Positions 1-64,000 of a stretch of DNA of 64,000 nt are shown here, piece by piece. How positions within the stretch are numbered: the first letter of the stretch is position 1; each line of letters opens with the position of its first letter. The notes under the pieces are model-generated. The model searched no databases. It was not told where the DNA came from and worked only from the letters and a program-made list of their open reading frames with translations. Source of the DNA: an uncultured Luminiphilus sp. (lineage in GTDB: Bacteria > Pseudomonadota > Gammaproteobacteria > Pseudomonadales > Halieaceae). The translations under genes and the position numbers were made by a program. The DNA lies in contig CAJJBO010000029.1 of NCBI GenBank assembly GCA_905182485.1, positions 1 to 64,000 of the forward strand, written 5' to 3'.

Positions 1-2
1 TG

Positions 3-475
3 CAGGCGCTCTCGATCGGCGCGTATGAAGACTTCGTTCAACTGGTTGCTAATGGCCGAGGCATGTCACGGGACGCGGTGGAGCAAGTCGCTGACGGCCT
101 GGTGTGGACGGGCCAAGAGGCCGCTGCGAATGGGACGGTGTGCTAGTCCTTGCGCTGGAACAGGCTGTCGCCGCGGCCGCCTCGCTCGCCGGTGTTGAGC
201 AATGGCGGACCCGACGAACTAGCGTGCCGCCTTCCTTTGAAAGTCTGTTTATCGAAGAGCTGAGTCGCTCTTTGACTCAGTCAGTCTTGCCAAAGGGCGC
301 TTGGTTTCAGGCGCTAGCCAATAGTTTTACGCCCGTCGTTAAGAGCGTGTCGAGTTTGCGCGATCCCGCGCTTAATCTCGATGTGCAGTTGAACTTGTCA
401 TGTGCGCACCAATACCATGATGTGTCGGTAAAGCATGGGAATCAGGGCGCAGGAGCAGGGCGGCGGCTTAGTTGA
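3..475 (+). CDS. sppA: Signal peptide peptidase SppA (protease IV), C-terminal part, frameshifted
   Basis: Only the last ~155 residues are in the window. The opening reading frame gives AYEDFVQLVANGRGMS, then VWTGQEAAANGTV, which is the SppA signature 'RGMS…V…VWTGQ.A…NG.V'. That frame stops at 144–146, while the next frame (from 104) continues with LALEQAVAAAASLAGVEQW and a typical SppA tail ending in a CAHQYHDVSV-like stretch. One indel near 135–150 therefore splits the gene. SppA is an inner-membrane serine/lysine-dyad protease that degrades cleaved signal peptides in the periplasm; its catalytic Lys and Ser lie upstream of the window. The 3' end overlaps the convergent phosphopantetheinyl transferase gene by about 34 bp. 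Identification is secure; the frameshift is probably a sequencing error. Confidence 0.8.
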
Positions 476-1224
476 TTTCCAGTCGCTTTGAGCACTGATT
501 GATCAACGACCAAGGCAATGACTTGATCAGTGCCAACAGGCTCGACGACGGCAAGAACATTGCTTGCCACTGTCGCGTCGCTGATCTGTGCCGTCAATCG
601 ATAGAACGATGCGTCCTCTTGATGAACGCTGACGTCTCTGAATCCCACCCAGCCTCGCGTGATCGGGAATTGATATTTGTAAAACGCTTCTTTTATTGAA
701 AACAACACGGTGGCTTGTCGCGATTGCGCCGCCGACTCAAGTTGCAGCAGGTGTTCGGTTTCCTCTTGGGTAAATAAATTTGCCCATAAGTGACGATCGA
801 TACGCCCTGTCGTCTCGATGTCGATACCCACCGAAGTGACCACTGAATTCTGTGCGACGACCACAGCACAATACAGCTCATTATGAGAGATGGATCCAAC
901 GATACCCGTGGGCCAGAGAGGTTCTCGCTTAGGTCCCGATGCAATGGTCTGGGCATCGACGCCGATACGAGCCAGTAACTCCCTTGCGAGGACTCGGCCG
1001 GCGGTATATTCCCGTTGCCGAGAGGTGACCGCATTGATCACGGGGTCTAAATCGCTCTGATAACGCGGTTCCTGGCAGTCTTCGATTGCGCGAAGCGCTA
1101 ATTGGAAGACATTCTGGGGAAGGTTAACAGTATCAAAAATCATGACAGTGCATTGATTAAAAATGCCTCTCGTACCCTGACGAAAAAAGCTTTGGCAGGA
1201 CGCTGCTTCATCTGGTGATGCCAT
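442..1224 (-). CDS. 4'-phosphopantetheinyl transferase (EntD/Sfp superfamily)
   Basis: The 260-residue protein has the PPTase motifs in order: GPKREPLWPTG then SISHNE (about residues 98–116), the Mg-binding GIDIE (133–137), and FSIKEAFYK (175–183). It would transfer phosphopantetheine from CoA onto a carrier-protein serine. The WPTGIVGSISHN arrangement is of the EntD type, which often serves siderophore or secondary-metabolite synthetases, but no such synthetase lies in this window. An internal Met at residue 28 (near 1143) is a possible later start; the longer start is kept because the residues before the core fit EntD length. It is convergent with sppA. Confidence 0.85.
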   Translation of the reverse strand: MASPDEAASCQSFFRQGTRGIFNQCTVMIFDTVNLPQNVFQLALRAIEDCQEPRYQSDLDPVINAVTSRQREYTAGRVLARELLARIGVDAQTIASGPKREPLWPTGIVGSISHNELYCAVVVAQNSVVTSVGIDIETTGRIDRHLWANLFTQEETEHLLQLESAAQSRQATVLFSIKEAFYKYQFPITRGWVGFRDVSVHQEDASFYRLTAQISDATVASNVLAVVEPVGTDQVIALVVDQSVLKATGNQLSRRPAPAP

Positions 1225-1400
1225 CGCGTCCCACGCAGTTTAAGCCTATGAGCAGCACAGTGCACTGCAATCACCGTGATGCCCAAGTGTGATAGTGATC
1301 CTAGACGCGATGGTGGCATGAGATCGATGAACGAAGAGGGACATTACGGCCAATTATCGGTTTACGGACTGTGCGCTGTGAGTCATCCGATCACGTCTCG

Positions 1401-1979
1401 CTACGGTAACCACCTGCCACCGGGAAGGTGAGGTTGGGTCTGTGCAACCGTCTCGTCATAGAGTGACTGGAGTCGACGGGTGCTTCCGTTCTGGTAGCGT
1501 CGAGAAATCATGGTCATTGGGAATAAAGTGACATCGGCATCTCGGTGGCTCAACGCTCGTGAGCGACCGGCGTTATCGCGATAGACAATCCAGCTCATAT
1601 CGAGATGACTGCCGAGCAGATCCCCAAACACCACGCCCATCGCTTGGAGTGTCAAGGTGTCGGTCGACGGCACTAGGCCATCGTCGAGTAGTCTTTGCAG
1701 CGTATCGATGTCGCGTATCGCTTGGCCTGAGAGATTGCGTCCTAGACGATTGGCGAGCTGCTCAACGCGGACTCGTTGGTCCGACATGAACTGTTGATCG
1801 ATTGCGGTGAGTGGCTCGATACGAACCCCTAAATCAGTGTCTTGCCCCGCGCTCAGTGTCGAATACACTGCCAAGAGGCCCAGCAAACACAGTTTGCCCA
1901 CTTGATTTGCCAAATAGTGAGAGCGAATGGCATTGTGTGGTTGTGAATCTCGGTCCGTAGTGGATAATTGCGGCACCAT
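1401..1979 (-). CDS. Secreted DUF3806-domain protein
   Basis: The protein begins with a hydrophobic segment ending ..LAVYSTLSAGQ, a plausible signal peptide. The C-terminal half carries the DUF3806 pattern (GVVFGDLLGS, then MSWIVYRDNAGRSRAL, then LFPMTMISRR). The function of DUF3806 is unknown to me. The frame stays open up to 2078, but a start there would overlap the divergent dapA start (2023), so the ATG at 1979 is preferred; it leaves a 43-bp intergenic space shared with dapA. About 192 residues. Domain assignment is from pattern memory, not a search. Confidence 0.65.
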   Translation of the reverse strand: MVPQLSTTDRDSQPHNAIRSHYLANQVGKLCLLGLLAVYSTLSAGQDTDLGVRIEPLTAIDQQFMSDQRVRVEQLANRLGRNLSGQAIRDIDTLQRLLDDGLVPSTDTLTLQAMGVVFGDLLGSHLDMSWIVYRDNAGRSRALSHRDADVTLFPMTMISRRYQNGSTRRLQSLYDETVAQTQPHLPGGRWLP

Positions 1980-2022
1980 ATTTTCTGTCCTTGCTGGCCG
2001 AGGCATCCCCCGGAGTGAATCG

Positions 2023-2895
2023 ATGATAACCGGAAGCATTGTTGCGTTGGTAACGCCCATGCACCCTGATGGTGCCATTGATTGGGCAGCGATGGCGACT
2101 TTGATCGAATATCATATCGAGTCGGGTACGGCGGCGATTTGTGTCGTCGGGACGACTGGCGAGAGTCCGACGTTAACGGTGCCCGAACACTGTGAGTTGA
2201 TTCGCTTTGCGGTGGAGCAGTCGGGTGGCAGAATTCCCGTTGTGGCGGGGACCGGCGGTAACTCAACCCATGAGGCGATCGAATTGACCGTGGCGGCTGC
2301 CGAGGCAGGTGCTGATTACTCACTGTCGGTAACGCCCTATTACAATAAACCGACTCAGGATGGGATGTTCCAGCATTTTCAAGCGGTAGCGCGGGCCGTC
2401 AACCTGCCCATTATCTTGTATAACGTGCCGGGTCGGACCAGCTGTGATTTATTGAATGACACGGTGATCAAACTCAGTCAGATCGACACAATCGTAGCGG
2501 TAAAAGATGCCACGGGTGACGTCGCAAGGGGTGCTGAGCTGATTAGTGCTGTACCCGATGGATTTGCCGTATTTTCAGGAGACGACGCAACGGCGTTGGA
2601 GTTGATGCGTCACGGCGGTCAGGGCAACATTTCGGTAACAGCGAATATTGCCGCACCCGATATGGCGGCAATGTGTGACGCCGCCTTTTCGGGGGACTGG
2701 GAGGCCGCCACCGCGATTGACGCACGCTTAGCCGACCTAAATCACTTGTTGTTTGCTGAATCAAATCCCATCCCGATCAAGTGGGCGATGGCATTCCGAG
2801 GTATGATCAGCGAGGGCATCAGATTGCCGCTGACACCCTTATCGTCAGGACACCACGCTGCACTGCAGCGCGCACTGGAGGCATACTTCGCGTGA
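2023..2895 (+). CDS. dapA: 4-hydroxy-tetrahydrodipicolinate synthase
   Basis: This enzyme condenses pyruvate with aspartate semialdehyde, the committed step of lysine and diaminopimelate synthesis, in the cytoplasm. The 290-residue product has the family residues at the same positions as E. coli DapA: Thr44–Thr45 in VVGTTGESPT, Tyr133 in ILYNVPGRTS, Arg138, and the Schiff-base Lys161 in VAVKDATGD. The start is the ATG giving MITGSIVALVTPM; the frame extends further upstream but that part is not DapA-like. Its stop overlaps the GTG start of bamC (GTGA). dapA followed by bamC is a conserved gammaproteobacterial pair. dapC, dapD and dapE lie further on in the same window. Confidence 0.97.
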   Translation: MITGSIVALVTPMHPDGAIDWAAMATLIEYHIESGTAAICVVGTTGESPTLTVPEHCELIRFAVEQSGGRIPVVAGTGGNSTHEAIELTVAAAEAGADYSLSVTPYYNKPTQDGMFQHFQAVARAVNLPIILYNVPGRTSCDLLNDTVIKLSQIDTIVAVKDATGDVARGAELISAVPDGFAVFSGDDATALELMRHGGQGNISVTANIAAPDMAAMCDAAFSGDWEAATAIDARLADLNHLLFAESNPIPIKWAMAFRGMISEGIRLPLTPLSSGHHAALQRALEAYFA

Positions 2896-3924
2896 TTCGA
2901 TTAGGGTTGTGTATTGTTCTCGCGGCCACCTTGGCAGGGTGCAGCTGGTTGTTAGGCGAGGATGGATTGTTTCCAGACAATGCCAGTCGCTACCAGACTG
3001 CGCCAGAGCTGGCGCCGATTGATGTTCCGCTCGAGTTATCCACCGAATCGATACAGCCGGATTATCCAGTACCGGCAGTGACGGAAAGTGCTCAACTGGC
3101 CGCGCAATTTGAAACCCCTCGACCACGCCACTGACAGCAAATAACCAAGCCGATTCCGTTCGGATACAGAGCCTGTCTGATGAGCGTTGGGCACTGGTCA
3201 ACGTTGCGCCGGGAAAATTATGGCCACAGGTCAGGGCTTTTCTAACGACCAGCTCGATCGGCGTATCGTCAGTCGACGCTGAGGCCGGGTCTGATTGACA
3301 GCCAATGGTTTCAAGTTGGAGGAGCGAGATCTGGCAGTCAGATTTCGGTTTCGTGTTGACACCGGCGTGCAACGCAACACCTCGGAGCTTCACGTTTTAC
3401 AGCAAGATAGAGGCGTTGAAGAGGTGAGCTGGCCGGAGCAATCAGACGATCAAGAGCTTGAGCGTCAGATGCTGCAGGATGTGGCTCAGTACCTTGCTAA
3501 TAGCGCGGACGCGGCACCGATCTCGATGATGGCAGATCGAGCAATGAGCGATTCAGGACGAATTGCGCTCGAGGATACTGAGCAAGCGACGCGGATTCGA
3601 CTCAAGCTTCCATTTGATAGGGCTTGGGCGTCTGTCATCAAAGGGACAGCTGCCGCTGATTTTGCCATCGATGACCGAGACCGCAGTCAGGGAATTCTCT
3701 TTGTCACGTTTATTGGGCCTGAAGACGAGGATGAGAGTGGCTGGTTTGATTGGCTGTGGGGCGGCGAGGAAGAGCACCCCTTGGCAGGGCATCGATACCA
3801 AATAAAGCTTGATCGTATCGATGCAGACGCAGTGCTTATCACACTGCACGGACCTGAGGGAGAGGCCGTCGATCGCCGAGATCAGCAAGCACTCCTGACG
3901 ATCCTGCGAGGAAATATCACTTAA
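2892..3924 (+). CDS. bamC: Outer membrane assembly lipoprotein BamC (NlpB), frameshifted
   Basis: BamC is a lipoprotein accessory of the BAM complex, whose core BamA is encoded at 23.5 kb here. The GTG start overlaps the dapA stop. The N-terminus is a lipoprotein signal with lipobox LAGC (Cys about residue 17). The reading frame is broken twice: 2892–3134 carries the signal and N-terminal linker, 3135–3294 continues in another frame (SLSDERWALVNVAPGKLWPQV), and 3295–3924 carries the helix-grip domains (LPFDRAWASVIKG…, FDWLWGG…GHRYQIKL). The pieces together make a normal-length BamC. The stop overlaps the next start (TAATG). The breaks are likely consensus errors because the protein is intact when frames are joined. 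Confidence 0.85.
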
Positions 3925-4721
3925 TGCGGATCGCGTCCCTCGGCAGCGGTAGCAAAGGGAACGCGACGTTGGTCGACACGGGTGAAACGCTCGTGCTGAT
4001 AGACTGCGGTCTGCCTCGCAAAGAAATGGACCTGCGTCTGGCCTCGCAGCAGGTCACCGGGAACGATATTGACGCGATTTTGGTAACCCATGAGCATGGG
4101 GATCATAGCCGCGGCGTTAGCGCACTGGCTCGAGCCTACGATCTCCCCGTTTTCCTCACCGCAGGTACCGCATCTAGTCGCCAATTTGCGAGCCTCACCC
4201 GTCGTGTGCTCATCCGGCCTGGCGACCGTTTTGACTTGGGTGATTTGCAGATAGCGGCGGAACCCGTGCCACATGATGCGCGTGAACCAGTCCAGTACTG
4301 CCTGCAGCATGATCATTTAAAACTGGGGATTCTGACTGATCTGGGCAGTATCACCCCTCACGTGCTTAAGGCTTTTGCGCAGTGTGACGCTTTGGTTTTA
4401 GAGTTCAATCATGATCCTGATATGTTGATGAGAGGCCCGTATCCGCGCTCGATCAAAACTCGCGTGGGGGGCGACTTTGGCCACTTAGCGAATGCCCAAG
4501 CGAGGCAGTTTCTTGATTGTGCTGATACCACCAACCTAAAATTATTGTTTATTGCGCATTTGAGCCAACAAAATAATCGCCCGGAGCTGGCTGATGCCAT
4601 GTTAGCAGGCTGGTCAGATCGAGAGCACTGCACGATTATTCATGCGACGCAAGAAAGCGGCTTTGAGTGGGTTGATGTCGATCGCGTTAATACTGCGCCC
4701 AAGGCGGCTGTCAGCGCGTAG
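3924..4721 (+). CDS. MBL-fold metal-dependent hydrolase (YycJ/VicX-like)
   Basis: The 265-residue protein has the metallo-beta-lactamase metal site THEHGDH (His56, His58, Asp60, His61), preceded by the opening strand MRIASLGSGSKGNATLVD typical of the YycJ/VicX branch. A late EFNHDPDM is another likely metal-ligand region. These are cytoplasmic Zn/Mn hydrolases, probably phosphodiesterases or nucleases; the substrate is not known. Translationally coupled to bamC, as in many gammaproteobacteria where dapA–bamC–MBL–purC are linked. purC does not follow here; instead there is a convergent acyltransferase gene. Confidence 0.85.
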   Translation: MRIASLGSGSKGNATLVDTGETLVLIDCGLPRKEMDLRLASQQVTGNDIDAILVTHEHGDHSRGVSALARAYDLPVFLTAGTASSRQFASLTRRVLIRPGDRFDLGDLQIAAEPVPHDAREPVQYCLQHDHLKLGILTDLGSITPHVLKAFAQCDALVLEFNHDPDMLMRGPYPRSIKTRVGGDFGHLANAQARQFLDCADTTNLKLLFIAHLSQQNNRPELADAMLAGWSDREHCTIIHATQESGFEWVDVDRVNTAPKAAVSA

Positions 4722-4724
4722 GTG

Positions 4725-5592
4725 TCAAGTGAAGTCATCGGGCGGTCGGTGTTTCCAGCGGCGGTTGGACCACAAAAAGCTCTCGGGTTCCTCCCGGATC
4801 GATTCTTCCGCGACGCGAGCATAAGCTTCGATGATCTCTTCGGGCGTTGCCTGCCCAGGCGCCTCCGTTATCGGCATGAGTTGCAGGTGATAATGCCCGC
4901 GCGACTCCCGCCGACAGCGAGCAAACATCACGGGGAATTGAGTCAGTTGGGCGATGGTCGCCGGTCCAGTAAAAAAAGCCGTCGGTTGATTAAGCCATTG
5001 TGTCCAGTAGACGTTATCGCGTTGTCCCGGTGATTGGTCGGCTACCAGTACCAGTGCGCGGCTGCGCCTGCGGTGCTTGAACGACATGTCTCGGCCACCT
5101 GCTCACATGAGAATGGGTTGCCCACCAAACTGACTTCTCGCTTCGTAAGCGAATCGATCTGCTCCCGCGCTGTGAAGGCGTCGGTAGACGGGATCGATTG
5201 CCATTCCGGTATGGGCATTCGCAGCGTGCATCATCCATTCCCAATTACCTTGATGAATGGTTAACACGATGACGGATCGTGTCTCGATTCTCGGAGAGGC
5301 GGTCTAACTCATCTATCCCTCCTACCGTGACTCTTTTTGCGAAATCATCAAGGCTCATACGTGAGGTATGAAGGATCTCCATCGTGACATCGGTAAACTG
5401 TCGATAAAAGCGCTGGGCTACCGCTTTGCGCCATTCGGCATCTTGCTCTGGAAAGGCGTTATGTAAATTGTCAGCCACGACTCGTGCGCGGTAACGGAAA
5501 ACGGTGCCCAGTAATAATGCAGCCAAACTCGACAACCCATATTTAATCGGCAGTGGCAGCAGCGCGAGTGTTCTATAGAGCCAATAGGTCAT
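4725..5592 (-). CDS. Lipid A late acyltransferase (LpxL/HtrB family), frameshifted
   Basis: This inner-membrane enzyme adds a secondary acyl chain to Kdo-lipid A. Three frames must be joined: 5592–5245 gives the N-terminus (MTYWLYRTLALLPLPIKYGL, then FYRQFTDVTMEILH); across 5270–5240 another frame gives the catalytic HQGNWE (HX4E) followed by WMMHAANAHTGM; and 5087–4725 gives the C-terminus (LVADQSP, then TAFFTGPATIAQ, PVMFARC). At least two indels therefore interrupt it. Every LpxL motif expected is present, so the gene is probably intact in the cell. Its start overlaps the stop of the upstream leucine-rich lipoprotein by one base, suggesting co-translation. LpxL versus LpxM specificity cannot be decided. 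Confidence 0.8.
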
Positions 5593-6140
5593 TAGGATCG
5601 ACAGTGCTTTGGAAGGGTGATGACAAGTTGTGGGCGCATCTCAGTCGAGGCAGGGCACTGCAGGGTCGCGTTACCGGAGAGATCAAGTTGACGAATCTTG
5701 ACCATGCGCAACACGGGAATTGGATCGATTATTTTATTGTCATCTAGCCAAAGTGCCTCGAGCTCGACGAGCCTTTCGAGCACCAACAGATTGCGGATGC
5801 GATTGCCGCTGAGCTTCACTGTTTTAAGCCCCGTAAATTGCGCTAGCCCTGCCAGCGTCGTAATGCCCCCATGACTGCAATTAAGTGATGTTAAGGCAGC
5901 GAAAGTGGCCGCTTTGTCATCGTTGAGTGTTTGTTGTAGGCACTGTGTTAGTGCCGTGTCTTCCACGCCAGAAACTGTCGCGACGGAGGCCGCTTGGTAA
6001 ACTGGGACATCATTCATCGTGATGTCATAGCGATCCAATGTCTCGCAGCTGGGTAGCCACAAAAGGATCGCCGCCAGCAGACAGAGAGACCGATGGCTAA
6101 AAACGATACTCAGTGAAATCATATAACGATTAAGATACAC
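5592..6140 (-). CDS. Leucine-rich-repeat lipoprotein, unknown function
   Basis: The 182-residue product has a hydrophobic signal ending in a lipobox-like WLPSC (Cys about residue 32). It then has leucine-rich repeats in the second half (FTGLKTVKLSGNRIRNL, VELEALWLDDNKI, IRQLDLSGNATL). Paired Cys residues in the mature part (CLQQ, NCS, LQC, HC) suggest periplasmic disulfides. Met7 (6122) is an alternative start. It forms a two-gene operon with the lipid A acyltransferase downstream (one-base overlap), so a role at the envelope is likely, but nothing more specific can be said. Confidence 0.7.
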   Translation of the reverse strand: MYLNRYMISLSIVFSHRSLCLLAAILLWLPSCETLDRYDITMNDVPVYQAASVATVSGVEDTALTQCLQQTLNDDKAATFAALTSLNCSHGGITTLAGLAQFTGLKTVKLSGNRIRNLLVLERLVELEALWLDDNKIIDPIPVLRMVKIRQLDLSGNATLQCPASTEMRPQLVITLPKHCRS

Positions 6141-6171
6141 GGGCGATCAGTCAAGCATGGCCCCTCATTGA

Positions 6172-6960
6172 ATGCAAATTACTCCCCCTCAGCTTTCAGA
6201 CCGCACCGCTAGGCAGGTTGTTGTGAGACCAGTGCTCGGCGAATCACCGCTGCGTGCCCAAGCCGCTGCAGCGCAACTGACCTTGCCTTATAACCCAGCA
6301 CTGAGGTCAGACGACATTGAGCTGATCGTGGGGGAAGCAGGCGCATGGCTGGAAACAGCGGGGCTAAAAGTAGCGATACGCTACGATTCGGCGGCCATGT
6401 TGCACCGACGTCATGGTGGCCAAAATGAGCTGCTAGGCAGGGCGGTTGGTGTCAAGAGTGATCGACACCCTGTCGTGTTCGATGCCACGGGTGGTTTAGG
6501 GCGAGATGCCTTTGTCCTCGCTGATCTGGGGTGTCGGGTAACTCTATGTGAGCAAACTCCAGCACTGGCCTGGCTGTTACAGGATGCGATTTTATGCGCG
6601 CAAGTGAGTCGCCATGAGGCCGTTCGTGATGCGGCCGGGCGAATGACGGTTCATGCTGGTAATAGTGAAGCGCATTCGCTGGGCGCCGCAACCGTGATTT
6701 ATATCGACCCTATGTTTCCGGAACGCAAAAAGGCGGCGGCGGTTAAAAAAGAGGCGATGATGCTGCAGTACTTATCCGCGTCCAATAATGATGGGGGAGA
6801 GTCGTTAATGAACTGGGCTTCTCAGCAGGCCGTTGATCGTATTGTGGTCAAACGCCCAGTGAAGGCGCCAGTGCTGGGTGAGCGAAAAGCGTCATTCAGT
6901 TTATCCGGTAAGTCCGTTAGGTTTGATGTGTTTGTTCGCCATGCCCAAGCGGGTGAGTGA
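6172..6960 (+). CDS. rsmJ: 16S rRNA (guanine1516-N2)-methyltransferase RsmJ
   Basis: RsmJ methylates G1516 of 16S rRNA using S-adenosylmethionine. The 262-residue product has the family SAM motif DATGGLGRDAFVLADLG (104–120) followed by VTLCEQ, and the catalytic-type YIDPMFPERKK further on. It also has the late RIVVKRP segment. Length fits the family (about 250). It is divergent from the lipoprotein gene, with only 31 bp between starts. Recognition is confident. Confidence 0.93.
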   Translation: MQITPPQLSDRTARQVVVRPVLGESPLRAQAAAAQLTLPYNPALRSDDIELIVGEAGAWLETAGLKVAIRYDSAAMLHRRHGGQNELLGRAVGVKSDRHPVVFDATGGLGRDAFVLADLGCRVTLCEQTPALAWLLQDAILCAQVSRHEAVRDAAGRMTVHAGNSEAHSLGAATVIYIDPMFPERKKAAAVKKEAMMLQYLSASNNDGGESLMNWASQQAVDRIVVKRPVKAPVLGERKASFSLSGKSVRFDVFVRHAQAGE

Positions 6961-7720
6961 GAGAATAGCCGCCGCTGCAGCCAGAGCAGGGCGAGTGTTC
7001 CGGTAGAGAGAACCATTAGCGCACAGTGCTAGATAGCGCTGAAAAAGCGCAGTAGTGCAGAGGAGTGGTAACGTTGACGATAGCGAGTTGCGTTTGGATC
7101 GGGATTGAACATCTCTCCAAACACCTTGCAGTGGCAGCCGTTTCGCCTCATCGACGCAGTCGGCAGGTGTTTTGTGGGCGGCTCGCGGCAGTAGAAGACC
7201 TCAGGGCAGCGGTCAATGAGCAAACATTCATTGGCCAATCCGGCGATTTAGCGCCGGAGTGGCATGATGCCGATGCGGGAACCATCATTCCCTGCGGGTT
7301 TGTTGTCTGATCTGGCCCCTGCTAGCGGTTGAGGAGGTGGTATTGATGCTGCCGCCTTGGGACGCAAGACATCATCCAGCGTCAACCGAAGCGGGATGTC
7401 AGGTGCCAGCAGAAGTGCCATTAGAAGTGCCATTAGAAGTGACTTTGGAAGTGACTTTGGATCACGCCAGAGGTTTTGTTGAGAGCATTGCCATGAGTGC
7501 CGCCGCCGCGAGGGCGGTGATGTCGTCACCTGAGAGTATCGGCATGACGATCTTGTCCCCGACCACGCCAGCCCTTACCGCTTTAGGTGCCGGACTTCAG
7601 GCGTTGACGAAGCGTGGGCCGATGTCGAGCGATCATGGTGGCAGGACCGGCGCCTGCAGCTTGCGCTAATGCAGCCGGCACAGTGGCTTAGTGAGCGAGC
7701 GGCGCCGAAGCGTTAGATCG
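6961..7720. other. 760-bp stretch without a resolvable gene
   Basis: Between rsmJ and the end of dapE no frame on either strand gives a continuous recognisable protein. Plus-strand pieces look coding in places. One frame ends WADVERSWWQDRRLQ and stops at 7716, which has a natural-looking composition, and 7065–7310 is open in another frame. A frameshift-riddled gene is therefore possible, in keeping with other genes of this window. I cannot assign a family. The stretch contains the 12-bp tandem repeat listed separately. Confidence 0.4.
7412..7459. repeat. 12-bp tandem repeat, four units in two pairs
   Basis: Two copies of GAAGTGCCATTA (7412–7423, 7424–7435) are followed directly by two copies of GAAGTGACTTTG (7436–7447, 7448–7459). 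All four share GAAGTG and differ in the second half. In the open plus-strand frame they encode EVPLEVPLEVTLEVTL. Because the unit is a multiple of three it would change the length but not the frame of any protein here. Confidence 0.9.
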
Positions 7721-8872
7721 TCACTCAGCGGGTAAAAGCCGTTTGAGTATTGCCAGATAGAGGGCAGTGAGGGTTGGGATATCTGCCATGCTGACGCGCT
7801 CATTGCACTGGTGGATGGTGCTATTAATGTGGCCCAACTCGACTACCTGCGCGCCGGTGGGTGCGATGAACCGGCCGTCAGATGTGCCCCCGCCAGTCGA
7901 GACCACAGGATCAAGCCCGGTGACCGCCTGAATACTGTCTTTAATCGCATCAAGCAGTGCGCCCGGCTCGGTCAAGAAAGGCTCTCCACTCAGTGACCAC
8001 GTCAGATCGTAGCGCAGTCCGTGTTGTTGAAGAATCGATTCGCATCGACTCTTAATGTCGGCAACGGTGATTTCTGTACTGAATCGCAGGTTAAAGATGA
8101 CCTCGATGCTCGCGGGGATCACGTTAGTGACGCCGTGACCTGATCTTACGGTTGAGATTTGCAAAGCAGTGGGATCGAAAAACGTATTGCCGTTATCCCA
8201 TTGCTCGGTTGCCAGTGCATGCAATGCTGGCAATGCCCGGTGTATCGGGTTGTCGGCTAGGTGCGGATAGGCAATGTGTCCCTGCGTGCCGTGAATGACA
8301 AGCGTCCCGTTAATGGATCCTCTTCGCCCATTTTTCACGAGGTCACCAAGCTGTCGCGTGCTGGAGGGCTCACCCACAATGCACCAGTCGATTTGCTCGC
8401 CCCGCTCGGTCAGTGTGTCGACCACCTTAATGGTTCCGTTTTTGGCCGGCCCTTCTTCATCTGATGTAATCAAAAAGCCGATTCGACCCCTGTGGTGCGG
8501 GTGTTCTGCGGCAAACTGCTCGCAGGCTACGACCATTGCGGCCAAGCTGGCCTTCATATCGGCAGCGCCACGGCCGACCAAGTCTGTTCCCGCCTCGGTC
8601 GCGTGGAAGGGGTCCGATTGCCACGCCGACTGATCGCCGGGTGGGACTACGTCGGTATGGCCGGCGAAGACGAGCAGGGGGCCTTGGGTTCCTCGTGTTG
8701 CCCAAAAATTATCGACTTCGGCAAATCGCATGGGTTCACAGATAAAACCCGCCGCGCTGAGTCGATCCATCATTAATTGCTGACAACCCGCATCCTCGGG
8801 TGTGACGGATGGACGCGCGATTAAGGCTCTCGTCAGCGCGAGCGTTGGGTCTTCAGGATCAATTATTGACAT
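7721..8872 (-). CDS. dapE: Succinyl-diaminopimelate desuccinylase
   Basis: A cytoplasmic di-zinc M20 peptidase-family enzyme that removes succinate from N-succinyl-LL-DAP in the lysine/peptidoglycan pathway. Visible metal and catalytic motifs: [12 protein letters not shown] (His72, Asp74), [12 protein letters not shown] (catalytic Glu and bridging Glu), GEPS, and the closing GGTSDGRF. 383 residues from the ATG at 8872, chosen over the ATG at 8884 because [18 protein letters not shown] is the family start. The start lies inside the end of dapD (about 14-bp overlap), so the two are translationally coupled. Confidence 0.96.
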
Positions 8873-9875
8873 GCAACATCTCATTCAATGCAATGGCAGA
8901 CTGGTTGGTCAGACATTGCACCGACCCCGTGGTTGAATGGCGCCGAAACAAAAGATCGGGCCGGCCGGCCAACGTGCGCGCCGACACGGTATCGACCACG
9001 TTCCCTGACTCATCTAATAGACTGACCTTGGTACCAGCAGTGATAAAGAGTCCTGCTTCAATCGTGCAACGGTCGCCCAAGGGAATACCCAGTCCAGCAT
9101 TCGCTCCAATAAGACATTCGCGACCGACGGAGATAATGATATCGCCGCCGCCTGATAGTGTGCCCATAGTAGAACATCCCCCTCCAAGATCGGAGCCTGT
9201 CCCCACCCAAACCCCGGCTGAAATACGGCCCTCAATCATACCGGGGCCTTCAGTGCCTGCATTAAAATTGATAAACCCCTCATGCATCACGGTGGTCCCT
9301 TCTCCAAGATAGGCGCCAAGCCGAACTCTTGCTGTGTGGGCGATGCGTACGCCAGCTGGCACAACGTAATTGGTCATTTTGGGGAACTTGTCCACGCTGG
9401 AAACCTCAAGGACGGTCCCTCGTAGCCGAGCATCTAGCTGTCGTTGCGGTAGCTCAGTGAGATCGACGGGCCCTTGGTCAGTCCACGCGACATTGGGTAA
9501 CAAGCCAAAGAGCCCCGTCAGATCAGTCTGGTGTGGTTTGACCAGCCGGTGCGACAGGAGATGCAGTTTGAGATACGCCTCTTCAACCGAGCTCGCGGGG
9601 CGATTATCGGACTAGCACCGCAGCCACGATGGGCCGATCCGTCTCAATGCCAGCCGGCTCGCCAAGTCGCCCAGCGTGCTCTCGCCCATCTTCGTGCAGC
9701 ACGGTGGCGAGTTCGCGCAGTTGCGCGCTGTCCAGGCGGCCTGTCAACGCCGGTCAGTCGGTCGCAGAGCGCCCCACGTCACATGGCTCAACGGCTGAGG
9801 GTAGAAGACGTCGAGCGTGCCTCCCGCTGCGTTCTCAGAGGCGATCCCCAGACCAAATCCATGCAATGCGCCCAC
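8859..9875 (-). CDS. dapD: Tetrahydrodipicolinate N-succinyltransferase (long Pseudomonas type), frameshifted in the N-terminal third
   Basis: DapD succinylates tetrahydrodipicolinate, using a left-handed beta-helix trimer. The C-terminal 214 residues (8859–9503) are intact: [73 protein letters not shown]. The N-terminal domain is present but broken over several frames between 9503 and 9875, with [20 protein letters not shown] at the start and [16 protein letters not shown] before the junction. This matches the ~344-residue Pseudomonas-type enzyme. The likely start is a GTG at 9875 with GAGGAG at 9889–9884 eight bases upstream. yffB precedes it and dapE overlaps it, as in Pseudomonas. Confidence 0.9.
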
Positions 9876-9887
9876 GGTAGTGACTCC

Positions 9888-10244
9888 TCAAACGTTAAAT
9901 TGTTGCTGATAGTGATCAGCCGAAAATCCCACTATGACCTCGCTCCCCAGCTCAAGAACTGGGCGTTTTATCAAGGTCGGATGATCCAGTAATAATTGCT
10001 GCGCAGCACCACCCTCCAGCGCTTCCCGTGCTGAATCGCCAAGATTTCTCCACGTGGTACTGCGTCGGTTGACGAGTTGTTCTGCACCCACTTTTTCGAG
10101 CCACAGTGACACTTTAGATGGCGGCGGCAATTGCTCCCGGACGTCGACAAACTCGTAGGCAATCTGGTGTGCATCAAGCCATTTTCGCGTCTTGCGGATG
10201 GTGTCGCAGTTGGCGATGCCATAAATCGTTGGCGTTGTCGTCAT
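9888..10244 (-). CDS. yffB: ArsC/Spx-family thioredoxin-fold protein YffB
   Basis: A 118-residue ArsC-like protein starting MTTTPTIYGIANCDTIRKTR, with the single conserved Cys (residue 13) and the late LIKRPVLE segment of the family. YffB is linked to dapE in E. coli and to dapD in Pseudomonas, as here, but its reaction is not established; glutathione-dependent reductase activity has been suggested for the group. The open frame extends upstream to 10463, but that part is unlike the family, so the ATG at 10244 is chosen. The stop is 12 bp before the dapD start codon. Confidence 0.88.
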   Translation of the reverse strand: MTTTPTIYGIANCDTIRKTRKWLDAHQIAYEFVDVREQLPPPSKVSLWLEKVGAEQLVNRRSTTWRNLGDSAREALEGGAAQQLLLDHPTLIKRPVLELGSEVIVGFSADHYQQQFNV

Positions 10245-10356
10245 GGTGAAGGTCTTTGGTTTGGTGGGTGGGCGCTGAAAGCAGGCTATATCAATAACGC
10301 TTAGCAACCCGCGGCCGATGAAGGTTAGCAGAATCAGCGCAAAATGGCTTTTAGAT

Positions 10357-11010
10357 TCACGCTTTGTTACATCGCTTAGGGTGCTTTCTCGCTGGGTAGC
10401 AGGTGCGACAAATCTCGCAGACACGACCATCACAACCCCGCGCGGTGCAGTATTCCCGACCATAAAAAATAATTTGTAGATGCAATGCGTTCCAGCATTC
10501 TATCGGGAAGGCACGTTTGAGATCTCGTTCAGTCTCCACGACATTTCGACCCCGTGTGAGTCCCCAGCGCTGAGCGAGTCGGTGAATATGAGTGTCGACT
10601 GGAAAGGTGGGTAGACCGAATGCCTGTGCCATTACAACGCTGGCAGTTTTGTGACCCACACCGGGGAGCTGTTCAAGCGCTGCCATGTCAGCCGGCACCT
10701 CGCCGTCGTAGAGGTCGAGCAATATTTGGCTGAGGCGATGAATGGCTTTTGATTTTTGAGGGGAAAGCCCGCAAGGGCGGATGATCGCGCGGATGGCTTC
10801 TACCGACAATAAGATCATTCGATCGGGCGAGTTGGCTTGCTCGAATAGCGCGGGTGTCACTTGGTTCACTCGCTCGTCTGTGCATTGCGCGCTCAGTAAA
10901 ACAGCAATTAGCAGTGTGTAGGGATCCTGATGATCGAGAGGAACGGGTGTCTCAGGGTACAGTGATTGTAGTCGCTCACCGATGTACGAGATGCGCTCTG
11001 CTTTACTCAT
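10357..11010 (-). CDS. nth: Endonuclease III (base-excision DNA glycosylase/AP lyase)
   Basis: Nth removes oxidised pyrimidines and nicks abasic sites. The 217-residue product has the helix–hairpin–helix LPGVGHKTASVVMAQAFG with the catalytic Lys and then FPVDTHIHRLAQRWG with the catalytic Asp. The C-terminal iron–sulfur region has five cysteines spaced C-x4-C-x4-C-x2-C-x2-C (CTARGCDGRVCEICRTC) plus a Cys near the end, rather than the C-x6-C-x2-C-x5-C of the E. coli enzyme. The start is the ATG at 11010 (MSKAERISYIG). It follows dapC by 19 bp on the same strand. Confidence 0.93.
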   Translation of the reverse strand: MSKAERISYIGERLQSLYPETPVPLDHQDPYTLLIAVLLSAQCTDERVNQVTPALFEQANSPDRMILLSVEAIRAIIRPCGLSPQKSKAIHRLSQILLDLYDGEVPADMAALEQLPGVGHKTASVVMAQAFGLPTFPVDTHIHRLAQRWGLTRGRNVVETERDLKRAFPIECWNALHLQIIFYGREYCTARGCDGRVCEICRTCYPARKHPKRCNKA

Positions 11011-11029
11011 GTTTGCCACGATAACTGTG

Positions 11030-12221
11030 CTACCAACCTTGGCGTAGGCAGTCAGCAATGCGCTCTGCTGCTTCGACGCACTGCGACAGTTCTGCAACTA
11101 ACGCGATTCTGACACGCATGGCGCCCGGATTTCCTGTCGTTGTTTCGCGCGCCAGATAACTGCCCGGCAGCAGGCTAACGCCGGCTCTTTCATATACCGC
11201 CTGGGTAAAGTGTTCGTCATCAACCGGCGTTTTAGGCCATAGGTAAAAGCCCGCATCGGGTTTGGGTGTGGGTAGGACAGCAGACAGAATGGGTGAGACG
11301 GCCTCGAATTTTTGGCGATACCGCGCACGGTTGGCCGAGACATGCTCTTCGTCGGCCCATGCCCATTCACTGGCAATTTGATGGTGCAGTGGCATGGCAC
11401 AACCATGATAGGTTCGATAACGACGAAAATGCGCGATCCATTCTGGGTCGCCCGCGACAAAACCCGACCGTAGGCCGGGCAAATTGGAGCGCTTGGATAA
11501 ACTGTGGAAACACAGGCAATGTCGAAACTCAGTATTGCCCATGGCCGCGGCGGCTTCAGTAGCCCCGTGGGTGGAGCCGCTTCATCCGGGTAGATTTCGC
11601 TGTAGCATTCGTCACTGGCAATCAAAAAGTCGTGCTCGTGGGCCAGCGCGATCAGCCGTTTGTAATTGACGACTGGACATTACGGCTCCCCCCGGATTGC
11701 CAGGCGTACATAGGTACACGAGTTGGCAGTTTTGCCATTGCGCGGGCGTGACCAGATCAATATCTGGCAGGAAGCCGTTATGCTCATCGCAATTAAGCAA
11801 CAGTGGTTGCGATCCCGCGAGTAGCGCGGCGCCCTCATAAATTTGATAAAACGGATTAGGGCAGATGACGCCCCCCGCTTGACGAGTGCTGACCACCGCT
11901 TGCGCTAGCGCAAATAAACCCTCTCGGGTGCCGTTGAGTGGCAGAACGTGGTGCTCGGGATCAATCGATGGCAGCACAAAACGCTTTTCTAGCCACCTTG
12001 CGATGGCGACTCTCAGCTGTGCTCGACCTTGTGTCGCCGGATATTTGGCGACTAACTCCGCGTGCTCCTTCAAGAGCGCGAGGGCGCCATCGGGCGGCGG
12101 ATGCTGAGGGCTCTCCCATCGTCAGCGGGATGACGGGATCGAGAGCGGGTTTTGAATTGCGGAGTAGCTTCGCCAGTCGCTCAAACGGATACGGCTGGAG
12201 TAGCGTGAGCCCCGAGTTCAA
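11030..12221 (-). CDS. dapC: Succinyldiaminopimelate transaminase, frameshifted
   Basis: A PLP aminotransferase of the DapC branch (fold type I), making N-succinyl-LL-DAP. Fragments: 12221–~12100 (NSGLTLLQPYPFERLAKLL, PVIPLTMGEP), 12073–11612 (YPATQGRAQLRVAIARWL, LPLNGTREGLF, CPNPFYQIYEGAA, CTPGNPGG), a short piece over 11640–11560 (SDECYSEIYPDE), and 11542–11030 (FHSLSKRSNLPGLRSGF with the PLP lysine, then DAGFYLWP). At least three indels separate them. The start is a TTG at 12221 overlapping the glnD stop. glnD–dapC is the Pseudomonas order. When joined it is a full-length enzyme, so the breaks look like sequence errors. Confidence 0.88.
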
Positions 12222-14914
12222 ATGTCATGCTCGGAAGACGAAGTGTCGGGATCTTGCGTCAAACCATCTAGCTCGGCAATCAGATCATTTTTGAGTTGGT
12301 CTACTAAGGCTTCGTCGGTCAGTTGGCCACCGGTTTCATCGGCTAAGAAAAAGGTGTCTTCGACTCTCTCGCCCAGTGTCTGGATTTTTGCACCCTGTAT
12401 CGAAACCGCATAGCGGGATAGTACCGACCCCAACCTCACCATGAGTCCCGGTCGGTCTGCCGTGGTGACTTCCAGAATAGTCAATCCACCCAAATCGTCC
12501 TGTGAAAAATCGACCGTTGTGGGAATCGTAAATGCCCTGGCTGTTCTTGGAGTGCGTCGGGAGATCGTCCTTAAAGTGGCGTGATGTAGGCTATGCTGAA
12601 TCGCCTCTTTGATTTCGACAGCGCTGTCGAGGTGAGCATCGATGGTAGAGCCATCATTTTTTAGGACGAAGAAGGTATCCAGCGTACTGCCATCGGTATC
12701 GCTGTAGATGCGGGCATCATGAATGCTGTAGTCCAGTGACTCTAGTGCGGCGCAGATCCTGGCAAAGGTATCCGGTGCGTCAACCGTATGGACAAAAATT
12801 TGTGTCGCATTTGCAATGGGTGAATCGCTGGCCTGACGGACTAATATGAGTGCGCCACTTTGGACATCATGATCAGCGATGGCTTCGGTATGCCAAGCAA
12901 TGTCCTCCGGCCGCTCGCGCAAAAAGTAATCTTCTCCGCGTGTGGACCAAGCACTCAAGAGTTCCTCGGGCAGAAAGCCTCGGTATTCAAGTGCTTCGGT
13001 GGCCGCCTTTTTGGTGGCTTCGATGACTTGCTCTCGCCTCAATGGATTCTGCAATCCGCGCGACAACGCTCGACTCGTCTCTGTGTAGAGTTGACGCATC
13101 AAAGAGGAGCGCCACGCATTCCACAATTCGGGATTAGTGCCGGCAATGTCAGCCACGGTCAGCGTATAGAGGTAGTCTAATCGTTCCTGATCGGCCACCG
13201 TTTCGGCAAAGCGCTGAATCTCTTCAGGGTCGGATATATCTCGTTTTTGTGCAATTTGGCTCATCAGCAGGTGATTTTGCACGAGCCAAGTGACGAGGTC
13301 GGCATCTGAGGTTGACAACCCATGGCTCAGGCAAAAATAGGTCGCATCGACTGCGCCCAGTTCGGAGTGATCGCCCCCCCTGCCTTTGCCAATGTCATGA
13401 AATAATGCGGCGATGTAAAGCAGGCGAGGGTCGCGTAACCGGCGCGCAATGCGGGTCGAAACGGGGAAGCGATCGGTATAGTCCGCACGCATAAAGCGGC
13501 GCGTATTCGCAATGACCTCGGTGGTATGGGCATCCACCGTGTAGGCATGGAACAAATCAAACTGCATTTGGCCAATGATGCGACCAAACGCAGGCAGATA
13601 CCGGCCCAACACGCCATGGCGAGACATTCTCCGCAGCTGTTTCGTCATATTGTGAGGCACGCCCAATATCTCCAGAAACAGAGATCGATTGACTGCTGAG
13701 GCACGGAAATCTTCATTGATTAGGTGCGCGTCACGGCGCAACAGCCGCTGTGTATTCGGCTCGATGCGGTCGACCAATTGGTCATTGCCAATTAAAACGA
13801 ATAACCGCAGCAGATTACTGGGGTTTTGAGTGAATACCGCATCATGACGTGCTCGGATTCGACAGTCACTGACTTCAAAATCGCCGTCAATGATACGAAC
13901 CTCCGAGTCGGGCTCCTCGGATAATCGGTGCTCAAAGACTTCTATGAGCAGTTCATTGAGTTGACTGAGCGTTTTCATCCATCGGTAATACACCTGCATG
14001 AATTGCTCAACAGCCAGTTTGTCTCCGTCCACAACATCCCACAGCTCAGCCAATTGCTTTTGGTGATCGAACAGAAGCCGATCCTCGGCGCGGCCCGTCA
14101 TGCTGTGCAGTGCAAATCTGACTTGACTCAAAAACTCTTTGCCGTCTCTCAGCTGATCTAGCTCAGCGCGGTTCAAGAAGTCGGGTTGGTTAACGTCTTC
14201 CAGTCCTACATCAAAACACCGGAGCGTGATCCATTCGATGACCTGGAGGTCTCTCAAGCCACCGGGGGAGCGTTTGATGTTGGGCTCGAGTGCGTATTCC
14301 GTGTTGCTGTATTTGTCATGGCGCCGCTGCTGTTCCCCTAGCTTTCCCCGAATGAACTCGTTGGGGGACCACATATTGCCGGGGTCCGTGATGCGCTTCA
14401 GTGCGCTTTCGAGTGCGGAATCTCCGGCAATCAGTCGAGATTCCATCATGGTGGTGATGACAGTGAGATCCTCTCTAGCCAGCGTTGCGCAATCCTCAAG
14501 TGTCCTGACGCTGTGCCCGATTTGCAGTCCAATATCCCACAGCGTCGTAATAAAACCCTCGAGCTTGAGGGTGACCGCGTCGGTAGGAGTCGATCCTGTT
14601 AGGACCAGTATGTCGATGTCGGAGTGCGGAAAGAGCTCTCCGCGCCCATATCCGCCGACCGCAATCAAGGCAACGTCGGCAGGGTCGCCCACTTGCGCTT
14701 CCCACAAGTGGCTGAGCGCCGTATCGACCGCGCCACTGGCATCTCGTAGAAAGGGGGTAATGGGTTTGCTGGGGTGAAACGCCGCCGTCAGTGTCGCGCG
14801 GGTCGCACTTAAGTACTTGCGCGCTGCGGCAACTCGCCCCTCTTCGGGGAGGCGGCCCGTGGATAAGGTCGGAAGTTGATGATCTTGACTCGTTTCAGAA
14901 AGGTAACTGCTCAT
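12218..14914 (-). CDS. glnD: Bifunctional [protein-PII] uridylyltransferase/uridylyl-removing enzyme
   Basis: GlnD is the primary glutamine sensor: it uridylylates PII when glutamine is low and deuridylylates it when high. The 898-residue protein has the nucleotidyltransferase motif GGYGRGELFPHSDIDIL near residue 90, the HD phosphohydrolase motif LFHDIGKGRGGDHS near residue 515, and two C-terminal ACT domains (…VHTVDAPDTFARICAALE…, LEVTTADRPGLMVRLGSVL). Length matches E. coli GlnD (890). The start is placed at ATG 14914 (MSSYLSETSQ), overlapping the end of map by 20 bases, rather than further upstream. This is one of the longest uninterrupted genes in the window. Confidence 0.97.
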   Translation of the reverse strand: MSSYLSETSQDHQLPTLSTGRLPEEGRVAAARKYLSATRATLTAAFHPSKPITPFLRDASGAVDTALSHLWEAQVGDPADVALIAVGGYGRGELFPHSDIDILVLTGSTPTDAVTLKLEGFITTLWDIGLQIGHSVRTLEDCATLAREDLTVITTMMESRLIAGDSALESALKRITDPGNMWSPNEFIRGKLGEQQRRHDKYSNTEYALEPNIKRSPGGLRDLQVIEWITLRCFDVGLEDVNQPDFLNRAELDQLRDGKEFLSQVRFALHSMTGRAEDRLLFDHQKQLAELWDVVDGDKLAVEQFMQVYYRWMKTLSQLNELLIEVFEHRLSEEPDSEVRIIDGDFEVSDCRIRARHDAVFTQNPSNLLRLFVLIGNDQLVDRIEPNTQRLLRRDAHLINEDFRASAVNRSLFLEILGVPHNMTKQLRRMSRHGVLGRYLPAFGRIIGQMQFDLFHAYTVDAHTTEVIANTRRFMRADYTDRFPVSTRIARRLRDPRLLYIAALFHDIGKGRGGDHSELGAVDATYFCLSHGLSTSDADLVTWLVQNHLLMSQIAQKRDISDPEEIQRFAETVADQERLDYLYTLTVADIAGTNPELWNAWRSSLMRQLYTETSRALSRGLQNPLRREQVIEATKKAATEALEYRGFLPEELLSAWSTRGEDYFLRERPEDIAWHTEAIADHDVQSGALILVRQASDSPIANATQIFVHTVDAPDTFARICAALESLDYSIHDARIYSDTDGSTLDTFFVLKNDGSTIDAHLDSAVEIKEAIQHSLHHATLRTISRRTPRTARAFTIPTTVDFSQDDLGGLTILEVTTADRPGLMVRLGSVLSRYAVSIQGAKIQTLGERVEDTFFLADETGGQLTDEALVDQLKNDLIAELDGLTQDPDTSSSEHDI

Positions 14915-15677
14915 CCTGCCTCCGGGTGAAGACCTCGCAGCCTGCATCGGTGACCGCTATCGTATGTTCCCATTGGGCAGAAAGACGGCCGTCCCGGGTG
15001 GTCACGGTCCAACCGTCGTGTGTATTCAATTTGGTGTAGCGCTTTCCCGCATTGATCATCGGCTCTACCGTAAAGGTCATTCCAGACTCCAGCCGAAGGC
15101 CAGTTCCTGGCTTGCCGTAATGCAATACTTGCGGCTCCTCGTGGAACACTTGGCCGATCCCATGCCCGCAATATTCTCTCACGACAGAGTAGTAGTTGGA
15201 TTCGGCATGCTGCTGAATCACGTGCCCTAAATCGCCCAGTGCTGCGCCTGGCTTCACCAAGGCCAGCGCCTGATACAGGCATTCTTGCGTGGTGCGCATC
15301 AAGCGCTCTGCGTGGGGTGCCACATCGCCAACACCGAGCATGATGCTCGTATCACCATGCCAGCCATTTTTAATCACAGTGACGTCAATATTGATGATGT
15401 CGCCATTACGTAACTTTTTATTGTCGGAGGGAATGCCATGGCATATCACCTCGTTGACCGAGGTGCAAATCGACTTCGGAAAGCCCTTGTAATTCAGGGG
15501 CGCCGGTATGGCTTGCTGAACGTCAACAATATAGTCGTGGCAGATCTGATCAATTTCGCCGGTCGTCATGCCGGGTTGAACCTTGGGTGCAATCATTTCC
15601 AGCACTTCGGCTGCAAGGCGCCCGGCAACACGCATGCCGGCAAGCTCTGAATTGGTTTTTGGCTTTACAGCGTTCAT
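14895..15677 (-). CDS. map: Methionine aminopeptidase type I
   Basis: Removes the initiator methionine from nascent proteins. The 260-residue product has the type I metal ligands: Asp in IINIDVTVIKNGWHGDTS (both aspartates), His in GHGIGQVFHEEP, Glu in FTVEPMINAG, and Glu in WEHTIAVTDAG; CHGIPSD carries the conserved substrate His. Map is divergent from rpsB across 236 bp, the usual map/rpsB arrangement in gammaproteobacteria, and glnD overlaps its 3' end. Confidence 0.97.
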   Translation of the reverse strand: MNAVKPKTNSELAGMRVAGRLAAEVLEMIAPKVQPGMTTGEIDQICHDYIVDVQQAIPAPLNYKGFPKSICTSVNEVICHGIPSDNKKLRNGDIINIDVTVIKNGWHGDTSIMLGVGDVAPHAERLMRTTQECLYQALALVKPGAALGDLGHVIQQHAESNYYSVVREYCGHGIGQVFHEEPQVLHYGKPGTGLRLESGMTFTVEPMINAGKRYTKLNTHDGWTVTTRDGRLSAQWEHTIAVTDAGCEVFTRRQDEQLPF

Positions 15678-15747
15678 CTTGGAGGGTGGGAATCTAATTA
15701 AGGGCTCGAGCAGATTGTAACCGACTCTTGCCCTTGATGGGGGTCGC

Positions 15748-15776
15748 TTTAACTGTTGTCAGTCCTGTGGTATAAA
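15748..15776 (+). promoter_or_regulatory. Candidate rpsB promoter
   Basis: TTTAAC (15748–15753) and TATAAA (15771–15776) are separated by 17 bp in the map/rpsB intergenic region, a sigma-70-like pair with a good -10 and a weak -35. It would leave an rpsB leader of roughly 130 nt before the ATG at 15914, long enough for autogenous control by S2, which is known in gammaproteobacteria; I did not identify the leader structure. Confidence 0.4.
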
Positions 15777-15913
15777 ACGCGCCGCTGAGACATCCTCAGC
15801 GAGAGCCATAATGGCAAATAGCACGCCTTTTCTACATTGCGAACCCGGGTGCCGATGTTTCGGTTGGAGTCGTAAGAAAGGGCGGAAGAGTAACCCAAAC
15901 AGAGAGAATGATT

Positions 15914-16841
15914 ATGACGCAAGTGAGTATGCGTACTCGATAGCGGCGTTCACTTCGGGCACCAGACCCGATTTTGGAACCCCAAGATGGATCAGTATAT
16001 CTTTGGGGCCCGCAATAAAATCCACATTATTAACCTTGAGCACACTGTGCCAGCCTTTAACGAAGCATTAGAAATTTTGCGTGTTGAAGCAGCCAAAGGA
16101 AATCAAGGTGATGTTTGTCGGCACAAAAAGGGCTGCTGGAAAGATCATCGAGGAGCAGGCCCGCCGCTGTGGGATGCCCTTTGTCAGTCATCGGTGGTTG
16201 GGCGGCATGCTGACCAACTACAAGACCATCCGTTCCTCAGTCAAGCGCCTGCGAGAGTTAGAGGAGCAGGAGAGTGATGGCACTTTTGCAAAGCTGACGA
16301 AGAAAGAAGCGCTGATGCGGTCCCGCATGAAAGAAAAGTTGGAGCGTTCAATCGGCGGCATTAAAGAAATGACCGGATTGCCGGACGTGTTGTTCGTCGT
16401 CGATGTCGATCACGAGCGAATCGCAGTCACAGAGGCCAACAAGCTGGGCATCCCTGTGATCGGTATTGTCGATACCAACAGTAACCCAGACGGCGTCGAT
16501 TTTGTCATCCCCGGAAATGATGACGCGATCCGCGCCATTAAATTGTACGTTGCGGCAGTGGCAGATGCTGTCATTGCCGGCAAGGCGCAAGGCGGTGAGG
16601 TGGTTTCGACTGATGAGTTCGTTGAGGTCGCTGACGATGACGCCGCGGCGCCCGAGCAGTCGGCCGCGAGCGCCGAAGCGGCAGCAGTCACCTGACGCTT
16701 CCATGGCCCTGTCGTTGAGCAAGCGGCTAGCCGATGACCCCCGCTGCGGCGCCCGCTGAGCCAGCGGCTTCCGATGCCCCCGCTGCAGCACCCGTTGAGC
16801 CAGCGGCGCCTGACGCGGAGGCGGAAGCCCCCGCGACTTGA
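15914..16841 (+). CDS. rpsB: 30S ribosomal protein S2 with Ala/Pro-rich tail, frameshifted
   Basis: S2 opens with MTQVSMRT, then a frame change gives [19 protein letters not shown] and [14 protein letters not shown], then another change near 16080 gives the long body ([74 protein letters not shown]). The main frame stops at 16695, but the neighbouring frame continues with an Ala/Pro/Glu-rich tail ([14 protein letters not shown]…) ending at 16841. The tail is therefore probably part of the protein, after more indels between 16690 and 16740. S2 is essential, so these breaks must be errors in the sequence. Confidence 0.9.
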
Positions 16842-16854
16842 GTACCGAGTTGAG

Positions 16855-16866
16855 CCGAGCGCTCGG
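16855..16866 (+). terminator. Palindrome between rpsB and tsf (possible attenuator or processing site)
   Basis: CCGAGCGCTCGG is a perfect 12-bp palindrome 14 bp after the likely rpsB stop. A second weaker hairpin of GGGCC type follows at about 16881–16900. Neither has a long U-run, so full termination is unlikely; such elements between rpsB and tsf can set the S2/EF-Ts ratio or RNA processing. Structure is seen, function inferred. Confidence 0.35.
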
Positions 16867-16946
16867 TGGGTTGGAAAGGTGGGGGCCTCATTGTGGGCCC
16901 TCGTCAACAAACAAATGGCCGATAGGGCATGGATTGAGGTGATGAG

Positions 16947-17813
16947 ATGTCTGCTGCTCAGGTAAAGGAATTGCGCGAACGAACCGGACTGGGGCTGTTG
17001 GAGTGCAAAAAAGCGCTAGCCGAGGCGAGTGGCGATATCGAGGCAGCCATCGAGACGCTGCGCAAATCGAGCGGCATGAAAGCGGCCAAAAAAGCGGGTC
17101 GAACCGCGGCCGAAGGGATTGTCGCGATTCAATCGGCGCCAGATGGCAGTCTGGCGGCGATGGTTGAGGTCAACAGCGAGACTGATTTCGTCGCCAGAGA
17201 CGAGAACTTTCTCAATTTTGTGCAGACCGTGGTGCGCTACGGCGTTTGAGCAGCGTAGCAACGATGACATCGCGCTCCTGGCCGGTGCGGTGACATCGAA
17301 GAAGCGCGGCAGGCTCTGGTGCAAAAAATTGGCGAGAACATCAGTGTCCGCCGAGTTCGTCGTGCCACGAGGCCAGTGCCGGTGTAGTGGGTGGTTATGT
17401 TCATGGCAATAACCGCATTGCGGTCGTGGTGTCATTGAAAGGGGGCAGTGCCGAACTGGCCAAGGACGTCGCGATGCATGTTGCGGCGGTGAACCCCCAG
17501 GTGGTCTCGCCAGATCAAATGGCTGAGGACGTGGTCGCCAAGGAGCGGGAAATTTATGCCGCTCAGGCTCAGGAGTCAGGCAAGCCAGCCTGAGATTGTC
17601 GAGAAGATGATCGACGGGCGCATCCGCAAGTTCTTGTCAGAAAATAGCCTGACAGAACAAGCCTTTGTGAAAGATCCAGACACCACCGTGGGTAAGTTGG
17701 TCTCCGCAGCAGGAGCCGAGATTGTCGGGTTCAGCCGCTTTGAGGTCGGTGAGGGCATCGAGGTGGAGAAAGTGGACTTCGCCGCAGAGGTCGCTGCGCA
17801 GCTCGGTAATTGA
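16947..17813 (+). CDS. tsf: Translation elongation factor Ts, frameshifted
   Basis: EF-Ts recycles EF-Tu by GDP/GTP exchange. 16947–17249 gives the N-terminus ([20 protein letters not shown], then [13 protein letters not shown] with the TDFVA core). A damaged stretch over 17250–17390 (…[13 protein letters not shown]…, IGENISVRR) follows. 17387–17593 gives [33 protein letters not shown], and 17590–17813 the C-terminal part ([35 protein letters not shown]). Joined length is about 288 residues, normal for the family. It follows rpsB as usual. At least three indels, most likely errors. Confidence 0.92.
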
Positions 17814-17957
17814 GAGACCGTCTCACTGAGCTCGTGGCAGCGCTGTCAAGGCCGCTCCGAGAGAGTTGATAAGTATCACCAATGTTTGTGTGAAAAAGCA
17901 CGGGGTCTTCCGGTAGCATGTCAGTCTTGGGCTTGAGCCGGCGAGGAGAAGCACGAA

Positions 17958-18681
17958 ATGGCTGCGGACAAGCTGTATAAGCGTATTTTGCTTAAACTTG
18001 AGTGGCGAAGCACTCACGGGTCAGGAAGCTTATGGCATCGACCCCAAGGTGCTCGACCAGCTGGCGCTCGAGATTGGTCAACTAGTTGGTATCGGCGTCC
18101 AGATTGGCTTGGTGGTGGGCGGCGGTAACCTGTTCCGCGGCGCCGCGCTCAATGCCGCAGGCCTCGATCGCGTGACCGGTGACCACATGGGGATGCTTGC
18201 CACCGTCATGAATGCCTTGGCGCTGCGCGATGCGCTGGAAAGATCCAATATTGCCACCCAGGCCATGTCTTCTATCCCGATGAGTGGCGTTGTCGAGCAT
18301 TATGATCGACGGAAAGCACTGCGCGCCCTGTCCAACGGAGACGTGGTGATTTTCGCTGCCGGCACCGGTAACCCGCTCTTTACCACCGACTCCTCCGCCT
18401 GCCTCCGCGGCATTGAGGTCAAAGCCGACATTGTCCTGAAAGCCACCAAAGTGGACGGCGTTTACAGCGCTGACCCGGTCTCGGACCCCACGGCTGAAAA
18501 GTATGATGTCCTGACCTACGACGAGGTGCTGGATAAGAAATTGGGAGTGATGGATCTGACGGCGATCTGTCTAGTGCGAGATCATGGGATGCCTGTCAGA
18601 GTATTCGATATGGCTCAAAAAGGGGCGCTGCTGAGTATAGTGAGAGGTGGCGATGAAGGGACCCTTATTCAGGGTGAATGA
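17958..18681 (+). CDS. pyrH: Uridylate kinase, one frameshift
   Basis: PyrH phosphorylates UMP to UDP, the essential hexameric bacterial enzyme. The ATG at 17958 follows a GAGGAG (17943–17948) and gives [14 protein letters not shown]. One extra base near 17999 shifts the frame, and the following frame gives [57 protein letters not shown] and the closing residues. All kinase motifs of the amino-acid-kinase fold are present. It lies in the conserved tsf–pyrH–frr–uppS order. Confidence 0.94.
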
Positions 18682-18710
18682 GTCCCGGTAGCGAAGCGAG
18701 ATAGTCACAA

Positions 18711-19268
18711 ATGATTGAAGACATCAAGCAAGAAGCCGATGACCGAATGGGGAAGGCGCTAGAAGCCCTTTCCCATAACTTTAACAAGATAAGGACAGGA
18801 CGCGCTCATCCGAGTTTGCTGGATAGCATTCGGGTTGAGTACTACGGGGCAGCGACCCCCCTGAATCAGCTGGCAAATATTAATATCGAGGACGCTCGGA
18901 CATTGAGCGTGGTGGCTTTTGATAAATCGATTACCCCAGATATCGAGCGGGCGATTATGAAGTCGGACTTGGGTTTGAACCCCTCGACTGCTGGCGAAGT
19001 CATGCGAATACCGATGCCGATACTCACAGAAGAGACGAGAAAGGGCTACACCAAACAATCAAGAGCCGAGGCCGAATCGGCAAGGGTGTCTGTGCGCAAT
19101 GCTCGACGCGACGCACTCGCGATGTTGAAGGAGCTGCTGAAGGAGAAAGACATCTCAGAAGATGAGGAGCGTCGAGGACACGATGTCATCCAAAAATTAA
19201 CCGATGACTATGTCGCCAAAGTAGAAACGGCGCTCACTCAAAAAGAAACGGATTTGATGGCGATTTAA
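18711..19268 (+). CDS. frr: Ribosome recycling factor
   Basis: RRF splits post-termination ribosomes together with EF-G. The 185-residue protein shows the family pattern: [20 protein letters not shown], then [45 protein letters not shown], and [18 protein letters not shown]. Length equals that of E. coli RRF. It sits 29 bp after pyrH in the conserved order. Confidence 0.98.
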
Positions 19269-19286
19269 CGATCGCTGAGACCGACA

Positions 19287-20027
19287 TTGAAAGCGTCAGA
19301 GATACAGCTTCGATCCACGCCCAGGCACCTTGCGATTATTATGGATGGTAATAACCGTTGGGCGCGACGTGAGGGGTTGTTCGGCGTGGCAGGGCACCGA
19401 GCGGGTGCCGAAGTCGTGCGCGATATTGTCTCGGCTTGCGAATCGCGTGACATCCACTATCTCACCCTCTTTGTCTTTTCCAGTGAAAATTGGGGCCGTC
19501 CGCTACCAGAAGTGAGAGGGCTGCTCGCACTCTTGTCTCGCTATCTGCGCAGCGAGGTGGCAAAGCTGGTGTCTGATGGTGTTCGGTTGAGGGTGATTGG
19601 CCGACGAGATCGTTTTAGTCCGGGCTTACAAAGACTGATCGCGAAAGCAGAGGCGCAAACACAGGCGGGCGATCGCGCGGTGCTGACCTTGGCGCTCGAT
19701 TACGGCGGGCGTTGGGACGTGACCGATGTGGTTCGATCGATTGCTCGCGATGTGGCTGACGGGCAAGTTGCCCCAGAAGACATCAATGAGGATCTGATCT
19801 CAAAACGACTGAGCACATCCGGTATCCCTGATCCTGACCTTTGTATTCGCACTGCGGGCGAAGCGCGTATATCGAACTTTTTGCTGTGGCAATTGGCCTA
19901 TGCGGAGTTTTGGTTTACTGAAGTGTTGTGGCCCGACTTTGATGAGGCAGTATTAGACCTTGCTTTGGCCGCTTATGCGGTAAGAGAGCGCCGTTTCGGT
20001 GTTCGCCCTTTGTTGCACCGTTACTGA
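19287..20027 (+). CDS. uppS: Undecaprenyl diphosphate synthase (cis-prenyltransferase)
   Basis: Makes the C55 lipid carrier used for peptidoglycan and O-antigen precursors. The 246-residue product begins at a TTG, and has IIMDGNNRWARREG with the catalytic Asp20, GHRAGAEVVRDIV, TLFVFSSENWGRP and the late DLCIRTAGEARISNFLLWQ and EFWFT/LWPDF motifs. 18 bp after frr. Confidence 0.97.
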   Translation: MKASEIQLRSTPRHLAIIMDGNNRWARREGLFGVAGHRAGAEVVRDIVSACESRDIHYLTLFVFSSENWGRPLPEVRGLLALLSRYLRSEVAKLVSDGVRLRVIGRRDRFSPGLQRLIAKAEAQTQAGDRAVLTLALDYGGRWDVTDVVRSIARDVADGQVAPEDINEDLISKRLSTSGIPDPDLCIRTAGEARISNFLLWQLAYAEFWFTEVLWPDFDEAVLDLALAAYAVRERRFGVRPLLHRY

Positions 20028-20048
20028 GTTAACTGGAGGAGCGGCAAT

Positions 20049-20875
20049 ATGCTTCGGCAACGCGTCATCACGGCATTGATTATAATCAGCGCTTTCGTCG
20101 CTGTGCTGGTGTTGGCGCCTTTTCCCGTTCAGGCTTTACTGTTCGCGTTAGTCGCCCTCGCCGGGGCGTGGGAATGGTCTGCTCTCGCCGGCTGCCAGTC
20201 GGTGCTAGCGCGCGCCGCCTATGCAGTCGTCGTGCCCGTGTTGAGTTTGGGGTTATGGGTGCTGGTGACGGTGGGCAACATTGAGCTCGCAGCCGCTGTT
20301 CGGCCATGGCTCGCGGGTGCCGCTATGCTGTGGTCCGCTACGTTGTTGGCCCTCAAGTCCTACCCCGCGGGGGAGTGGCTGTGGGGCCGAGCTTGGATTC
20401 GCGGGTTAATGGGATGGCTGATGCTGACCATGGCTGCCTCATTGATGGCGCTTCACTTTCAAGATAAGGCCCTGGTCTTGTTTCTTTTGATTTTAATCTG
20501 GGCGGCAGATATTGGCGCCTACTTTGCGGGCAAGTTTTTTGGTAAGAACAAACTATGTCGAGGGCAGGGGAATTTTGGGGATAGGAGGGATTTTGGGGGG
20601 GGATGGTCTGTGTCGCTGCGTTGGTTTTTATCGTGTGGCGCAATTTGCCCCCGTCCTATCTTCACCTTGATCTGGGTTCGCTTCTCGCGTTGGGGCTGCT
20701 GACAGCTGGCGCTTCGGTGGTCGGTGACCTAACGGTGAGCGCGCTCAAGCGAGAGGTCGGATTGAAAGATTCAGGTTCGCTGCTTCCAGGACACGGAGGC
20801 CTGTTGGATCGACTCGATAGTATTTGCGGTGCGGCCCCTATTTTCGCGCTAGGACTGCTGTTGGTGGGTTACTGA
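20049..20875 (+). CDS. cdsA: Phosphatidate cytidylyltransferase, frameshifted
   Basis: CdsA makes CDP-diacylglycerol, the branch point of phospholipid synthesis, in the inner membrane. The N-terminal frame (20049–~20560) has several hydrophobic segments and ends IWAADIGAYFAGKFFGKNKL. The C-terminal frame (from about 20600) carries the signature KREVGLKDSGSLLPGHGG, then LLDRLDS. Between them, 20553–20605 is G-rich and does not give the expected P-x-VSPGK-T-x-EG segment in any frame, so this short piece appears corrupted, not just shifted. dxr starts directly after the stop. Confidence 0.9.
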
Positions 20876-22081
20876 GTGGTACGCCGTATCGCTGTTCTTG
20901 GTGCCACGGGGTCGATTGGAGCATCGACGCTGGATGTTATCCAGCGACATCCGGATCGTTATCGCCCCGTGGTGCTGGCTGCCAATCGTTCTGTAGACGA
21001 GATGGAGCGGCTGTGCCGTCTGCACGTTCCTGACCATGCTGTTATGGGCGATCCAGAGGCGGCCCATGCGCTAGCTGAAAAATTGAAAGACCTGACCTCC
21101 ACTGAGGTGTCGAGTGGAGCAGCCGTGCTCGATCAACTCGTCTCAGCGTCTTTTGTTGATACGGTGGTAGCAGGGATCGTAGGTTTTGCAGGGCTGCGTG
21201 CGACCTTGAGTGCCGCAGGCGCGGGCAAGACGATTCTATTGGCTAACAAAGAAGCGTTGGTGAGCGCTGGCGGTTTATTCATGGACGCCGTGAAGCGTGG
21301 CGGTGCCACGTTGCTACCGGTTGATAGTGAGCACAACGCGATGCATCAGTGTTTGCCGACTGACGCGAGCGGTCGCTCTCATATGGCTCACGTTGAGAAA
21401 ATTATTTTGACCGCCTCTGGGGGGCCTTTCCGTGGGCGGACACGAGCCTCCCTAATGGACGTCACGCCGGACGAAGCCTGCGCTCATCCTAATTGGGCGA
21501 TGGGGCAAAAGATTTCTGTCGATTCGGCAACATTGGCGAACAAGGGACTCGAACTTGCAGAGGCCTGCTGGTTATTTGACCGAACACCCGATCAAATCGA
21601 CATTGTGGTGCACCCTCAAAGCATTATTCACTCCATGATTCGCTATTGCGACGGCTCGGTACTGGCGCAATTGGGCCAGCCCGATATGCGCACGCCAATT
21701 GCTTACTGTCTCGGCTGGCCCGATCGCGTGGCGGCAGGGGTGGCGCCTTTGGATTTGGTGAGCACGGGGCGACTCGATTTCGAGGCGCCGGATATGACGG
21801 CGTTTCCGTGCTTGGCGCTGGCAAAGCAGGCGATTATGCAACCGGGCGGAATGTGTGTTTTTAGTGCGGCCAATGAGGTCGCGGTGGCGGCTTTTTTAGC
21901 GCGCGAAATTCGTTTTACCGAGATCGATGTGGTCATTGCTAATGCCCTAGAGGCCGTCAATTTTTCGGAACCACAGAGTCTCGATGCGGTCCAAGCGTTG
22001 GATAATGAGGCTCGCTCTACCGCCGCCGAAACGGTTGCTAAGATCGCCTCACTCACTGAGCGACAAGAAAAGGAGCGGTGA
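20876..22081 (+). CDS. dxr: 1-deoxy-D-xylulose 5-phosphate reductoisomerase
   Basis: Second step of the non-mevalonate isoprenoid pathway. It begins with GTG at 20876, immediately after the cdsA stop. The 401-residue enzyme has the NADPH-binding start RRIAVLGATGSIGASTLDVI, the LANKEALVSAG segment, PVDSEHNAMHQCL with metal-binding Asp/Glu, ASGGPFRG, and NWAMGQKISVDSATLANKGLE. It feeds undecaprenyl synthesis by uppS two genes upstream. Confidence 0.98.
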   Translation: MVRRIAVLGATGSIGASTLDVIQRHPDRYRPVVLAANRSVDEMERLCRLHVPDHAVMGDPEAAHALAEKLKDLTSTEVSSGAAVLDQLVSASFVDTVVAGIVGFAGLRATLSAAGAGKTILLANKEALVSAGGLFMDAVKRGGATLLPVDSEHNAMHQCLPTDASGRSHMAHVEKIILTASGGPFRGRTRASLMDVTPDEACAHPNWAMGQKISVDSATLANKGLELAEACWLFDRTPDQIDIVVHPQSIIHSMIRYCDGSVLAQLGQPDMRTPIAYCLGWPDRVAAGVAPLDLVSTGRLDFEAPDMTAFPCLALAKQAIMQPGGMCVFSAANEVAVAAFLAREIRFTEIDVVIANALEAVNFSEPQSLDAVQALDNEARSTAAETVAKIASLTERQEKER

Positions 22082-23436
22082 TGCTGGATACGCTGCAAAC
22101 AGTGCTGATCGCAATCGCGACGTTCTCTATCGTTGTGGCGGTTCACGAGTACGGCCATTTTTGGGTTGCTCGAAGAAGTGGGGTCAAAGTGCTTCGCTTT
22201 TCCGTGGGCTTTGGGCGACCTCTGATCCGCTGGCGTGGCCGGGACGAGGTAGAGTATGTGATAGCAATATTGCCTCTTGGAGGTTACGTTCGAATGGCGG
22301 ACGAGGGGGAGGGTAATGTTGCCGATGAAGACCTTCCGAGGGCATATAATCGCCAGCCGGTCGCGCGACGGATGGCGATCGCGGCGGCGGGGCCAGCCGC
22401 CAATTTTTTATTGGCAGTTGTGGTGCTGTGGATGCTTTTTTTGCGGGGTGAAGTGGGGATTGTGCCGCTCATCGACCAAGTGTCGGCCGGCTCATTAGCA
22501 GACCGCGCAGGGTTGGTGTCTGGGCAGGAGATACTGTCAATCGACGATAATCCAACGCCGACGCTCGCGGCACTTAACTTTGCTCTGCTGGAGCGTCTGG
22601 GTGACTCCGGTACGTTGCAGTTATCGGCATCTTTCCCTGAGTCAGAAGGGGTTCATCGCTCTGAGGTGTCTATTGAGCGTTGGCTCGCGGGAGAAGAGCA
22701 GCCCAATCTGTTGGCCGCATTGGGTATTACCATCCAAGTGCCCCCGGTAGTGCCGCTAGTGGGTGCGCTGACCGAAGGCAGCGCGGCGGTCGCTGCGGGT
22801 TTTCAGGTGGGTGACTTAATTCTGCAGGCTGATGGACAGGCGATGCCATTGTGGATGGACTGGGTGGGGTATGTTCGTGATCGTCCTGAGGAGCCGATTG
22901 ATGTGCTGGTGCAGCGCCATGGTGCGACACAACTGCTCAGGGTGGTGCCCAGAGAAAGAGTGATCGACAACCAGCGCTTTGGGTCGGTGGGTATGACGGT
23001 CTCGCTTCCTGACATGCCTGAGGCGCAACAACGCCGCTTTGAGCGCGGCCCGCTCACCGCTTTGTGGGCCTCGATTCAGCGCACCGGTGATTTGATCGGG
23101 TTTACTTTCAAATCGATGGGCAGAATGCTTCAAGGACTCATTTCCCCCGCTAATCTGTCCGGACCCATCGCGATCGCTCAGGTGGCAGCGTCTACCGCTG
23201 AAGCGGGTTGGGTCGCTTGGCTGGGGTTTGTGGCATTACTGAGTGTTTCTTTGGGGGCGCTGAATCTGTTGCCGATTCCGGTGCTGGACGGGGGTCATTT
23301 GATGTTTTACAGCTTTGAGGTCCTGTTAGGTAAACCGCTCCCTGAGCGGGTTCAAATGGCCGGCGTGCAGATTGGGCTTGTTTTAGTAATGAGCATCATG
23401 GTCTTTGCCCTGTATAATGACCTGTCGAAATTATAA
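22081..23436 (+). CDS. rseP: Site-2 intramembrane protease RseP
   Basis: RseP cleaves anti-sigma RseA in the inner membrane in response to misfolded outer membrane proteins and also clears signal peptides. The zinc site VHEYGHFWVARR lies in the first membrane segment, two PDZ domains fill the middle (…AGLVSGQEILSIDDN…, …AAGFQVGDLILQADG…), and the C-terminal membrane motif LLPIPVLDGGH is present. AGGAG at 22071–22075 supports the ATG at 22081; a GTG at 22078 overlapping the dxr stop is the alternative. About 451 residues, uninterrupted. Confidence 0.97.
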   Translation: MLDTLQTVLIAIATFSIVVAVHEYGHFWVARRSGVKVLRFSVGFGRPLIRWRGRDEVEYVIAILPLGGYVRMADEGEGNVADEDLPRAYNRQPVARRMAIAAAGPAANFLLAVVVLWMLFLRGEVGIVPLIDQVSAGSLADRAGLVSGQEILSIDDNPTPTLAALNFALLERLGDSGTLQLSASFPESEGVHRSEVSIERWLAGEEQPNLLAALGITIQVPPVVPLVGALTEGSAAVAAGFQVGDLILQADGQAMPLWMDWVGYVRDRPEEPIDVLVQRHGATQLLRVVPRERVIDNQRFGSVGMTVSLPDMPEAQQRRFERGPLTALWASIQRTGDLIGFTFKSMGRMLQGLISPANLSGPIAIAQVAASTAEAGWVAWLGFVALLSVSLGALNLLPIPVLDGGHLMFYSFEVLLGKPLPERVQMAGVQIGLVLVMSIMVFALYNDLSKL

Positions 23437-23549
23437 GTAAGCGGTATGGACAGCGATATAGCGCCCTCGAAAAGACCCGGGTTGATGTCTATTTGCCATC
23501 GATTGAAAGTCGGCGTGACCCTGCGTTCCTCGCTTTGCATTAAGGCATT

Positions 23550-26178
23550 ATGCGCTTCATGACATTAAACCGATGCCCATCCCGCACCCTATCCATGCTC
23601 GCTGTGCTCGTGGCGCTACTGAATCCGTGGTCATCTGCACTGGCGCAGACTGAGCCATTTGTGATTCAAGATATTCGGGTAGAGGGGTTACAACGAATCT
23701 CCCCCGGTAGTGTCTTTGCAGCACTCCCAGTGGGCGTCGGCGACACCGTTGATATCTACGCCGTGCGCGCTGCAGCAAAGAGCCTATTTGCTTCCGGTAA
23801 TTTCGACGATATCTCGATCGCACGAGACGGAGGCGTATTGGTGGTGGTGGTGGCAGAGCGACCCAGCATCAGCGAGATTACCATCGACGGCAATAAAGCC
23901 ATCGAAACGGAAGCACTGCTTGATGGACTTAAGGGAGCGGGGCTTTCGGTAGGGCAAGTGTTTCAGCGGTCAACCCTCGAGGGGATGCAACTAGAGCTGC
24001 TGCGTCAATATGTGCTTCAGGGAAGATACGACGCGACGATCGATTCCGAGGTCATTGCTGAACCTCGCAACCGAGTATCGATCGCTATCGATGTAAACGA
24101 AGGCACTGTGGCTACGATTAAGCACATCAATGTTGTTGGCAATGAGGTGTATACCGACGACGATTTGATTGATTTATTTGAGCTGAAAACAACGGGATGG
24201 TTTTCGTTTTTCAGGGGCGATGACAAGTATTCTAAAGAAAAACTCACCTCAGATTTAGAGAGACTCTCGTCTTATTACCTCGACAGAGGCTATCTGTTAT
24301 TCAGTATTGATTCGACGCAGGTTGCGGTGTCGCCGAATAAAGACGAGGTCTACATTACCGCCAACGTAACTGAGGGCGGAAAATTCACTGTTAGCGAAGT
24401 GGGCCTGAGCGGTGACCTCGTCTTACCCGAAGAGGATCTGAATCGCTTTTTAGTTGTTCAGCCGGAACAGGTCTATTCACAGCAACTGGTGACGGCTACC
24501 GAGGATTATTTGACGAGGCGTTTAGGCAACGAGGGCTATAACTTTGCCAAAGTGACGGGCATGCCTGATATCGACGAAGAGGCGAACACCGTTGTCATGA
24601 AGTTTTTCATCGACCCGGGTAAACGTACCTATGTGCGACGCGTTAACTTTGCTGGCAACGTCACCACGATGGATGATGTTTTGCGGCGTGAAATGCGGCA
24701 AATGGAGTCGGCACCGGCTTCGTCCTCGGCGATCGAACAATCCCGTATCCGTCTCGAGCGGCTGGGTTTTTTCAAGACCGCAACGGTAGAAACAACCGAG
24801 GTACCCGGCTCTGACGATCTCATTGACGTCGATTTTTCGGTTGAAGAGCAATCCTTCGGTTCGATTGGTGGCAGCCTCGGTTATGCGCAGGATGCGGGAC
24901 TGATTCTTGGACTCAACCTGCAGCAAAATAATTTTCTGGGTACGGGTCGCCGAGTTGGCGTGTCACTGAACTCCTCTCGTTATCAGGATGTGATCAGCTT
25001 TAATTACACCAATCCCTACTTTACCGAGGATGGTGTAAGCCGGGGCTTCACTGTCTTTTATCGTAAAACTGATCTGTCAGAAATTAACGTTGCCAGCTAT
25101 ACCACTGACACCTATGGCGGCAGCATGAATTTCGGTTATCCCATTAGTGAAACACAACGATTAGGGTTTTCACTGGGGGTGACCGATACCAAAATTACTG
25201 AGGGGCAGTATGCGGTCCAAGAGATCTCCGCAAGCCCGAGGCTGGCGCCAGAAATCGATTATTGGTTCTACTCTACACAGCAAGCGGACGGCACTTACGC
25301 GGGCGCGGAGGTATTGCAGCCCATCGATACGATTCCGCTGTCGGCTTTGTCACCTCCTGAGAATGAGGGCTTTCTGGACCTTAATGGCAATCAATACTTG
25401 AACTGGAGCTTGACCGGTAGCTGGATCCAGTCGACATTAAACCGAGGGCAATTAGCCACTCGTGGCGCCTCGCAATCGGTCTCTCTAGAAATTGCTGTGC
25501 CGTTATCAGATCTCGAGTTTTATAAGCTTAGTTATCGCGGTGAGGCCTATTTCCCCTTGTTCAGCGATTTTACGCTGCATTTACGCGGCGAATTGGGCTA
25601 CGGCGATGGCTATGGTGATACCAGTGAATTGCCGTTCTATGAGCACTTTTTCGCGGGGGGCTTTGGCTCTGTGCGCGGCTATGAAGCGAATACGCTCGGC
25701 CCTCGCAGTACGCCACCCTCCGTGTACTCAGCTAATACAGCCGTGACGGCGGTGGACGAAAACGGACAGACCGACAGAGGTGGGCGGTCCAGACGGTCGA
25801 GGGTATGGCTACGGAATCGATGCTAATACGGGCAAGATACCCATTCAGCAGTTCTATAACGAACCCGATCCTTTTGGCGGTAACGTCCTCATCGAGGGCA
25901 GCGCTGAAATCTTGTTCCCCATGCCGTTTATCAAGGATAGAAGCTCATTGCGATCCGCTTTATTTTTAGATGTTGGTAATGTTTTCAATACAAATTGCCG
26001 TGAAAATCAGGTGAATTGTTTTGGTATTGATGCAGGTGAATTACGGTATTCTGTCGGCATTGGTGTGACGTGGCTATCTGGTTTTGGGCCGCTAACGTTT
26101 AGCTTGGCGAAACCGCTTAACGCCAGTGCAATTGATGAAAGGGAAGTCTTCCAGTTTACGCTGGGCAGAGGCTTTTAA
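23550..26178 (+). CDS. bamA: Outer membrane protein assembly factor BamA, one frameshift near the 3' end
   Basis: BamA is the essential Omp85 insertase. 23550–~25790 gives a signal peptide ending SSALAQ, five POTRA repeats (first: FVIQDIRVEGLQRISPG) and most of the beta-barrel, including FFAGGFGSVRGYE, the conserved barrel-lid VRGY-type motif. An indel near 25780 moves the rest into another frame (25780–26178: GPDGRGYGYGIDANTG … PLTFSLAKPLN … FQFTLGRGF), which ends with the terminal aromatic expected of an outer membrane barrel. Total about 875 residues. It is followed by skp, its client chaperone. Confidence 0.94.
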
Positions 26179-26231
26179 AGGCTAGACAATAGTCGCTAGA
26201 GAGTAATGGCTAGAAAAATGGAGATCTTTTG

Positions 26232-26747
26232 ATGAAGGCACGTATGTGGCTAGCAGGCCTATTAGTGGCGGCGTTACCGTCGATGGTTGTGGCGCAGGGT
26301 CAGATCGCAGTCGTCAATCTGGAGCAAGCGATTTTGCAGACGGATGTGGCGCAACAGCGAATGCAAGAATTTGAGGAAAACGAAGATTTTGCGTCTGACA
26401 AAGCGCAATTCGATACCTTGCGCGCCGAGTTAGATGAGTTAGTAAAAGATTTTCAGCGTGATCAAGCGGCGATGAGCGAAGACGACCAGCTTGCAGCTCG
26501 CCAGAAAATGGCCAGTAAGCAGTCTGACTTAGAGTACGTCGCGAAGAAACTTCAGACCTTGCAGACACAAAATGCGCAGGGTGTGATGCAGGAGCTGGCG
26601 CCACAGGCACAAGAGGTCTTACGACAGATCATTGAGACCGACCAGATTGGTCTCTTGTTGCAGCAGCAAGCGGTCATTCATGCCGACTTGGGCTACAACA
26701 TCACGGCGAAGGTCACTGACAAGATGAATCAGCTAGGCGCCGAGTAA
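26232..26747 (+). CDS. skp: Periplasmic OmpH/Skp-type chaperone
   Basis: A 171-residue protein with a signal peptide (MKARMWLAGLLVAALPSMVV, cleaved near AQG), then QIAVVNLEQAIL and a long charged helical body (…DKAQFDTLRAELDELVKDFQ…) typical of the Skp tentacles. Skp holds unfolded outer membrane proteins on their way to BamA. The ATG at 26232 is preferred over the TTG three bases upstream. The bamA–skp–lpxD order is conserved. Confidence 0.93.
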   Translation: MKARMWLAGLLVAALPSMVVAQGQIAVVNLEQAILQTDVAQQRMQEFEENEDFASDKAQFDTLRAELDELVKDFQRDQAAMSEDDQLAARQKMASKQSDLEYVAKKLQTLQTQNAQGVMQELAPQAQEVLRQIIETDQIGLLLQQQAVIHADLGYNITAKVTDKMNQLGAE

Positions 26748-26752
26748 GGTCA

Positions 26753-27790
26753 GTGCCCGCGCTCGGGGAAATCGCGACGGCTTTAAATCTTGAGCTGCGC
26801 GGTGATCCGGCGCGCCCTATTGACGCTCTAGCCCCCCTAGAGAAGGCCTCTCCAGAACACCTCACTTTTGTCTCCGAGAAGCGCCATTTGAGTAAGTTAT
26901 CCCTCACTCAAGCCGGCGCGGTTATTCTTCACCCGGACTGGGTGGACCAGTGGTCCGGCTGCGCTTTGCTTAGTGACACCCCTTATGTCGCGTATGCAAA
27001 GGCGACGCAGATATTCGACAATCATCCCGCTGCGGCGGGTGTTGTGCACGATCGCGCGGTTGTTTCAAGCAAAGCCCGATTGGGGACTGCTGTCACAATA
27101 GATGCTGGCGCCCATGTCGAGGAGAACGTCTTTCTCGGCGATAGAGTGTGGATTGGCGCAGGCGCATTTGTAGGTCAAGGTGCCCAGATCGGAGACGATA
27201 CCGTGATCAAGCCGAATGCCGTGATCTGTCATGCAGTGAAAATTGGCGCGCGTTGTACGATTCACCCTAACGCGACGATTGGCTCCGATGGTTTTGGGTT
27301 TGCGCCCGCTCCCGAGGGTTGGACAAAGATTCAGCAACTTGCTTCGGTGGATATAGGCAATGATGTGGAGATTGGCGCCAATTCGACCGTAGATAGGGGC
27401 GCGCTTGAGGACACGGTCGTCGAAGATGGCGTGATCATCGATAATTTGGTGCAGATAGGCCACGGCGTTCGTGTTGGGACGCGGACAGCGATTGCAGCGC
27501 AGGTGGGCATAGCGGGTGGCACTCAAATTGGCGCCCGCTGCGTGATTGCTGGCCAGGCAGGTATGGCAGGCCATTTAACGATCGCCGATGATGTGCATAT
27601 CGGTGGGCAAGGACGTGTTGCGAGTTCGGTGACTGAGCCAGGCCATTATTCATCCGGTACGCCGGTTCAGCCACTCAGAGCCTGGTTGCGCAGTGCCTCT
27701 CGATTTACACAGTTAGACAAGATAGTGCGCCGGCTTGTGGCACTAGAGAAAGCGGTTGGATTAGAACAAGGTGGAGATCAGGACGCATGA
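26753..27790 (+). CDS. lpxD: UDP-3-O-acylglucosamine N-acyltransferase
   Basis: Third step of lipid A synthesis. 345 residues from a GTG start: an N-terminal uridine-binding domain (LEKASPEHLTFVSEKR), a left-handed beta-helix of hexapeptide repeats, and the active-site region NATIGSDGFGFAPAPEGWTK, IPQ-like QLASVDIGNDVEIGANSTVD and IDNLVQIGHGVRVG with the catalytic His. The C-terminal helix ends the protein. It overlaps fabZ by an ATGA. Confidence 0.97.
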   Translation: MPALGEIATALNLELRGDPARPIDALAPLEKASPEHLTFVSEKRHLSKLSLTQAGAVILHPDWVDQWSGCALLSDTPYVAYAKATQIFDNHPAAAGVVHDRAVVSSKARLGTAVTIDAGAHVEENVFLGDRVWIGAGAFVGQGAQIGDDTVIKPNAVICHAVKIGARCTIHPNATIGSDGFGFAPAPEGWTKIQQLASVDIGNDVEIGANSTVDRGALEDTVVEDGVIIDNLVQIGHGVRVGTRTAIAAQVGIAGGTQIGARCVIAGQAGMAGHLTIADDVHIGGQGRVASSVTEPGHYSSGTPVQPLRAWLRSASRFTQLDKIVRRLVALEKAVGLEQGGDQDA

Positions 27791-28221
27791 AGTTGGATAT
27801 CGAAGAGATTCGGACTCGTTTACCACACCGCTACCCGTTTCTGCTGGTCGATAGAGTCGTTCTGGTCGAGCCCGGCGAGCGGATTGAAGCCTATAAAAAC
27901 CTCACGATCAATGAACCGTTTTTTGACGGGCATTTTCCAGGAAAAGCAGTGTTCCCTGGCGTCCTATTATTGGAGGCGATGGCGCAGGCTGCTGGCATAT
28001 TAGGATTTGTCACGATGGACAAAACCCCCGCAGATGGATCGATCTACTATTTTGTGGGTGCCGATAATTTACGATTCAAGCGCCCCTGCGTCCCCGGCGA
28101 TCAAGTCATGTTGCATGCCAGCATTCTTGGTGAACGCCGTGGTATTTGGAAATTTGCCGTGGAGGCACGTGTGGGCGACGAGCTCGCCGCTTCCGGCACT
28201 ATCCTCTGTGCTGACCGATAA
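27787..28221 (+). CDS. fabZ: 3-hydroxyacyl-[ACP] dehydratase FabZ
   Basis: Hot-dog-fold dehydratase of fatty acid elongation. The 144-residue protein has LPHRYPFLLVDRVV with the catalytic His, and FDGHFPGKAVFPGVLLLEAM with the catalytic Glu. FabZ and LpxA/LpxD share the hydroxyacyl-ACP pool, which explains the cluster. Start overlaps the lpxD stop. Confidence 0.98.
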   Translation: MKLDIEEIRTRLPHRYPFLLVDRVVLVEPGERIEAYKNLTINEPFFDGHFPGKAVFPGVLLLEAMAQAAGILGFVTMDKTPADGSIYYFVGADNLRFKRPCVPGDQVMLHASILGERRGIWKFAVEARVGDELAASGTILCADR

Positions 28222-28224
28222 AGA

Positions 28225-28995
28225 ATGATTCATTCCAGTGCCATTGTTGACCCCAGCGCCCGGCTGCACGAATCCGTTGACGTTGGACCTTGGACGCTGA
28301 TTGGTCCCGACGTGGAAATTGAAGCAGGGACCGTCGTTGAATCTCATGTCGTGATAAAAGGGCCGACTCGCATCGGATCCCGCAATCATATCTATCAATT
28401 TTCGACGGTGGGAGAATCAACTCCCGATCTGAAGTACCGAAACGAGCCGACAGAGCTGCGCATCGGTGACGATAACGTGATCCGTGAGAATGTCACGATC
28501 CACCGAGGCACGGTTCAGGATCGTTCGCTGACTGAGATTGGTGATCGTAACCTGCTGATGGCTTATGTCCACATTGGGCACGATAGCCGGGTGGGTAACG
28601 ATACTATTTTAGTCAACAACACCGCCTTAGCGGGCCACGTTGAAGTGGGAGACTGGGCCATATTATCGGGTTACACGCTGGTGCATCAATTCTGCAAAAT
28701 AGGGGCGCATAGCTTTAGTGGCATGGGGACTTCTATTGGGAAAGATGTGCCTGCTTACATCACTGTCGCAGGTAGCCCGGCAGAAGCCAAAACGATCAAC
28801 GTCGAGGGGTTGCGACGGCGTGGTTTTGATAGCGCCGAAATTGCCGCCCTGCGACGGGCCTTTAAGATTCTTTACCGTCAGAGCCTGACCTTAGACGCGG
28901 CGGTGGAGCGGCTTCAGGCCATGGCGGCAGAAACACCCAGTTTACAACCCTTGATTGACTCCCTGATGCAGTCTCAACGGGGCATCGTCCGTTAG
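28225..28995 (+). CDS. lpxA: UDP-N-acetylglucosamine acyltransferase
   Basis: First step of lipid A synthesis. 256 residues, left-handed beta-helix of hexapeptide repeats starting IHSSAIVDPSARLHESVDVG, with VGESTPDLKYRNEPTELRIG and the catalytic-His region NLLMAYVHIGHDSRVGNDTI; the helical C-terminus (EGLRRRGFDSAEIAALRRAF) is characteristic. Placed between fabZ and lpxB as usual. Confidence 0.98.
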   Translation: MIHSSAIVDPSARLHESVDVGPWTLIGPDVEIEAGTVVESHVVIKGPTRIGSRNHIYQFSTVGESTPDLKYRNEPTELRIGDDNVIRENVTIHRGTVQDRSLTEIGDRNLLMAYVHIGHDSRVGNDTILVNNTALAGHVEVGDWAILSGYTLVHQFCKIGAHSFSGMGTSIGKDVPAYITVAGSPAEAKTINVEGLRRRGFDSAEIAALRRAFKILYRQSLTLDAAVERLQAMAAETPSLQPLIDSLMQSQRGIVR

Positions 28996-30131
28996 TGGCT
29001 GATAAGTCGTTACGCCTCGGTATTTGTGCGGGAGAAACGTCGGGGGATATATTGGGGGCTGCGGTGCTGAGGGCCCTGTCAGAGCAGGGGTACGATCTGC
29101 AAGTTGATGGGATTGGCGGCGAACAAATGATGGCCTCGGGGCTAAACACTTTGCACCCTATCGACCGGCTTGCCGTGATGGGCTTGATTGAACCTTTGAA
29201 GCGGCTCCCCGAGCTACTGCGAATTCGACGCGAACTAGTGGCCCAGCAGCAGGCAAAAGCCCCGCATTGTTTTGTCGGCATTGACAGCCCTGATTTTAAT
29301 TTGGGCGTAGAACACCGCCTTCGCGCGATGGGCATCCCGACGGCTCATTTGGTAAGCCCTTCCGTCTGGGCATGGCGCAAAGGACGAATCCGCCGTATTC
29401 AGCAATCGGTAGACAAAATGCTATGCCTCTTGCCCTTTGAAATTAAAATTTATGAGGAAGCAGGTATTGATGCGGTCTGTGTCGGACATCCACTGGTCGA
29501 CGAATTACAGTCGATGCCGGCGAGCGACGACCTGAGGCATGAATTTGGACTGCCTCTCGATCAGACCTGTCTCGCGGTGTTACCGGGCAGTCGCGAGGCA
29601 GAAGTCCGGCATCTGATGCCCACCTTTTTAGAAACCATGCGGTTATTGCAGCAACGCCATCGGGCCTTGCATTTTGTGATTCCCGCCGCAGATGCGAGCC
29701 GTCGAGCTGAGATAGAAGCCTTACTGGGCGATAACAGTGAAGGTGTGACGGTGATCAGCGGACGAGGACGGGATGCGATGCAGGCGAGTAATGCTGTGCT
29801 AATTGCATCGGGCACAGCGACCTTAGAGGCGATGTTATTGCGAAAGCCGATGGTGATCGCGTATCGCATGGCTGCCGTTTCTTGGATGGTGCTGTCACGG
29901 ATGGTGACCAGTAGCCATGTTGGTCTGCCAAATATTTTAGCCGGTCGCGAGATCGTGCCGGAATTACTGCAGCAAGCGGCGACCCCTGAGCGGCTTGCCG
30001 AGGCAGTAGGACGCGTGTTGGCGGTGGATTCGGATCAACAAATTCAGTGGTTCGGCGAACTCGCTGATCAAATTGGCGGTAATTTTGCCGCGCGCAGTGC
30101 CGAGGCGCTGTTAGAACTGACCGGCGCTTGA
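28995..30131 (+). CDS. lpxB: Lipid A disaccharide synthase
   Basis: A family-19 glycosyltransferase that joins UDP-diacylglucosamine to lipid X. The 378 residues begin at a GTG overlapping the lpxA stop. Motifs: [16 protein letters not shown] at the start, [48 protein letters not shown] and LLPGSRxxE-like [34 protein letters not shown]. Full length. Confidence 0.98.
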
Positions 30132-30739
30132 TGCAAACCACAGATCTGTTTCAAGTGTCTAGCGACAGCATTGTCGCGGGTGTAGACGAGGTAGGAAGAG
30201 GCCCTCTAGCGGGGGATGTGGTCGCCGCAGCGGTTATTTTGGGTGATTCGCCACCGGCGGGCCTGACCGACTCTAAAGCACTGTCTCCACGGCAGCGGGA
30301 GCGGCTCGCAGAGACGATACGATCAGAGGCAGTAGCCTGGTCATTGGGGAGAGCCACGGTAGCCGAAATCGATGAGCTGAATATTCTGCAGGCCTCTCTT
30401 TTGGCTATGGATCGGGCAGTGCAGGCGCTTCAGCCTCAGCCTGAATATGTTTTGGTAGATGGTAACCGCCTCCCACGATGGTCCTATGAGGCGCGTGCGG
30501 TGATAAAAGGCGATCTGAGTGAGCCTGCGATCAGTGCCGCATCGATTGTGGCTAAAGTGACCCGCGATAGCGAAATGGTGATCTTGGACGACCTGTATCC
30601 CGGCTATGGATTTGCCGCTCACAAAGGGTATCCCACGAAGGCCCACTTAGCGGCTTTAGCGTCGTTGGGGGTATCGCCTGTGCACCGACAAAGTTTTGGC
30701 CCAGTGAAACGCTTGCTGGCGCGTCTAGAGGTGGGTTAG
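30131..30739 (+). CDS. rnhB: Ribonuclease HII
   Basis: Removes ribonucleotides from DNA–RNA hybrids and misincorporated rNMPs. The ~202-residue product has the catalytic [20 protein letters not shown] motif, [24 protein letters not shown] and [18 protein letters not shown] at 30131 overlaps the lpxB stop (TGATG); a TTG three bases earlier is possible. Confidence 0.97.
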
Positions 30740-30748
30740 CGTGTCGCT

Positions 30749-33700
30749 ATGACGTCGTTTGTGCATCTCAAGCTCCATACTGAATATTCGCTAATAGATG
30801 GGCTACTGCGCATCAAGCCCGCGATGGCACGGGTAGCAGAATTAGCCATGCCCGCTGTTGCGATTACGGACCACCATAATTTTTTCGGGTTATTGAAAGC
30901 CTATAAAGCGGCCGCGGCTCAGGGCATTAAGCTCATAGTGGGTGCTGATCTGCATGTCATTGATCCCAATGACCAGGAACGACATCACGAGCTGTGTCTG
31001 CTCGCTCAAAATGAGCGTGGTTATCAGAACTTAATGTTGTTGTTGTCTGAGGCTTATCAGCACGGCCAGTTTTTAGGTCGACCTCGGGTGCAACTGGACT
31101 GGGTTCAAGCTCACTCTGATGGGTTGATTGCGTTGTCAGGCGGGCGGCAAGGGGATGTTGGCCAGGCCCTTTTGCATGGTCGTGAGGATGATGCGCGATC
31201 CGCTTTACAGCGGTGGCTGCAATGGTTCCCCAACCGATATTATCTGGAGTTGCAGCGCACTGGACGGTCTGATGAAGAAGAGTATGTGCATGCGGCTGTT
31301 CGACTCGCTAGCGAGTATGTCTGTCCCGTAGTGGCCACAAACGATGTTCGGTTTCTGGATGCCAGCGAGTTTGAAGCGCACGAGGCGCGAGTTTGCATCG
31401 GCGACGGACGAACATTGGATGACCCTCGCCGGGCGCGCACCTACTCCGAGCAGCAGTATCTCCGTTCGCCGGAAGAAATGGCCGACTTGTTTAAAGATAT
31501 TCCTGAAGCGCTTGAGAATACAGTCGAAATTGCGCGTCGTTGCTCCGTTTCTTTGAGTCTCGGAGAACCCTTTTTACCCAATTACCCTGTGCCAGAAGGT
31601 GAAGGGATTGAGCAGTTTCTGAGTCGCTTGTCTTTTGAGGGTCTGGGTGAGCGATTCCCTGGTCAGTCGGATCAGCAACTCAGTCATACGATGAACGTTT
31701 GAAAATTGAGTTAGATGTAATTAATGAAATGGGTTTTCCCGGTTATTTCTTAATTGTGGCAGACTTTATAAATTGGGCTAAAAATAACGATATCCCTGTT
31801 GGACCAGGTAGGGGATCTGGTGCCGGTTCATTAGTTGCTTATGCGTTGGAAATCACTGATATTGATCCTCTGCAATATGATCTATTATTTGAGCGTTTTC
31901 TGAATCCAGAGCGAGTTTCGTTGCCAGATTTCGATATTGATTTTTGTATGGAAGGTCGAGACAAAGTTATTGAATATGTCTCGCAACATTATGGGCGTGA
32001 TCATGTTTCACAGATCATTACATACGGTACGATGGCAGCCAAGGCAGTACTGCGCGATGTGGCTAGGGTGCAGGGCAAGCCTTATGGGCTTGCCGATCGG
32101 ATGTCTAAGCTGATTCCGTTCGAGGTCGGAATGACGCTGGCCAAGGCGCTCGAGCAAGAGGAGCAATTGGTTCAGCTACTCGAGGAAGACAGCTCGGCCC
32201 AAGAAATATGGGATATGGCAGTTCAGCTCGAGGGTATTACCCGCAACGCAGGCAAGCATGCGGGGGGTGTTGTGATTGCGCCCTCCGAGCTCACCGATTT
32301 TTCTCCGATCTATTGCGATGAAGACGGTAGTGGCCTCGTGACGCAGTTCGACAAAAATGATGTGGAAGAGGCTGGGCTGGTGAAGTTCGACTTCTTGGGT
32401 CTCAGAACCCTCACCATCATTCAGTGGGCCATTCAGATGATTGACGCTCGCGCTGAAAACCCCCTCGTGATCGAAACTATCCCGCTTAGATGATCCCGCC
32501 GTATTTAACGTGCTTCAGGCGGGCGATACGACTGCCGTGTTCCAGCTGGAAAGCCGTGGCATGAAGGAATTGATTAAGAATCTGAGGCCCGACTGCTTCG
32601 AGGACATCATTGCACTGGTGGCGCTATTTCGTCCGGGCCCTTTGCAATCGGGCATGGTGGAAAACTTTATTAATCGCAAACATGGACGTGAGCAGATTGC
32701 GTATCCCGATGCTCAGTACCAGCACGAATGGTTGCAACCGATTCTAGAACCCACCTACGGCATTATTCTTTACCAAGAACAAGTGATGCAAATTGCACAG
32801 GTCCTTGCGGGTTATACCTTGGGCGGCGCCGATTTATTGCGGCGCGCAATGGGTAAGAAAAAGCCTGAGGAGATGGCCAAGCAGCGAAGCGTTTTTGAAG
32901 AGGGTGCAGCCGAGCAAGGAATCGATCCCACGCTGGCGATCAAAATCTTTGACTTGGTCGAAAAGTTTGCGGGATATGGCTTCAATAAATCGCACTCCGC
33001 TGCATACGCCTTGGTTTCTTATCAGACGGCTTGGTTAAAGACGCATCATCCGGCAGAGTTCATGGCCGCCGTTATGAGCTCCGATATCGATAACACCGAT
33101 AAACTGCTGACGTTTCGAGATGAAGCGCGGCGAATGGGTGTGCAGGTGCTTCCGCCCTCTATTCAGGAGGGGCAATACGCTTTTTCGGTCAACGACGATA
33201 AGCAGATTCGCTACGGTTTAGCGGCAATTAAGGGGCTGGGTGAGGGACCGATTTCGAACCTACTCGCTGCGCGACCAGACGGTCCTTTTCAGAGCTTGTT
33301 CGACCTGTGCGCCCGCACCGATCCCCGAAAAGTCAATCGACGAGCATTAGAGGCGTTGATTAAGAGCGGTGCCATGGACGAATTGGGTGTAGAGCGTTGG
33401 ACGCTCTTGGCGGCGCTTGATGACGCGATCCGGGCAGCGGAGCAGGTCGCCAGTAATACTGCAGCCGGCATGCAGGATTTATTTGGCGAAGTGATCGCCT
33501 CGGGTGAGACCACAGAAGATCCCTATCAGGAGCATCGAGGCGCACGGGCGTGGTCTCTGATCGAACTCCTGAATGCAGAAAAGGAAAGTCTCGGTAGCTT
33601 CTTAAGTGGTCACCCTATAGAGGCTTGCGAGCGAGAAGTCAGAAAGTTTGCACCTCGGCGGATTCGAGAACTACAAACCAATGGTCAGGCGGTGGTCGCA

Positions 33701-34192
33701 GGGTTGATCATGGATATAAGAACGATCAAAACACAGCGTGGTCCAATGGCCGTCCTCACCTTGGACGATGGCTCGGGCCAGATGGAAGCGACGGTGTACA
33801 ACGATGTGTTTAATGAATATCGTGAATTGCTCCAGAAAGATCAGATTGTGTTGTTAGAGGGCCGCTTGCAAGTCGATGATTTTAACGGCGGTTTAGCGAT
33901 GCGAACAAAGGCGGTGCGCTCGTTAGAGCAAGCGCGGGAAGCGAGGGTGTCGCAGCTCAAGTTGCGGGTGCCGAGCTACCGGGTCGACGAGACGTTCAAT
34001 ACCTTGCTGGCCGATACTTTGCGGACCGCGGTAGGAGGGCAGTGCCCTGTCGTGATGGAGTACGTCCAGGCGAAGGGTTCGGTTGCGGTGCGCCTGGGCG
34101 GTGCGTGGCAGGTGCATCCTAATGATGCGTTATTGGATGAATTGCGCATTGCGGTGGGCAACGACGCGGTCGACTGGGTCTATGAAGGCTAG
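30749..34192 (+). CDS. dnaE: DNA polymerase III alpha subunit, two frameshifts
   Basis: Replicative polymerase. 30749–31702 carries the PHP domain ([30 protein letters not shown]). An indel at about 31690 leads into 31699–32493, the palm domain ([36 protein letters not shown] with catalytic aspartates, [17 protein letters not shown]). A second indel near 32485 leads into 32510–34192 ([45 protein letters not shown], then an OB domain and the beta-clamp-binding region). Joined length is about 1148 residues, normal for the family. About 345 bp from 31690 are clearly AT-richer than the rest (see findings). The stop lies inside the start of the Nudix gene. Confidence 0.95.
31690..32035 (+). other. 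AT-rich patch inside dnaE
   Basis: I counted G+C in lines 31741–31980: 92 of 240 bases (38%). The line before (31621–31680) has 33 of 60 (55%) and the line after (32041–32100) 37 of 60 (62%). Codons in the patch end mostly in A or T. The encoded protein is a perfectly good DnaE palm segment. The patch starts where the reading frame breaks, which points to a joint. Confidence 0.75.
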
Positions 34193-34671
34193 CGCGTTAC
34201 TGTGCATCATCCTACTGCTGTGGGGTTGCGGCGAAACCGCTCCACCCTGCCAGAACGCAGCACAATCTCCTGTTGCGCCAAGCGCGGGATGCTTGGTTGT
34301 CACAGATCGCGGTGTCTTGTTGGTGCGTGACTGGACTGGATCAGTGGCGTTACCGGGAGGCAGTGTGCAATCCGGGTGAGTCGACTCGGTGTGGTGCAGA
34401 GCGAGAAGTATTTGAAGAAACGGGCTTAAGCGTTGTGGCGGGCGATACGGCGCAAAGGTTCGAAAATGGATTTCAGTTGTTTTGGTGTGAGGTCGCTGCT
34501 CCCGCAGAGCCAACCATTCAACGGCCGTTTGAAATCAGACAAATCATCTGGTGGCAGCCGGCCGAAGCGCACTTCATTGAGTGGCGCTATCCTCGACAAG
34601 GCGATGAGATAAAGACGCTGATTGCGGGGCGCCGGGCAGCACCGGCATCTTTGGTCGAGTCAGATCGGTAA
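34182..34671 (+). CDS. Nudix-domain lipoprotein, one frameshift
   Basis: The ATG at 34182, overlapping the dnaE stop, gives [20 protein letters not shown]: a short hydrophobic signal with lipobox-like LLWGC. A Nudix fold follows. Its box is split by an indel near 34375: GGSVQSG lies in the first frame, and GESTRCGAEREVFEETGL in the next, together matching GX5EX7REUXEEXGU. The C-terminus runs to 34671 (IWWQPAEAHFIEW…). Nudix hydrolases cleave nucleoside-diphosphate derivatives and are usually cytoplasmic; an exported one is unusual, so the substrate would be periplasmic or envelope-bound. Substrate unknown. Confidence 0.7.
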
Positions 34672-34709
34672 TGACTAAGGTACGAGTTAAAGCGTAATGA
34701 GGGATCATC

Positions 34710-35003
34710 ATGAGTAATGAGCAAATTGAAGCGGCGGTGTTTCGTCGTCTGTTATCCCATCTCGACGATCGCAAGGACGTTCAAAATATTGATCTGATGA
34801 ATCTGTCGGGATTTTGTCGGAACTGTCTTTCTAAGTGGTACGCCCAGGCCGCTGAAGAGCAGGGCGTGGTGATGGATAAAGAAGCGGCGCGAGAGATTGT
34901 CTACGGCATGCCTTACGCCGAGTGGAAGAGCCGCTATCAAACGGAGGCAACAGAGGCACAGCAGCAGGCGTTTGCGGAGCAGAACGCGGCGTCAAGAAGC
35001 TAG
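34710..35003 (+). CDS. DUF1244 family small protein
   Basis: A 97-residue protein with the very conserved DUF1244 core: VFRRLLSHLDDRKDVQNIDL, NLSGFCRNCLSKWY with two cysteines, and YGMPYAEWKSRYQTEA. The family is common in proteobacteria and of unknown function. Its 3' end overlaps the convergent amidase gene by 12 bp. Confidence 0.88.
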   Translation: MSNEQIEAAVFRRLLSHLDDRKDVQNIDLMNLSGFCRNCLSKWYAQAAEEQGVVMDKEAAREIVYGMPYAEWKSRYQTEATEAQQQAFAEQNAASRS

Positions 35004-35621
35004 TGCGGCCAACACAGAGGCCAAAGACACCACATCGGCATATTTGGCATTGAGGTCATAAAGGTTGGCCTCGTGTGCCTTGGGGTCCCGGTCGCCACAG
35101 GCCTCTCGTGGCACAACAACGCGATAATTGTTCTGAAGGCCGTCTACCGCGGTGGCTCGAACGCAGCCGCTGGTCGTGAGCCCTGTGACAACCACCGAAT
35201 CGACATTTCGATCCGTCAGCCATTGATCTAGCTCGGTGCCGTGGAAGCTGCTCGCATGACGTTTCTCAAGCTGTAGATCATCGTCTGCGATGGGCAGCCG
35301 CGGATCAAATTTAACCCAGTGAGAATCGGGGGTCAGCAGATTGAGGGCTGGTATGCGCGCTCGAAAAACCGACGCTTCATGATCATTGCGATAGATGACG
35401 GTGGTCAGCACCACGGGTAATTGTGCTTGGTGAAAGGCGTTCATGAGCTGAACGTTAGCGTTGACGACTGATTCTGCGTCGGAGCCCAACGGGCAGGCCG
35501 GGTCGGTAAAGCCCACCACGACGTCCACTACAATCAGGGCGGGATGGCTCCCCATCCCGCCGTCGACACGCGCCAGCGCTTGCCGACTTGTTTCGTTCCC
35601 AGATCCAATACTGTCGCCCAT
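34992..35621 (-). CDS. Isochorismatase-fold hydrolase, N-carbamoylsarcosine/maleamate amidase-like
   Basis: The cysteine-hydrolase triad is visible: Asp in LIVVDVVVGFTDPACPLG, Lys in LEKRHASSFHGTELD, and the nucleophile Cys in TGLTTSGCVRATAVDG. The TTSGCVRA signature is typical of the N-carbamoylsarcosine amidohydrolase/maleamate amidase branch. The C-terminus CGDRDPKAHEANLYDLNAKY is also of that branch. The frame is open from 35672, but the ATG at 35621 (MGDSIGSGNE) fits better. It is divergent from aceE across about 90 bp. Two relatives lie at 56.1–57.5 kb, but this gene has none of the GntR-type operators found there. Substrate unknown. Confidence 0.82.
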   Translation of the reverse strand: MGDSIGSGNETSRQALARVDGGMGSHPALIVVDVVVGFTDPACPLGSDAESVVNANVQLMNAFHQAQLPVVLTTVIYRNDHEASVFRARIPALNLLTPDSHWVKFDPRLPIADDDLQLEKRHASSFHGTELDQWLTDRNVDSVVVTGLTTSGCVRATAVDGLQNNYRVVVPREACGDRDPKAHEANLYDLNAKYADVVSLASVLAALAS

Positions 35622-35710
35622 CGCAGTTGCGCCACTTTTTTGCTCGGTACGCGGTATGATGAGGGATCTCAATGAGACGCGCTAGTGCCCTCAGAGGATT
35701 GTGCACTTAT

Positions 35711-38278
35711 ATGACGGATCCCATTTCACCTTCAGTCGATGTCAGTGCCCTGATTGATGCGGATTGGCCAGAATGGCGCGCTGCTCTGGAGGATATTCGC
35801 CGCGAATACGGTGATGAGGGAGTCAGAGCGCTGTTGCGGAGGTTGCAGGAGTACAGCATTGATCAAGGGGTGACCCCTGCAGATGCGCTCCTCAATACAC
35901 CTTATACCAATACCCTATCTCCCCATGAGCAGCCCGCTTATCCGGGCGATCTGGCGCTGGAAAAACGGATTGAAAACATGATCCGTTGGAATGCCGCGGC
36001 AATGATCCTCCGTGCGCAAGACGAAGGGGCTGGGTTGGGTGGGCATATCGCGACCTATGCCTCAGCGGCTACCGCTTTAGAGACGGCATTTCATCATGTG
36101 TTTTCCGCTGAAGGTCGAGGTGATTTAGTCTTGCCGCAACCTCATGCGGCACCGGGTATTTATGCGCGAGCCTTTCTTGAAGGTCGACTCAGCGAACAAC
36201 AGCTGCGGAATTTTCGTCGTGAACTAGGCGAAGGTGGCGGGCTATCGTCTTATCCACATCCTCGCTCGATGCCTGACTTCTGGCAGGTGCCCAATGCGTC
36301 GATGGGCTTATCGGTCCCAATGTCTATTTACCTCGCTCGGTTTGCAAAGTACCTGCAGCATCGCGGTCTCAAAGCACCGGATGATGCGCGGATTTGGTGT
36401 TTTATCGGCGATGGTGAAGCTGACGAACCGGAAGTGCTTGGCACGATTAATATCGCCGCGCGTGAAAAATTAGATAATTTGGTCTTAGTGGTTAACTGCA
36501 ATCTACAAAGACTAGACGGACCCGTTAGAGGTAATGGCAAGATAATCCAAGAGTTAGAGCGGGTATTTCGCGGCGCAGATTGGCAGGTGTTGAAAGTCAT
36601 TTGGGGCAGCGGTTGGGATGCCTTGCTCAGTCGTGACAGTGAGGGTGTACTGCAACGCCGCATGGACGAGTGTTTAGATGGCGATTATCAGATGTATTCT
36701 GTGCTACCCGGCGATGTTCAGCGCGAGCATTGGGTTGAAGGTAATGCAGCGCTAGAGCAAATGATGAATACCCTCACCGATGAGGAAGTAAAAGCCATTA
36801 AGCGCGGTGGCCAAGACCAGAAGAAAATTTTTGCGGCTTTCGCAAAAGCCAGTGAGCCCAACGGCAAACCCACAGTCATTTTGGTGAAAACTGTCAAAGG
36901 TGATGGTATGGGGTCAGCCTTACAGGGACGCAATACTGCGCACCAAAAAAAAGATTTATCACGAGAGGAGCGGATTGCTTGCGCGCGCGCATGGGGTATT
37001 CCCCTGGACGACGAAGCCATCGCCCGAGCCGACTTTTATCGACCGGATGAGGATAGCGATGAGCTGACTTACTTGCGCGCTCGTCGTGAAGCGCTAGGCG
37101 GTTACCTGCCAAGGAGAGAGGCGCCGCCGTCGACCTTAAACCCACCCGCAACGGCCATTTTTGAGACGTTTGACGCCGGTAGTAATGGCAGAGCACTGTC
37201 GACCACCACCGCGATGGTGAGGTTGTTAACCAAACTGTTGAAAGATTCTGAAGTGGGAAAGTATATCGTTCCCATCGTCCCTGATGAGGCACGGACATTT
37301 GGAATGGATGCGTTGTTTAAAGTAGCGGGCATCTATTCTCCCGATGGACAGCGATATACCCCCGTCGATGCCGAGGCGCTCAACAGTTATCGCGAAGCGA
37401 TTGATGGCCAGATACTACAAGAGGGTATTTGTGAAGCGGGGGCGATTGCCTCTTTCATTGCTGCTGGCACTGCTTACGCGACGTTCGCGGTGCCCACGAT
37501 TCCTTTTTATATTTTTTACTCTATGTTCGGCTTTCAGCGTGTCGGCGATATGATTTGGGCTTCGGCCGATATGATGGCGCGTGGCTTTTTGTTGGGTGGC
37601 ACAGCGGGCCGGACGACCCTTAACGGCGAGGGCTTGCAACATCAAGATGGGCATTCGCCGATTCTGGCCAGTACCGTACCTTCTGTTCGAACCTATGACC
37701 CCGCGTTCGCGTGGGAGTTGGCTGTTCTGGTGCAGTACGGCATTCGTCGAATGTTTGTCGAAGATCAGGACGAGTTGTTTTATCTCATGATGTACAACGA
37801 AGCGCTTCCGATGCCCGCCCGACCTGAGCTCCCTGATCTTGAGCAAGGTGTCATTCGCGGTGGGTATTGTTTGGAAGCCGCTGTGGGTGAGGGACCGCGC
37901 ATTAATTTACTCGGCTCTGGCACGATCCTCTTTGAGGTCATGGAGGCGGCGTCGCGATTGCGGGAAGAGGGGTTTGCCGTCGCGGTGTACAGTATCACCA
38001 GTTACATCGAGCTAGCGCGCGATGCCGAGCAAGCCGCAGATTCAAAGGTGGCCTCATGGGTTAGTCAGCTTTTTCCTGAATCTAATGTGCCGACGGTTGC
38101 GGCATCGGATTACGTCCGTACTCTGCCCAGAATGATTGCAAGCTGGCTGCCCGGGCCATTGATGGCATTAGGGACCGATGGTTTTGGTATGAGCGAGCGA
38201 CGAGAGGCGTTGCGCGCTCATTTTCGTATTGACGCCCACGCCATTGCAGACACTGCGCGGGCAATGGTGAATGACTGA
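35711..38278 (+). CDS. aceE: Pyruvate dehydrogenase E1 component (homodimeric type)
   Basis: A thiamine-diphosphate enzyme that decarboxylates pyruvate and acetylates the lipoyl group of E2. The 855-residue protein has the homodimeric E1 layout: HIATYASAATALE near the N-terminus, the ThDP motif WCFIGDGEADEPEVLG, then VVNCNLQRLDGPVRGNGKII, TVKGDGMGSALQGRNTAHQ, LVPDEARTFGMD-like IVPDEARTFGMDALF and GEGLQHQDGHSP. The ATG at 35711 gives MTDPISPSVDV; the frame reaches back to 35672 without family similarity. No aceF or lpd follows, so the rest of the complex must be elsewhere. Confidence 0.96.
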   Translation: MTDPISPSVDVSALIDADWPEWRAALEDIRREYGDEGVRALLRRLQEYSIDQGVTPADALLNTPYTNTLSPHEQPAYPGDLALEKRIENMIRWNAAAMILRAQDEGAGLGGHIATYASAATALETAFHHVFSAEGRGDLVLPQPHAAPGIYARAFLEGRLSEQQLRNFRRELGEGGGLSSYPHPRSMPDFWQVPNASMGLSVPMSIYLARFAKYLQHRGLKAPDDARIWCFIGDGEADEPEVLGTINIAAREKLDNLVLVVNCNLQRLDGPVRGNGKIIQELERVFRGADWQVLKVIWGSGWDALLSRDSEGVLQRRMDECLDGDYQMYSVLPGDVQREHWVEGNAALEQMMNTLTDEEVKAIKRGGQDQKKIFAAFAKASEPNGKPTVILVKTVKGDGMGSALQGRNTAHQKKDLSREERIACARAWGIPLDDEAIARADFYRPDEDSDELTYLRARREALGGYLPRREAPPSTLNPPATAIFETFDAGSNGRALSTTTAMVRLLTKLLKDSEVGKYIVPIVPDEARTFGMDALFKVAGIYSPDGQRYTPVDAEALNSYREAIDGQILQEGICEAGAIASFIAAGTAYATFAVPTIPFYIFYSMFGFQRVGDMIWASADMMARGFLLGGTAGRTTLNGEGLQHQDGHSPILASTVPSVRTYDPAFAWELAVLVQYGIRRMFVEDQDELFYLMMYNEALPMPARPELPDLEQGVIRGGYCLEAAVGEGPRINLLGSGTILFEVMEAASRLREEGFAVAVYSITSYIELARDAEQAADSKVASWVSQLFPESNVPTVAASDYVRTLPRMIASWLPGPLMALGTDGFGMSERREALRAHFRIDAHAIADTARAMVND

Positions 38279-38488
38279 GGCGGTCTCCTCGACGTTGAAA
38301 GAGCGCTTACGAATGGCCGTTGCGATAGAGAAACCCGAAAAGTGCGCTCGCTCCAATGCCAAGTACTGTTCTCAATGATGTGCTAGACGAGCCTCTTGAG
38401 TTGGTGCCCGAGTCCCAGTGACGCTACACTCGCAACGATTCAGTAAAAGACGAACCGCCGGCGTGCCGCGCCAAGAGAGGGCAATGAG

Positions 38489-39385
38489 ATGACAGGGAAG
38501 GTAGTGATCAAAGAAGTGGCTGCGCGAGATGGACTGCAAGCGCAGCCTAAGCACCTCAGCGTAGCGCAACGATTAGAGCTATTGGCTGCGCTGGGTAAAA
38601 CCGGGGTGCCAGAATTAGAAATTGGTTCGTTCGTTTCCCCCAAGGCGATCCCGCAGATGGCAGGGACAGACGAGATTGCGGCGAATCTTCCCGAGACAAC
38701 AGCGGCCTATAGCGCGTTGGTGCCCAACATGAAGGGGTACGAACTGGCGGTTCGGGCTGGGGTGCGTTGTCATGCGATTGCGATTGCCGCGACGGAAGAA
38801 ATGAACCGGAATAATATTCGTAAAGGGCTGGACGAGACGTTCACTATGGCCGAGGAAATACTCGACCGTGCGGCTGCTGAGGGGGTCGATATCCACGTCT
38901 ATCTGGCGGTCGCGTTTGAATGTCCCTATGAGGGGGCGGTGGCTGAAGATCTCGTATTAGCGCAAGTTGAGCGATTGATGCGACATGACCCAGCGCGCTT
39001 GCTGATTGCCGATACGATTGGCGCTGCTAATCCGGCAGCCGTGCAGTCTATGATGCAACAACTGATCGATCGCTATGGTCCGGACCGACTCGGGTGCCAC
39101 TTTCACGACACGCGGGCGATGGGTTTGGCCAATGTGTATGCCGCGCTGCAGGCCGGCGTCAGGCAATTCGATGCCTCTGCGGGTGGTTTAGGGGGTTGCC
39201 CCTTTGCGCCTGGCGCAAAAGGCAATGTGGCCACCGAAGATGTTGTCATGCTCTGTGAATCAATGGGGTATCAAACGGGGATCGACATGCCCAGGTTACT
39301 CGATGCCGTTACGCTGCTCAGTGAGATGATTGGCTCGCCACAGGGGGGCAGAGCCCATACCTGGCTGACAAAACAATGCGCCTGA
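38489..39385 (+). CDS. mvaB: Hydroxymethylglutaryl-CoA lyase
   Basis: Cleaves HMG-CoA to acetyl-CoA and acetoacetate, the last step of leucine degradation. The 298 residues show the HMGL pattern: VVIKEVAARDGLQAQPKHLS (metal/substrate Arg-Asp), EIGSFVSPKAIPQMAGTDEI, HFHDTRAMGLANVYAALQAG with the metal histidines, and the signature GGLGGCPFAPGAKGNVATED with the active-site Cys. A 210-bp gap without visible features separates it from aceE. Other leucine-pathway genes are absent here, so a related 3-hydroxy-3-methyl acyl-CoA could also be the substrate. Confidence 0.93.
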   Translation: MTGKVVIKEVAARDGLQAQPKHLSVAQRLELLAALGKTGVPELEIGSFVSPKAIPQMAGTDEIAANLPETTAAYSALVPNMKGYELAVRAGVRCHAIAIAATEEMNRNNIRKGLDETFTMAEEILDRAAAEGVDIHVYLAVAFECPYEGAVAEDLVLAQVERLMRHDPARLLIADTIGAANPAAVQSMMQQLIDRYGPDRLGCHFHDTRAMGLANVYAALQAGVRQFDASAGGLGGCPFAPGAKGNVATEDVVMLCESMGYQTGIDMPRLLDAVTLLSEMIGSPQGGRAHTWLTKQCA

Positions 39386-39393
39386 GCTGATTG

Positions 39394-40062
39394 ATGCGTG
39401 TTTCTGATGCCATTGTGGGTCGGCAAAGTGTGCGGGCTTTCTGCCCTGATAAACCTGTTGCCGACACGGTCATAGACGATCTTTTAGAGATCGCGGGTCG
39501 GGCGCCTTCTGGCTCCAATATTCAGCCCTGGCAAGTCTATGTGGTGCGTGGGGAGCACAAAGCGCGCATCACCGAGGCGTGCTCTAAACGCTATTTAGCC
39601 GGTGACGAAGGCAGTCCCGAATACTTTTATTATCCGCAATCTTGGCGTGAGCCCTATATTGGTCGGCGACGACAGACAGGGTTTGGGCTGTATGGATTAT
39701 TGGGCATAGACCGTCACGATACGCCTGCCGTTCAGGCTTACCGCGTATTGAACTACCAATTTTTTGGTGCCCCCGTGGCATTATTCTTTACGATCGATCG
39801 TGACATGGAGCAGGGGAGTTGGGTCGATTACGGGATGTTTCTGCAATCACTCATGTTGGCTGCGAGAGAGCAGGGTCTAGAAACCTGCGCGCAGGCGGCT
39901 TTTTGTCCCTATTACGATACGGTGATGCCCCTATTGGGCGCCCCGTCTGAGCAAATGTTAGTCTGCGGAATGTCGGTCGGTTACGCCGATCCAGAAGCGG
40001 TCATTAATGACTATCGAACACCGCGCCTAGCGGTCGATGCCTTTAGGACAAGACTCGGCTAA
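39394..40062 (+). CDS. Nitroreductase-family flavoprotein
   Basis: FMN-dependent oxidoreductase of about 222 residues. It begins VSDAIVGRQSVRAFCPDKPV (the RxSxRxF FMN-phosphate region) and has APSGSNIQPWQVYVV, then a GLETCAQAAF-like C-terminal segment (REQGLETCAQAAFCPYYDTV) and LVCGMSVGYAD. ATG 39394 is chosen; a TTG precedes it. It may be co-transcribed with the HMG-CoA lyase gene (8-bp gap). Substrate unknown; members reduce nitro groups, quinones or enoates. Confidence 0.85.
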   Translation: MRVSDAIVGRQSVRAFCPDKPVADTVIDDLLEIAGRAPSGSNIQPWQVYVVRGEHKARITEACSKRYLAGDEGSPEYFYYPQSWREPYIGRRRQTGFGLYGLLGIDRHDTPAVQAYRVLNYQFFGAPVALFFTIDRDMEQGSWVDYGMFLQSLMLAAREQGLETCAQAAFCPYYDTVMPLLGAPSEQMLVCGMSVGYADPEAVINDYRTPRLAVDAFRTRLG

Positions 40063-40084
40063 CCGCCCTGAAGCGCGACAGCCT

Positions 40085-40169
40085 TGAGCGAGAGCCCTGA
40101 GCGAGAGCCCTGAGAGAGCCCGAGAGACGCCCGACGAGAGAGCCCCGAGAGAGAACCCCAAGAGCGCCC
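40085..40169. repeat. Degenerate short tandem repeat between convergent genes
   Basis: TGAGCGAGAGCCC occurs twice head to tail (40085–40097, 40098–40110). It is followed by degenerate copies: TGAGAGAGCCC (40111–40121), GAGAGACGCCC, GACGAGAGAGCCCC, GAGAGAGAACCCC and AAGAGCGCCC. This makes about seven 10–14-bp units of purine-rich sequence. It fills most of the space between the convergent nitroreductase and acyl-CoA dehydrogenase genes. No open frame of interest. Confidence 0.85.
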
Positions 40170-40203
40170 ATAATCTCTGCCACTCACCCTCAGCGTGAGA
40201 GGA

Positions 40204-41349
40204 TCAGCCGGCGCGTGCCACCATCTGTTTAGCAATAATCATTCTTTGAATTTCGTTCGTGCCTTCACCGATGCACAGGAGCGGCGCATCTCGATAAAAG
40301 CGCTCTATCTCATAGTCGGGAGAGTAGCTATAGCCGCCAAAGACTCGCATCGCATCGAGGCTGTTTTGCACTGCCGCTTCTGAGGCGAAAAATTTGGCTT
40401 GGCCTGCTTCGAGGTCGCAACGCTCTTGTCGGTCAAACTTGCTGGCGGCTTGGTGAACCAGTAGTTCGGCCGCGGCCGCGCGGGTCGACATCTCCGCGAG
40501 CTTCAATTGTATCGCTTGGTGCTCGGCAATGGTTTTGCCGAAGGTTTTCCGCTCCATTGCATAGTTCAGTGCCATAGTAGTGGCGCCTTTTGCCATGCCC
40601 GCGCCGCGGGCGGCGATATTAATGCGGCCAAGCTCTAGACCGCCCGCCACCTGTTGAAAGCCTCGTCCCTCTTCTCCGCCCACCAGATTGTCTGCCGAGA
40701 CCCTGAAATCTTCGAAAATGTCTCGCACTGTCGATGCACGATAACCCAGCTTTTTGAGCTTTTTCCCGACAGTAAATCCTTCGCCTTTCTCGCAAATAAA
40801 TAAACTCATACCACGATGAGCGGGCGACACGGTGGGGTCGGTTTTGGTTAACACCGCGAGGCAATTGCCGTGGATACCATTAGAAATCCACGTTTTGGTG
40901 CCGTTGAGGAGGTAGTCGTTACCGTCTTTTTTGGCTGCCAGACGAAGGCTTTGGAGGTCTGATCCCGCATCGGGTTCCGTGAGGCCAATCCCGCCCCGTA
41001 ATTCTCCGGTCGCAAATTTGGGCAAGAAATATTCTTTTTGCGCATCGGTACCGGCGCGCTCAACGCAATTGGCCATGATCAGATGCGAGTTAAAAATGCC
41101 CGATGGCGCCATCCACACTTCACAAATGCGGGACACAATTTTGGCGTAGGTTGAGGCACTGAGTCCCAAGCCGCCGTAGGTTTCCGAAATGGTGGCACCG
41201 AAGAGCCCGAGTGATTTCATTTGCTCGACTAAGTCACTGGGATACTCATCGGCCTGATCATGTTCTTTGGCAATAGGCCGCAGTTCTTGCTCAACCCATT
41301 TGTCGATCGTGGCTAGGATCTGCAACTCAAGGGATTCGTCGTGACTCAT
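40204..41349 (-). CDS. Acyl-CoA dehydrogenase
   Basis: A 381-residue FAD enzyme with the family landmarks: IGLTEPDAGSDLQSLRLAA, WISNGIHGNCLAVLTKTD, KKLGYRASTVRDIFEDFRV, GRINIAARGAGMA, a KTFGKTIAEHQAIQ stretch, MRVFGGYSYSPDYEIERFYRD and the C-terminal IGEGTNEIQRMIIAKQM that normally carries the catalytic Glu. It oxidises an acyl-CoA to the enoyl-CoA. It is downstream of the MaoC gene (22-bp gap) on the same strand, hence under the operator at 41918. In P. aeruginosa an acyl-CoA dehydrogenase of this kind sits in the itaconate (rip) cluster next to a MaoC gene; same placement here. Confidence 0.92.
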   Translation of the reverse strand: MSHDESLELQILATIDKWVEQELRPIAKEHDQADEYPSDLVEQMKSLGLFGATISETYGGLGLSASTYAKIVSRICEVWMAPSGIFNSHLIMANCVERAGTDAQKEYFLPKFATGELRGGIGLTEPDAGSDLQSLRLAAKKDGNDYLLNGTKTWISNGIHGNCLAVLTKTDPTVSPAHRGMSLFICEKGEGFTVGKKLKKLGYRASTVRDIFEDFRVSADNLVGGEEGRGFQQVAGGLELGRINIAARGAGMAKGATTMALNYAMERKTFGKTIAEHQAIQLKLAEMSTRAAAAELLVHQAASKFDRQERCDLEAGQAKFFASEAAVQNSLDAMRVFGGYSYSPDYEIERFYRDAPLLCIGEGTNEIQRMIIAKQMVARAG

Positions 41350-41370
41350 AACTGTGCTCCTGATCGCTTG

Positions 41371-41860
41371 TTAAGCGACATGGCGTTTGGGGATCAGAAT
41401 CTGGCGCTCAAAAACGCAGACTTCGATGTCATCTTGATTCATACCGCGAGTGAGGACGCTGACGATACCGGCATTAGGCCGAGACTTAGATTCCCGTTTG
41501 TCCAGTACTTCTGTATTGGCGTAGAGCGTGTCGCCAGGAAAAACGGGGGGCAGGTAGCTTGATTTCTTTCCATCCCAAATTGGCAATGGCGGTCGCACTC
41601 ACGTCCGACACACTCATTCCCACCACAATCGCCACGGTGAGTGGGCTGGCCACTAAGGGACGACCAAACTCTGTTGCCGCTGCATATTCCTCGTCGAAAT
41701 GCAGTGGATGGGTATTCATCGTTAGGAGTGTGAACCACGCGTTATCCTGTTGTGAAATCGTTCTGCCCGGCAAGTGGTGATAAATGTCACCCACCACAAA
41801 ATCTTCGAACAGGCGTCCACTCTGGTGTGCATAGCGGTCATGAACGGTCGGTTTAGTCAT
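41371..41860 (-). CDS. MaoC-like enoyl-CoA hydratase (itaconyl/mesaconyl-CoA hydratase type), one frameshift
   Basis: A hot-dog-fold hydratase of about 163 residues. From the ATG at 41860 it reads GRLFEDFVVGDIYHHLPGRT, then ISQQDNAWFTLLTMNTHPLH with the catalytic Asp and His (D…N…H), FGRPLVASPLTVAIVVGMSV, ANLGW. An indel near 41550 shifts to the frame that finishes FPGDTLYANTEVLDKRESKS RPNAGIVSV. This short branch includes the itaconyl-CoA hydratase (Ich) and mesaconyl-CoA hydratase groups. Context supports that: citE and acyl-CoA dehydrogenase are next to it. Confidence 0.85.
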
Positions 41861-41917
41861 ATTTTTATTACCTAATAAGCGACCGTAGCGGGTTGCCGCA
41901 CGGCGAATACCATTTAA

Positions 41918-41931
41918 AATGTCTGGACATT
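41918..41931. promoter_or_regulatory. Operator 1 of the GntR-type regulon (maoC/gntR divergent promoter)
   Basis: AATGTCTGGACATT, 13 of 14 matches to the proposed consensus AATGTCCGGACATT; arms extend as AAATGTC/GACATTT. It lies in the 97-bp space between the divergent maoC (start 57 bp away) and gntR (start 26 bp away), so the regulator would control both operons and itself. The GT-N-…-N-AC core is what HutC-type GntR proteins usually bind. Confidence 0.7.
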
Positions 41932-41957
41932 TAAAGTTTGGGGGGTTGTTGCTCGTC

Positions 41958-42741
41958 ATGCAAGCTGAGACAGAAAAAAAAGGAGGCGCTCGTATCCCCC
42001 TTTATCGTCAAATCTCTGACACGTTGCTCGCGGGCATTCGCGATGGAAAATTTCCAGTGGGCAGCTTTTTGCCAGGGGAGATGGATCTGATCAGTCGCTT
42101 TGATGCCAGCCGTCATACGATTCGCGAGGCACTGCGTGTGCTCGAGGACATGGGCATGGTGGCCCGACAAAGAGGACGAGGCACGGTGGTGCTCTCGACC
42201 GACGCCGCCCCTGCCTTCGTGCAAATGGTGCGTTCACCGTCGGAGTTGTTCAGTTACCCGGACACCAGTTTATTTTCGACTCCTCTCCGAGGAGCAGGTT
42301 GCAGCCGATAAGTCACTGGCGAAAGCGCTGCAGTGTTCGGTAGGAGAGCAATGGGTCCGAATTTCTGGTTTACGGACGCTCGGTAGCGAGGGCATGCCTA
42401 TTTGTTGGGCCGATGTCTATGTCATTCCAGAATATAGTTCCATCGCCCAACGGCTCGGCGGCAGCACCCGCCCTGTTTATGAGCTGATTGCCGATACGTT
42501 CAACGAGAAGATTGAAAAAATCACGGTGCGCGTTTTCGCCGGCGTGTTGTCGGATAAAAAAGCCGAAGTCTTGGGAGTTGAGGCAGGGAGTGCGTCACTG
42601 AGTGTTTGTCGGTCTTACCAGGGTACTGGTGGCCGTATATTCGAAGTGTCCATTTCGGAACATCCCGCGAACAACTTTAGTTATAACTTTGAATTCACTC
42701 GCGGCTGGCAAACAGCCGATCACTGGTCTTGGAGCTCTTAA
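41958..42741 (+). CDS. GntR-family regulator, HutC/UTRA subfamily, one frameshift
   Basis: N-terminal winged helix: PLYRQISDTLLAGIRDGKFP, LPGEMDLISRFDASRHTIRE, ALRVLEDMGMVARQRGRGT, the standard GntR DNA-binding pattern. After an indel near 42280 the C-terminal frame gives a UTRA ligand domain (SVGEQWVRISGLRTLGSEGM, PVYELIADTFNEKIEKI, LSVCRSYQGTGGRIFEVSIS). These repressors normally leave DNA when a small pathway metabolite binds the UTRA domain. The ATG at 41958 is chosen. citE begins directly after the stop, so regulator and enzyme share an mRNA. It is the best candidate to bind the five palindromes in this window. Confidence 0.88.
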
Positions 42742-43630
42742 ATGACGGACTCAACAGCAATACCGCTGCGCAGTTTCTTATTCACGCCGGCCAATCACCC
42801 GCGCCGAGTGGAAAAAGTGTTCGAGGTGGGTGCCGATGCGGTCATTCTGGATCTTGAAGATGCGGTAGCAATCAGTGAGAAAGCCGCAGCGAGAGAGTGT
42901 GTTGTGGACGCATTCAGTGCGCGACCTAACAGCGGCACTCAGTATTATGTGAGAGTGAACAGTCTTGATACGCCTTACTGTGAGGACGATATTAAAGCCG
43001 CAGTCGGCCCTTGGCTTCACGGTGTGGTGCTGCCAAAAGTAGAGTCGGGATCTTGCTTGAATCGAGCAGAGCAGTGGTTAGCCGCCGCCGAGGCGGCGTG
43101 CGGTATGCCTGTAGGACAGTTGGATCTGATGCCGATCATTGAGACCGCAGCGGGAGTCGAATCAGCAAAGGAGATTGCCACCACAAACAGTCGTATCCGC
43201 CGCATGGCCTTTGGGGGAGGGGACTATACCCTCGATCTCAATTACGAATGGAACGCTGATGAGGCGGTCTTGGCCTATGCACGGTCGAAGTTATCGCATG
43301 CCGCGCGATTGGGCGATCTCGAGCCGCCCATCGATACCGTAGTGTTGCAGATCCGCGATGATGACCGGTTTGTTGAGTCAGCACGTTACGGCAAGCAATT
43401 TGGTTTCGGGCGGTAAGTTGTGTATCCATCCCAGCCAAGTACCGCTGACACACGACGTGTTCACGCCTTCAGCCGAGGAAATTGCGCATGCTCGGGCGGT
43501 TGTCGCCGCTTTTGAAGAGGCCGAGGCGGCCGGTATGGCCTCCATCCAACTCGACGGTTATTTTATCGACTACCCCATCGTTTATAAGAGTCAGCGTATT
43601 TTGGCGCTGGCGGAAAAACTCCAGGTATAG
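42742..43630 (+). CDS. HpcH/HpaI–CitE family acyl-CoA lyase (citramalyl/malyl-CoA lyase type), one frameshift
   Basis: TIM-barrel lyase. 42742–43416 gives RSFLFTPANHPRRVEKVFEV, GADAVILDLEDAVAISEKAA (Mg-binding Asp/Glu), YVRVNSLDTPYCEDD, LPKVES and LMPIIETAAGV with the metal Glu, then FGGGDYTLDL. An indel near 43400 shifts to GKLCIHPSQVPLTHDVFTPS and the C-terminal lid (GYFIDYPIVYKSQRIL). Together about 295 residues. CitE-like proteins of this size cleave (S)-citramalyl-CoA to acetyl-CoA and pyruvate (Ccl of itaconate degradation), or malyl-CoA. The MaoC neighbour would supply a 3-hydroxyacyl-CoA of that type. Exact substrate is inferred. Confidence 0.85.
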
Positions 43631-43734
43631 GCACCCGGTGGTGCTGGGCCGAGGCCAGATGCCTTGGGCTCGCATCACAACGAATAGGGACTTGTTTTGA
43701 CTCATGGGTCGGATCTGACCTCAGCTTGCTGTAT

Positions 43735-43748
43735 CATGTCCGGACATT
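43735..43748. promoter_or_regulatory. Operator 2 of the GntR-type regulon (before the MmgE/PrpD gene)
   Basis: CATGTCCGGACATT contains the perfect 12-bp palindrome ATGTCCGGACAT; 13 of 14 matches to the consensus. It ends 14 bp before the ATG of the MmgE/PrpD gene, so binding would block transcription initiation or early elongation of prpD–hpaB. Confidence 0.7.
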
Positions 43749-43762
43749 TGCAGGAATAAGAG

Positions 43763-45169
43763 ATGTCATCTTTACAGACTCACGATGAGGCGACGCCGCG
43801 GCTGAGCCGGGCGATCGCCGAACGCGCACTCGCGTTGCGTGCGGCGGACGTTCCGAGCGACGTCTGGCGCTACCTAAAGCTGTGTCTCGCCGATGCAATC
43901 GGTATTGCGTTTGCCTCCAGAGACTACGATTTTGCCCACAAATCACTGTCCTCTTTAGAGGTCTTGGGGAGTCAGGGGGCCTCAACGATTATCGGTCAAT
44001 CGAGTACGGTGGCATTGCGAGATGCGGCGCTGATGAATGGGCTGTTGATTCATGGCCTCGATTATGACGATACCCATCTGGCTTCTGTCGTACATTGCTC
44101 GGCGAGTGCGTTGCCGACCACGCTGGCGCTGGCGGAGAGCAAGGGACTGGACGGACAGGCGTTACTGCTGGCAACGTTGATGGCGATTGAGATTGACGCG
44201 CTGCTGGGTGCGCAAGCTGGCGGCGTTTTTCAGCAGGTTGGCTTTCATCCCACTGGCGTGGTGGGTGTATTTGGCGCAGCAGTCGCAGCAGCTGTGCTAA
44301 TGGGCGGGGATGTTGAGGCGCTGATTAGAACGCAGGGGATCGCGCTCAGTTTAAGTAGCGGTAGCATGGCATTTTTAGACGACGGCAGTTGGACGAAACG
44401 TCTGCACCCCGGCTGGGCGGCGTCCTCTGCGCTGCAAGCAGCGTCGCTGGGGGTGTCCGGTTTTGAAGGGCCCGGCGAAGCGTATGGCGGGCGATTTGGT
44501 TTTTACGCACTCTATGCACCGGGGACTAAAGTCGACACGAGCAGCGATGGCCACGTCGTTATTTTCAAGTGGTCTCTCGAGACTGTGGCGATCAAGCCCT
44601 ACCCGATTTGTCATTTTAATCACGCGCCGGTCGATGCGGCCTTGGCGCTCCGCGCTCAGCACAATGTGGTGCCAGATCAAATAGCCTCGATCACGATTCT
44701 GTTACATGAGCGACAGTTTGGCGTTGTGGTGGAGCCTTTGGATAAGAAGCGCGCCCCGCAGAGTGAATACGATGCCAAATTCAGTGTGCCCTACGCGGTC
44801 GCCACAGCGGTGTGTAAAGGGGTTTTCGGTTTGTCAGAGTTACACGACTCGGCGAGGCTAGATCCCGCAGTGCTTGACCTCTGCCAGCGAATTGACTGCG
44901 CTCACGATGAGCGATCTCGCTATCCTGAGGTGTTTTCGGGTGGTGTTCGGATCACGTTAAAAGACGGCTCCGTGCTAGAGCAGTTTGAGCAAGTCAATCG
45001 CGGTGCAGCAGGGCAGTTACTGCCGGCGGAGCAGGTGCGTGACAAGTTCATGGCAAATTGTGCGCTGAGCATTACAGCCGAAGAAGCGGAGTCGATCTGG
45101 CAGTGTCTGATGCGACTGGATGAATTGGAGGACGTGGCTAGCCTACTGGCTTTGCTGCGGACGGGATAG
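43763..45169 (+). CDS. MmgE/PrpD family protein
   Basis: 468 residues with the family arrangement: LSRAIAERALALRAADVPSD, CLADAIGIAFASRD, then DAALMNGLLIHGLDYDDTHL (conserved H-x-x-D-x-D-D), VHCSASALPTTLALAE, HPTGVVGVFGAAVAAAVL and HPGWAASSALQAASL. The family includes 2-methylcitrate dehydratase, cis-aconitate decarboxylase (the itaconate-forming enzyme) and iminodisuccinate epimerase. In P. aeruginosa such a gene lies within the itaconate-degradation locus with citE, a MaoC and an acyl-CoA dehydrogenase, as here. Reaction unknown. Uninterrupted; followed 38 bp later by the HpaB-family gene. Confidence 0.9.
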   Translation: MSSLQTHDEATPRLSRAIAERALALRAADVPSDVWRYLKLCLADAIGIAFASRDYDFAHKSLSSLEVLGSQGASTIIGQSSTVALRDAALMNGLLIHGLDYDDTHLASVVHCSASALPTTLALAESKGLDGQALLLATLMAIEIDALLGAQAGGVFQQVGFHPTGVVGVFGAAVAAAVLMGGDVEALIRTQGIALSLSSGSMAFLDDGSWTKRLHPGWAASSALQAASLGVSGFEGPGEAYGGRFGFYALYAPGTKVDTSSDGHVVIFKWSLETVAIKPYPICHFNHAPVDAALALRAQHNVVPDQIASITILLHERQFGVVVEPLDKKRAPQSEYDAKFSVPYAVATAVCKGVFGLSELHDSARLDPAVLDLCQRIDCAHDERSRYPEVFSGGVRITLKDGSVLEQFEQVNRGAAGQLLPAEQVRDKFMANCALSITAEEAESIWQCLMRLDELEDVASLLALLRTG

Positions 45170-45206
45170 ACAGTACCGAGCGGAAAGCCGTTCAGAGGAG
45201 CCAAGC

Positions 45207-46760
45207 ATGTTGATGAAAGCCGGTGGTCACATTATGAGTGCGGCGGAGTACGAGGAAAGCCTTCGTCGTTATAAGCCTACGGTCTATGTTGAGGGTGACC
45301 TGATTGAATCGGTGGTTGATGAACCGCGGCTGCAACCGGGTATTCGCGCGGTGGGTGTGACCTATGATTTTGCCCAACGACCAGAGTATGGCGGGTTGAT
45401 GTTGGCAGATCAGGCATCGTCTGGAAAGACCGTCAATCGCATGCTTCATATCAACCGTCACTCAGAAGATTTGCTGTCCAAACTAGAAGCAGTACGTCTG
45501 ATTTGTCGTGAGAGTGGGTGCGCTCAGCGCTATCTGACACACGACGCACTCAATGCCATTCATCAGGCGACTTGGCAGATTTCTGAAGATACCGGTGGGG
45601 AACAGTACGAGCGATTCTTAGCCTATCTGCACCGCGTTCAAGATGAAGACTTAACGCTCGGCGTTGCCATGACGGATGGCAAAGGCGATCGGAGTAAGCG
45701 ACCGGCTGATCAGGTGGTAGCGGACAGTTATGTGCATATCCAAGAGCGCAGGGCAGAAGGCATCGTTATTTCAGGTGTTAAAGCTATCGTGACGGGCGGG
45801 CCTTACATGCACGAACTGCTCGTCATGCCCTGCCGCACCATGCGCAAGGAAGACGCTGACTTCGCAGTCTGCTGTGCAGTCCCGATTGATGCAAAAGGCT
45901 TAACCATTATTTCGCGACCGGCCGGTCGGCCGGGTGAGGCAGACGCGCACTTTAGCGCCAAGTATGGACAGAGCACGGCGGTTTGTCATTTTGACCAAGT
46001 GCTGGTGCCCTGGGACCAGGTGTTTTTTGCGGGTGAGCACGACTATACCGAGCACTTGGTGACCTCCTATGCCAATCATCACCGGCACAGCTGTATCGGT
46101 GCTCGCGCCGGCTTTGGGGATCTGCTGATTGGTGCGGGGGCCCTTATGACCGAAGCCAACGGCTTAGACGTGGCCACGGTGCCACACCTACGAGACAGCA
46201 TGGCGGAGCTGATAAAGCTCGTAGAGGGGTTTTTTGCCTGTGGTGTGGCTGCTTCTGTTTACGGCATTGAAGATCCCAGCGGCTCTTGGATGCCGGAGCC
46301 GATATTCTCTAACGTCGGCAAATTATTATTGGCAACGCAGATCTATGATATGCACCGGATTGCCCACGAGGTGTCAGGGGGGCTCATTGTTGCGTTGCCG
46401 GGGCCTGATGAAGACCATAACCCCGCGACATCGGGTGATTTAGCGACGCTACTCGCAGGTCGCGCTGACATTCCTTACGATCAGCGTATGCAGGTGGCAC
46501 GGTTTATGGAGGACATCACTGCATCATCAACGGCGGGTTGGTACTCGGTTATCAGCCTGCATGGTGGCGGTTCACCGCAGGCGATGAAGCGAGAGATCTT
46601 TCGGCAGTATCCGATTGAGGAACGTCGGGCGCTGGTTGAGCGGCTGTTGGATCGGGGCGTCGCGGATTCAGGCTCGTCTGGCGCGCCAGCGCGGCAAAAG
46701 CAGCCCGGCCAGTGTTGCGCCGAAGGGTGCCAACCAACTGTGCCACCGAGTGAGTCGTAA
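45207..46760 (+). CDS. HpaB-family flavoprotein (4-hydroxyphenylacetate 3-hydroxylase/4-hydroxybutyryl-CoA dehydratase fold)
   Basis: 517 residues from the ATG at 45207, six bases after GAGGAG. The start (GGHIMSAAEYEESLRRYKPT, VYVEGDLIESVVDEP) and GVAMTDGKGDRSKRPADQ, then GPYMHELLVMPCR are those of this fold. By recalled alignment with clostridial 4-hydroxybutyryl-CoA dehydratase, the iron–sulfur ligands are not conserved. The CxxxC-type pair becomes ESGCAQRYL (one Cys, one Tyr), and in NHHRHSCIGARAGFG the His remains but the last Cys ligand position is Ala. An FAD monooxygenase role is thus more likely than dehydration. The end QKQPGQCCAEGCQP is Cys-rich. No flavin reductase partner (HpaC) is seen nearby. 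Second gene of the operon with PrpD. Confidence 0.8.
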   Translation: MLMKAGGHIMSAAEYEESLRRYKPTVYVEGDLIESVVDEPRLQPGIRAVGVTYDFAQRPEYGGLMLADQASSGKTVNRMLHINRHSEDLLSKLEAVRLICRESGCAQRYLTHDALNAIHQATWQISEDTGGEQYERFLAYLHRVQDEDLTLGVAMTDGKGDRSKRPADQVVADSYVHIQERRAEGIVISGVKAIVTGGPYMHELLVMPCRTMRKEDADFAVCCAVPIDAKGLTIISRPAGRPGEADAHFSAKYGQSTAVCHFDQVLVPWDQVFFAGEHDYTEHLVTSYANHHRHSCIGARAGFGDLLIGAGALMTEANGLDVATVPHLRDSMAELIKLVEGFFACGVAASVYGIEDPSGSWMPEPIFSNVGKLLLATQIYDMHRIAHEVSGGLIVALPGPDEDHNPATSGDLATLLAGRADIPYDQRMQVARFMEDITASSTAGWYSVISLHGGGSPQAMKREIFRQYPIEERRALVERLLDRGVADSGSSGAPARQKQPGQCCAEGCQPTVPPSES

Positions 46761-47042
46761 CGGGGCTTTACAACCCTCCCGATCAGTTTGGTGCGCTAGA
46801 GGTTGATTAGGTACCCCGGACCTATCGATCAGTTGGCTTGGCCGCCTCTCGATTGAGGGCGCGCTAAGCGTGGTAATGCACTGAAGGGTGCTCGGGTCAG
46901 AGCGTTCCTCGGGGTCATCCTCACCGCACGGCGTTCTCACGTATGGCCACGCCGTATCATGCGGACTGCTTCCTAACACGGGCTCATGTCAGTTTTTCGC
47001 GTCTGATTCGCCAGGGTGGTTCTTTATTCCGTCGCCCCCCTA

Positions 47043-47091
47043 TTGCAATTGGTAATAAGAATGATTATTATTTGCAACATCATTATCAATT
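47043..47091 (+). promoter_or_regulatory. Fur-box promoter of the iron operon
   Basis: GGTAATAAGAATGATTATT (47051–47069) matches the 19-bp Fur consensus at 14 of 19 positions, and a half-site ATCATTATC follows (47079–47087). The box overlaps a sigma-70-like pair: TTGCAA (47043–47048) and TATTAT (47066–47071), spacing 17. Fur–Fe(II) would block this promoter when iron is plentiful. The 280 bp between the HpaB gene and this point hold no gene that I can see, only a weak hairpin near 46845–46865. Confidence 0.75.
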
Positions 47092-47160
47092 GAGCGGTGT
47101 GTGCGTATCATTCAGCGCCACACCGGCAAATACCAACTCGCAGGTTTTGGGGAGACGAAC

Positions 47161-48813
47161 ATGAATAAATATGTATCTAAGCTGATCGCGCTGGGCTTTG
47201 TAGCGTGCGTTAGTGTCGTTTTGGCTGCTTGTGGCGGTGGCGGAGGATCGTCTACACCGCCACCACCACCCCCTCCTGCAGAAGAGCCACCAACCCAATG
47301 GGCCGATACTGATGGTGATGGCATTGGAGATAATGCTGACACGGATGATGAAAACGCTGACCAAATCGACAGCGATGCCAACGGCAAGGGTGATGCATGC
47401 GATCCCATGCCGCTGGTCTATTCCGCAAAGGGGTATGCAGGCGATGGCACTGACGACGGAGTCAGCTACACCGGCCAAACGGCTCGCCAAGTACTTCAGC
47501 TTAAATTGGTCGACTACATGGAGTCGATTGTAGAGTCTCCAGGAGAATTCGATACGATTTCTGCGGGTATGCGGTTCTACATGACCGGTGAGGGTGCGGA
47601 CGAAACGGCGCACAACTTCTCGACTAAAGGCGGTGATCCTGTGATACCGGGTCCCACTTACGGTGATATCAGCACCGGCAAAAACCTCAACGGGAAAATC
47701 GCAGGGGGTAATCTCGCGGGATCTGGTGAAACAGGGAAGCTCATCGACGGTGAGTTCTTTGGCTGGGAAACAGGCCTCGATGCCACGCCGCTGCCGATTG
47801 AGCTGGTGTATTCATGGATGGACGCGTTGGCACTGGAGGCGACCGATGGTGACGATCCGTTAATATCTGTCGCAGATGGCACGCAGGTCAATATTGGATC
47901 ACCAATGATCTCAGCGTCAGGGGTTCATTATCGCCAGTTGATTCAAAAGTTCCTCTCTGTCGCGGTAAATTTTTCTCAGGGCACCAATGACTACTTGCAG
48001 GCCAATTTCGCGGAGATGCTCGGCGAGGAAAAACCCGGTAAGGGCTATTCGGCAGGTGCACATGACTTTGATGAAGCCTTTGGCTACTACGGCGCCGCCC
48101 GCGATATGAACGATTACACAGACGATGAGGCAGCGGGTAAAGGCGGTCGCGCCGAGTATGGCAACGGTTATTACGATTCAAACGGTGATGGCCTTATCGA
48201 CATACGAGGTGAGTTTGTTTTTGGGCACGCGCAAAACTGTGCGAAGCGCGATCGCAAGAAAAATGCAGAGGGCGTTGCCTACACGGATTACTCTAAGGCA
48301 GCGACGGATGCCTTTTTAGTCGGTCGTCGAATCTTAGAGAATGCAGAAGAAGCGGGCGAGTTAACGGCTGACGCTGATGCAGCGCTGCAGGCGCAGATCG
48401 ACGTGGCGGCATTGACCTGGGAGCAGTGCATTGCGGCAACCGTGGTTCATTATATCAACGACGTCTCGGGTGATATGGGGAACTTTGTCGATGGGAAATT
48501 TGCAGACCTTAAGAATTTCACTGATCTGACAAAGCACTGGGGCGAAATGAAAGGCTTTGCCTTGGGCCTGCAGTTCAGTCCTGAGTCCCCCTTTCGAAAA
48601 GGTGATACGGGAAAATCTGTCACCGATTTGAAGTTGTTGCTCTCGCTAATGGGAGACGGTCCCGTCCTGCCTGATGGTTCACAGGGTGGGCAAGCCACCA
48701 CAGCTGCGAGCGCTGCAGATGCGGTGCAGGGATATCTCAACGATTTGTCGGACGCGAGAGATATTCTTGAAGAGGCCTACGGCTTTGACGCTGAAGTGGT
48801 CAAGGTTTGGTGA
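47161..48813 (+). CDS. DUF4856-domain lipoprotein with calcium-binding repeats
   Basis: 550 residues: a lipoprotein signal with lipobox LAAC (Cys near residue 23), a polyglycine then polyproline linker, and thrombospondin type 3-like acidic repeats (DTDGDGIGDNADTDDENADQ, DSDANGKGDACDP) that would bind calcium. A large domain then starts TGQTARQVLQLKLVDYMESI. This fits DUF4856, known next to imelysin-family proteins and TonB receptors in marine bacteria. A second acidic loop DSNGDGLIDIRGE lies near residue 340. It is the first gene after the Fur box, so probably an outer-membrane-anchored part of an iron acquisition system. Function is unproven. Confidence 0.78.
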   Translation: MNKYVSKLIALGFVACVSVVLAACGGGGGSSTPPPPPPPAEEPPTQWADTDGDGIGDNADTDDENADQIDSDANGKGDACDPMPLVYSAKGYAGDGTDDGVSYTGQTARQVLQLKLVDYMESIVESPGEFDTISAGMRFYMTGEGADETAHNFSTKGGDPVIPGPTYGDISTGKNLNGKIAGGNLAGSGETGKLIDGEFFGWETGLDATPLPIELVYSWMDALALEATDGDDPLISVADGTQVNIGSPMISASGVHYRQLIQKFLSVAVNFSQGTNDYLQANFAEMLGEEKPGKGYSAGAHDFDEAFGYYGAARDMNDYTDDEAAGKGGRAEYGNGYYDSNGDGLIDIRGEFVFGHAQNCAKRDRKKNAEGVAYTDYSKAATDAFLVGRRILENAEEAGELTADADAALQAQIDVAALTWEQCIAATVVHYINDVSGDMGNFVDGKFADLKNFTDLTKHWGEMKGFALGLQFSPESPFRKGDTGKSVTDLKLLLSLMGDGPVLPDGSQGGQATTAASAADAVQGYLNDLSDARDILEEAYGFDAEVVKVW

Positions 48814-48839
48814 CGTAGCGAGACTTGATTACACTGCAC

Positions 48840-48856
48840 GGCCCGACAAACGGGCC
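48840..48856 (+). other. Hairpin GGCCCG-ACAAA-CGGGCC upstream of the internal terminator
   Basis: A 6-bp GC-only stem with a 5-base loop in the gap between the DUF4856 and imelysin genes. It lies 11 bp before the terminator stem and could stabilise the 3' end of the first-gene transcript. Confidence 0.45.
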
Positions 48857-48866
48857 TTGCTTACAG

Positions 48867-48895
48867 ACGCCGCATCAGCGGCGTTTGGTTTTTTT
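48867..48895 (+). terminator. Rho-independent terminator inside the iron operon
   Basis: ACGCCGC–ATCA–GCGGCGT makes a perfect 7-bp stem followed by TTTGGTTTTTTT. It lies after the DUF4856 gene and 24 bp before the imelysin start codon. Part of the transcription from the Fur promoter would end here, giving more of the first lipoprotein than of the imelysin–receptor part. Confidence 0.8.
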
Positions 48896-48918
48896 ATGAA
48901 TCGAGGTTTTCAATCATT

Positions 48919-50209
48919 ATGATGGTTCAGATGAGCAGAACATTTTTGAGTGTTGTGGTGTGTATTATGCTCGCCGCTTGCACTGACAGCAGTAGGGAGG
49001 TCGTTTCATCACCTTCGCTAGATGACCTGCCTTCCGACGGTTCTGGTACGGGAGGCGGTGGTAGCGGTGAGTCAGACGTCTACTCCACCCGCGATATGTT
49101 GGTCGCTTATATTGACGAGATTGTGCTGCCAAACTATCAAGACTTGGAGCTATTGACGACGCAGTTTGCCGCGTCTGGTGGCACCTTGGGTGCCTATTGC
49201 GACGCCATCGGCACCGCGGAGCAAGCGAGTCAGCAAGCAGCGGCACGCAGTGATTGGATGGCAATCTCCGAAAAAGTGCAGGCTTCAGAGTTACATGTCA
49301 TCGGGCCCGCTATCGAGAACGGCGGGAGCCTTCAGTTTAGATTGAATTCCTATATGGCAGGGCCATTAAGCACTTGTGGTGTAGACGGTATTGCGGCGCA
49401 GGTGGAGGACGGGATTAATATTGACGCGAGATCACTGAACCAGCGCGGTATCGGCGCACTGGAATATCTTTTATTCAATGACAACTTAAATCACTCTTGC
49501 CCGCCCCAAGCAGCAGCGACTGCTCAGTGGAATGCGCTTGATGAGAACACCAGAGCATCCCAGCGTTGCCAAGCGGCGCAAATGGTTGCGGGCGATATGT
49601 CGGCGGCCGCAGCGACGCTTGTTGATAAATGGCAGCCTACTGGTCAGGATTACCGCGCAGTTTTTCTGAGTGAAGAGCGCGTTGGCGAAAGTCTGCAAGA
49701 CACCACTGACGCGATGTTTTACTTAGAAGAAGGGGCCAAGGACGCAAAGCTGGGTAATCCACTGGGCATCATTGTGGCTTGTTCTGCACTAACGTGTCCG
49801 GAGCAAATCGAGTCCACGTTACAGCGCGACGTCACTAGACAATATCATTACGAATGTGAAGGCGTTTCGACGCATTTTTATATCCAGTGATAAGACCGGC
49901 TTTGACGCGCACTTAACGGCTGAGGGGTTCCCAGAAGTCGCGGAGCGTTTCATTAACAATCTTGAAGCGTCGATTGCTTATGCAGAAACCATTGAGCAGA
50001 GCGTCACGGAGCAGGTTGCCGCGATTGCCACTGAAGCAGAAGAAACGGCGTGCAGTAACGCTTTTGCCAATCCGGATAGCCCTTCTGAGCAATTTCCTCT
50101 CTGCACGCTGTACGGCATGGTGAAAACAATCGTCGATGATCTCAAGATTGATTTTGTCACCATTGTGAATGTTTCCATCCCTGGCAGTTCCCAGTCAGAT
50201 AACGATTAA
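48919..50209 (+). CDS. Imelysin-family (IrpA-like, M75) lipoprotein, one frameshift
   Basis: Lipoprotein signal with LAACTDSS (Cys near residue 21), a Gly/Ser linker, then the imelysin helical domain beginning TRDMLVAYIDEIVLPNYQDL. The motif region is NQRGIGALEYLLFN: the glutamate of the family GxHxxE motif is kept, but Gly replaces the His. An indel near 49855 moves the last ~115 residues (AFRRIFISSDKTGFDAHLTA … IDFVTIVNVSIPGSSQSDND) into another frame. Total about 429 residues. Imelysin-like proteins are Fur-regulated periplasmic or outer-membrane factors in iron uptake; their catalytic activity is doubtful. ATG 48931 is an alternative start. The stop overlaps the receptor start (TAATG). 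Confidence 0.82.
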
Positions 50210-52395
50210 TGCGAAGTATTAATATGAAATTGAGTGCCGCAATAGCGACTTTTTTCTTGGGCAATGCCCTGTTGGTGAATGCTCAGGTCAGCAGTGATGG
50301 CGAGCCATTCTTGCTCGAGGAAATCACGATTATCGGCAGTAAGGCCGACGTCAATACGATGTCGGGTACGGCCGATTTCGTGTCTCAGGAAGACTTGGAT
50401 CGCTTTGATCAAATCGATCTCCGAAAGGTCCTTAATCAAGTGCCCGGTGTTTATATCAGGGAGGAGGATGGCTATGGGTTACGGCCCAATATCGGCATCC
50501 GCGGTGCGGTAGCGGAACGCAGCCAGAAAATCACCATCATGCGCGATGAGGTGTTGATTACCCCCGCACCGTACTCAGCGCCTGCGGCCTACTATGTCCC
50601 GAATGTGAGTCGTATTTCGAGCGTTGAGGTACTCAAAGGACCTGCCGCAGTGGCGCACGGGCCTCATACTGTAGGTGGCGCGGTCAATATGGCGTCATTG
50701 ACGATTCCCAGTGACACCGCCGGAATGCTTGATATCAGCGCAGGGTCAGATGGTTTTTATAAGGCGCAAGCGGCCTATGGTGGTATGTCCGGTAACTTTG
50801 GTTATTTCTTTGACGTGCTGACGTACGGTGCTGACGGCTTTAAAAGTGTTGATGGCAGTAACCAACCAACTGGATTTGAACGCACCGACTTTGGCATGAA
50901 ATTGCTCTATCAACGGCCAGATTTGCGGGCAGATCATCTAGTGACGTTATTAGTCGAGGGTGGCGAGGAGGATGCAGACGAGACCTACTTGGGGTTGGCA
51001 GATGCGGATTTTATCGCTGATCCCTATCGTCGTTATGCCGCATCGCAATTGGCGCGATTTCAGTCAGATCATTTTAATGCGCTCCTGAACTATAGCTTTT
51101 CCTTGTCAGAATCAATGCGCTCCAATATTAAGCTCTACTGGAACGAGTTTGACCGATCATGGAACAAGCTTGACGGATTCTGGGCTGGGCCGACGCTGCA
51201 GAAAGTGTTGGAGGCACCGCAGCAGTATCAGCGCCAGTACTTTGTGTTGACGGGACAAAAAGATTCCGCCAATCGCGACGATGAGATTCTTGACGTCACA
51301 GACAATGATCGCAGCTATGAAAGCAAAGGCGCGCAGTGGTCGTTGAATGACGAGCGTTCTTTTGGACAATTAGGCGTGTCGACAACGGTCGGATTGCGCT
51401 TCCATCAGGATCAAGTGGAGAGAAACCATCAACCACGATCTTATCTGATGGTGAACTATGGGATGGAGTCCGATAACGTTGCGAGAGGGTTGAAAACCAG
51501 CAATAAAGCGGAGACTGAAGCGTTCGCTGCTTACATTGTGTCGCGGCTGTCATTCTCTGCTGTCTCTGTCGACTTAGGGGTTCGGTACGAGGATATCGAT
51601 GGTGAGGTGTCCGACTTTCTGACCGGGACTCAAACGACGCGCTCACAAGCGTTAACGGCACCTTCGTTAAGTGGTATTTGGATACTCAACGAGCAACTCT
51701 CTTTCTTTGGCGGCGTTTATGAGGGCTTCTCACCCGCAGGTCCTGGATCTGATGCTGAACATGAGGAGAGCACTAATTATGAGCTGGGTGCGCGCTACGC
51801 TAATGATCGTACGTCCGCTTCAGTCGCTGGCTTTTACAGTGACTACGGCAACCTGATCGGACGTTGCCGCGTGAGCGATTCCACTTGTGAGCCCGGTTCA
51901 GAGTTTAATGGCGGTGAGGTCGAAGTCTCGGGAGTAGAAATTTCAGCGTCCCACACTATGGCGCTCACTGCGGAATGGCAACTAGAGCTAGCGGCTGCCT
52001 ATACCTATACTCAGGGTGAATTTGCGACCACTTTCTTTTCGGGATTTCCTCAATGGGGCTTAGTGAAAGAAGGGGATGAGCTTCCGTATATCCCAGAAAG
52101 TATCGGTAATGTGCGGGCCAGTTTATTGGCGTCTAAATGGCGTTTGGAAGGGACAGTCGATTTTCAGTCGCAAATGCGAGAAGTTCCGGGCGCGGGTTCG
52201 ATCGACAAGGACGTTCACAGTGACGGTTTCGCCGTCCTTGATTTAAGCGTGTCCTATGCGCTGACGGACCAGTTAACACTGCAGGGCTTGCTATTAAACG
52301 CGACCGACGAAGTGGCGATCACTTCTCACCGGCCCTTCGGTGCGCGTCCGAATCGACCCAGATCGCTCATAGGTCGCATCCGCTACGAGTTCTGA
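50209..52395 (+). CDS. TonB-dependent outer membrane receptor (FecA-like)
   Basis: 728 residues: signal peptide ending VNAQ, a TonB-box-like LLEEITIIGSK at the mature N-terminus, plug domain (LRKVLNQVPGVYIREEDGYG, LRPNIGIRGAVAERS, RISSVEVLKGPAAVAHGPHT, GGAVNM) and a 22-strand-type barrel ending IGRIRYEF with terminal Phe. Plug sequence resembles the ferric-dicitrate type receptors. Position behind a Fur box and an imelysin gene indicates iron-chelate import. No FecR/FecI pair, TonB or ABC transporter lies nearby. Uninterrupted. Confidence 0.9.
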   Translation: MRSINMKLSAAIATFFLGNALLVNAQVSSDGEPFLLEEITIIGSKADVNTMSGTADFVSQEDLDRFDQIDLRKVLNQVPGVYIREEDGYGLRPNIGIRGAVAERSQKITIMRDEVLITPAPYSAPAAYYVPNVSRISSVEVLKGPAAVAHGPHTVGGAVNMASLTIPSDTAGMLDISAGSDGFYKAQAAYGGMSGNFGYFFDVLTYGADGFKSVDGSNQPTGFERTDFGMKLLYQRPDLRADHLVTLLVEGGEEDADETYLGLADADFIADPYRRYAASQLARFQSDHFNALLNYSFSLSESMRSNIKLYWNEFDRSWNKLDGFWAGPTLQKVLEAPQQYQRQYFVLTGQKDSANRDDEILDVTDNDRSYESKGAQWSLNDERSFGQLGVSTTVGLRFHQDQVERNHQPRSYLMVNYGMESDNVARGLKTSNKAETEAFAAYIVSRLSFSAVSVDLGVRYEDIDGEVSDFLTGTQTTRSQALTAPSLSGIWILNEQLSFFGGVYEGFSPAGPGSDAEHEESTNYELGARYANDRTSASVAGFYSDYGNLIGRCRVSDSTCEPGSEFNGGEVEVSGVEISASHTMALTAEWQLELAAAYTYTQGEFATTFFSGFPQWGLVKEGDELPYIPESIGNVRASLLASKWRLEGTVDFQSQMREVPGAGSIDKDVHSDGFAVLDLSVSYALTDQLTLQGLLLNATDEVAITSHRPFGARPNRPRSLIGRIRYEF

Positions 52396-52405
52396 CGCGG
52401 TAACC

Positions 52406-53329
52406 GTGGACGATTGGATACTCGCAGTAGCGACCCCGTTTTTTTACTTTAGTGATCCTTCAAAACGACTCTTTTGGGGCTATCTGCTGAGTTCTGGGCT
52501 ACTGGCGCTAGGGGTGGTTTATGCAAGCCGGCACCAGGCCGATCAAACGGTGACGCTGGCGAATCTGCTGACCAGAGCGTACTGGTGGAATCGCTCAACT
52601 CGGCAGGATTATCTGTTGCTCTTTGTCAATGCGACCCTGAAAGTCGGCGTTTATATCCCGCTCATCGGCGGGCAGCTCGCGTTCGCCATCATGACAGCGC
52701 GATTTCTGAACCAATCTGTTGCCGATGCGCCGCAAGTCGCTATTTCGTCCGTTGCAGTCTCCCTGCTCTTTACTGTGACAGCCTTTACCTTCGATGACCT
52801 CACGCGATTTCTGACACACCGAGGGATGCACGCTTGGGGTCCGTTGTGGCGCTATCATCGAGTCCACCACTCTGCGACGACCTTGACACCATTCACGGTC
52901 TTTAGGACCCATCCAGTTGAAAGCCTCATTAATTACTGTCGCAGCGCAGGGGCACTGGGTTTCATTACCGGGATTTTTATCTGGGGTTTCGGTCAGCATT
53001 TGCAGGTCTGGGATATTCTCGGCGTCAATGCACTGGGGTTTGTTTTGACTGCCCTCGGCGCGAACCTGCGTCACAGCCACATTCCACTGCGCTTTGGTGC
53101 AGCGGAAAAGTGGTTGGTGAGTCCCGCGCAGCACCAACTGCATCACTCTCTGGATCACCACCATCCTAACTATGGCTCTTATCTGTCTTGCTGGGATCGT
53201 TGGTTTGGAAGTTGGATGCCGGGCACCGACGCCAATGATTTGCGTTTTGGTTTGAGACCGTCAGCAGAGGCGTGCGAAATAAGTACCCCGAGGCAGGTCA
53301 ACTCGGGGTGTGGAATGTCTCAGGTGTGA
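52406..53329 (+). CDS. Sterol desaturase/fatty acid hydroxylase family membrane protein
   Basis: About 307 residues from a GTG 10 bp after the receptor stop. Several membrane segments are followed by the histidine clusters of the di-iron hydroxylase family: FLTHRGMHAWG, WRYHRVHHSA, LRHSHIPL and QHQLHHSLDHHHP, ending SYLSCWDRWFGSWMPG. Family members hydroxylate or desaturate lipids with O2. A gene of this family is found downstream of DUF4856/imelysin/TonB receptor genes in other marine bacteria as far as I recall; its role in iron uptake is unknown. Confidence 0.87.
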   Translation: MDDWILAVATPFFYFSDPSKRLFWGYLLSSGLLALGVVYASRHQADQTVTLANLLTRAYWWNRSTRQDYLLLFVNATLKVGVYIPLIGGQLAFAIMTARFLNQSVADAPQVAISSVAVSLLFTVTAFTFDDLTRFLTHRGMHAWGPLWRYHRVHHSATTLTPFTVFRTHPVESLINYCRSAGALGFITGIFIWGFGQHLQVWDILGVNALGFVLTALGANLRHSHIPLRFGAAEKWLVSPAQHQLHHSLDHHHPNYGSYLSCWDRWFGSWMPGTDANDLRFGLRPSAEACEISTPRQVNSGCGMSQV

Positions 53330-53341
53330 ACTCCACCTAAG

Positions 53342-53380
53342 ACGGTCAAGCTTGATTACGCCGTTGGCTTGACCGTTTTC
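53342..53380. terminator. Terminator between the iron operon and bfr
   Basis: ACGGTCAAGC (53342–53351) pairs with GCTTGACCGT (53368–53377), a 10-bp stem, followed by TTTC on the plus strand. One arm overlaps the last codons of the convergent bfr gene, so this may terminate both directions. Confidence 0.6.
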
Positions 53381-53841
53381 ATCGCGGTTTGCAGGTAGTT
53401 TTGCTCGCCGACACGGTCCATCAGTGACAGCTGCGTCTCTAACCAATCAACGTGCTCTTCTTCGGCTTCCAAAATATGCCGCGCCAAATCTCGTGAGACA
53501 AAGTCTTTATTGAGTTCGCAGCACTCAACGGTGGCGATCAGATCAGCGTGGGCAATATGCTCCAACTGCAGATCGCATTCGAGCATTTCTCGCGGTGTCT
53601 CACCAATGCGCAACTGCCCCAGATCTTGTAGGTTGGGGATGCCTTCCAAAAAGAGGATGCGTTCTACTAGCGCATCCGCATGTTTCATCTCATCGATAGA
53701 CTCGTGGTACTCGTGTTCTGCTAGCTCGACAAGCCCCCAGTCTTTGTACATTTTGGAATGCAAAAAATACTGGTTGATGGCGACCAGCTCGTTATACAAA
53801 ATTTTGTTGAGATGCAAAATGACGTCAGCGTGACCTTTCAT
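53356..53841 (-). CDS. bfr: Bacterioferritin
   Basis: Haem-containing ferritin that stores iron as a 24-mer. The 161 residues from ATG 53841 (MKGHADVILHLNK) carry the ferroxidase ligands in NELVAINQYFLHSKM, YHESIDEMKHAD (including the haem-axial Met of the DEMKHAD motif) and ATVECCELNKD, then EEEHVDWLETQL. Nine codons upstream are also open but unlike the family. It lies 110 bp downstream of bfd on the same strand, the common pair. Confidence 0.96.
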   Translation of the reverse strand: MKGHADVILHLNKILYNELVAINQYFLHSKMYKDWGLVELAEHEYHESIDEMKHADALVERILFLEGIPNLQDLGQLRIGETPREMLECDLQLEHIAHADLIATVECCELNKDFVSRDLARHILEAEEEHVDWLETQLSLMDRVGEQNYLQTAMKTVKPTA

Positions 53842-53950
53842 GCCCATTACCTCAGTTTTTTTCGACAATCGCAGTGTAGTCGAAATAAAACCAAAAGGAC
53901 ACTAAGTCATTGTTTTTATTAGATAAAACGAATCACACTCATTCGTATTC

Positions 53951-54160
53951 TCAGCTGCTGGCAACCAGCAGGCTGGACCCGCTGCCGCCCTGTTGTCCGT
54001 GGAGCGTGTCCTGCACCAACTTGCTGGCACGAAACAGACACTTGCCGCACTGGCTAGAGCAGCCTGTTTTCACTTTAACGTCATCGATCGACCGAGCGCC
54101 CGCCTGAACTTCTTGGACGATTTCGCGGTCGGTGACGCCGTTGCAGATACAAATGTACAT
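53951..54160 (-). CDS. bfd: Bacterioferritin-associated ferredoxin
   Basis: 69-residue [2Fe-2S] protein that delivers electrons to bacterioferritin to release stored iron. The four cluster cysteines are at the expected places: MYICICNGVTD and TGCSSQCGKCLF. It is preceded by a strong Fur box, so it is made under iron limitation, when iron should be mobilised. Confidence 0.94.
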   Translation of the reverse strand: MYICICNGVTDREIVQEVQAGARSIDDVKVKTGCSSQCGKCLFRASKLVQDTLHGQQGGSGSSLLVASS

Positions 54161-54174
54161 GCCATTACAATATT

Positions 54175-54193
54175 GCTAATGAGAATGATTGTC
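54175..54193 (-). promoter_or_regulatory. Fur box before bfd
   Basis: GCTAATGAGAATGATTGTC matches the Fur consensus GATAATGATAATCATTATC at 15 of 19 positions, 15 bp upstream of the bfd start codon on the minus strand. It fits repression of bfd by Fur under iron-replete conditions. Confidence 0.8.
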
Positions 54194-54266
54194 AACACTA
54201 TTCGCGTTACCCGGGCCGATGTCGCTGACACTGAGTCGGCCCTTTGAGCGCTCCCAGATGGCGGGA

Positions 54267-55112
54267 CTAGAAGGGCACCGCTAACGCTTCTGGAGGCAGT
54301 ATGGTGGTTCGTTTCATCAGCCTGTCGTGCTGGGGGTCAAACGGGTCGCGGCGATGCATGGTGCAGGCGTTATCCCATAAGAGCGCATCCCCAGGCTGCC
54401 ATTCATGCGAATAAACAAACTCAGGCTGCGTCGTCCAGTCAAACAAAAATGCCAGCATCTCTGCGCTTTCTCCGGCGTCCCAGCCCACAATCTCTGTCGT
54501 CATGCCAGGGCACAGATATAACGCTTTTTTACCCGTAACAGGGTGCGTTCTAACCAAAGGCTGCTGGATATCGGGTGAGCGCGCTTTTTGCTTGGTATTG
54601 GTGGGTACGCTGTACGCTTGGTTAAACGCCTCGTAGGATTGGTTGGCAAGACAGCCTTCTAATTGGACTCGCGTGGCTTCAGGCAGGGCGTCAAAAGCGG
54701 CACACATATCGGCAAATTCGGTATTGCCGCCCTCGGGTGGCAAGATGTCAGCCATGAGCAGCGATCCGACCGCCGGTTTGGGAAGATAAATTTGGTCGTA
54801 GTGCCAGCCGACCTCCGTATCAGCGAGTATCCCGATACGCCGTCCTTCGCGCTCAATATTGGAAACATAAAGAATTTCGGGATGCTCCCGTGACAAATAC
54901 TCCTCCCGCACATGAATTTCTAGCGCGCCAAACTCTTTGCTGAGTTGCACCAAAGTGGCTTCGTCAAAATCTTGGTTTCTGAACAGCAGTAACTTGTGTT
55001 CCGCCCAGAGTGCCCTAATAGCGTCGATCGCCTCTTTTGACTGTAAAGCGCTGGGATTAAAATCGAGCACCTCAGCGCCGAATGAAGGACTTAATGCGCG
55101 CGTGGCGTACAT
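54267..55112 (-). CDS. TauD/TfdA-family 2-oxoglutarate-dependent dioxygenase
   Basis: 281 residues from ATG 55112 (MYATRALSPSFGAEVLDFNP). The Fe(II) triad is visible: His and Asp of GWHYDQIYL, and the distal His in LLWDNACTMHRRDPFDPQHD, which also carries the 2-oxoglutarate-binding Arg near MKRTTILPPEA. Substrates in the family are mostly sulfonates, phenoxyacetates and other small carboxylates, hydroxylated at carbon; the one here is unknown. The operator at 55142 places it in the GntR-type regulon, so it likely acts on an intermediate or a variant substrate of the neighbouring pathway. Confidence 0.9.
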   Translation of the reverse strand: MYATRALSPSFGAEVLDFNPSALQSKEAIDAIRALWAEHKLLLFRNQDFDEATLVQLSKEFGALEIHVREEYLSREHPEILYVSNIEREGRRIGILADTEVGWHYDQIYLPKPAVGSLLMADILPPEGGNTEFADMCAAFDALPEATRVQLEGCLANQSYEAFNQAYSVPTNTKQKARSPDIQQPLVRTHPVTGKKALYLCPGMTTEIVGWDAGESAEMLAFLFDWTTQPEFVYSHEWQPGDALLWDNACTMHRRDPFDPQHDRLMKRTTILPPEALAVPF

Positions 55113-55141
55113 AGTGCGGACTCCTAGCAAGATAAAACGCA

Positions 55142-55155
55142 ATTGTACGGACATT
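55142..55155. promoter_or_regulatory. Operator 3 of the GntR-type regulon (before the TauD gene)
   Basis: ATTGTACGGACATT, 12 of 14 matches to AATGTCCGGACATT; one half-site is intact (CGGACATT). It lies 30 bp upstream of the TauD start, in the 90-bp gap after the permease gene. Confidence 0.55.
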
Positions 55156-55201
55156 TATCCAAAATACCAACTGACAGAGAGAAATTGCTGCTGAACGGCG
55201 C

Positions 55202-56080
55202 TTAATAGGGGCGCGAGCGTCCGAGTTCTAGGGACAGCACCCCGATAATGACTAGCGCTATCCCTGCTAGCTGGCTGAGAGTGAGCATTTCGCCGGTCAG
55301 ATAATAGGCCATGATGGCGGTAGCGGGTGGACCCAGTGTACTGATTAAGGCTGCGCGCGACGCGCCAACTCGACGAACGCCCTCGGCCATCAGCAGTAAT
55401 GGGAGTACGGTTGAAAAGATGATTAAGGCGGCGAGCGTCATCCAGGCAGCACTCGAAAGGTCAATATTTTGCCACCCTTGAACGACCTGATAATGTCCTA
55501 AAAACCCCACGGCCGCAGACGCCATGGCGATGAAGGTAAAGAAGCTGCTGCCCAAACGCTGAGTGAGCTCAGCGCTGACTAAAAAGTAAATGGCAATGGT
55601 GAGCGAGCAAAAACAGATCCACCCCATCCCAGTCCATTGCTCAGCGGTGAGAGTCGCGTTAAAGGCGCCAGTGACGAGTACCACCCCCGCCGTTGTCAGC
55701 AGGAGTGCTAGCACGACCGGCGCCGAGGGCGCTCGGCGGTGCAACACAGTGGTGATGAGGACCACAAAGATGGGGTAGGCAAAAAGCAGGGGCCGCTCCA
55801 CACTGGCAGCAATAATAGTGAGCGCATAAAAATTCGCCAAAGCACCTAGGTAGTAGCACAGCAGACCGATAGCCGCGGCGAGCAATAGATCTCTACGATG
55901 GGTGCTGATATCCAAGGAGCGGCTGATGTTGCCGCGATACAGCCAAGCCAATAGGGCGAATCCCGGTACCGCAAGTACGGACCGAATCGCAGCGACGTCA
56001 TGAAACGACAGCCCCATGTCGTAAAGTGCTTTGGCAAAAAGCCCTTTGCCGGCGATCAAAATGGCGCCGGCGGCAACCAA
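55202..56080 (-). CDS. EamA-family (DMT) membrane permease
   Basis: About 292 residues with ten hydrophobic segments in two EamA repeats (…FHDVAAIRSVLAVPGFALL…, …GALANFYALTIIAASVERPL…, …FSTVLPLLLMAEGVRRVGAS…, …YYLTGEMLTLSQLAGIALVI). DMT carriers export or import metabolites such as amino acids and nucleobases. The start is unclear: the only usual codon is the TTG at 56080, which would cut into the first membrane segment. The same frame is open to the isochorismatase stop and reads TPPAPNHWVGSLLVAAGAIL, so initiation just after that stop is possible. Same strand as, and directly behind, the amidase gene. Confidence 0.82.
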   Translation of the reverse strand: MVAAGAILIAGKGLFAKALYDMGLSFHDVAAIRSVLAVPGFALLAWLYRGNISRSLDISTHRRDLLLAAAIGLLCYYLGALANFYALTIIAASVERPLLFAYPIFVVLITTVLHRRAPSAPVVLALLLTTAGVVLVTGAFNATLTAEQWTGMGWICFCSLTIAIYFLVSAELTQRLGSSFFTFIAMASAAVGFLGHYQVVQGWQNIDLSSAAWMTLAALIIFSTVLPLLLMAEGVRRVGASRAALISTLGPPATAIMAYYLTGEMLTLSQLAGIALVIIGVLSLELGRSRPY

Positions 56081-56115
56081 AAGGCTCCCGACCCAATGGT
56101 TCGGTGCGGGTGGGG

Positions 56116-56799
56116 TCAGGGGGTGTCGCCTGCTGCGTTGAGCTCCGCGAGAATGTCATCTGTGCTGAGTACTCGGGCCCATAAACGCTTGAGCATGGTC
56201 AGTGTTGCCTGCTGCATCTCTTCGCTGTCTGTGCCCGTTCCATCGCTCGCCACGACGACTCGATACTGTAAATCGCAGGCCTCCATCGATGTCATGGCAA
56301 CGCAGTTGTTGGTAGACACGCCGGTAGAGACCACTGTCGTCACCCCTAATGCGCGTAATGCACTGTCGAGTCCTGTCGAGCGGAAGGCACCTTGCGTGGT
56401 TTTATTCAGCACCAAATCATTGGGGCCCGGTTTTAATGCGTCGACCACCTCATGCTCGGGCTGACCGGCGATATTGTTCGTCGCTTTGATAATCGGTGCG
56501 ATGTGCGGCGGCGCATCGCTGGCATCTTGGGCATTAGCGCCATAGGTAATCCAGATGATCGATGCGCCAGCTGCACGAAAGCCCGCGATGAGCTTTTGTA
56601 TATTGGGGATCAATAACTGGTCGATGCGGTCAAATCGGTACTGGGCTGAGTCACTGTTGCCTTGTTCCGCAAGTAATTTGCCAAGGCCCATGTGCCGATT
56701 ACCGGTGGCATTTTGCATATCGATAATGAGCAATGCGGTTTGCGTGGGATCAAGAGTGAACTGTTGGCTGAATGCGTCGACGAAACTGGGAGTGCTCAT
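56116..56799 (-). CDS. Isochorismatase-fold cysteine hydrolase
   Basis: 227 residues from ATG 56799 (MSTPSFVDAFSQQF). Triad: Asp in ALLIIDMQNATGNRH, Lys in LVLNKTTQGAFRSTGLD, nucleophile Cys in STGVSTNNCVAMTSMEACD. This pattern is of the RutB/nicotinamidase-like branch of amidohydrolases. The open frame runs on to 57279, but that extension is antisense to the neighbouring gene and not part of the protein. It is divergent from a second amidase across 81 bp that contain operator 4, and precedes the EamA permease. Substrate unknown; ureido or amide acids would fit the context. Confidence 0.85.
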   Translation of the reverse strand: MSTPSFVDAFSQQFTLDPTQTALLIIDMQNATGNRHMGLGKLLAEQGNSDSAQYRFDRIDQLLIPNIQKLIAGFRAAGASIIWITYGANAQDASDAPPHIAPIIKATNNIAGQPEHEVVDALKPGPNDLVLNKTTQGAFRSTGLDSALRALGVTTVVSTGVSTNNCVAMTSMEACDLQYRVVVASDGTGTDSEEMQQATLTMLKRLWARVLSTDDILAELNAAGDTP

Positions 56800-56817
56800 G
56801 GGAACGGGAATCCTTGA

Positions 56818-56831
56818 AATGTTCGTACATT
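56818..56831. promoter_or_regulatory. Operator 4 of the GntR-type regulon (between divergent amidase genes)
   Basis: AATGTTCGTACATT, 12 of 14 matches to AATGTCCGGACATT and itself a near-palindrome with perfect arms AATGT/ACATT. It is 18 bp from the minus-strand and 49 bp from the plus-strand start codons, so one site could control both operons. Confidence 0.55.
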
Positions 56832-56880
56832 CTAAGTCATATTGCGTGAACGGAGTGCGAGATCTTTTTGAGGAGGCGAT

Positions 56881-57504
56881 ATGGATAAGTTTGCACAAGC
56901 GGGATATGGGCAACGGGATATCGGTTTTGGTGAGCGTCCAGCCCTGCTCATGGTCGATTTTCAGCTCGGCTTTACCGATGCGAGTAATCCATTGGGGCGA
57001 AGCGATCACGTTCAGCAAGCAGTCGACAACACAGCGACCTTGCTCGCCGCCTGCAAGGCTCACGATATTCCTGCTGCCTCCTGTGCGGTGTCTTGGGGTG
57101 GGCCTGATGAAATGGTTTACTGGAAGATTGACTCGCTTTATGACGGCAGTTTCTATCACGGTCACCCCTGCACCGAGATCGATCCTCGGATTCGTGAAGA
57201 AGGCTACGTTTTTGAGTTCATTAAAACCGCACCTTCTATTTTTTACGAGACGCCACTCAAGCCCTGGTTGGTAAAACACTGCATTGATACGACCATTATC
57301 ACCGGCTGCACGACGTCAGGCTGTGTCCGTGCCTCCATTGTTGATAGCTTCTCTGCCGGATTTAGAACGATCGTACCGGCGGATTGTTGCGGCGACCAAG
57401 ATGCGCAGGCTCACGACAATAATTTACAGGATGTAGGCCGACGCTACGCCGATGTGGTCGACCTTCAATTCGTCTTAGACCACCTTAATAGCAATCATCA
57501 CTAA
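56881..57504 (+). CDS. Isochorismatase-fold amidase, N-carbamoylsarcosine/maleamate amidase-like
   Basis: 207 residues. Triad: Asp in ALLMVDFQLGFTDASNPLG, Lys in FEFIKTAPSIFYETPL, nucleophile Cys in TGCTTSGCVRASIVDSF. The TTSGCVRAS signature and the CCGDQDAQAHDNNLQDVGRR end place it with N-carbamoylsarcosine amidohydrolase and maleamate amidase. ATG 56881 has GAGGAGGCG a few bases upstream. With a hydantoinase pair at 59.7–63.9 kb, hydrolysis of the N-carbamoyl product of a hydantoin-type ring opening is a reasonable role. The RutD-like hydrolase follows by 30 bp. Confidence 0.87.
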   Translation: MDKFAQAGYGQRDIGFGERPALLMVDFQLGFTDASNPLGRSDHVQQAVDNTATLLAACKAHDIPAASCAVSWGGPDEMVYWKIDSLYDGSFYHGHPCTEIDPRIREEGYVFEFIKTAPSIFYETPLKPWLVKHCIDTTIITGCTTSGCVRASIVDSFSAGFRTIVPADCCGDQDAQAHDNNLQDVGRRYADVVDLQFVLDHLNSNHH

Positions 57505-57534
57505 CCGCTAAACCTCAATTTCAGGAGTTCAGTT

Positions 57535-58338
57535 ATGCCTATCGCCCAAATCAATGGCCACGACATGTATTACGAAGTGCATGGCGATGGTCCGCCCGCG
57601 GTTTATATCGGGGGATGGGATACCTTCTGTCATGGGCGACATCATTATTTAGCGCGCGGGATGACGGATCAGTTTTCTACGGTGATTATTGACTATCGTG
57701 GACTGGGCGAATCGACCGATGATTATTCGGTGCCGGCCTCCACTCAGCTGTTCGCTGACGACATTATCGCTTTGTTAGACCACCTGAATATGAAGTCTGT
57801 TTATTTTGTCGGTTTGGTGGGCATTGGCGCTTGTATTGGGCAGTGGGTTGCCTTTAAGCGGCCTGATCTGGTGCGGTGTATGGTCAATATGGGTTGCTGG
57901 ACTTGGGCTGATGCGATGCTGAGTGATCAACTGACAGCGTTTGGTGATATGCATGAGCACGCCGGCTTTCATGCCTTTCAGTCCATGGTCGCCTCGTTGT
58001 CGTTCCGCCCGGAATACTACAATGCCAATCGTGAAAAACTATTGGGTAGCGGCGGTGTCTGGGGAGCGCTAGAGGGCAGGATCCCTACACACCTCCGATT
58101 CATTGAGGCCTGTTTGGGGCATGATATCCGCCCGCACCTCAGTGACATTGCCGCACCCACACTCGTTATTCATGCCGGAGAGGATATGATCACAGGGCCC
58201 AGAACGACGATGCCGTTAGAAGAGGGTCTGCCAAACTCAGTGGGCGTGAGTATGGATCGTGTGGCGCATGTCGTGGCCGGCAAGGAAGAGAAAATCGTCT
58301 TTGGTAAAATCCTGTTTGATTTTCTCAATGCCCACTAG
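57535..58338 (+). CDS. Alpha/beta-hydrolase fold protein, RutD-like, without nucleophilic serine
   Basis: 267 residues of the alpha/beta hydrolase fold: IDYRGLGESTDDYSVPAST, then VYFVGLVGIGACIGQWVAF at the nucleophile elbow, APTLVIHAGEDMITGP (acid) and RVAHVVAGKEE (His). The usual GxSxG is not there: by alignment on the following helix the Ser position is Gly (LVGIG), and no nearby Ser can replace it. RutD of pyrimidine degradation, which accelerates aminoacrylate hydrolysis, also lacks the serine (GHALG). The segment after the elbow (NMGCWTWADAM) resembles RutD too. AGGAG at 57522–57526 precedes the ATG. It is cotranscribed with the amidase upstream, the same partnership as RutB/RutD. Confidence 0.8.
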   Translation: MPIAQINGHDMYYEVHGDGPPAVYIGGWDTFCHGRHHYLARGMTDQFSTVIIDYRGLGESTDDYSVPASTQLFADDIIALLDHLNMKSVYFVGLVGIGACIGQWVAFKRPDLVRCMVNMGCWTWADAMLSDQLTAFGDMHEHAGFHAFQSMVASLSFRPEYYNANREKLLGSGGVWGALEGRIPTHLRFIEACLGHDIRPHLSDIAAPTLVIHAGEDMITGPRTTMPLEEGLPNSVGVSMDRVAHVVAGKEEKIVFGKILFDFLNAH

Positions 58339-58362
58339 ACGATCCGCTATGACCAGCGATCG

Positions 58363-59546
58363 TTAAATAACGCCTCGAGACGTCAGATCCTCGAGGTTTT
58401 CCACACCGAGTTCTCCTCCAATAATGTCGGCATTATCCGCGCCGAGGCCCGGGCCGCAGTGGGTGCTCAATCGCTGGTTGTTCAGCTTGATGGGGTTGCT
58501 GAGTCCGCGGTAATCACCAAACTCTCGGTGAGGCAGGGTTTGCATCATGCCAGATGACATCACAAATGGATTGTCGAGGGCACTGGGTAAGTCGTGGACA
58601 GGAGCGACGGGGATATAGGTCTGCAGCAGTTCGAACCAGTGGTCAGTGTCGGCCGTCTGAAAAATGCTGTCGAGCGACTCGGTGAGCGCATCTCGATTAT
58701 CCGCTCTTGCTGCCATGGTGCTGAACCGTGGGTCGTCGGCGAGTGCAACCTGATCAAGGCGCTCCAATAACAAGTGCCAGAATTTATCGGTCATACACAT
58801 GATAAAGATCCAGCCATCCTGCGTTTTATAGAGCTGCACTGGCGTGTTGTACGGGTGCGCCGAACGTGCCACGCGCCCCGTTTCAATGCCGTGGTTTAAA
58901 TACCACGTGCCAGGGTAGGTCAGCTGATGCAGCGCGACGTCAAACAGGCTGATGTCAACGTCGCGCCCCCCTTGTTGCGTGCGTGCCAACAATGCCGCGA
59001 CGCAACCCAATGCTGCAACAACGCCTGTCATGAAATCGATCATGGACAAGCCAAACCGGGAGGGCGGTGTTCCAGGCTCTCCTGTGACCGAGAGAAATCC
59101 GCACTCCGCCTGCATGAGGTAGTCATAGCCTGGCCAGTCGGCTCGGTCATTGTCACGGCCATAGGCTGAGATATGAGTACAGACAATATCGGCTTTGATA
59201 TTCTTTAACGCCTTCGCGAACGGCCCTAGTTTCGCGGGCTGGCGCCTCGAAGATTGTTCCAAACAACGTCACTCTTGCGCACGAGATCATGAAACAACGC
59301 TCGTCCCTCATCACTTTTTAGATTCAGTGTGATGCTGCGCTTAGAAAGGTTAAAGGCTTGAAAATAAGCGCTGTCATCGTCGGCCAGCGTGACAGAGCCC
59401 GATTGTCTGGCGGGATCACCGCCAGTTGCGCGGTTTTCTATTTTAATCACCTCTGCCCCGAGCTCAGCGAGATACATTGAGCCGTAAGGGCCCGCACCAA
59501 ATTGCTCAATGGCGAGGATTCGAATACCGGCAAGGGGTTTGATCAT
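58363..59546 (-). CDS. Class III (CaiB/BaiF) CoA-transferase, one frameshift
   Basis: From ATG 59546: MIKPLAGIRILAIEQFGAGP, YGSMYLAELGAEVIKIENRA, GGDPARQSG, LSKRSITLNLKSDEGRALF, the N-terminal half of the family fold. An indel near 59250 leads into 58363–59262: ADIVCTHISAYGRDNDRADW, PGYDYLMQAECGFLSVTGEP (with the catalytic Asp of the GYD motif), DISLFDVALHQLTYPGTWYL, HPYNTPVQLYKTQDGWIFIM. About 394 residues joined. It moves CoA between carboxylic acids and would activate a free acid for the acyl-CoA enzymes at 40–45 kb. It is divergent from hyuA with operator 5 between them. Confidence 0.88.
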
Positions 59547-59638
59547 GATGTGCTCCGAAGAATTGTAGATCGAGGTGGATGATACCTTGCACCTGTGTGC
59601 AGATTGGTGCATCGTGACGTGGTAGGCGAGAGTGTAGC

Positions 59639-59652
59639 AAATGTCCGGTCAA
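59639..59652. promoter_or_regulatory. Operator 5 of the GntR-type regulon (between CoA-transferase and hyuA)
   Basis: AATGTCCGGTCAAT, 12 of 14 matches to AATGTCCGGACATT with the first half intact. It lies midway in a 201-bp divergent promoter region, 92 bp from the CoA-transferase start and 95 bp from hyuA. Confidence 0.55.
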
Positions 59653-59747
59653 TCGTTTTTCAAACGCTGTGATTTGTTTTGGAGACGGTCGGACCTGCAT
59701 TCATCGCAGTGAGGTCACAATAAGATCCTTAACAAGAGGAGGCCATT

Positions 59748-61807
59748 ATGCCTTATCGTCTTGGTGTCGACGTCGGCGGCACATTTACCGACCTGATTCT
59801 CGTTGATGAGAAATCAGGGTCTATTCATACCGCAAAAGTACCCAGTACGCCTGCGGACTCTTCCATCGGCGTCATGAATGGCGTTGCCAAAATTTGCGAT
59901 AACGCGGGGATTGACCCGAGTGGCATATCACAAGTGATGCACGGCACGACTGTCGCCACCAACACGGTATTGACCGGCTCTGGAGCGAAAGTGGGGCTGG
60001 TGACGACCAAAGGGTATCGGCAAGTGCTTCAAATAGCGCGCTCCTATGTGCCCGGTGGCTTAGGTGGCTGGGTGATCTACAATAAGAGCGCCCCCTTAGC
60101 ACCGCTATCTTGCACTATCGAAGTCGATGAGCGGATGGGCGCTGATGGGGCTGTTGTGCGTGAGTTGAACGAAAAGTCAGTCATTCGAATTAAAGAAGCT
60201 AAAAAAAGAAAACATCGAGGCGCTGACCATCTCGCTGATTAACTCTTATGCGAATCCAGCCCATGAAAAGGCGGTCGAAAAGCTGGCGAAGCAAGTTTTA
60301 CCTGGTGTACCGGTCTCCCTGTCTTATGACGTGGTGCCGGAAATGCAAGAGTACGAGCGTACGATTACGACGGTGGCTAACTCCTATGTGAGACCCAAGG
60401 TTGCTGATTACGTTAAAAACCTTGAGCGGAAACTCAAGGCCAGCATGAAGGACGTTAAATTGCATATCCTGCGCTCCGATGGCGGAATGGCCTCTGCCAA
60501 AGTGGCGCAGTCACTCCCGGTGAACCTGCTGATGAGCGGACCTGCTGGTGGTGTTTCCGGTGCGGTCTGGGTGGCCAAACAAGCAGGGTTTGAAAACCTA
60601 CTGACCTTTGATATGGGTGGCACTTCGACGGATGTTGCACTTGTTCAAGACAGCAAAGCACAGCTGCGGCGAGAAACAACCGTGGGAGATGTCACGGTAA
60701 GAGCATCATCGGTAGATGTGAGAACGGTGGGTGCTGGGGGGGGCTCGATAGCGCACGTCCCAGAGTTGACGGGTGCCTTGCGTGTTGGTCCAGAGAGTGC
60801 CGGCGCTGAGCCAGGCCCTGCTGCTTACAATCAGGGCGGTGAGCTACCGACGGTCACCGATGCCAACGTAGTGTTGGGTTATTTGCCTAGTGAAGTTCGC
60901 CTCGGCGGCGATATGGAAATTCGTCGAGATCGTGCCGAGAAAGCCATCCAACCGATCGCTAAGGCACTCGGTATCTCTGTCAAGCGTGCAGCGGCCGGGA
61001 TTATCGATATTGTGAACGAGAATATGTACGGCGCGCTGCGTCTAGTGTCAGTTGAACAGGGGTTTGATCCGCGTGACTTCGCCCTAATCGGCTTTGGTGG
61101 CGCGGGCCCATTGCATGCCAATGCACTTGGCCGATTGATGAATAGTTGGCCGGTGATTATACCGCCGGGTCCGGGTGTTCTATGTGCCTATGGCGATGCA
61201 ACGACACGAGTGCGTGATGAAGCCTCGCGAACTTTTATCCGCCGCTTTGGAAAAACGTCACCCGCTGAATTAGTACGAATTTATCAGCAGTTGGCTAATA
61301 AAGCGCTCAAGACGCTAGAGAAAGAGGGTGTTCCCAAGTCTGAGCGATCGCTTAGTTATGAGGCTGATGTCCGATATGCGGGCCAAGGCTTGCAGTTAAC
61401 TGTGGACTTCGACATCAAAAAGCTGAAATCCAAGGGCCTGTCGGTCATTGGCGACCCGTTTGATGAGATGCATGCCCAGCTGTTTACCTTTGCCCTCGAG
61501 GCCGATAAAGAAATCGTCAACTGTGCGAGCGGTAGCGCAGGGTAAGAGCGCCGAGATCGATGCCAAGAAAGCCACTCGCTCGGGGAGTCGCACGCCGGTA
61601 GCTGCTGCGAAAATTGGCGTGTCAAAGGTCTTCATGGAAGGCAAGGATATGGACGCCAATTTGTATCGCAGCGCCCAACTGAAAGCCGGCAACAAAATTG
61701 AAGGCCCCGCGGTCGTACTGGAGATGGATTCAACCACGGTGATCCTCTCGGGCCATACCGGCAATGTCGACAAGTTCGGCAATATCTTGATCGCACCGTC
61801 TGCTTAA
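59748..61807 (+). CDS. hyuA: Hydantoinase/oxoprolinase family subunit A, two frameshifts
   Basis: ATP-binding subunit of an ATP-dependent hydantoinase-type enzyme. 59748–60242: MPYRLGVDVGGTFTDLILVD (ASKHA phosphate-binding loop), QVMHGTTVATNTVLTGSGAK, VGLVTTKGYRQVLQIARSY. An indel at a seven-A run (60203–60209) leads to 60230–61545: SYDVVPEMQEYERTITTVAN, LRSDGGMASAKVA, GPAGGVSGAVWVAKQAG, FDMGGTSTDVALV, VGAGGGSIAHV, GFGGAGPLHANALG. A second indel near 61527 leads to the C-terminal frame ending ILIAPSA at 61807. About 685 residues joined. N-methylhydantoin amidohydrolase, 5-oxoprolinase and acetone carboxylase beta belong here; no third subunit is seen, so a carboxylase is unlikely. Confidence 0.9.
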
Positions 61808-61822
61808 GCGAGGGAACGAAAC

Positions 61823-63908
61823 ATGCCAGCAACTATTGTTGAAACCAATTCTAAGAAATTAAAGCGTAAAGACATCGATCCCATTACGCTGGATATTATT
61901 GAAAACGCGATGATGAACGCGCGGTACGAAATGGACGCTGTTGTTTTCCGGACGGCGATGTCTCCGGGTATTCGAGAACAAAACGATATGTTCCCGATGA
62001 TTGCGAATCTCGAGGGCAAGATGGTCGTGGGTCAGTTTGGAAGCTTTATCCATGGCTTTAAAGAAGCCTACGATGGCAGCATTGAAGAGGGCGATCTGTT
62101 CCTCACGACTGACCCCTACGCCTGCAATGGCGCTATTAGCCACATCAATGACTGGCTGTTGCTGCGGCCTATCTTTAAGGATGGCCGATTGATTGCCTAT
62201 GCGGCCATGTTCGGTCACATGACGGACGTGGGTGGCAAGGTGCCGGGCAGTCTGCCAACCGATGCGAGAGAAATCTTCGAAGAGGGTATTCGCGTTCCGC
62301 CATTGAAGATCTTCAAAAAAGACGAGCTGCAAACCGATGTGCTGGAATTAATTCTGCACAACAGCCGAATGCCCACCTGGAACCGCAGTGACTTCAATGC
62401 GCTGGTCGCCGCGATGCGCACCGCTGAGAAGCGTGTCATCGAGATGGCCGAGCGGTTTGGAGATGACGAGTATTACTCGGCGCTAGACGAGCTATTGGCC
62501 CGTAACAAGCGTGCCATGGCGAAATTGATCAAGGACACCGTACCCGAGAAGAAGCAGCATTTTGAGGACTACATCTGTGATGACGGTCTCGGTATGGGCC
62601 CCTATCGTATTAAGTGCGCGATGTGGCGCGATAAAGGCAAGGTGATCTTTGATTTTGAAGGAACTGATCCTCAATCGATCAGTTCCATTAACTTCTATCT
62701 CAACGAAGAAATGTTCAAGATGTTCTGTGCGGCGTTTACATGATCATGGTGTTCGATCCCCAGATCATGTTTAACGACGGCTTTCTACGACCTCATGGAA
62801 GTGCATGATTCCCTCACGGCACGTTGCTCAAGCCCAAGGGAGCCGGCGGCGTTGTCCTGTCGAACCCACGCCCTGGGCCGAATCTTCGATGTCCTGCGGC
62901 GGCTTGCTAGGGACAGGGCGACCCCGATCTTCTTGGCCGGCGCAGGGCTTCTCTGACAGCCCTCACTTTATGTACTCGGGCTACGACAAAAATGGCGAGT
63001 GGTATCAGCTCTACTCGATCGGTTTTGGTGGCGTTCCTGGCAAGCCGTCGGGTGATGGCCCTGACGGCCACTCGCTCTGGCCAAGCTTTACCAACGTGCC
63101 TAACGAGTTCCTCGAGAGCTACTTCCCGCTTGCGCATCGAAACCTACGAAACGATTACCGACAGTGGCGGTGCGGGCTATAACCGAGGCGGCAATGGCTT
63201 GCGTATGGGCTACTGCTTCCTTAGAGCCGGGCACCATTTCGATTCACGACGATCGTTGGCTGACCTATCCCTGGGGCGTTAACGGTGGCGTGCCGGGCAC
63301 GGCGCTCTGAGAAAGATCCTCGAGTTCGTGACAGACGGTTCAGCACGGAGCGTGTTGCCGAGCAAGTGCGATCGGATCGTCGTCAGGTGGGGTCCGGTGA
63401 TATTCTTGTACTTCAACACGTGGGGCGGGGGCGGCTGCGGCGACCCCCTCAAAGCGTGAGAGCGGAGCGCGTGGAGTTTGATGTGCGCGCTGGCCTCGTC
63501 TCCGTGGACGGCGCTCAAGTCGTTACGGCGTCGTCATGAACGCCGACCGTACGGTTGATGAGAACGTAAGCGCACGGAAACCCTGCGGGCGCGCATGGCG
63601 CAAGCAGCGCGGTAAAGTTCCCAATGTTTGACCGCGGCGGCGATATTGCGGACGCTGAAGAAAGCGCTGCTTGAAGGAAACCGGACTGCATGCCCCCCAG
63701 CCAGCCTGAATTCCAGACTTGGGCACTTAAACTGCTTGAGGGTGGTAAGGACAAAGCGGCGGCTAGTGGCAGCGTGAAGGTGAAGCGCGCGGCGGGCAAA
63801 AAAGCCGTTAAGAAATCCGTTAAGAAGGCGGTGCCAAAACCCAAGGCGAAAGCAAAGGCAAAGGCAAAAGCAAAGGCTAAGACTAAGACCGTGAAGAAAA
63901 CAGCCTGA
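61823..63908 (+). CDS. hyuB: Hydantoinase/oxoprolinase family subunit B with Lys/Ala-rich tail, multiple frameshifts
   Basis: 61823–62743 is intact: DPITLDIIENAMMNARYEMD, FRTAMSPGIREQNDMFPMIA, QFGSFIHGFKEAY, FLTTDPYACNGAISHINDWL, AMFGHMTDVGGKVPGSLPT, FDFEGTDPQS. From 62740 to 63530 the family continues but jumps between frames (…DPQIMFNDGF…, FPLRIETYETITDSGGAG, YNRGGNGLRM, WGVNGGVPG, WGGGGCGDPL). After 63690 the frame gives PEFQTWALKLLEGGKDK, then a basic tail of Lys/Ala repeats up to the stop at 63908. The tail is in phase with a short conserved-looking end, so I treat it as part of HyuB, not a separate gene. The number of breaks makes the 3' half unreliable. Confidence 0.85.
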
Positions 63909-63965
63909 AACCGGAGCCGCAGGGGGCATTGGCCCCCTGTTTCCAGAGATGAAGGAGCGCTCTAC

Positions 63966-64000
63966 ATGAAGTTTGGTGTATTCCTGCCCAACGGCAGTAA
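63966..64000 (+). CDS. Luciferase-like flavin monooxygenase (RutA-like), start only
   Basis: Only eleven complete codons are present, MKFGVFLPNGS, after an AAGGAG (63952–63957) eight bases upstream. This opening is that of bacterial luciferase-like FMN monooxygenases, and the FLPNGS/FVPIGN form is close to RutA, the enzyme that opens the uracil ring. It is in line with hyuA–hyuB (57 bp gap). Identification from eleven residues is necessarily weak, but the context (RutD-like and RutB-like genes nearby) agrees. Confidence 0.5.
   Translation, partial: MKFGVFLPNGS

Follow-up and report, generated by a model that had tools for sequence, protein, structure and literature searches.

Can palindromes scattered among the catabolic genes of a marine gammaproteobacterium be read as operators of one local regulator, and which pathway would that regulator control? 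The question is raised by a 64,000-nucleotide stretch of DNA from an uncultured Luminiphilus sp. (the window, meaning the whole stretch analysed), in which the original prediction saw five near-identical palindromes as marks of a GntR-type regulon of at least five transcription units.

Palindromic sites and their genes

Matches to AATGTCCGGACATT occur in the window at 41918, 43735, 55142, 56818 and 59640, with 1, 1, 2, 2 and 2 mismatches, respectively; all five predicted palindromes are present, the last having been placed one base off, at 59639. With up to two mismatches allowed, these five compare with a mean of 0.14 in shuffled sequences, and none of 100 shuffles reaches five. With up to three, the identical five matches and no others are found, with 3.09 expected and 20 of 100 shuffles reaching five. 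The count is thus above chance at the stricter threshold and not unusual at the looser one.

The sites, to which no strand is assigned, are called P1 to P5. P1 (41918–41931) lies between the regulator gene gntR (41958–42741, plus strand) and maoC, a MaoC-type hydratase gene whose start was chosen by eye (41486–41860, minus strand); near them are an acyl-CoA dehydrogenase gene recognised by Pfam (40204–41349, minus strand) and a frameshifted CitE/RipC-like lyase gene whose end was read by eye (42742–43631, plus strand). P2 (43735–43748) stands before prpD, of the MmgE/PrpD family (43763–45169, plus strand), which is followed by an HpaB-superfamily gene (45192–46760, plus strand). P3 (55142–55155) stands before the TauD-family dioxygenase gene tauD (54267–55115, minus strand), next to an EamA transporter gene (55202–56080, minus strand). 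P4 (56818–56831) separates two isochorismatase-family amidase genes, A (56116–56799, minus strand) and B (56881–57504, plus strand; nearest N-carbamoylsarcosine amidohydrolase), the latter followed by an alpha/beta hydrolase gene (57535–58338, plus strand). P5 (59640–59653) lies between a frameshifted family III CoA-transferase gene (58363–59547, minus strand) and hyuA (59748–61807, plus strand, frameshifted), with hyuB in frameshifted pieces (61823–63182, plus strand) and extending further. ORF coordinates and Pfam agree that three of the five sites lie at divergent pairs, namely maoC/gntR, the isochorismatase-family pair and CoA-transferase/hyuA. An Rfam search of the window was negative, and a tRNA scan of it found one tRNA, irrelevant to the sites.

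The earlier label hpaB did not hold: the protein resembles 4-hydroxybutyryl-CoA dehydratase/vinylacetyl-CoA isomerase more closely than HpaB, and scores 126.3 against a cut-off of 480.2 for the HpaB monooxygenase model TIGR02309 and 88.7 against 885.2 for TIGR02310. Nor does it appear to be a true 4-hydroxybutyryl-CoA dehydratase, whose full Fe-S ligand set comprises three Cys and one His; aligned with 1u8v, the protein retains the His and one Cys, and has Tyr and Ala in place of the remaining two Cys.

The two gene groups are separated by an iron block, which was said to be unrelated. Without its ferritin end, this block (46737–53309, no strand) is missing from the nearest genome, with respect to which it is an insertion, and it lies outside the regulon. 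The hpaB-like gene and tauD directly adjoin in 10 of the 11 mapped genomes showing both (the exception is G087), and sites are conserved in both groups.

The regulator gene

The frame of gntR is broken near 42.28 kb in this assembly; L026 and L044, two near-identical loci, carry the gene intact, with 260 aa. Its product combines an N-terminal GntR winged helix (PF00392, 61.4 bits, cut-off 27) with a C-terminal UTRA domain (PF07702, 56.9 bits, cut-off 23.8). It had been claimed as the sole regulator of these units, and no other was found among the proteins scanned with Pfam; in both G059 and G062 the single UTRA match at E 1e-8 is gntR itself. A search of viral contigs found no relative of the regulator. 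The conserved sites fit the type of palindrome, built of GT and AC half-sites, that a GntR/HutC regulator would bind.

Conservation in relatives

Orthologous promoters were compared among 26 relatives carrying the regulator, only readable promoters being counted. The sites are retained nearly throughout: P1 in 25/25 (at least 11.3 bits), P2 in 26/26, P3 in 22/22, P4 in 18/20 and P5 in 17/17. P3 and P5 are identical in all of these, their 14 bases being fully conserved and ranking first among 127 14-mers, while conservation over the rest of the surrounding 140 bp averages 0.50 and 0.57, respectively. Furthermore, each promoter holds its own variant of the site across relatives. Among the tested genomes, gntR is found in all 22 whose hpaB-like orthologue is close (20 full-length and 2 split, G000 included) and in none of the 12 that have a remote one only.

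Two results speak against a strict rule tying sites to regulator. P4 is gone in G109 and G101, which retain gntR and both amidases and in which P1 is weak (11.3 and 12.2 bits). Conversely, G073 and G099, fragmentary genomes (70% and 83% complete) in which gntR was not found, do have the sites of tauD and the amidases.

Genome scan

In the genome itself, 10 matches with up to two mismatches were found, of which six lie in promoter regions of the cluster and the other four inside ORFs; regulon members elsewhere in this genome were accordingly rejected. The sixth cluster site, P6, is a perfect palindrome at contig position 70358, outside the window, before a TonB receptor gene, and is kept in 5/5 readable relatives, making the regulon larger than claimed. 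Across genomes, matches at this threshold average 8.0 (control 4.9) in 27 with gntR and 3.5 (control 3.0) in 27 without; an additional match in G062, on contig C31, lies inside an ORF and was rejected as a regulon site. In some relatives, sites also stand before a CoA-transferase gene and an HMG-CoA-lyase-like gene. The latter promoter was not accepted as a core member: of 22 relatives' loci, two (L060 and L061) reach 14.8 and 22.3 bits there, and the score is 10.4 bits in L055 and 4.8 in the window.

Distant homologues and controls

The link between sites and regulator, inferential in the original prediction, gains support from comparisons beyond these relatives. The site core lies upstream of the regulator's own gene in 8 of 10 distant gntR homologues, which belong to other families and have other neighbours; no such site precedes the homologues in G327 (L067) and G190 (L071), which share the recognition-helix type despite this, and none reaching 11 bits was found in the 20 kb around the G327 gene. 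Five homologues have paired sites, and maoC is present in G527. None of seven UTRA paralogues has a site at 11 bits; one of these controls carries TGTCTAGACA, which a loose pattern accepts. In gntR-less relatives, no site was found at 60%-identical hyuA (0/7) or, in three of these genomes, at the promoter of a CoA-transferase gene with 83% identity. Stray weak matches in gntR-less loci (13.0 bits in L139, 15.0 bits in L141) lie elsewhere than at the hyuA and CoA-transferase promoters.

Discussion

We propose that the sites very probably serve as operators for the GntR/HutC protein of the gene at 41958, which would repress a local regulon for taking up a substrate, presumably a cyclic amide or N-heterocycle, and degrading it through CoA-linked steps. 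When no ligand is bound, a GntR dimer would occupy the TGTNCGNACA-type promoter sites and repress gntR itself, maoC–acyl-CoA dehydrogenase, prpD with the hpaB-like gene, tauD, the two amidase units, the CoA-transferase gene, hyuAB (a unit that probably extends into an LLM monooxygenase gene) and the TonB receptor gene. The protein could then be released from DNA when its UTRA domain binds a breakdown product of the imported substrate, which may be an acid or a CoA-level intermediate.

Chance palindromes or a mobile repeat would account for the window count at three mismatches; this explanation has a negligible probability given the shuffles at two, the conservation of the sites amid diverged flanks and the separate variant held by each promoter. 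It is also quite improbable that a different regulator, encoded elsewhere, binds the sites, with gntR only one target among others. The loss of P4 without loss of gntR, and the two genomes with sites in which gntR was not detected, would fit such a regulator, but the same core recurs before distant gntR homologues with different neighbours and not before UTRA paralogues, and is missing at the hyuA and CoA-transferase promoters of gntR-less genomes. The DNA contacts of NagR-type proteins likewise fit a pairing of regulator and operator.

Another reading, also unlikely, is that GntR binds the sites as an activator or dual regulator rather than as a simple repressor. Consistent with this, P5 lies 72–122 bp before the hyuA start in relatives, farther than the other sites, and promoter prediction in the window gave no match at P2 or P5 and weak ones otherwise. 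Against it, P2, P3 and P4 lie 14–56 bp ahead of start codons in relatives; a predicted -10 falls inside P3 and another is touched by P1, P4 overlaps both a predicted -35 and the spacer, and of 7 distant homologues examined, 5 have the site within the -35/-10 spacer of promoter-like sequence. Moreover, two of the nearest solved relatives, NagR and DasR, are repressors by name. We retain repression by the local GntR protein as the preferred mechanism.

As a type of regulation, a local HutC repressor regulon is ordinary. We speculate, with confidence evenly divided, that its targets form an undescribed pathway of coastal OM60/NOR5 bacteria for a cyclic amide or N-heterocycle imported through the TonB receptor. 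A RutA-like monooxygenase, a CapAB-like lactam hydrolase dependent on ATP and two or three amidases of the isochorismatase family would open the compound, and degradation would continue by way of CoA thioesters and C-C lyases. The pathway would be governed by a separate HutC repressor clade with the operator TGTCCGGACA, which other bacterial families would use for different CoA-linked clusters. In the literature searched, with subscription papers mostly outside the scope, no title or opening of an abstract ties a bacterial regulator to TGTCCGGACA, and nothing was found on caprolactamase/isochorismatase or hydantoinase/isochorismatase/MmgE gene sets; judged by title, work on homarine catabolism operons holds nothing on the present cluster. 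Some 30 kb of enzyme genes with loose annotation can be read as a single, probably co-regulated pathway of a marine genus from coastal waters, its receptor, ring-opening enzymes and CoA steps now named. The conserved operator could serve as a reporter in the hunt for the substrate and as a query for locating this repressor clade elsewhere.

Comparison with known systems

Caprolactamase CapAB offers one comparison, with HyuA of the relative G108 nearest CapA (550 bits) and its HyuB nearest CapB (219 bits), but both fall under the cut-off of 1000, and CapA proper was rejected for G108 (NF050156, 549.6 against 1000). The Rut pathway is resembled in that the LLM monooxygenase of G108 is RutA-like over its full length (382 bits, and 322 to solved RutA), RutB comes closest to amidase A, and PcaD and RutD are near matches of the alpha/beta hydrolase. 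However, all matches lie under the cut-offs (498, 378 and 238.5), and RutA proper was rejected on the intact G108 protein (TIGR03612, 382.2 against 498.3). To our knowledge, CoA-transferases, HyuAB and CoA lyases are not components of the Rut pathway.

The sole NCBIfam matches of the UTRA half of the regulator are PhnR and PhnF (31.4 and 25.3 bits), far under their cut-offs of 296.75 and 156.8, and no phosphonate genes were found among the proteins scanned. For the intact orthologue in L028, the nearest solved structures are the putative regulator 2ra5 (60.5 bits), NagR/YvoA (56.9) and DasR (55.1). The NagR/DasR operator is TGGTCTAGACCA. As in these systems, palindromic operators stand at catabolic promoters, and Arg48 and the wing Gly69 are kept; in contrast, the operator here keeps G-4 but has T at -5 and a CCGG centre, the target pathway differs, and Arg38 is Leu or Met here and Asp or Gly in distant homologues. 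In NagR, Arg38 reads G-5 and Arg48 reads G-4 (PMC4333415). A NagR/DasR-type reading by both arginines was therefore rejected, and the retention of Arg48, the replacement of Arg38 and the T at -5 point to a regulator related to NagR and DasR but of different specificity.

Palindromic sites in the cluster and its relatives

The original prediction held that five near-identical palindromes unite catabolic genes into one GntR-type regulon, and our analysis both upholds and extends it. The sites lie in the promoters of gntR/maoC (41918), prpD (43735), tauD (55142), the divergent amidases (56818) and hyuA (59640). At two or fewer mismatches the window holds these five against a shuffle mean of 0.14, and none of 100 shuffles reached five; the count at up to three mismatches is ordinary in the window, and therefore the result draws its strength from how closely the sites match. 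In a genome-wide scan (2.17 Mb, 70% complete), of 10 matches at two or fewer mismatches, versus 5 for a reversed control pattern, six fall on the window's contig (71,892 bases), between 41918 and 70371, and the other four are all within ORFs. Arithmetic from those four gives an expectation of ~0.05 matches for the 28-kb cluster stretch. The sixth site, past the window end at 70358, is a perfect palindrome, ATTGTCCGGACAAT, directly upstream of a TonB receptor gene.

The regulator gene gntR (41958) was found in 27 of 54 genomes of the genus, the home genome included; G061 and G081, which were left out of this search, carry an 84%-identical hyuA with the site. Among 19 named loci with close regulator relatives, 16 are labelled Luminiphilus or Halieaceae. 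We fetched the cluster from 26 gntR-bearing relatives and counted readable promoters only, the unreadable ones being at contig ends or belonging to genes beyond the fetched stretch. The sites are retained at orthologous loci: at gntR/maoC (25/25), prpD (26/26), tauD (22/22), hyuA (17/17) and the receptor (5/5, 11.9–19.3 bits), the exception being the amidase site (18/20), which is absent in G109 and G101 though gntR and the amidases are still present in both. At tauD and hyuA every relative read has the identical site, with diverged flanks (conservation 1.00 vs 0.50 elsewhere for tauD and 1.00 vs 0.57 for hyuA, each ranking first of 127 14-mers); the prpD, gntR and amidase sites rank 2, 6 and 12. 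The regulators of two subgroups share only 57–60% identity with the first sequence, and the DNA-reading helix is retained across them.

By Pfam, the cluster encodes an acyl-CoA dehydrogenase, a MaoC hydratase, the GntR-UTRA regulator, an HpcH/HpaI lyase, MmgE/PrpD, an HpaB-superfamily protein, a TauD dioxygenase, an EamA transporter, two isochorismatase-family proteins (amidases A and B), an alpha/beta hydrolase, a family III CoA-transferase and HyuA/HyuB, followed past the window end by a RutA-like LLM monooxygenase, a methyltransferase, an SDR, the TonB receptor and two more CoA-transferases. Several of these genes are split by frameshifts (~42280, 43416, 59240, 60242–60331, 61448–61545 and 62743–62805) and are whole in relatives; the frameshifts are probably indel errors of the window assembly, although they may reflect real decay. 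Between the hpaB-like gene and tauD, the ~6.6 kb of the iron block at 46737–53309 (imelysin, TonB receptor, fatty-acid hydroxylase) is absent from the near-identical locus L086, which has 56 other bases in its place; judged by this sequence comparison, the stretch is an insertion. The adjoining ferritin gene (53356–53868) is retained in L086. A different stretch of ~8 kb occupies this interval in G087 (locus L047). Elsewhere in the window, ARAGORN called an 87-base tRNA-Ile with anticodon TAT (32052–32138), which is unusual in bacteria.

Proposed link of the sites to the regulator

Wherever a genome tested has a close hpaB-like orthologue, gntR was found as well (22/22; 20 full-length, 2 split, the home genome included), against 0/12 where the orthologue is only a remote one; five further genomes have gntR and no detected hpaB-like gene. 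The mean number of site matches per genome is 8.0 with gntR (control 4.9, n=27) and 3.5 without it (control 3.0, n=27). Outside the genus, searches at E 1e-45 found nine distant regulator homologues in an order-wide sample of 390 genomes and one in a class-wide sample of 369. The core TGTNYRNACA lies no more than 330 bp before the start of the matched gene in 8 of these 10, being missing at L067 and L071, and in five of the eight it occurs twice, 74–77 bp apart. The helix SR[HY]T[VI]REALR is found in the window protein, the four subgroup members read and all 10 distant homologues, including the two that lack the site. UTRA paralogues from genomes also carrying the regulator or a homologue had no site of at least 11 bits (0/7; best 8.1 bits, TGTCTAGACA in L109), and their helix reads SRITVRQALR in five of six read and SRSTLREALA in the sixth.

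The neighbours of the distant homologues vary; G527 has a core of citE, gntR, maoC, acyl-CoA dehydrogenase and CoA-transferases. At four loci (L079–L082) the homologue lies beside an oxygenase/CoA-transferase cluster with the core upstream, mostly paired 74–77 bp apart. In three of them (L079, L080, L082) the neighbours are an oxygenase, which by eye we take to be of Rieske type, a CoA-transferase, an acyl-CoA dehydrogenase and, also by eye, an enoyl-CoA-hydratase-like protein. We read these four clusters as a probable further regulon under the same clade of repressors.

Genomes without detected gntR serve as natural controls. Eight have a ~60%-identical hyuA, and the site is absent upstream of it in all seven tested (best 6.1 bits; G084 left out). 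In the four loci read, this gene is grouped with hyuB, an HMG-CoA-lyase-like gene, a TonB receptor and an isochorismatase. An 83%-identical CoA-transferase is also present in three of them, and no such site lies upstream of it in any. Upstream of the CoA-transferase in gntR-bearing G111, G109 and G062 we found AATGTCCGTACTAT or AATGTCCGTACCAT (L046:14885, L058:15457, L062:11152); the site is absent in G108, though gntR is present, and the window's contig stops before the matching point. The compact hyuAB clusters of the Luminiphilus loci without detected gntR (L138–L141), which lack the operator at hyuA, we read as an alternative version under other control. Against a strict association stand G073 (70% complete) and G099 (83%), whose 4.9-kb and 5.6-kb contigs bear the sites of tauD and the amidases but in which gntR was not found; an assembly gap is the likely, if unproven, explanation.

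Proposed pathway and probable mode of action

The nearest models are caprolactamase for HyuA/HyuB and RutA for the LLM enzyme (both from the relative G108), RutB for amidase A, N-carbamoylsarcosine amidohydrolase for amidase B, and CitE and RipC for the lyase. None of these proteins reaches the curated threshold of its nearest model, and such a threshold is exceeded by the HMG-CoA-lyase-like protein alone (310 vs 246). The HpaB-like protein (45192–46760) resembles 4-hydroxybutyryl-CoA dehydratase, but two of that enzyme's cluster ligands, at what we take to be the Fe-S ligand positions, are missing, so that the ligand set is incomplete. We infer that the substrate is a cyclic amide or N-heterocycle, degraded to CoA thioesters.

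Repression would be the likelier mode of action, judging from site placement. For five of the seven distant homologues inspected, the site takes up the spacer between promoter-like -35 and -10 elements (1–3 mismatches). In the window, predicted promoter elements meet three of the sites: a -10 falls within the tauD site, a -35 with its spacer shares bases with the amidase site, and another -10 abuts the gntR site. The prpD and hyuA sites had no promoter call.

The probable regulon extends past the five sites, to a sixth at the TonB receptor and to the CoA-transferase site in three relatives. We conclude that the cluster is most likely a local regulon, well conserved and ordinary in kind. NagR recognises G-5 through Arg38 and G-4 through Arg48, with Gly69 as the anchor of its wing (PMC4333415). 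Arg48 and Gly69 are retained in the aligned regulator, whereas Arg38 is replaced by Leu, or by Met in the window protein; the present operator likewise retains G-4 but has T at -5. This pattern is consistent with the proposed pairing of regulator and operator but does not prove it.
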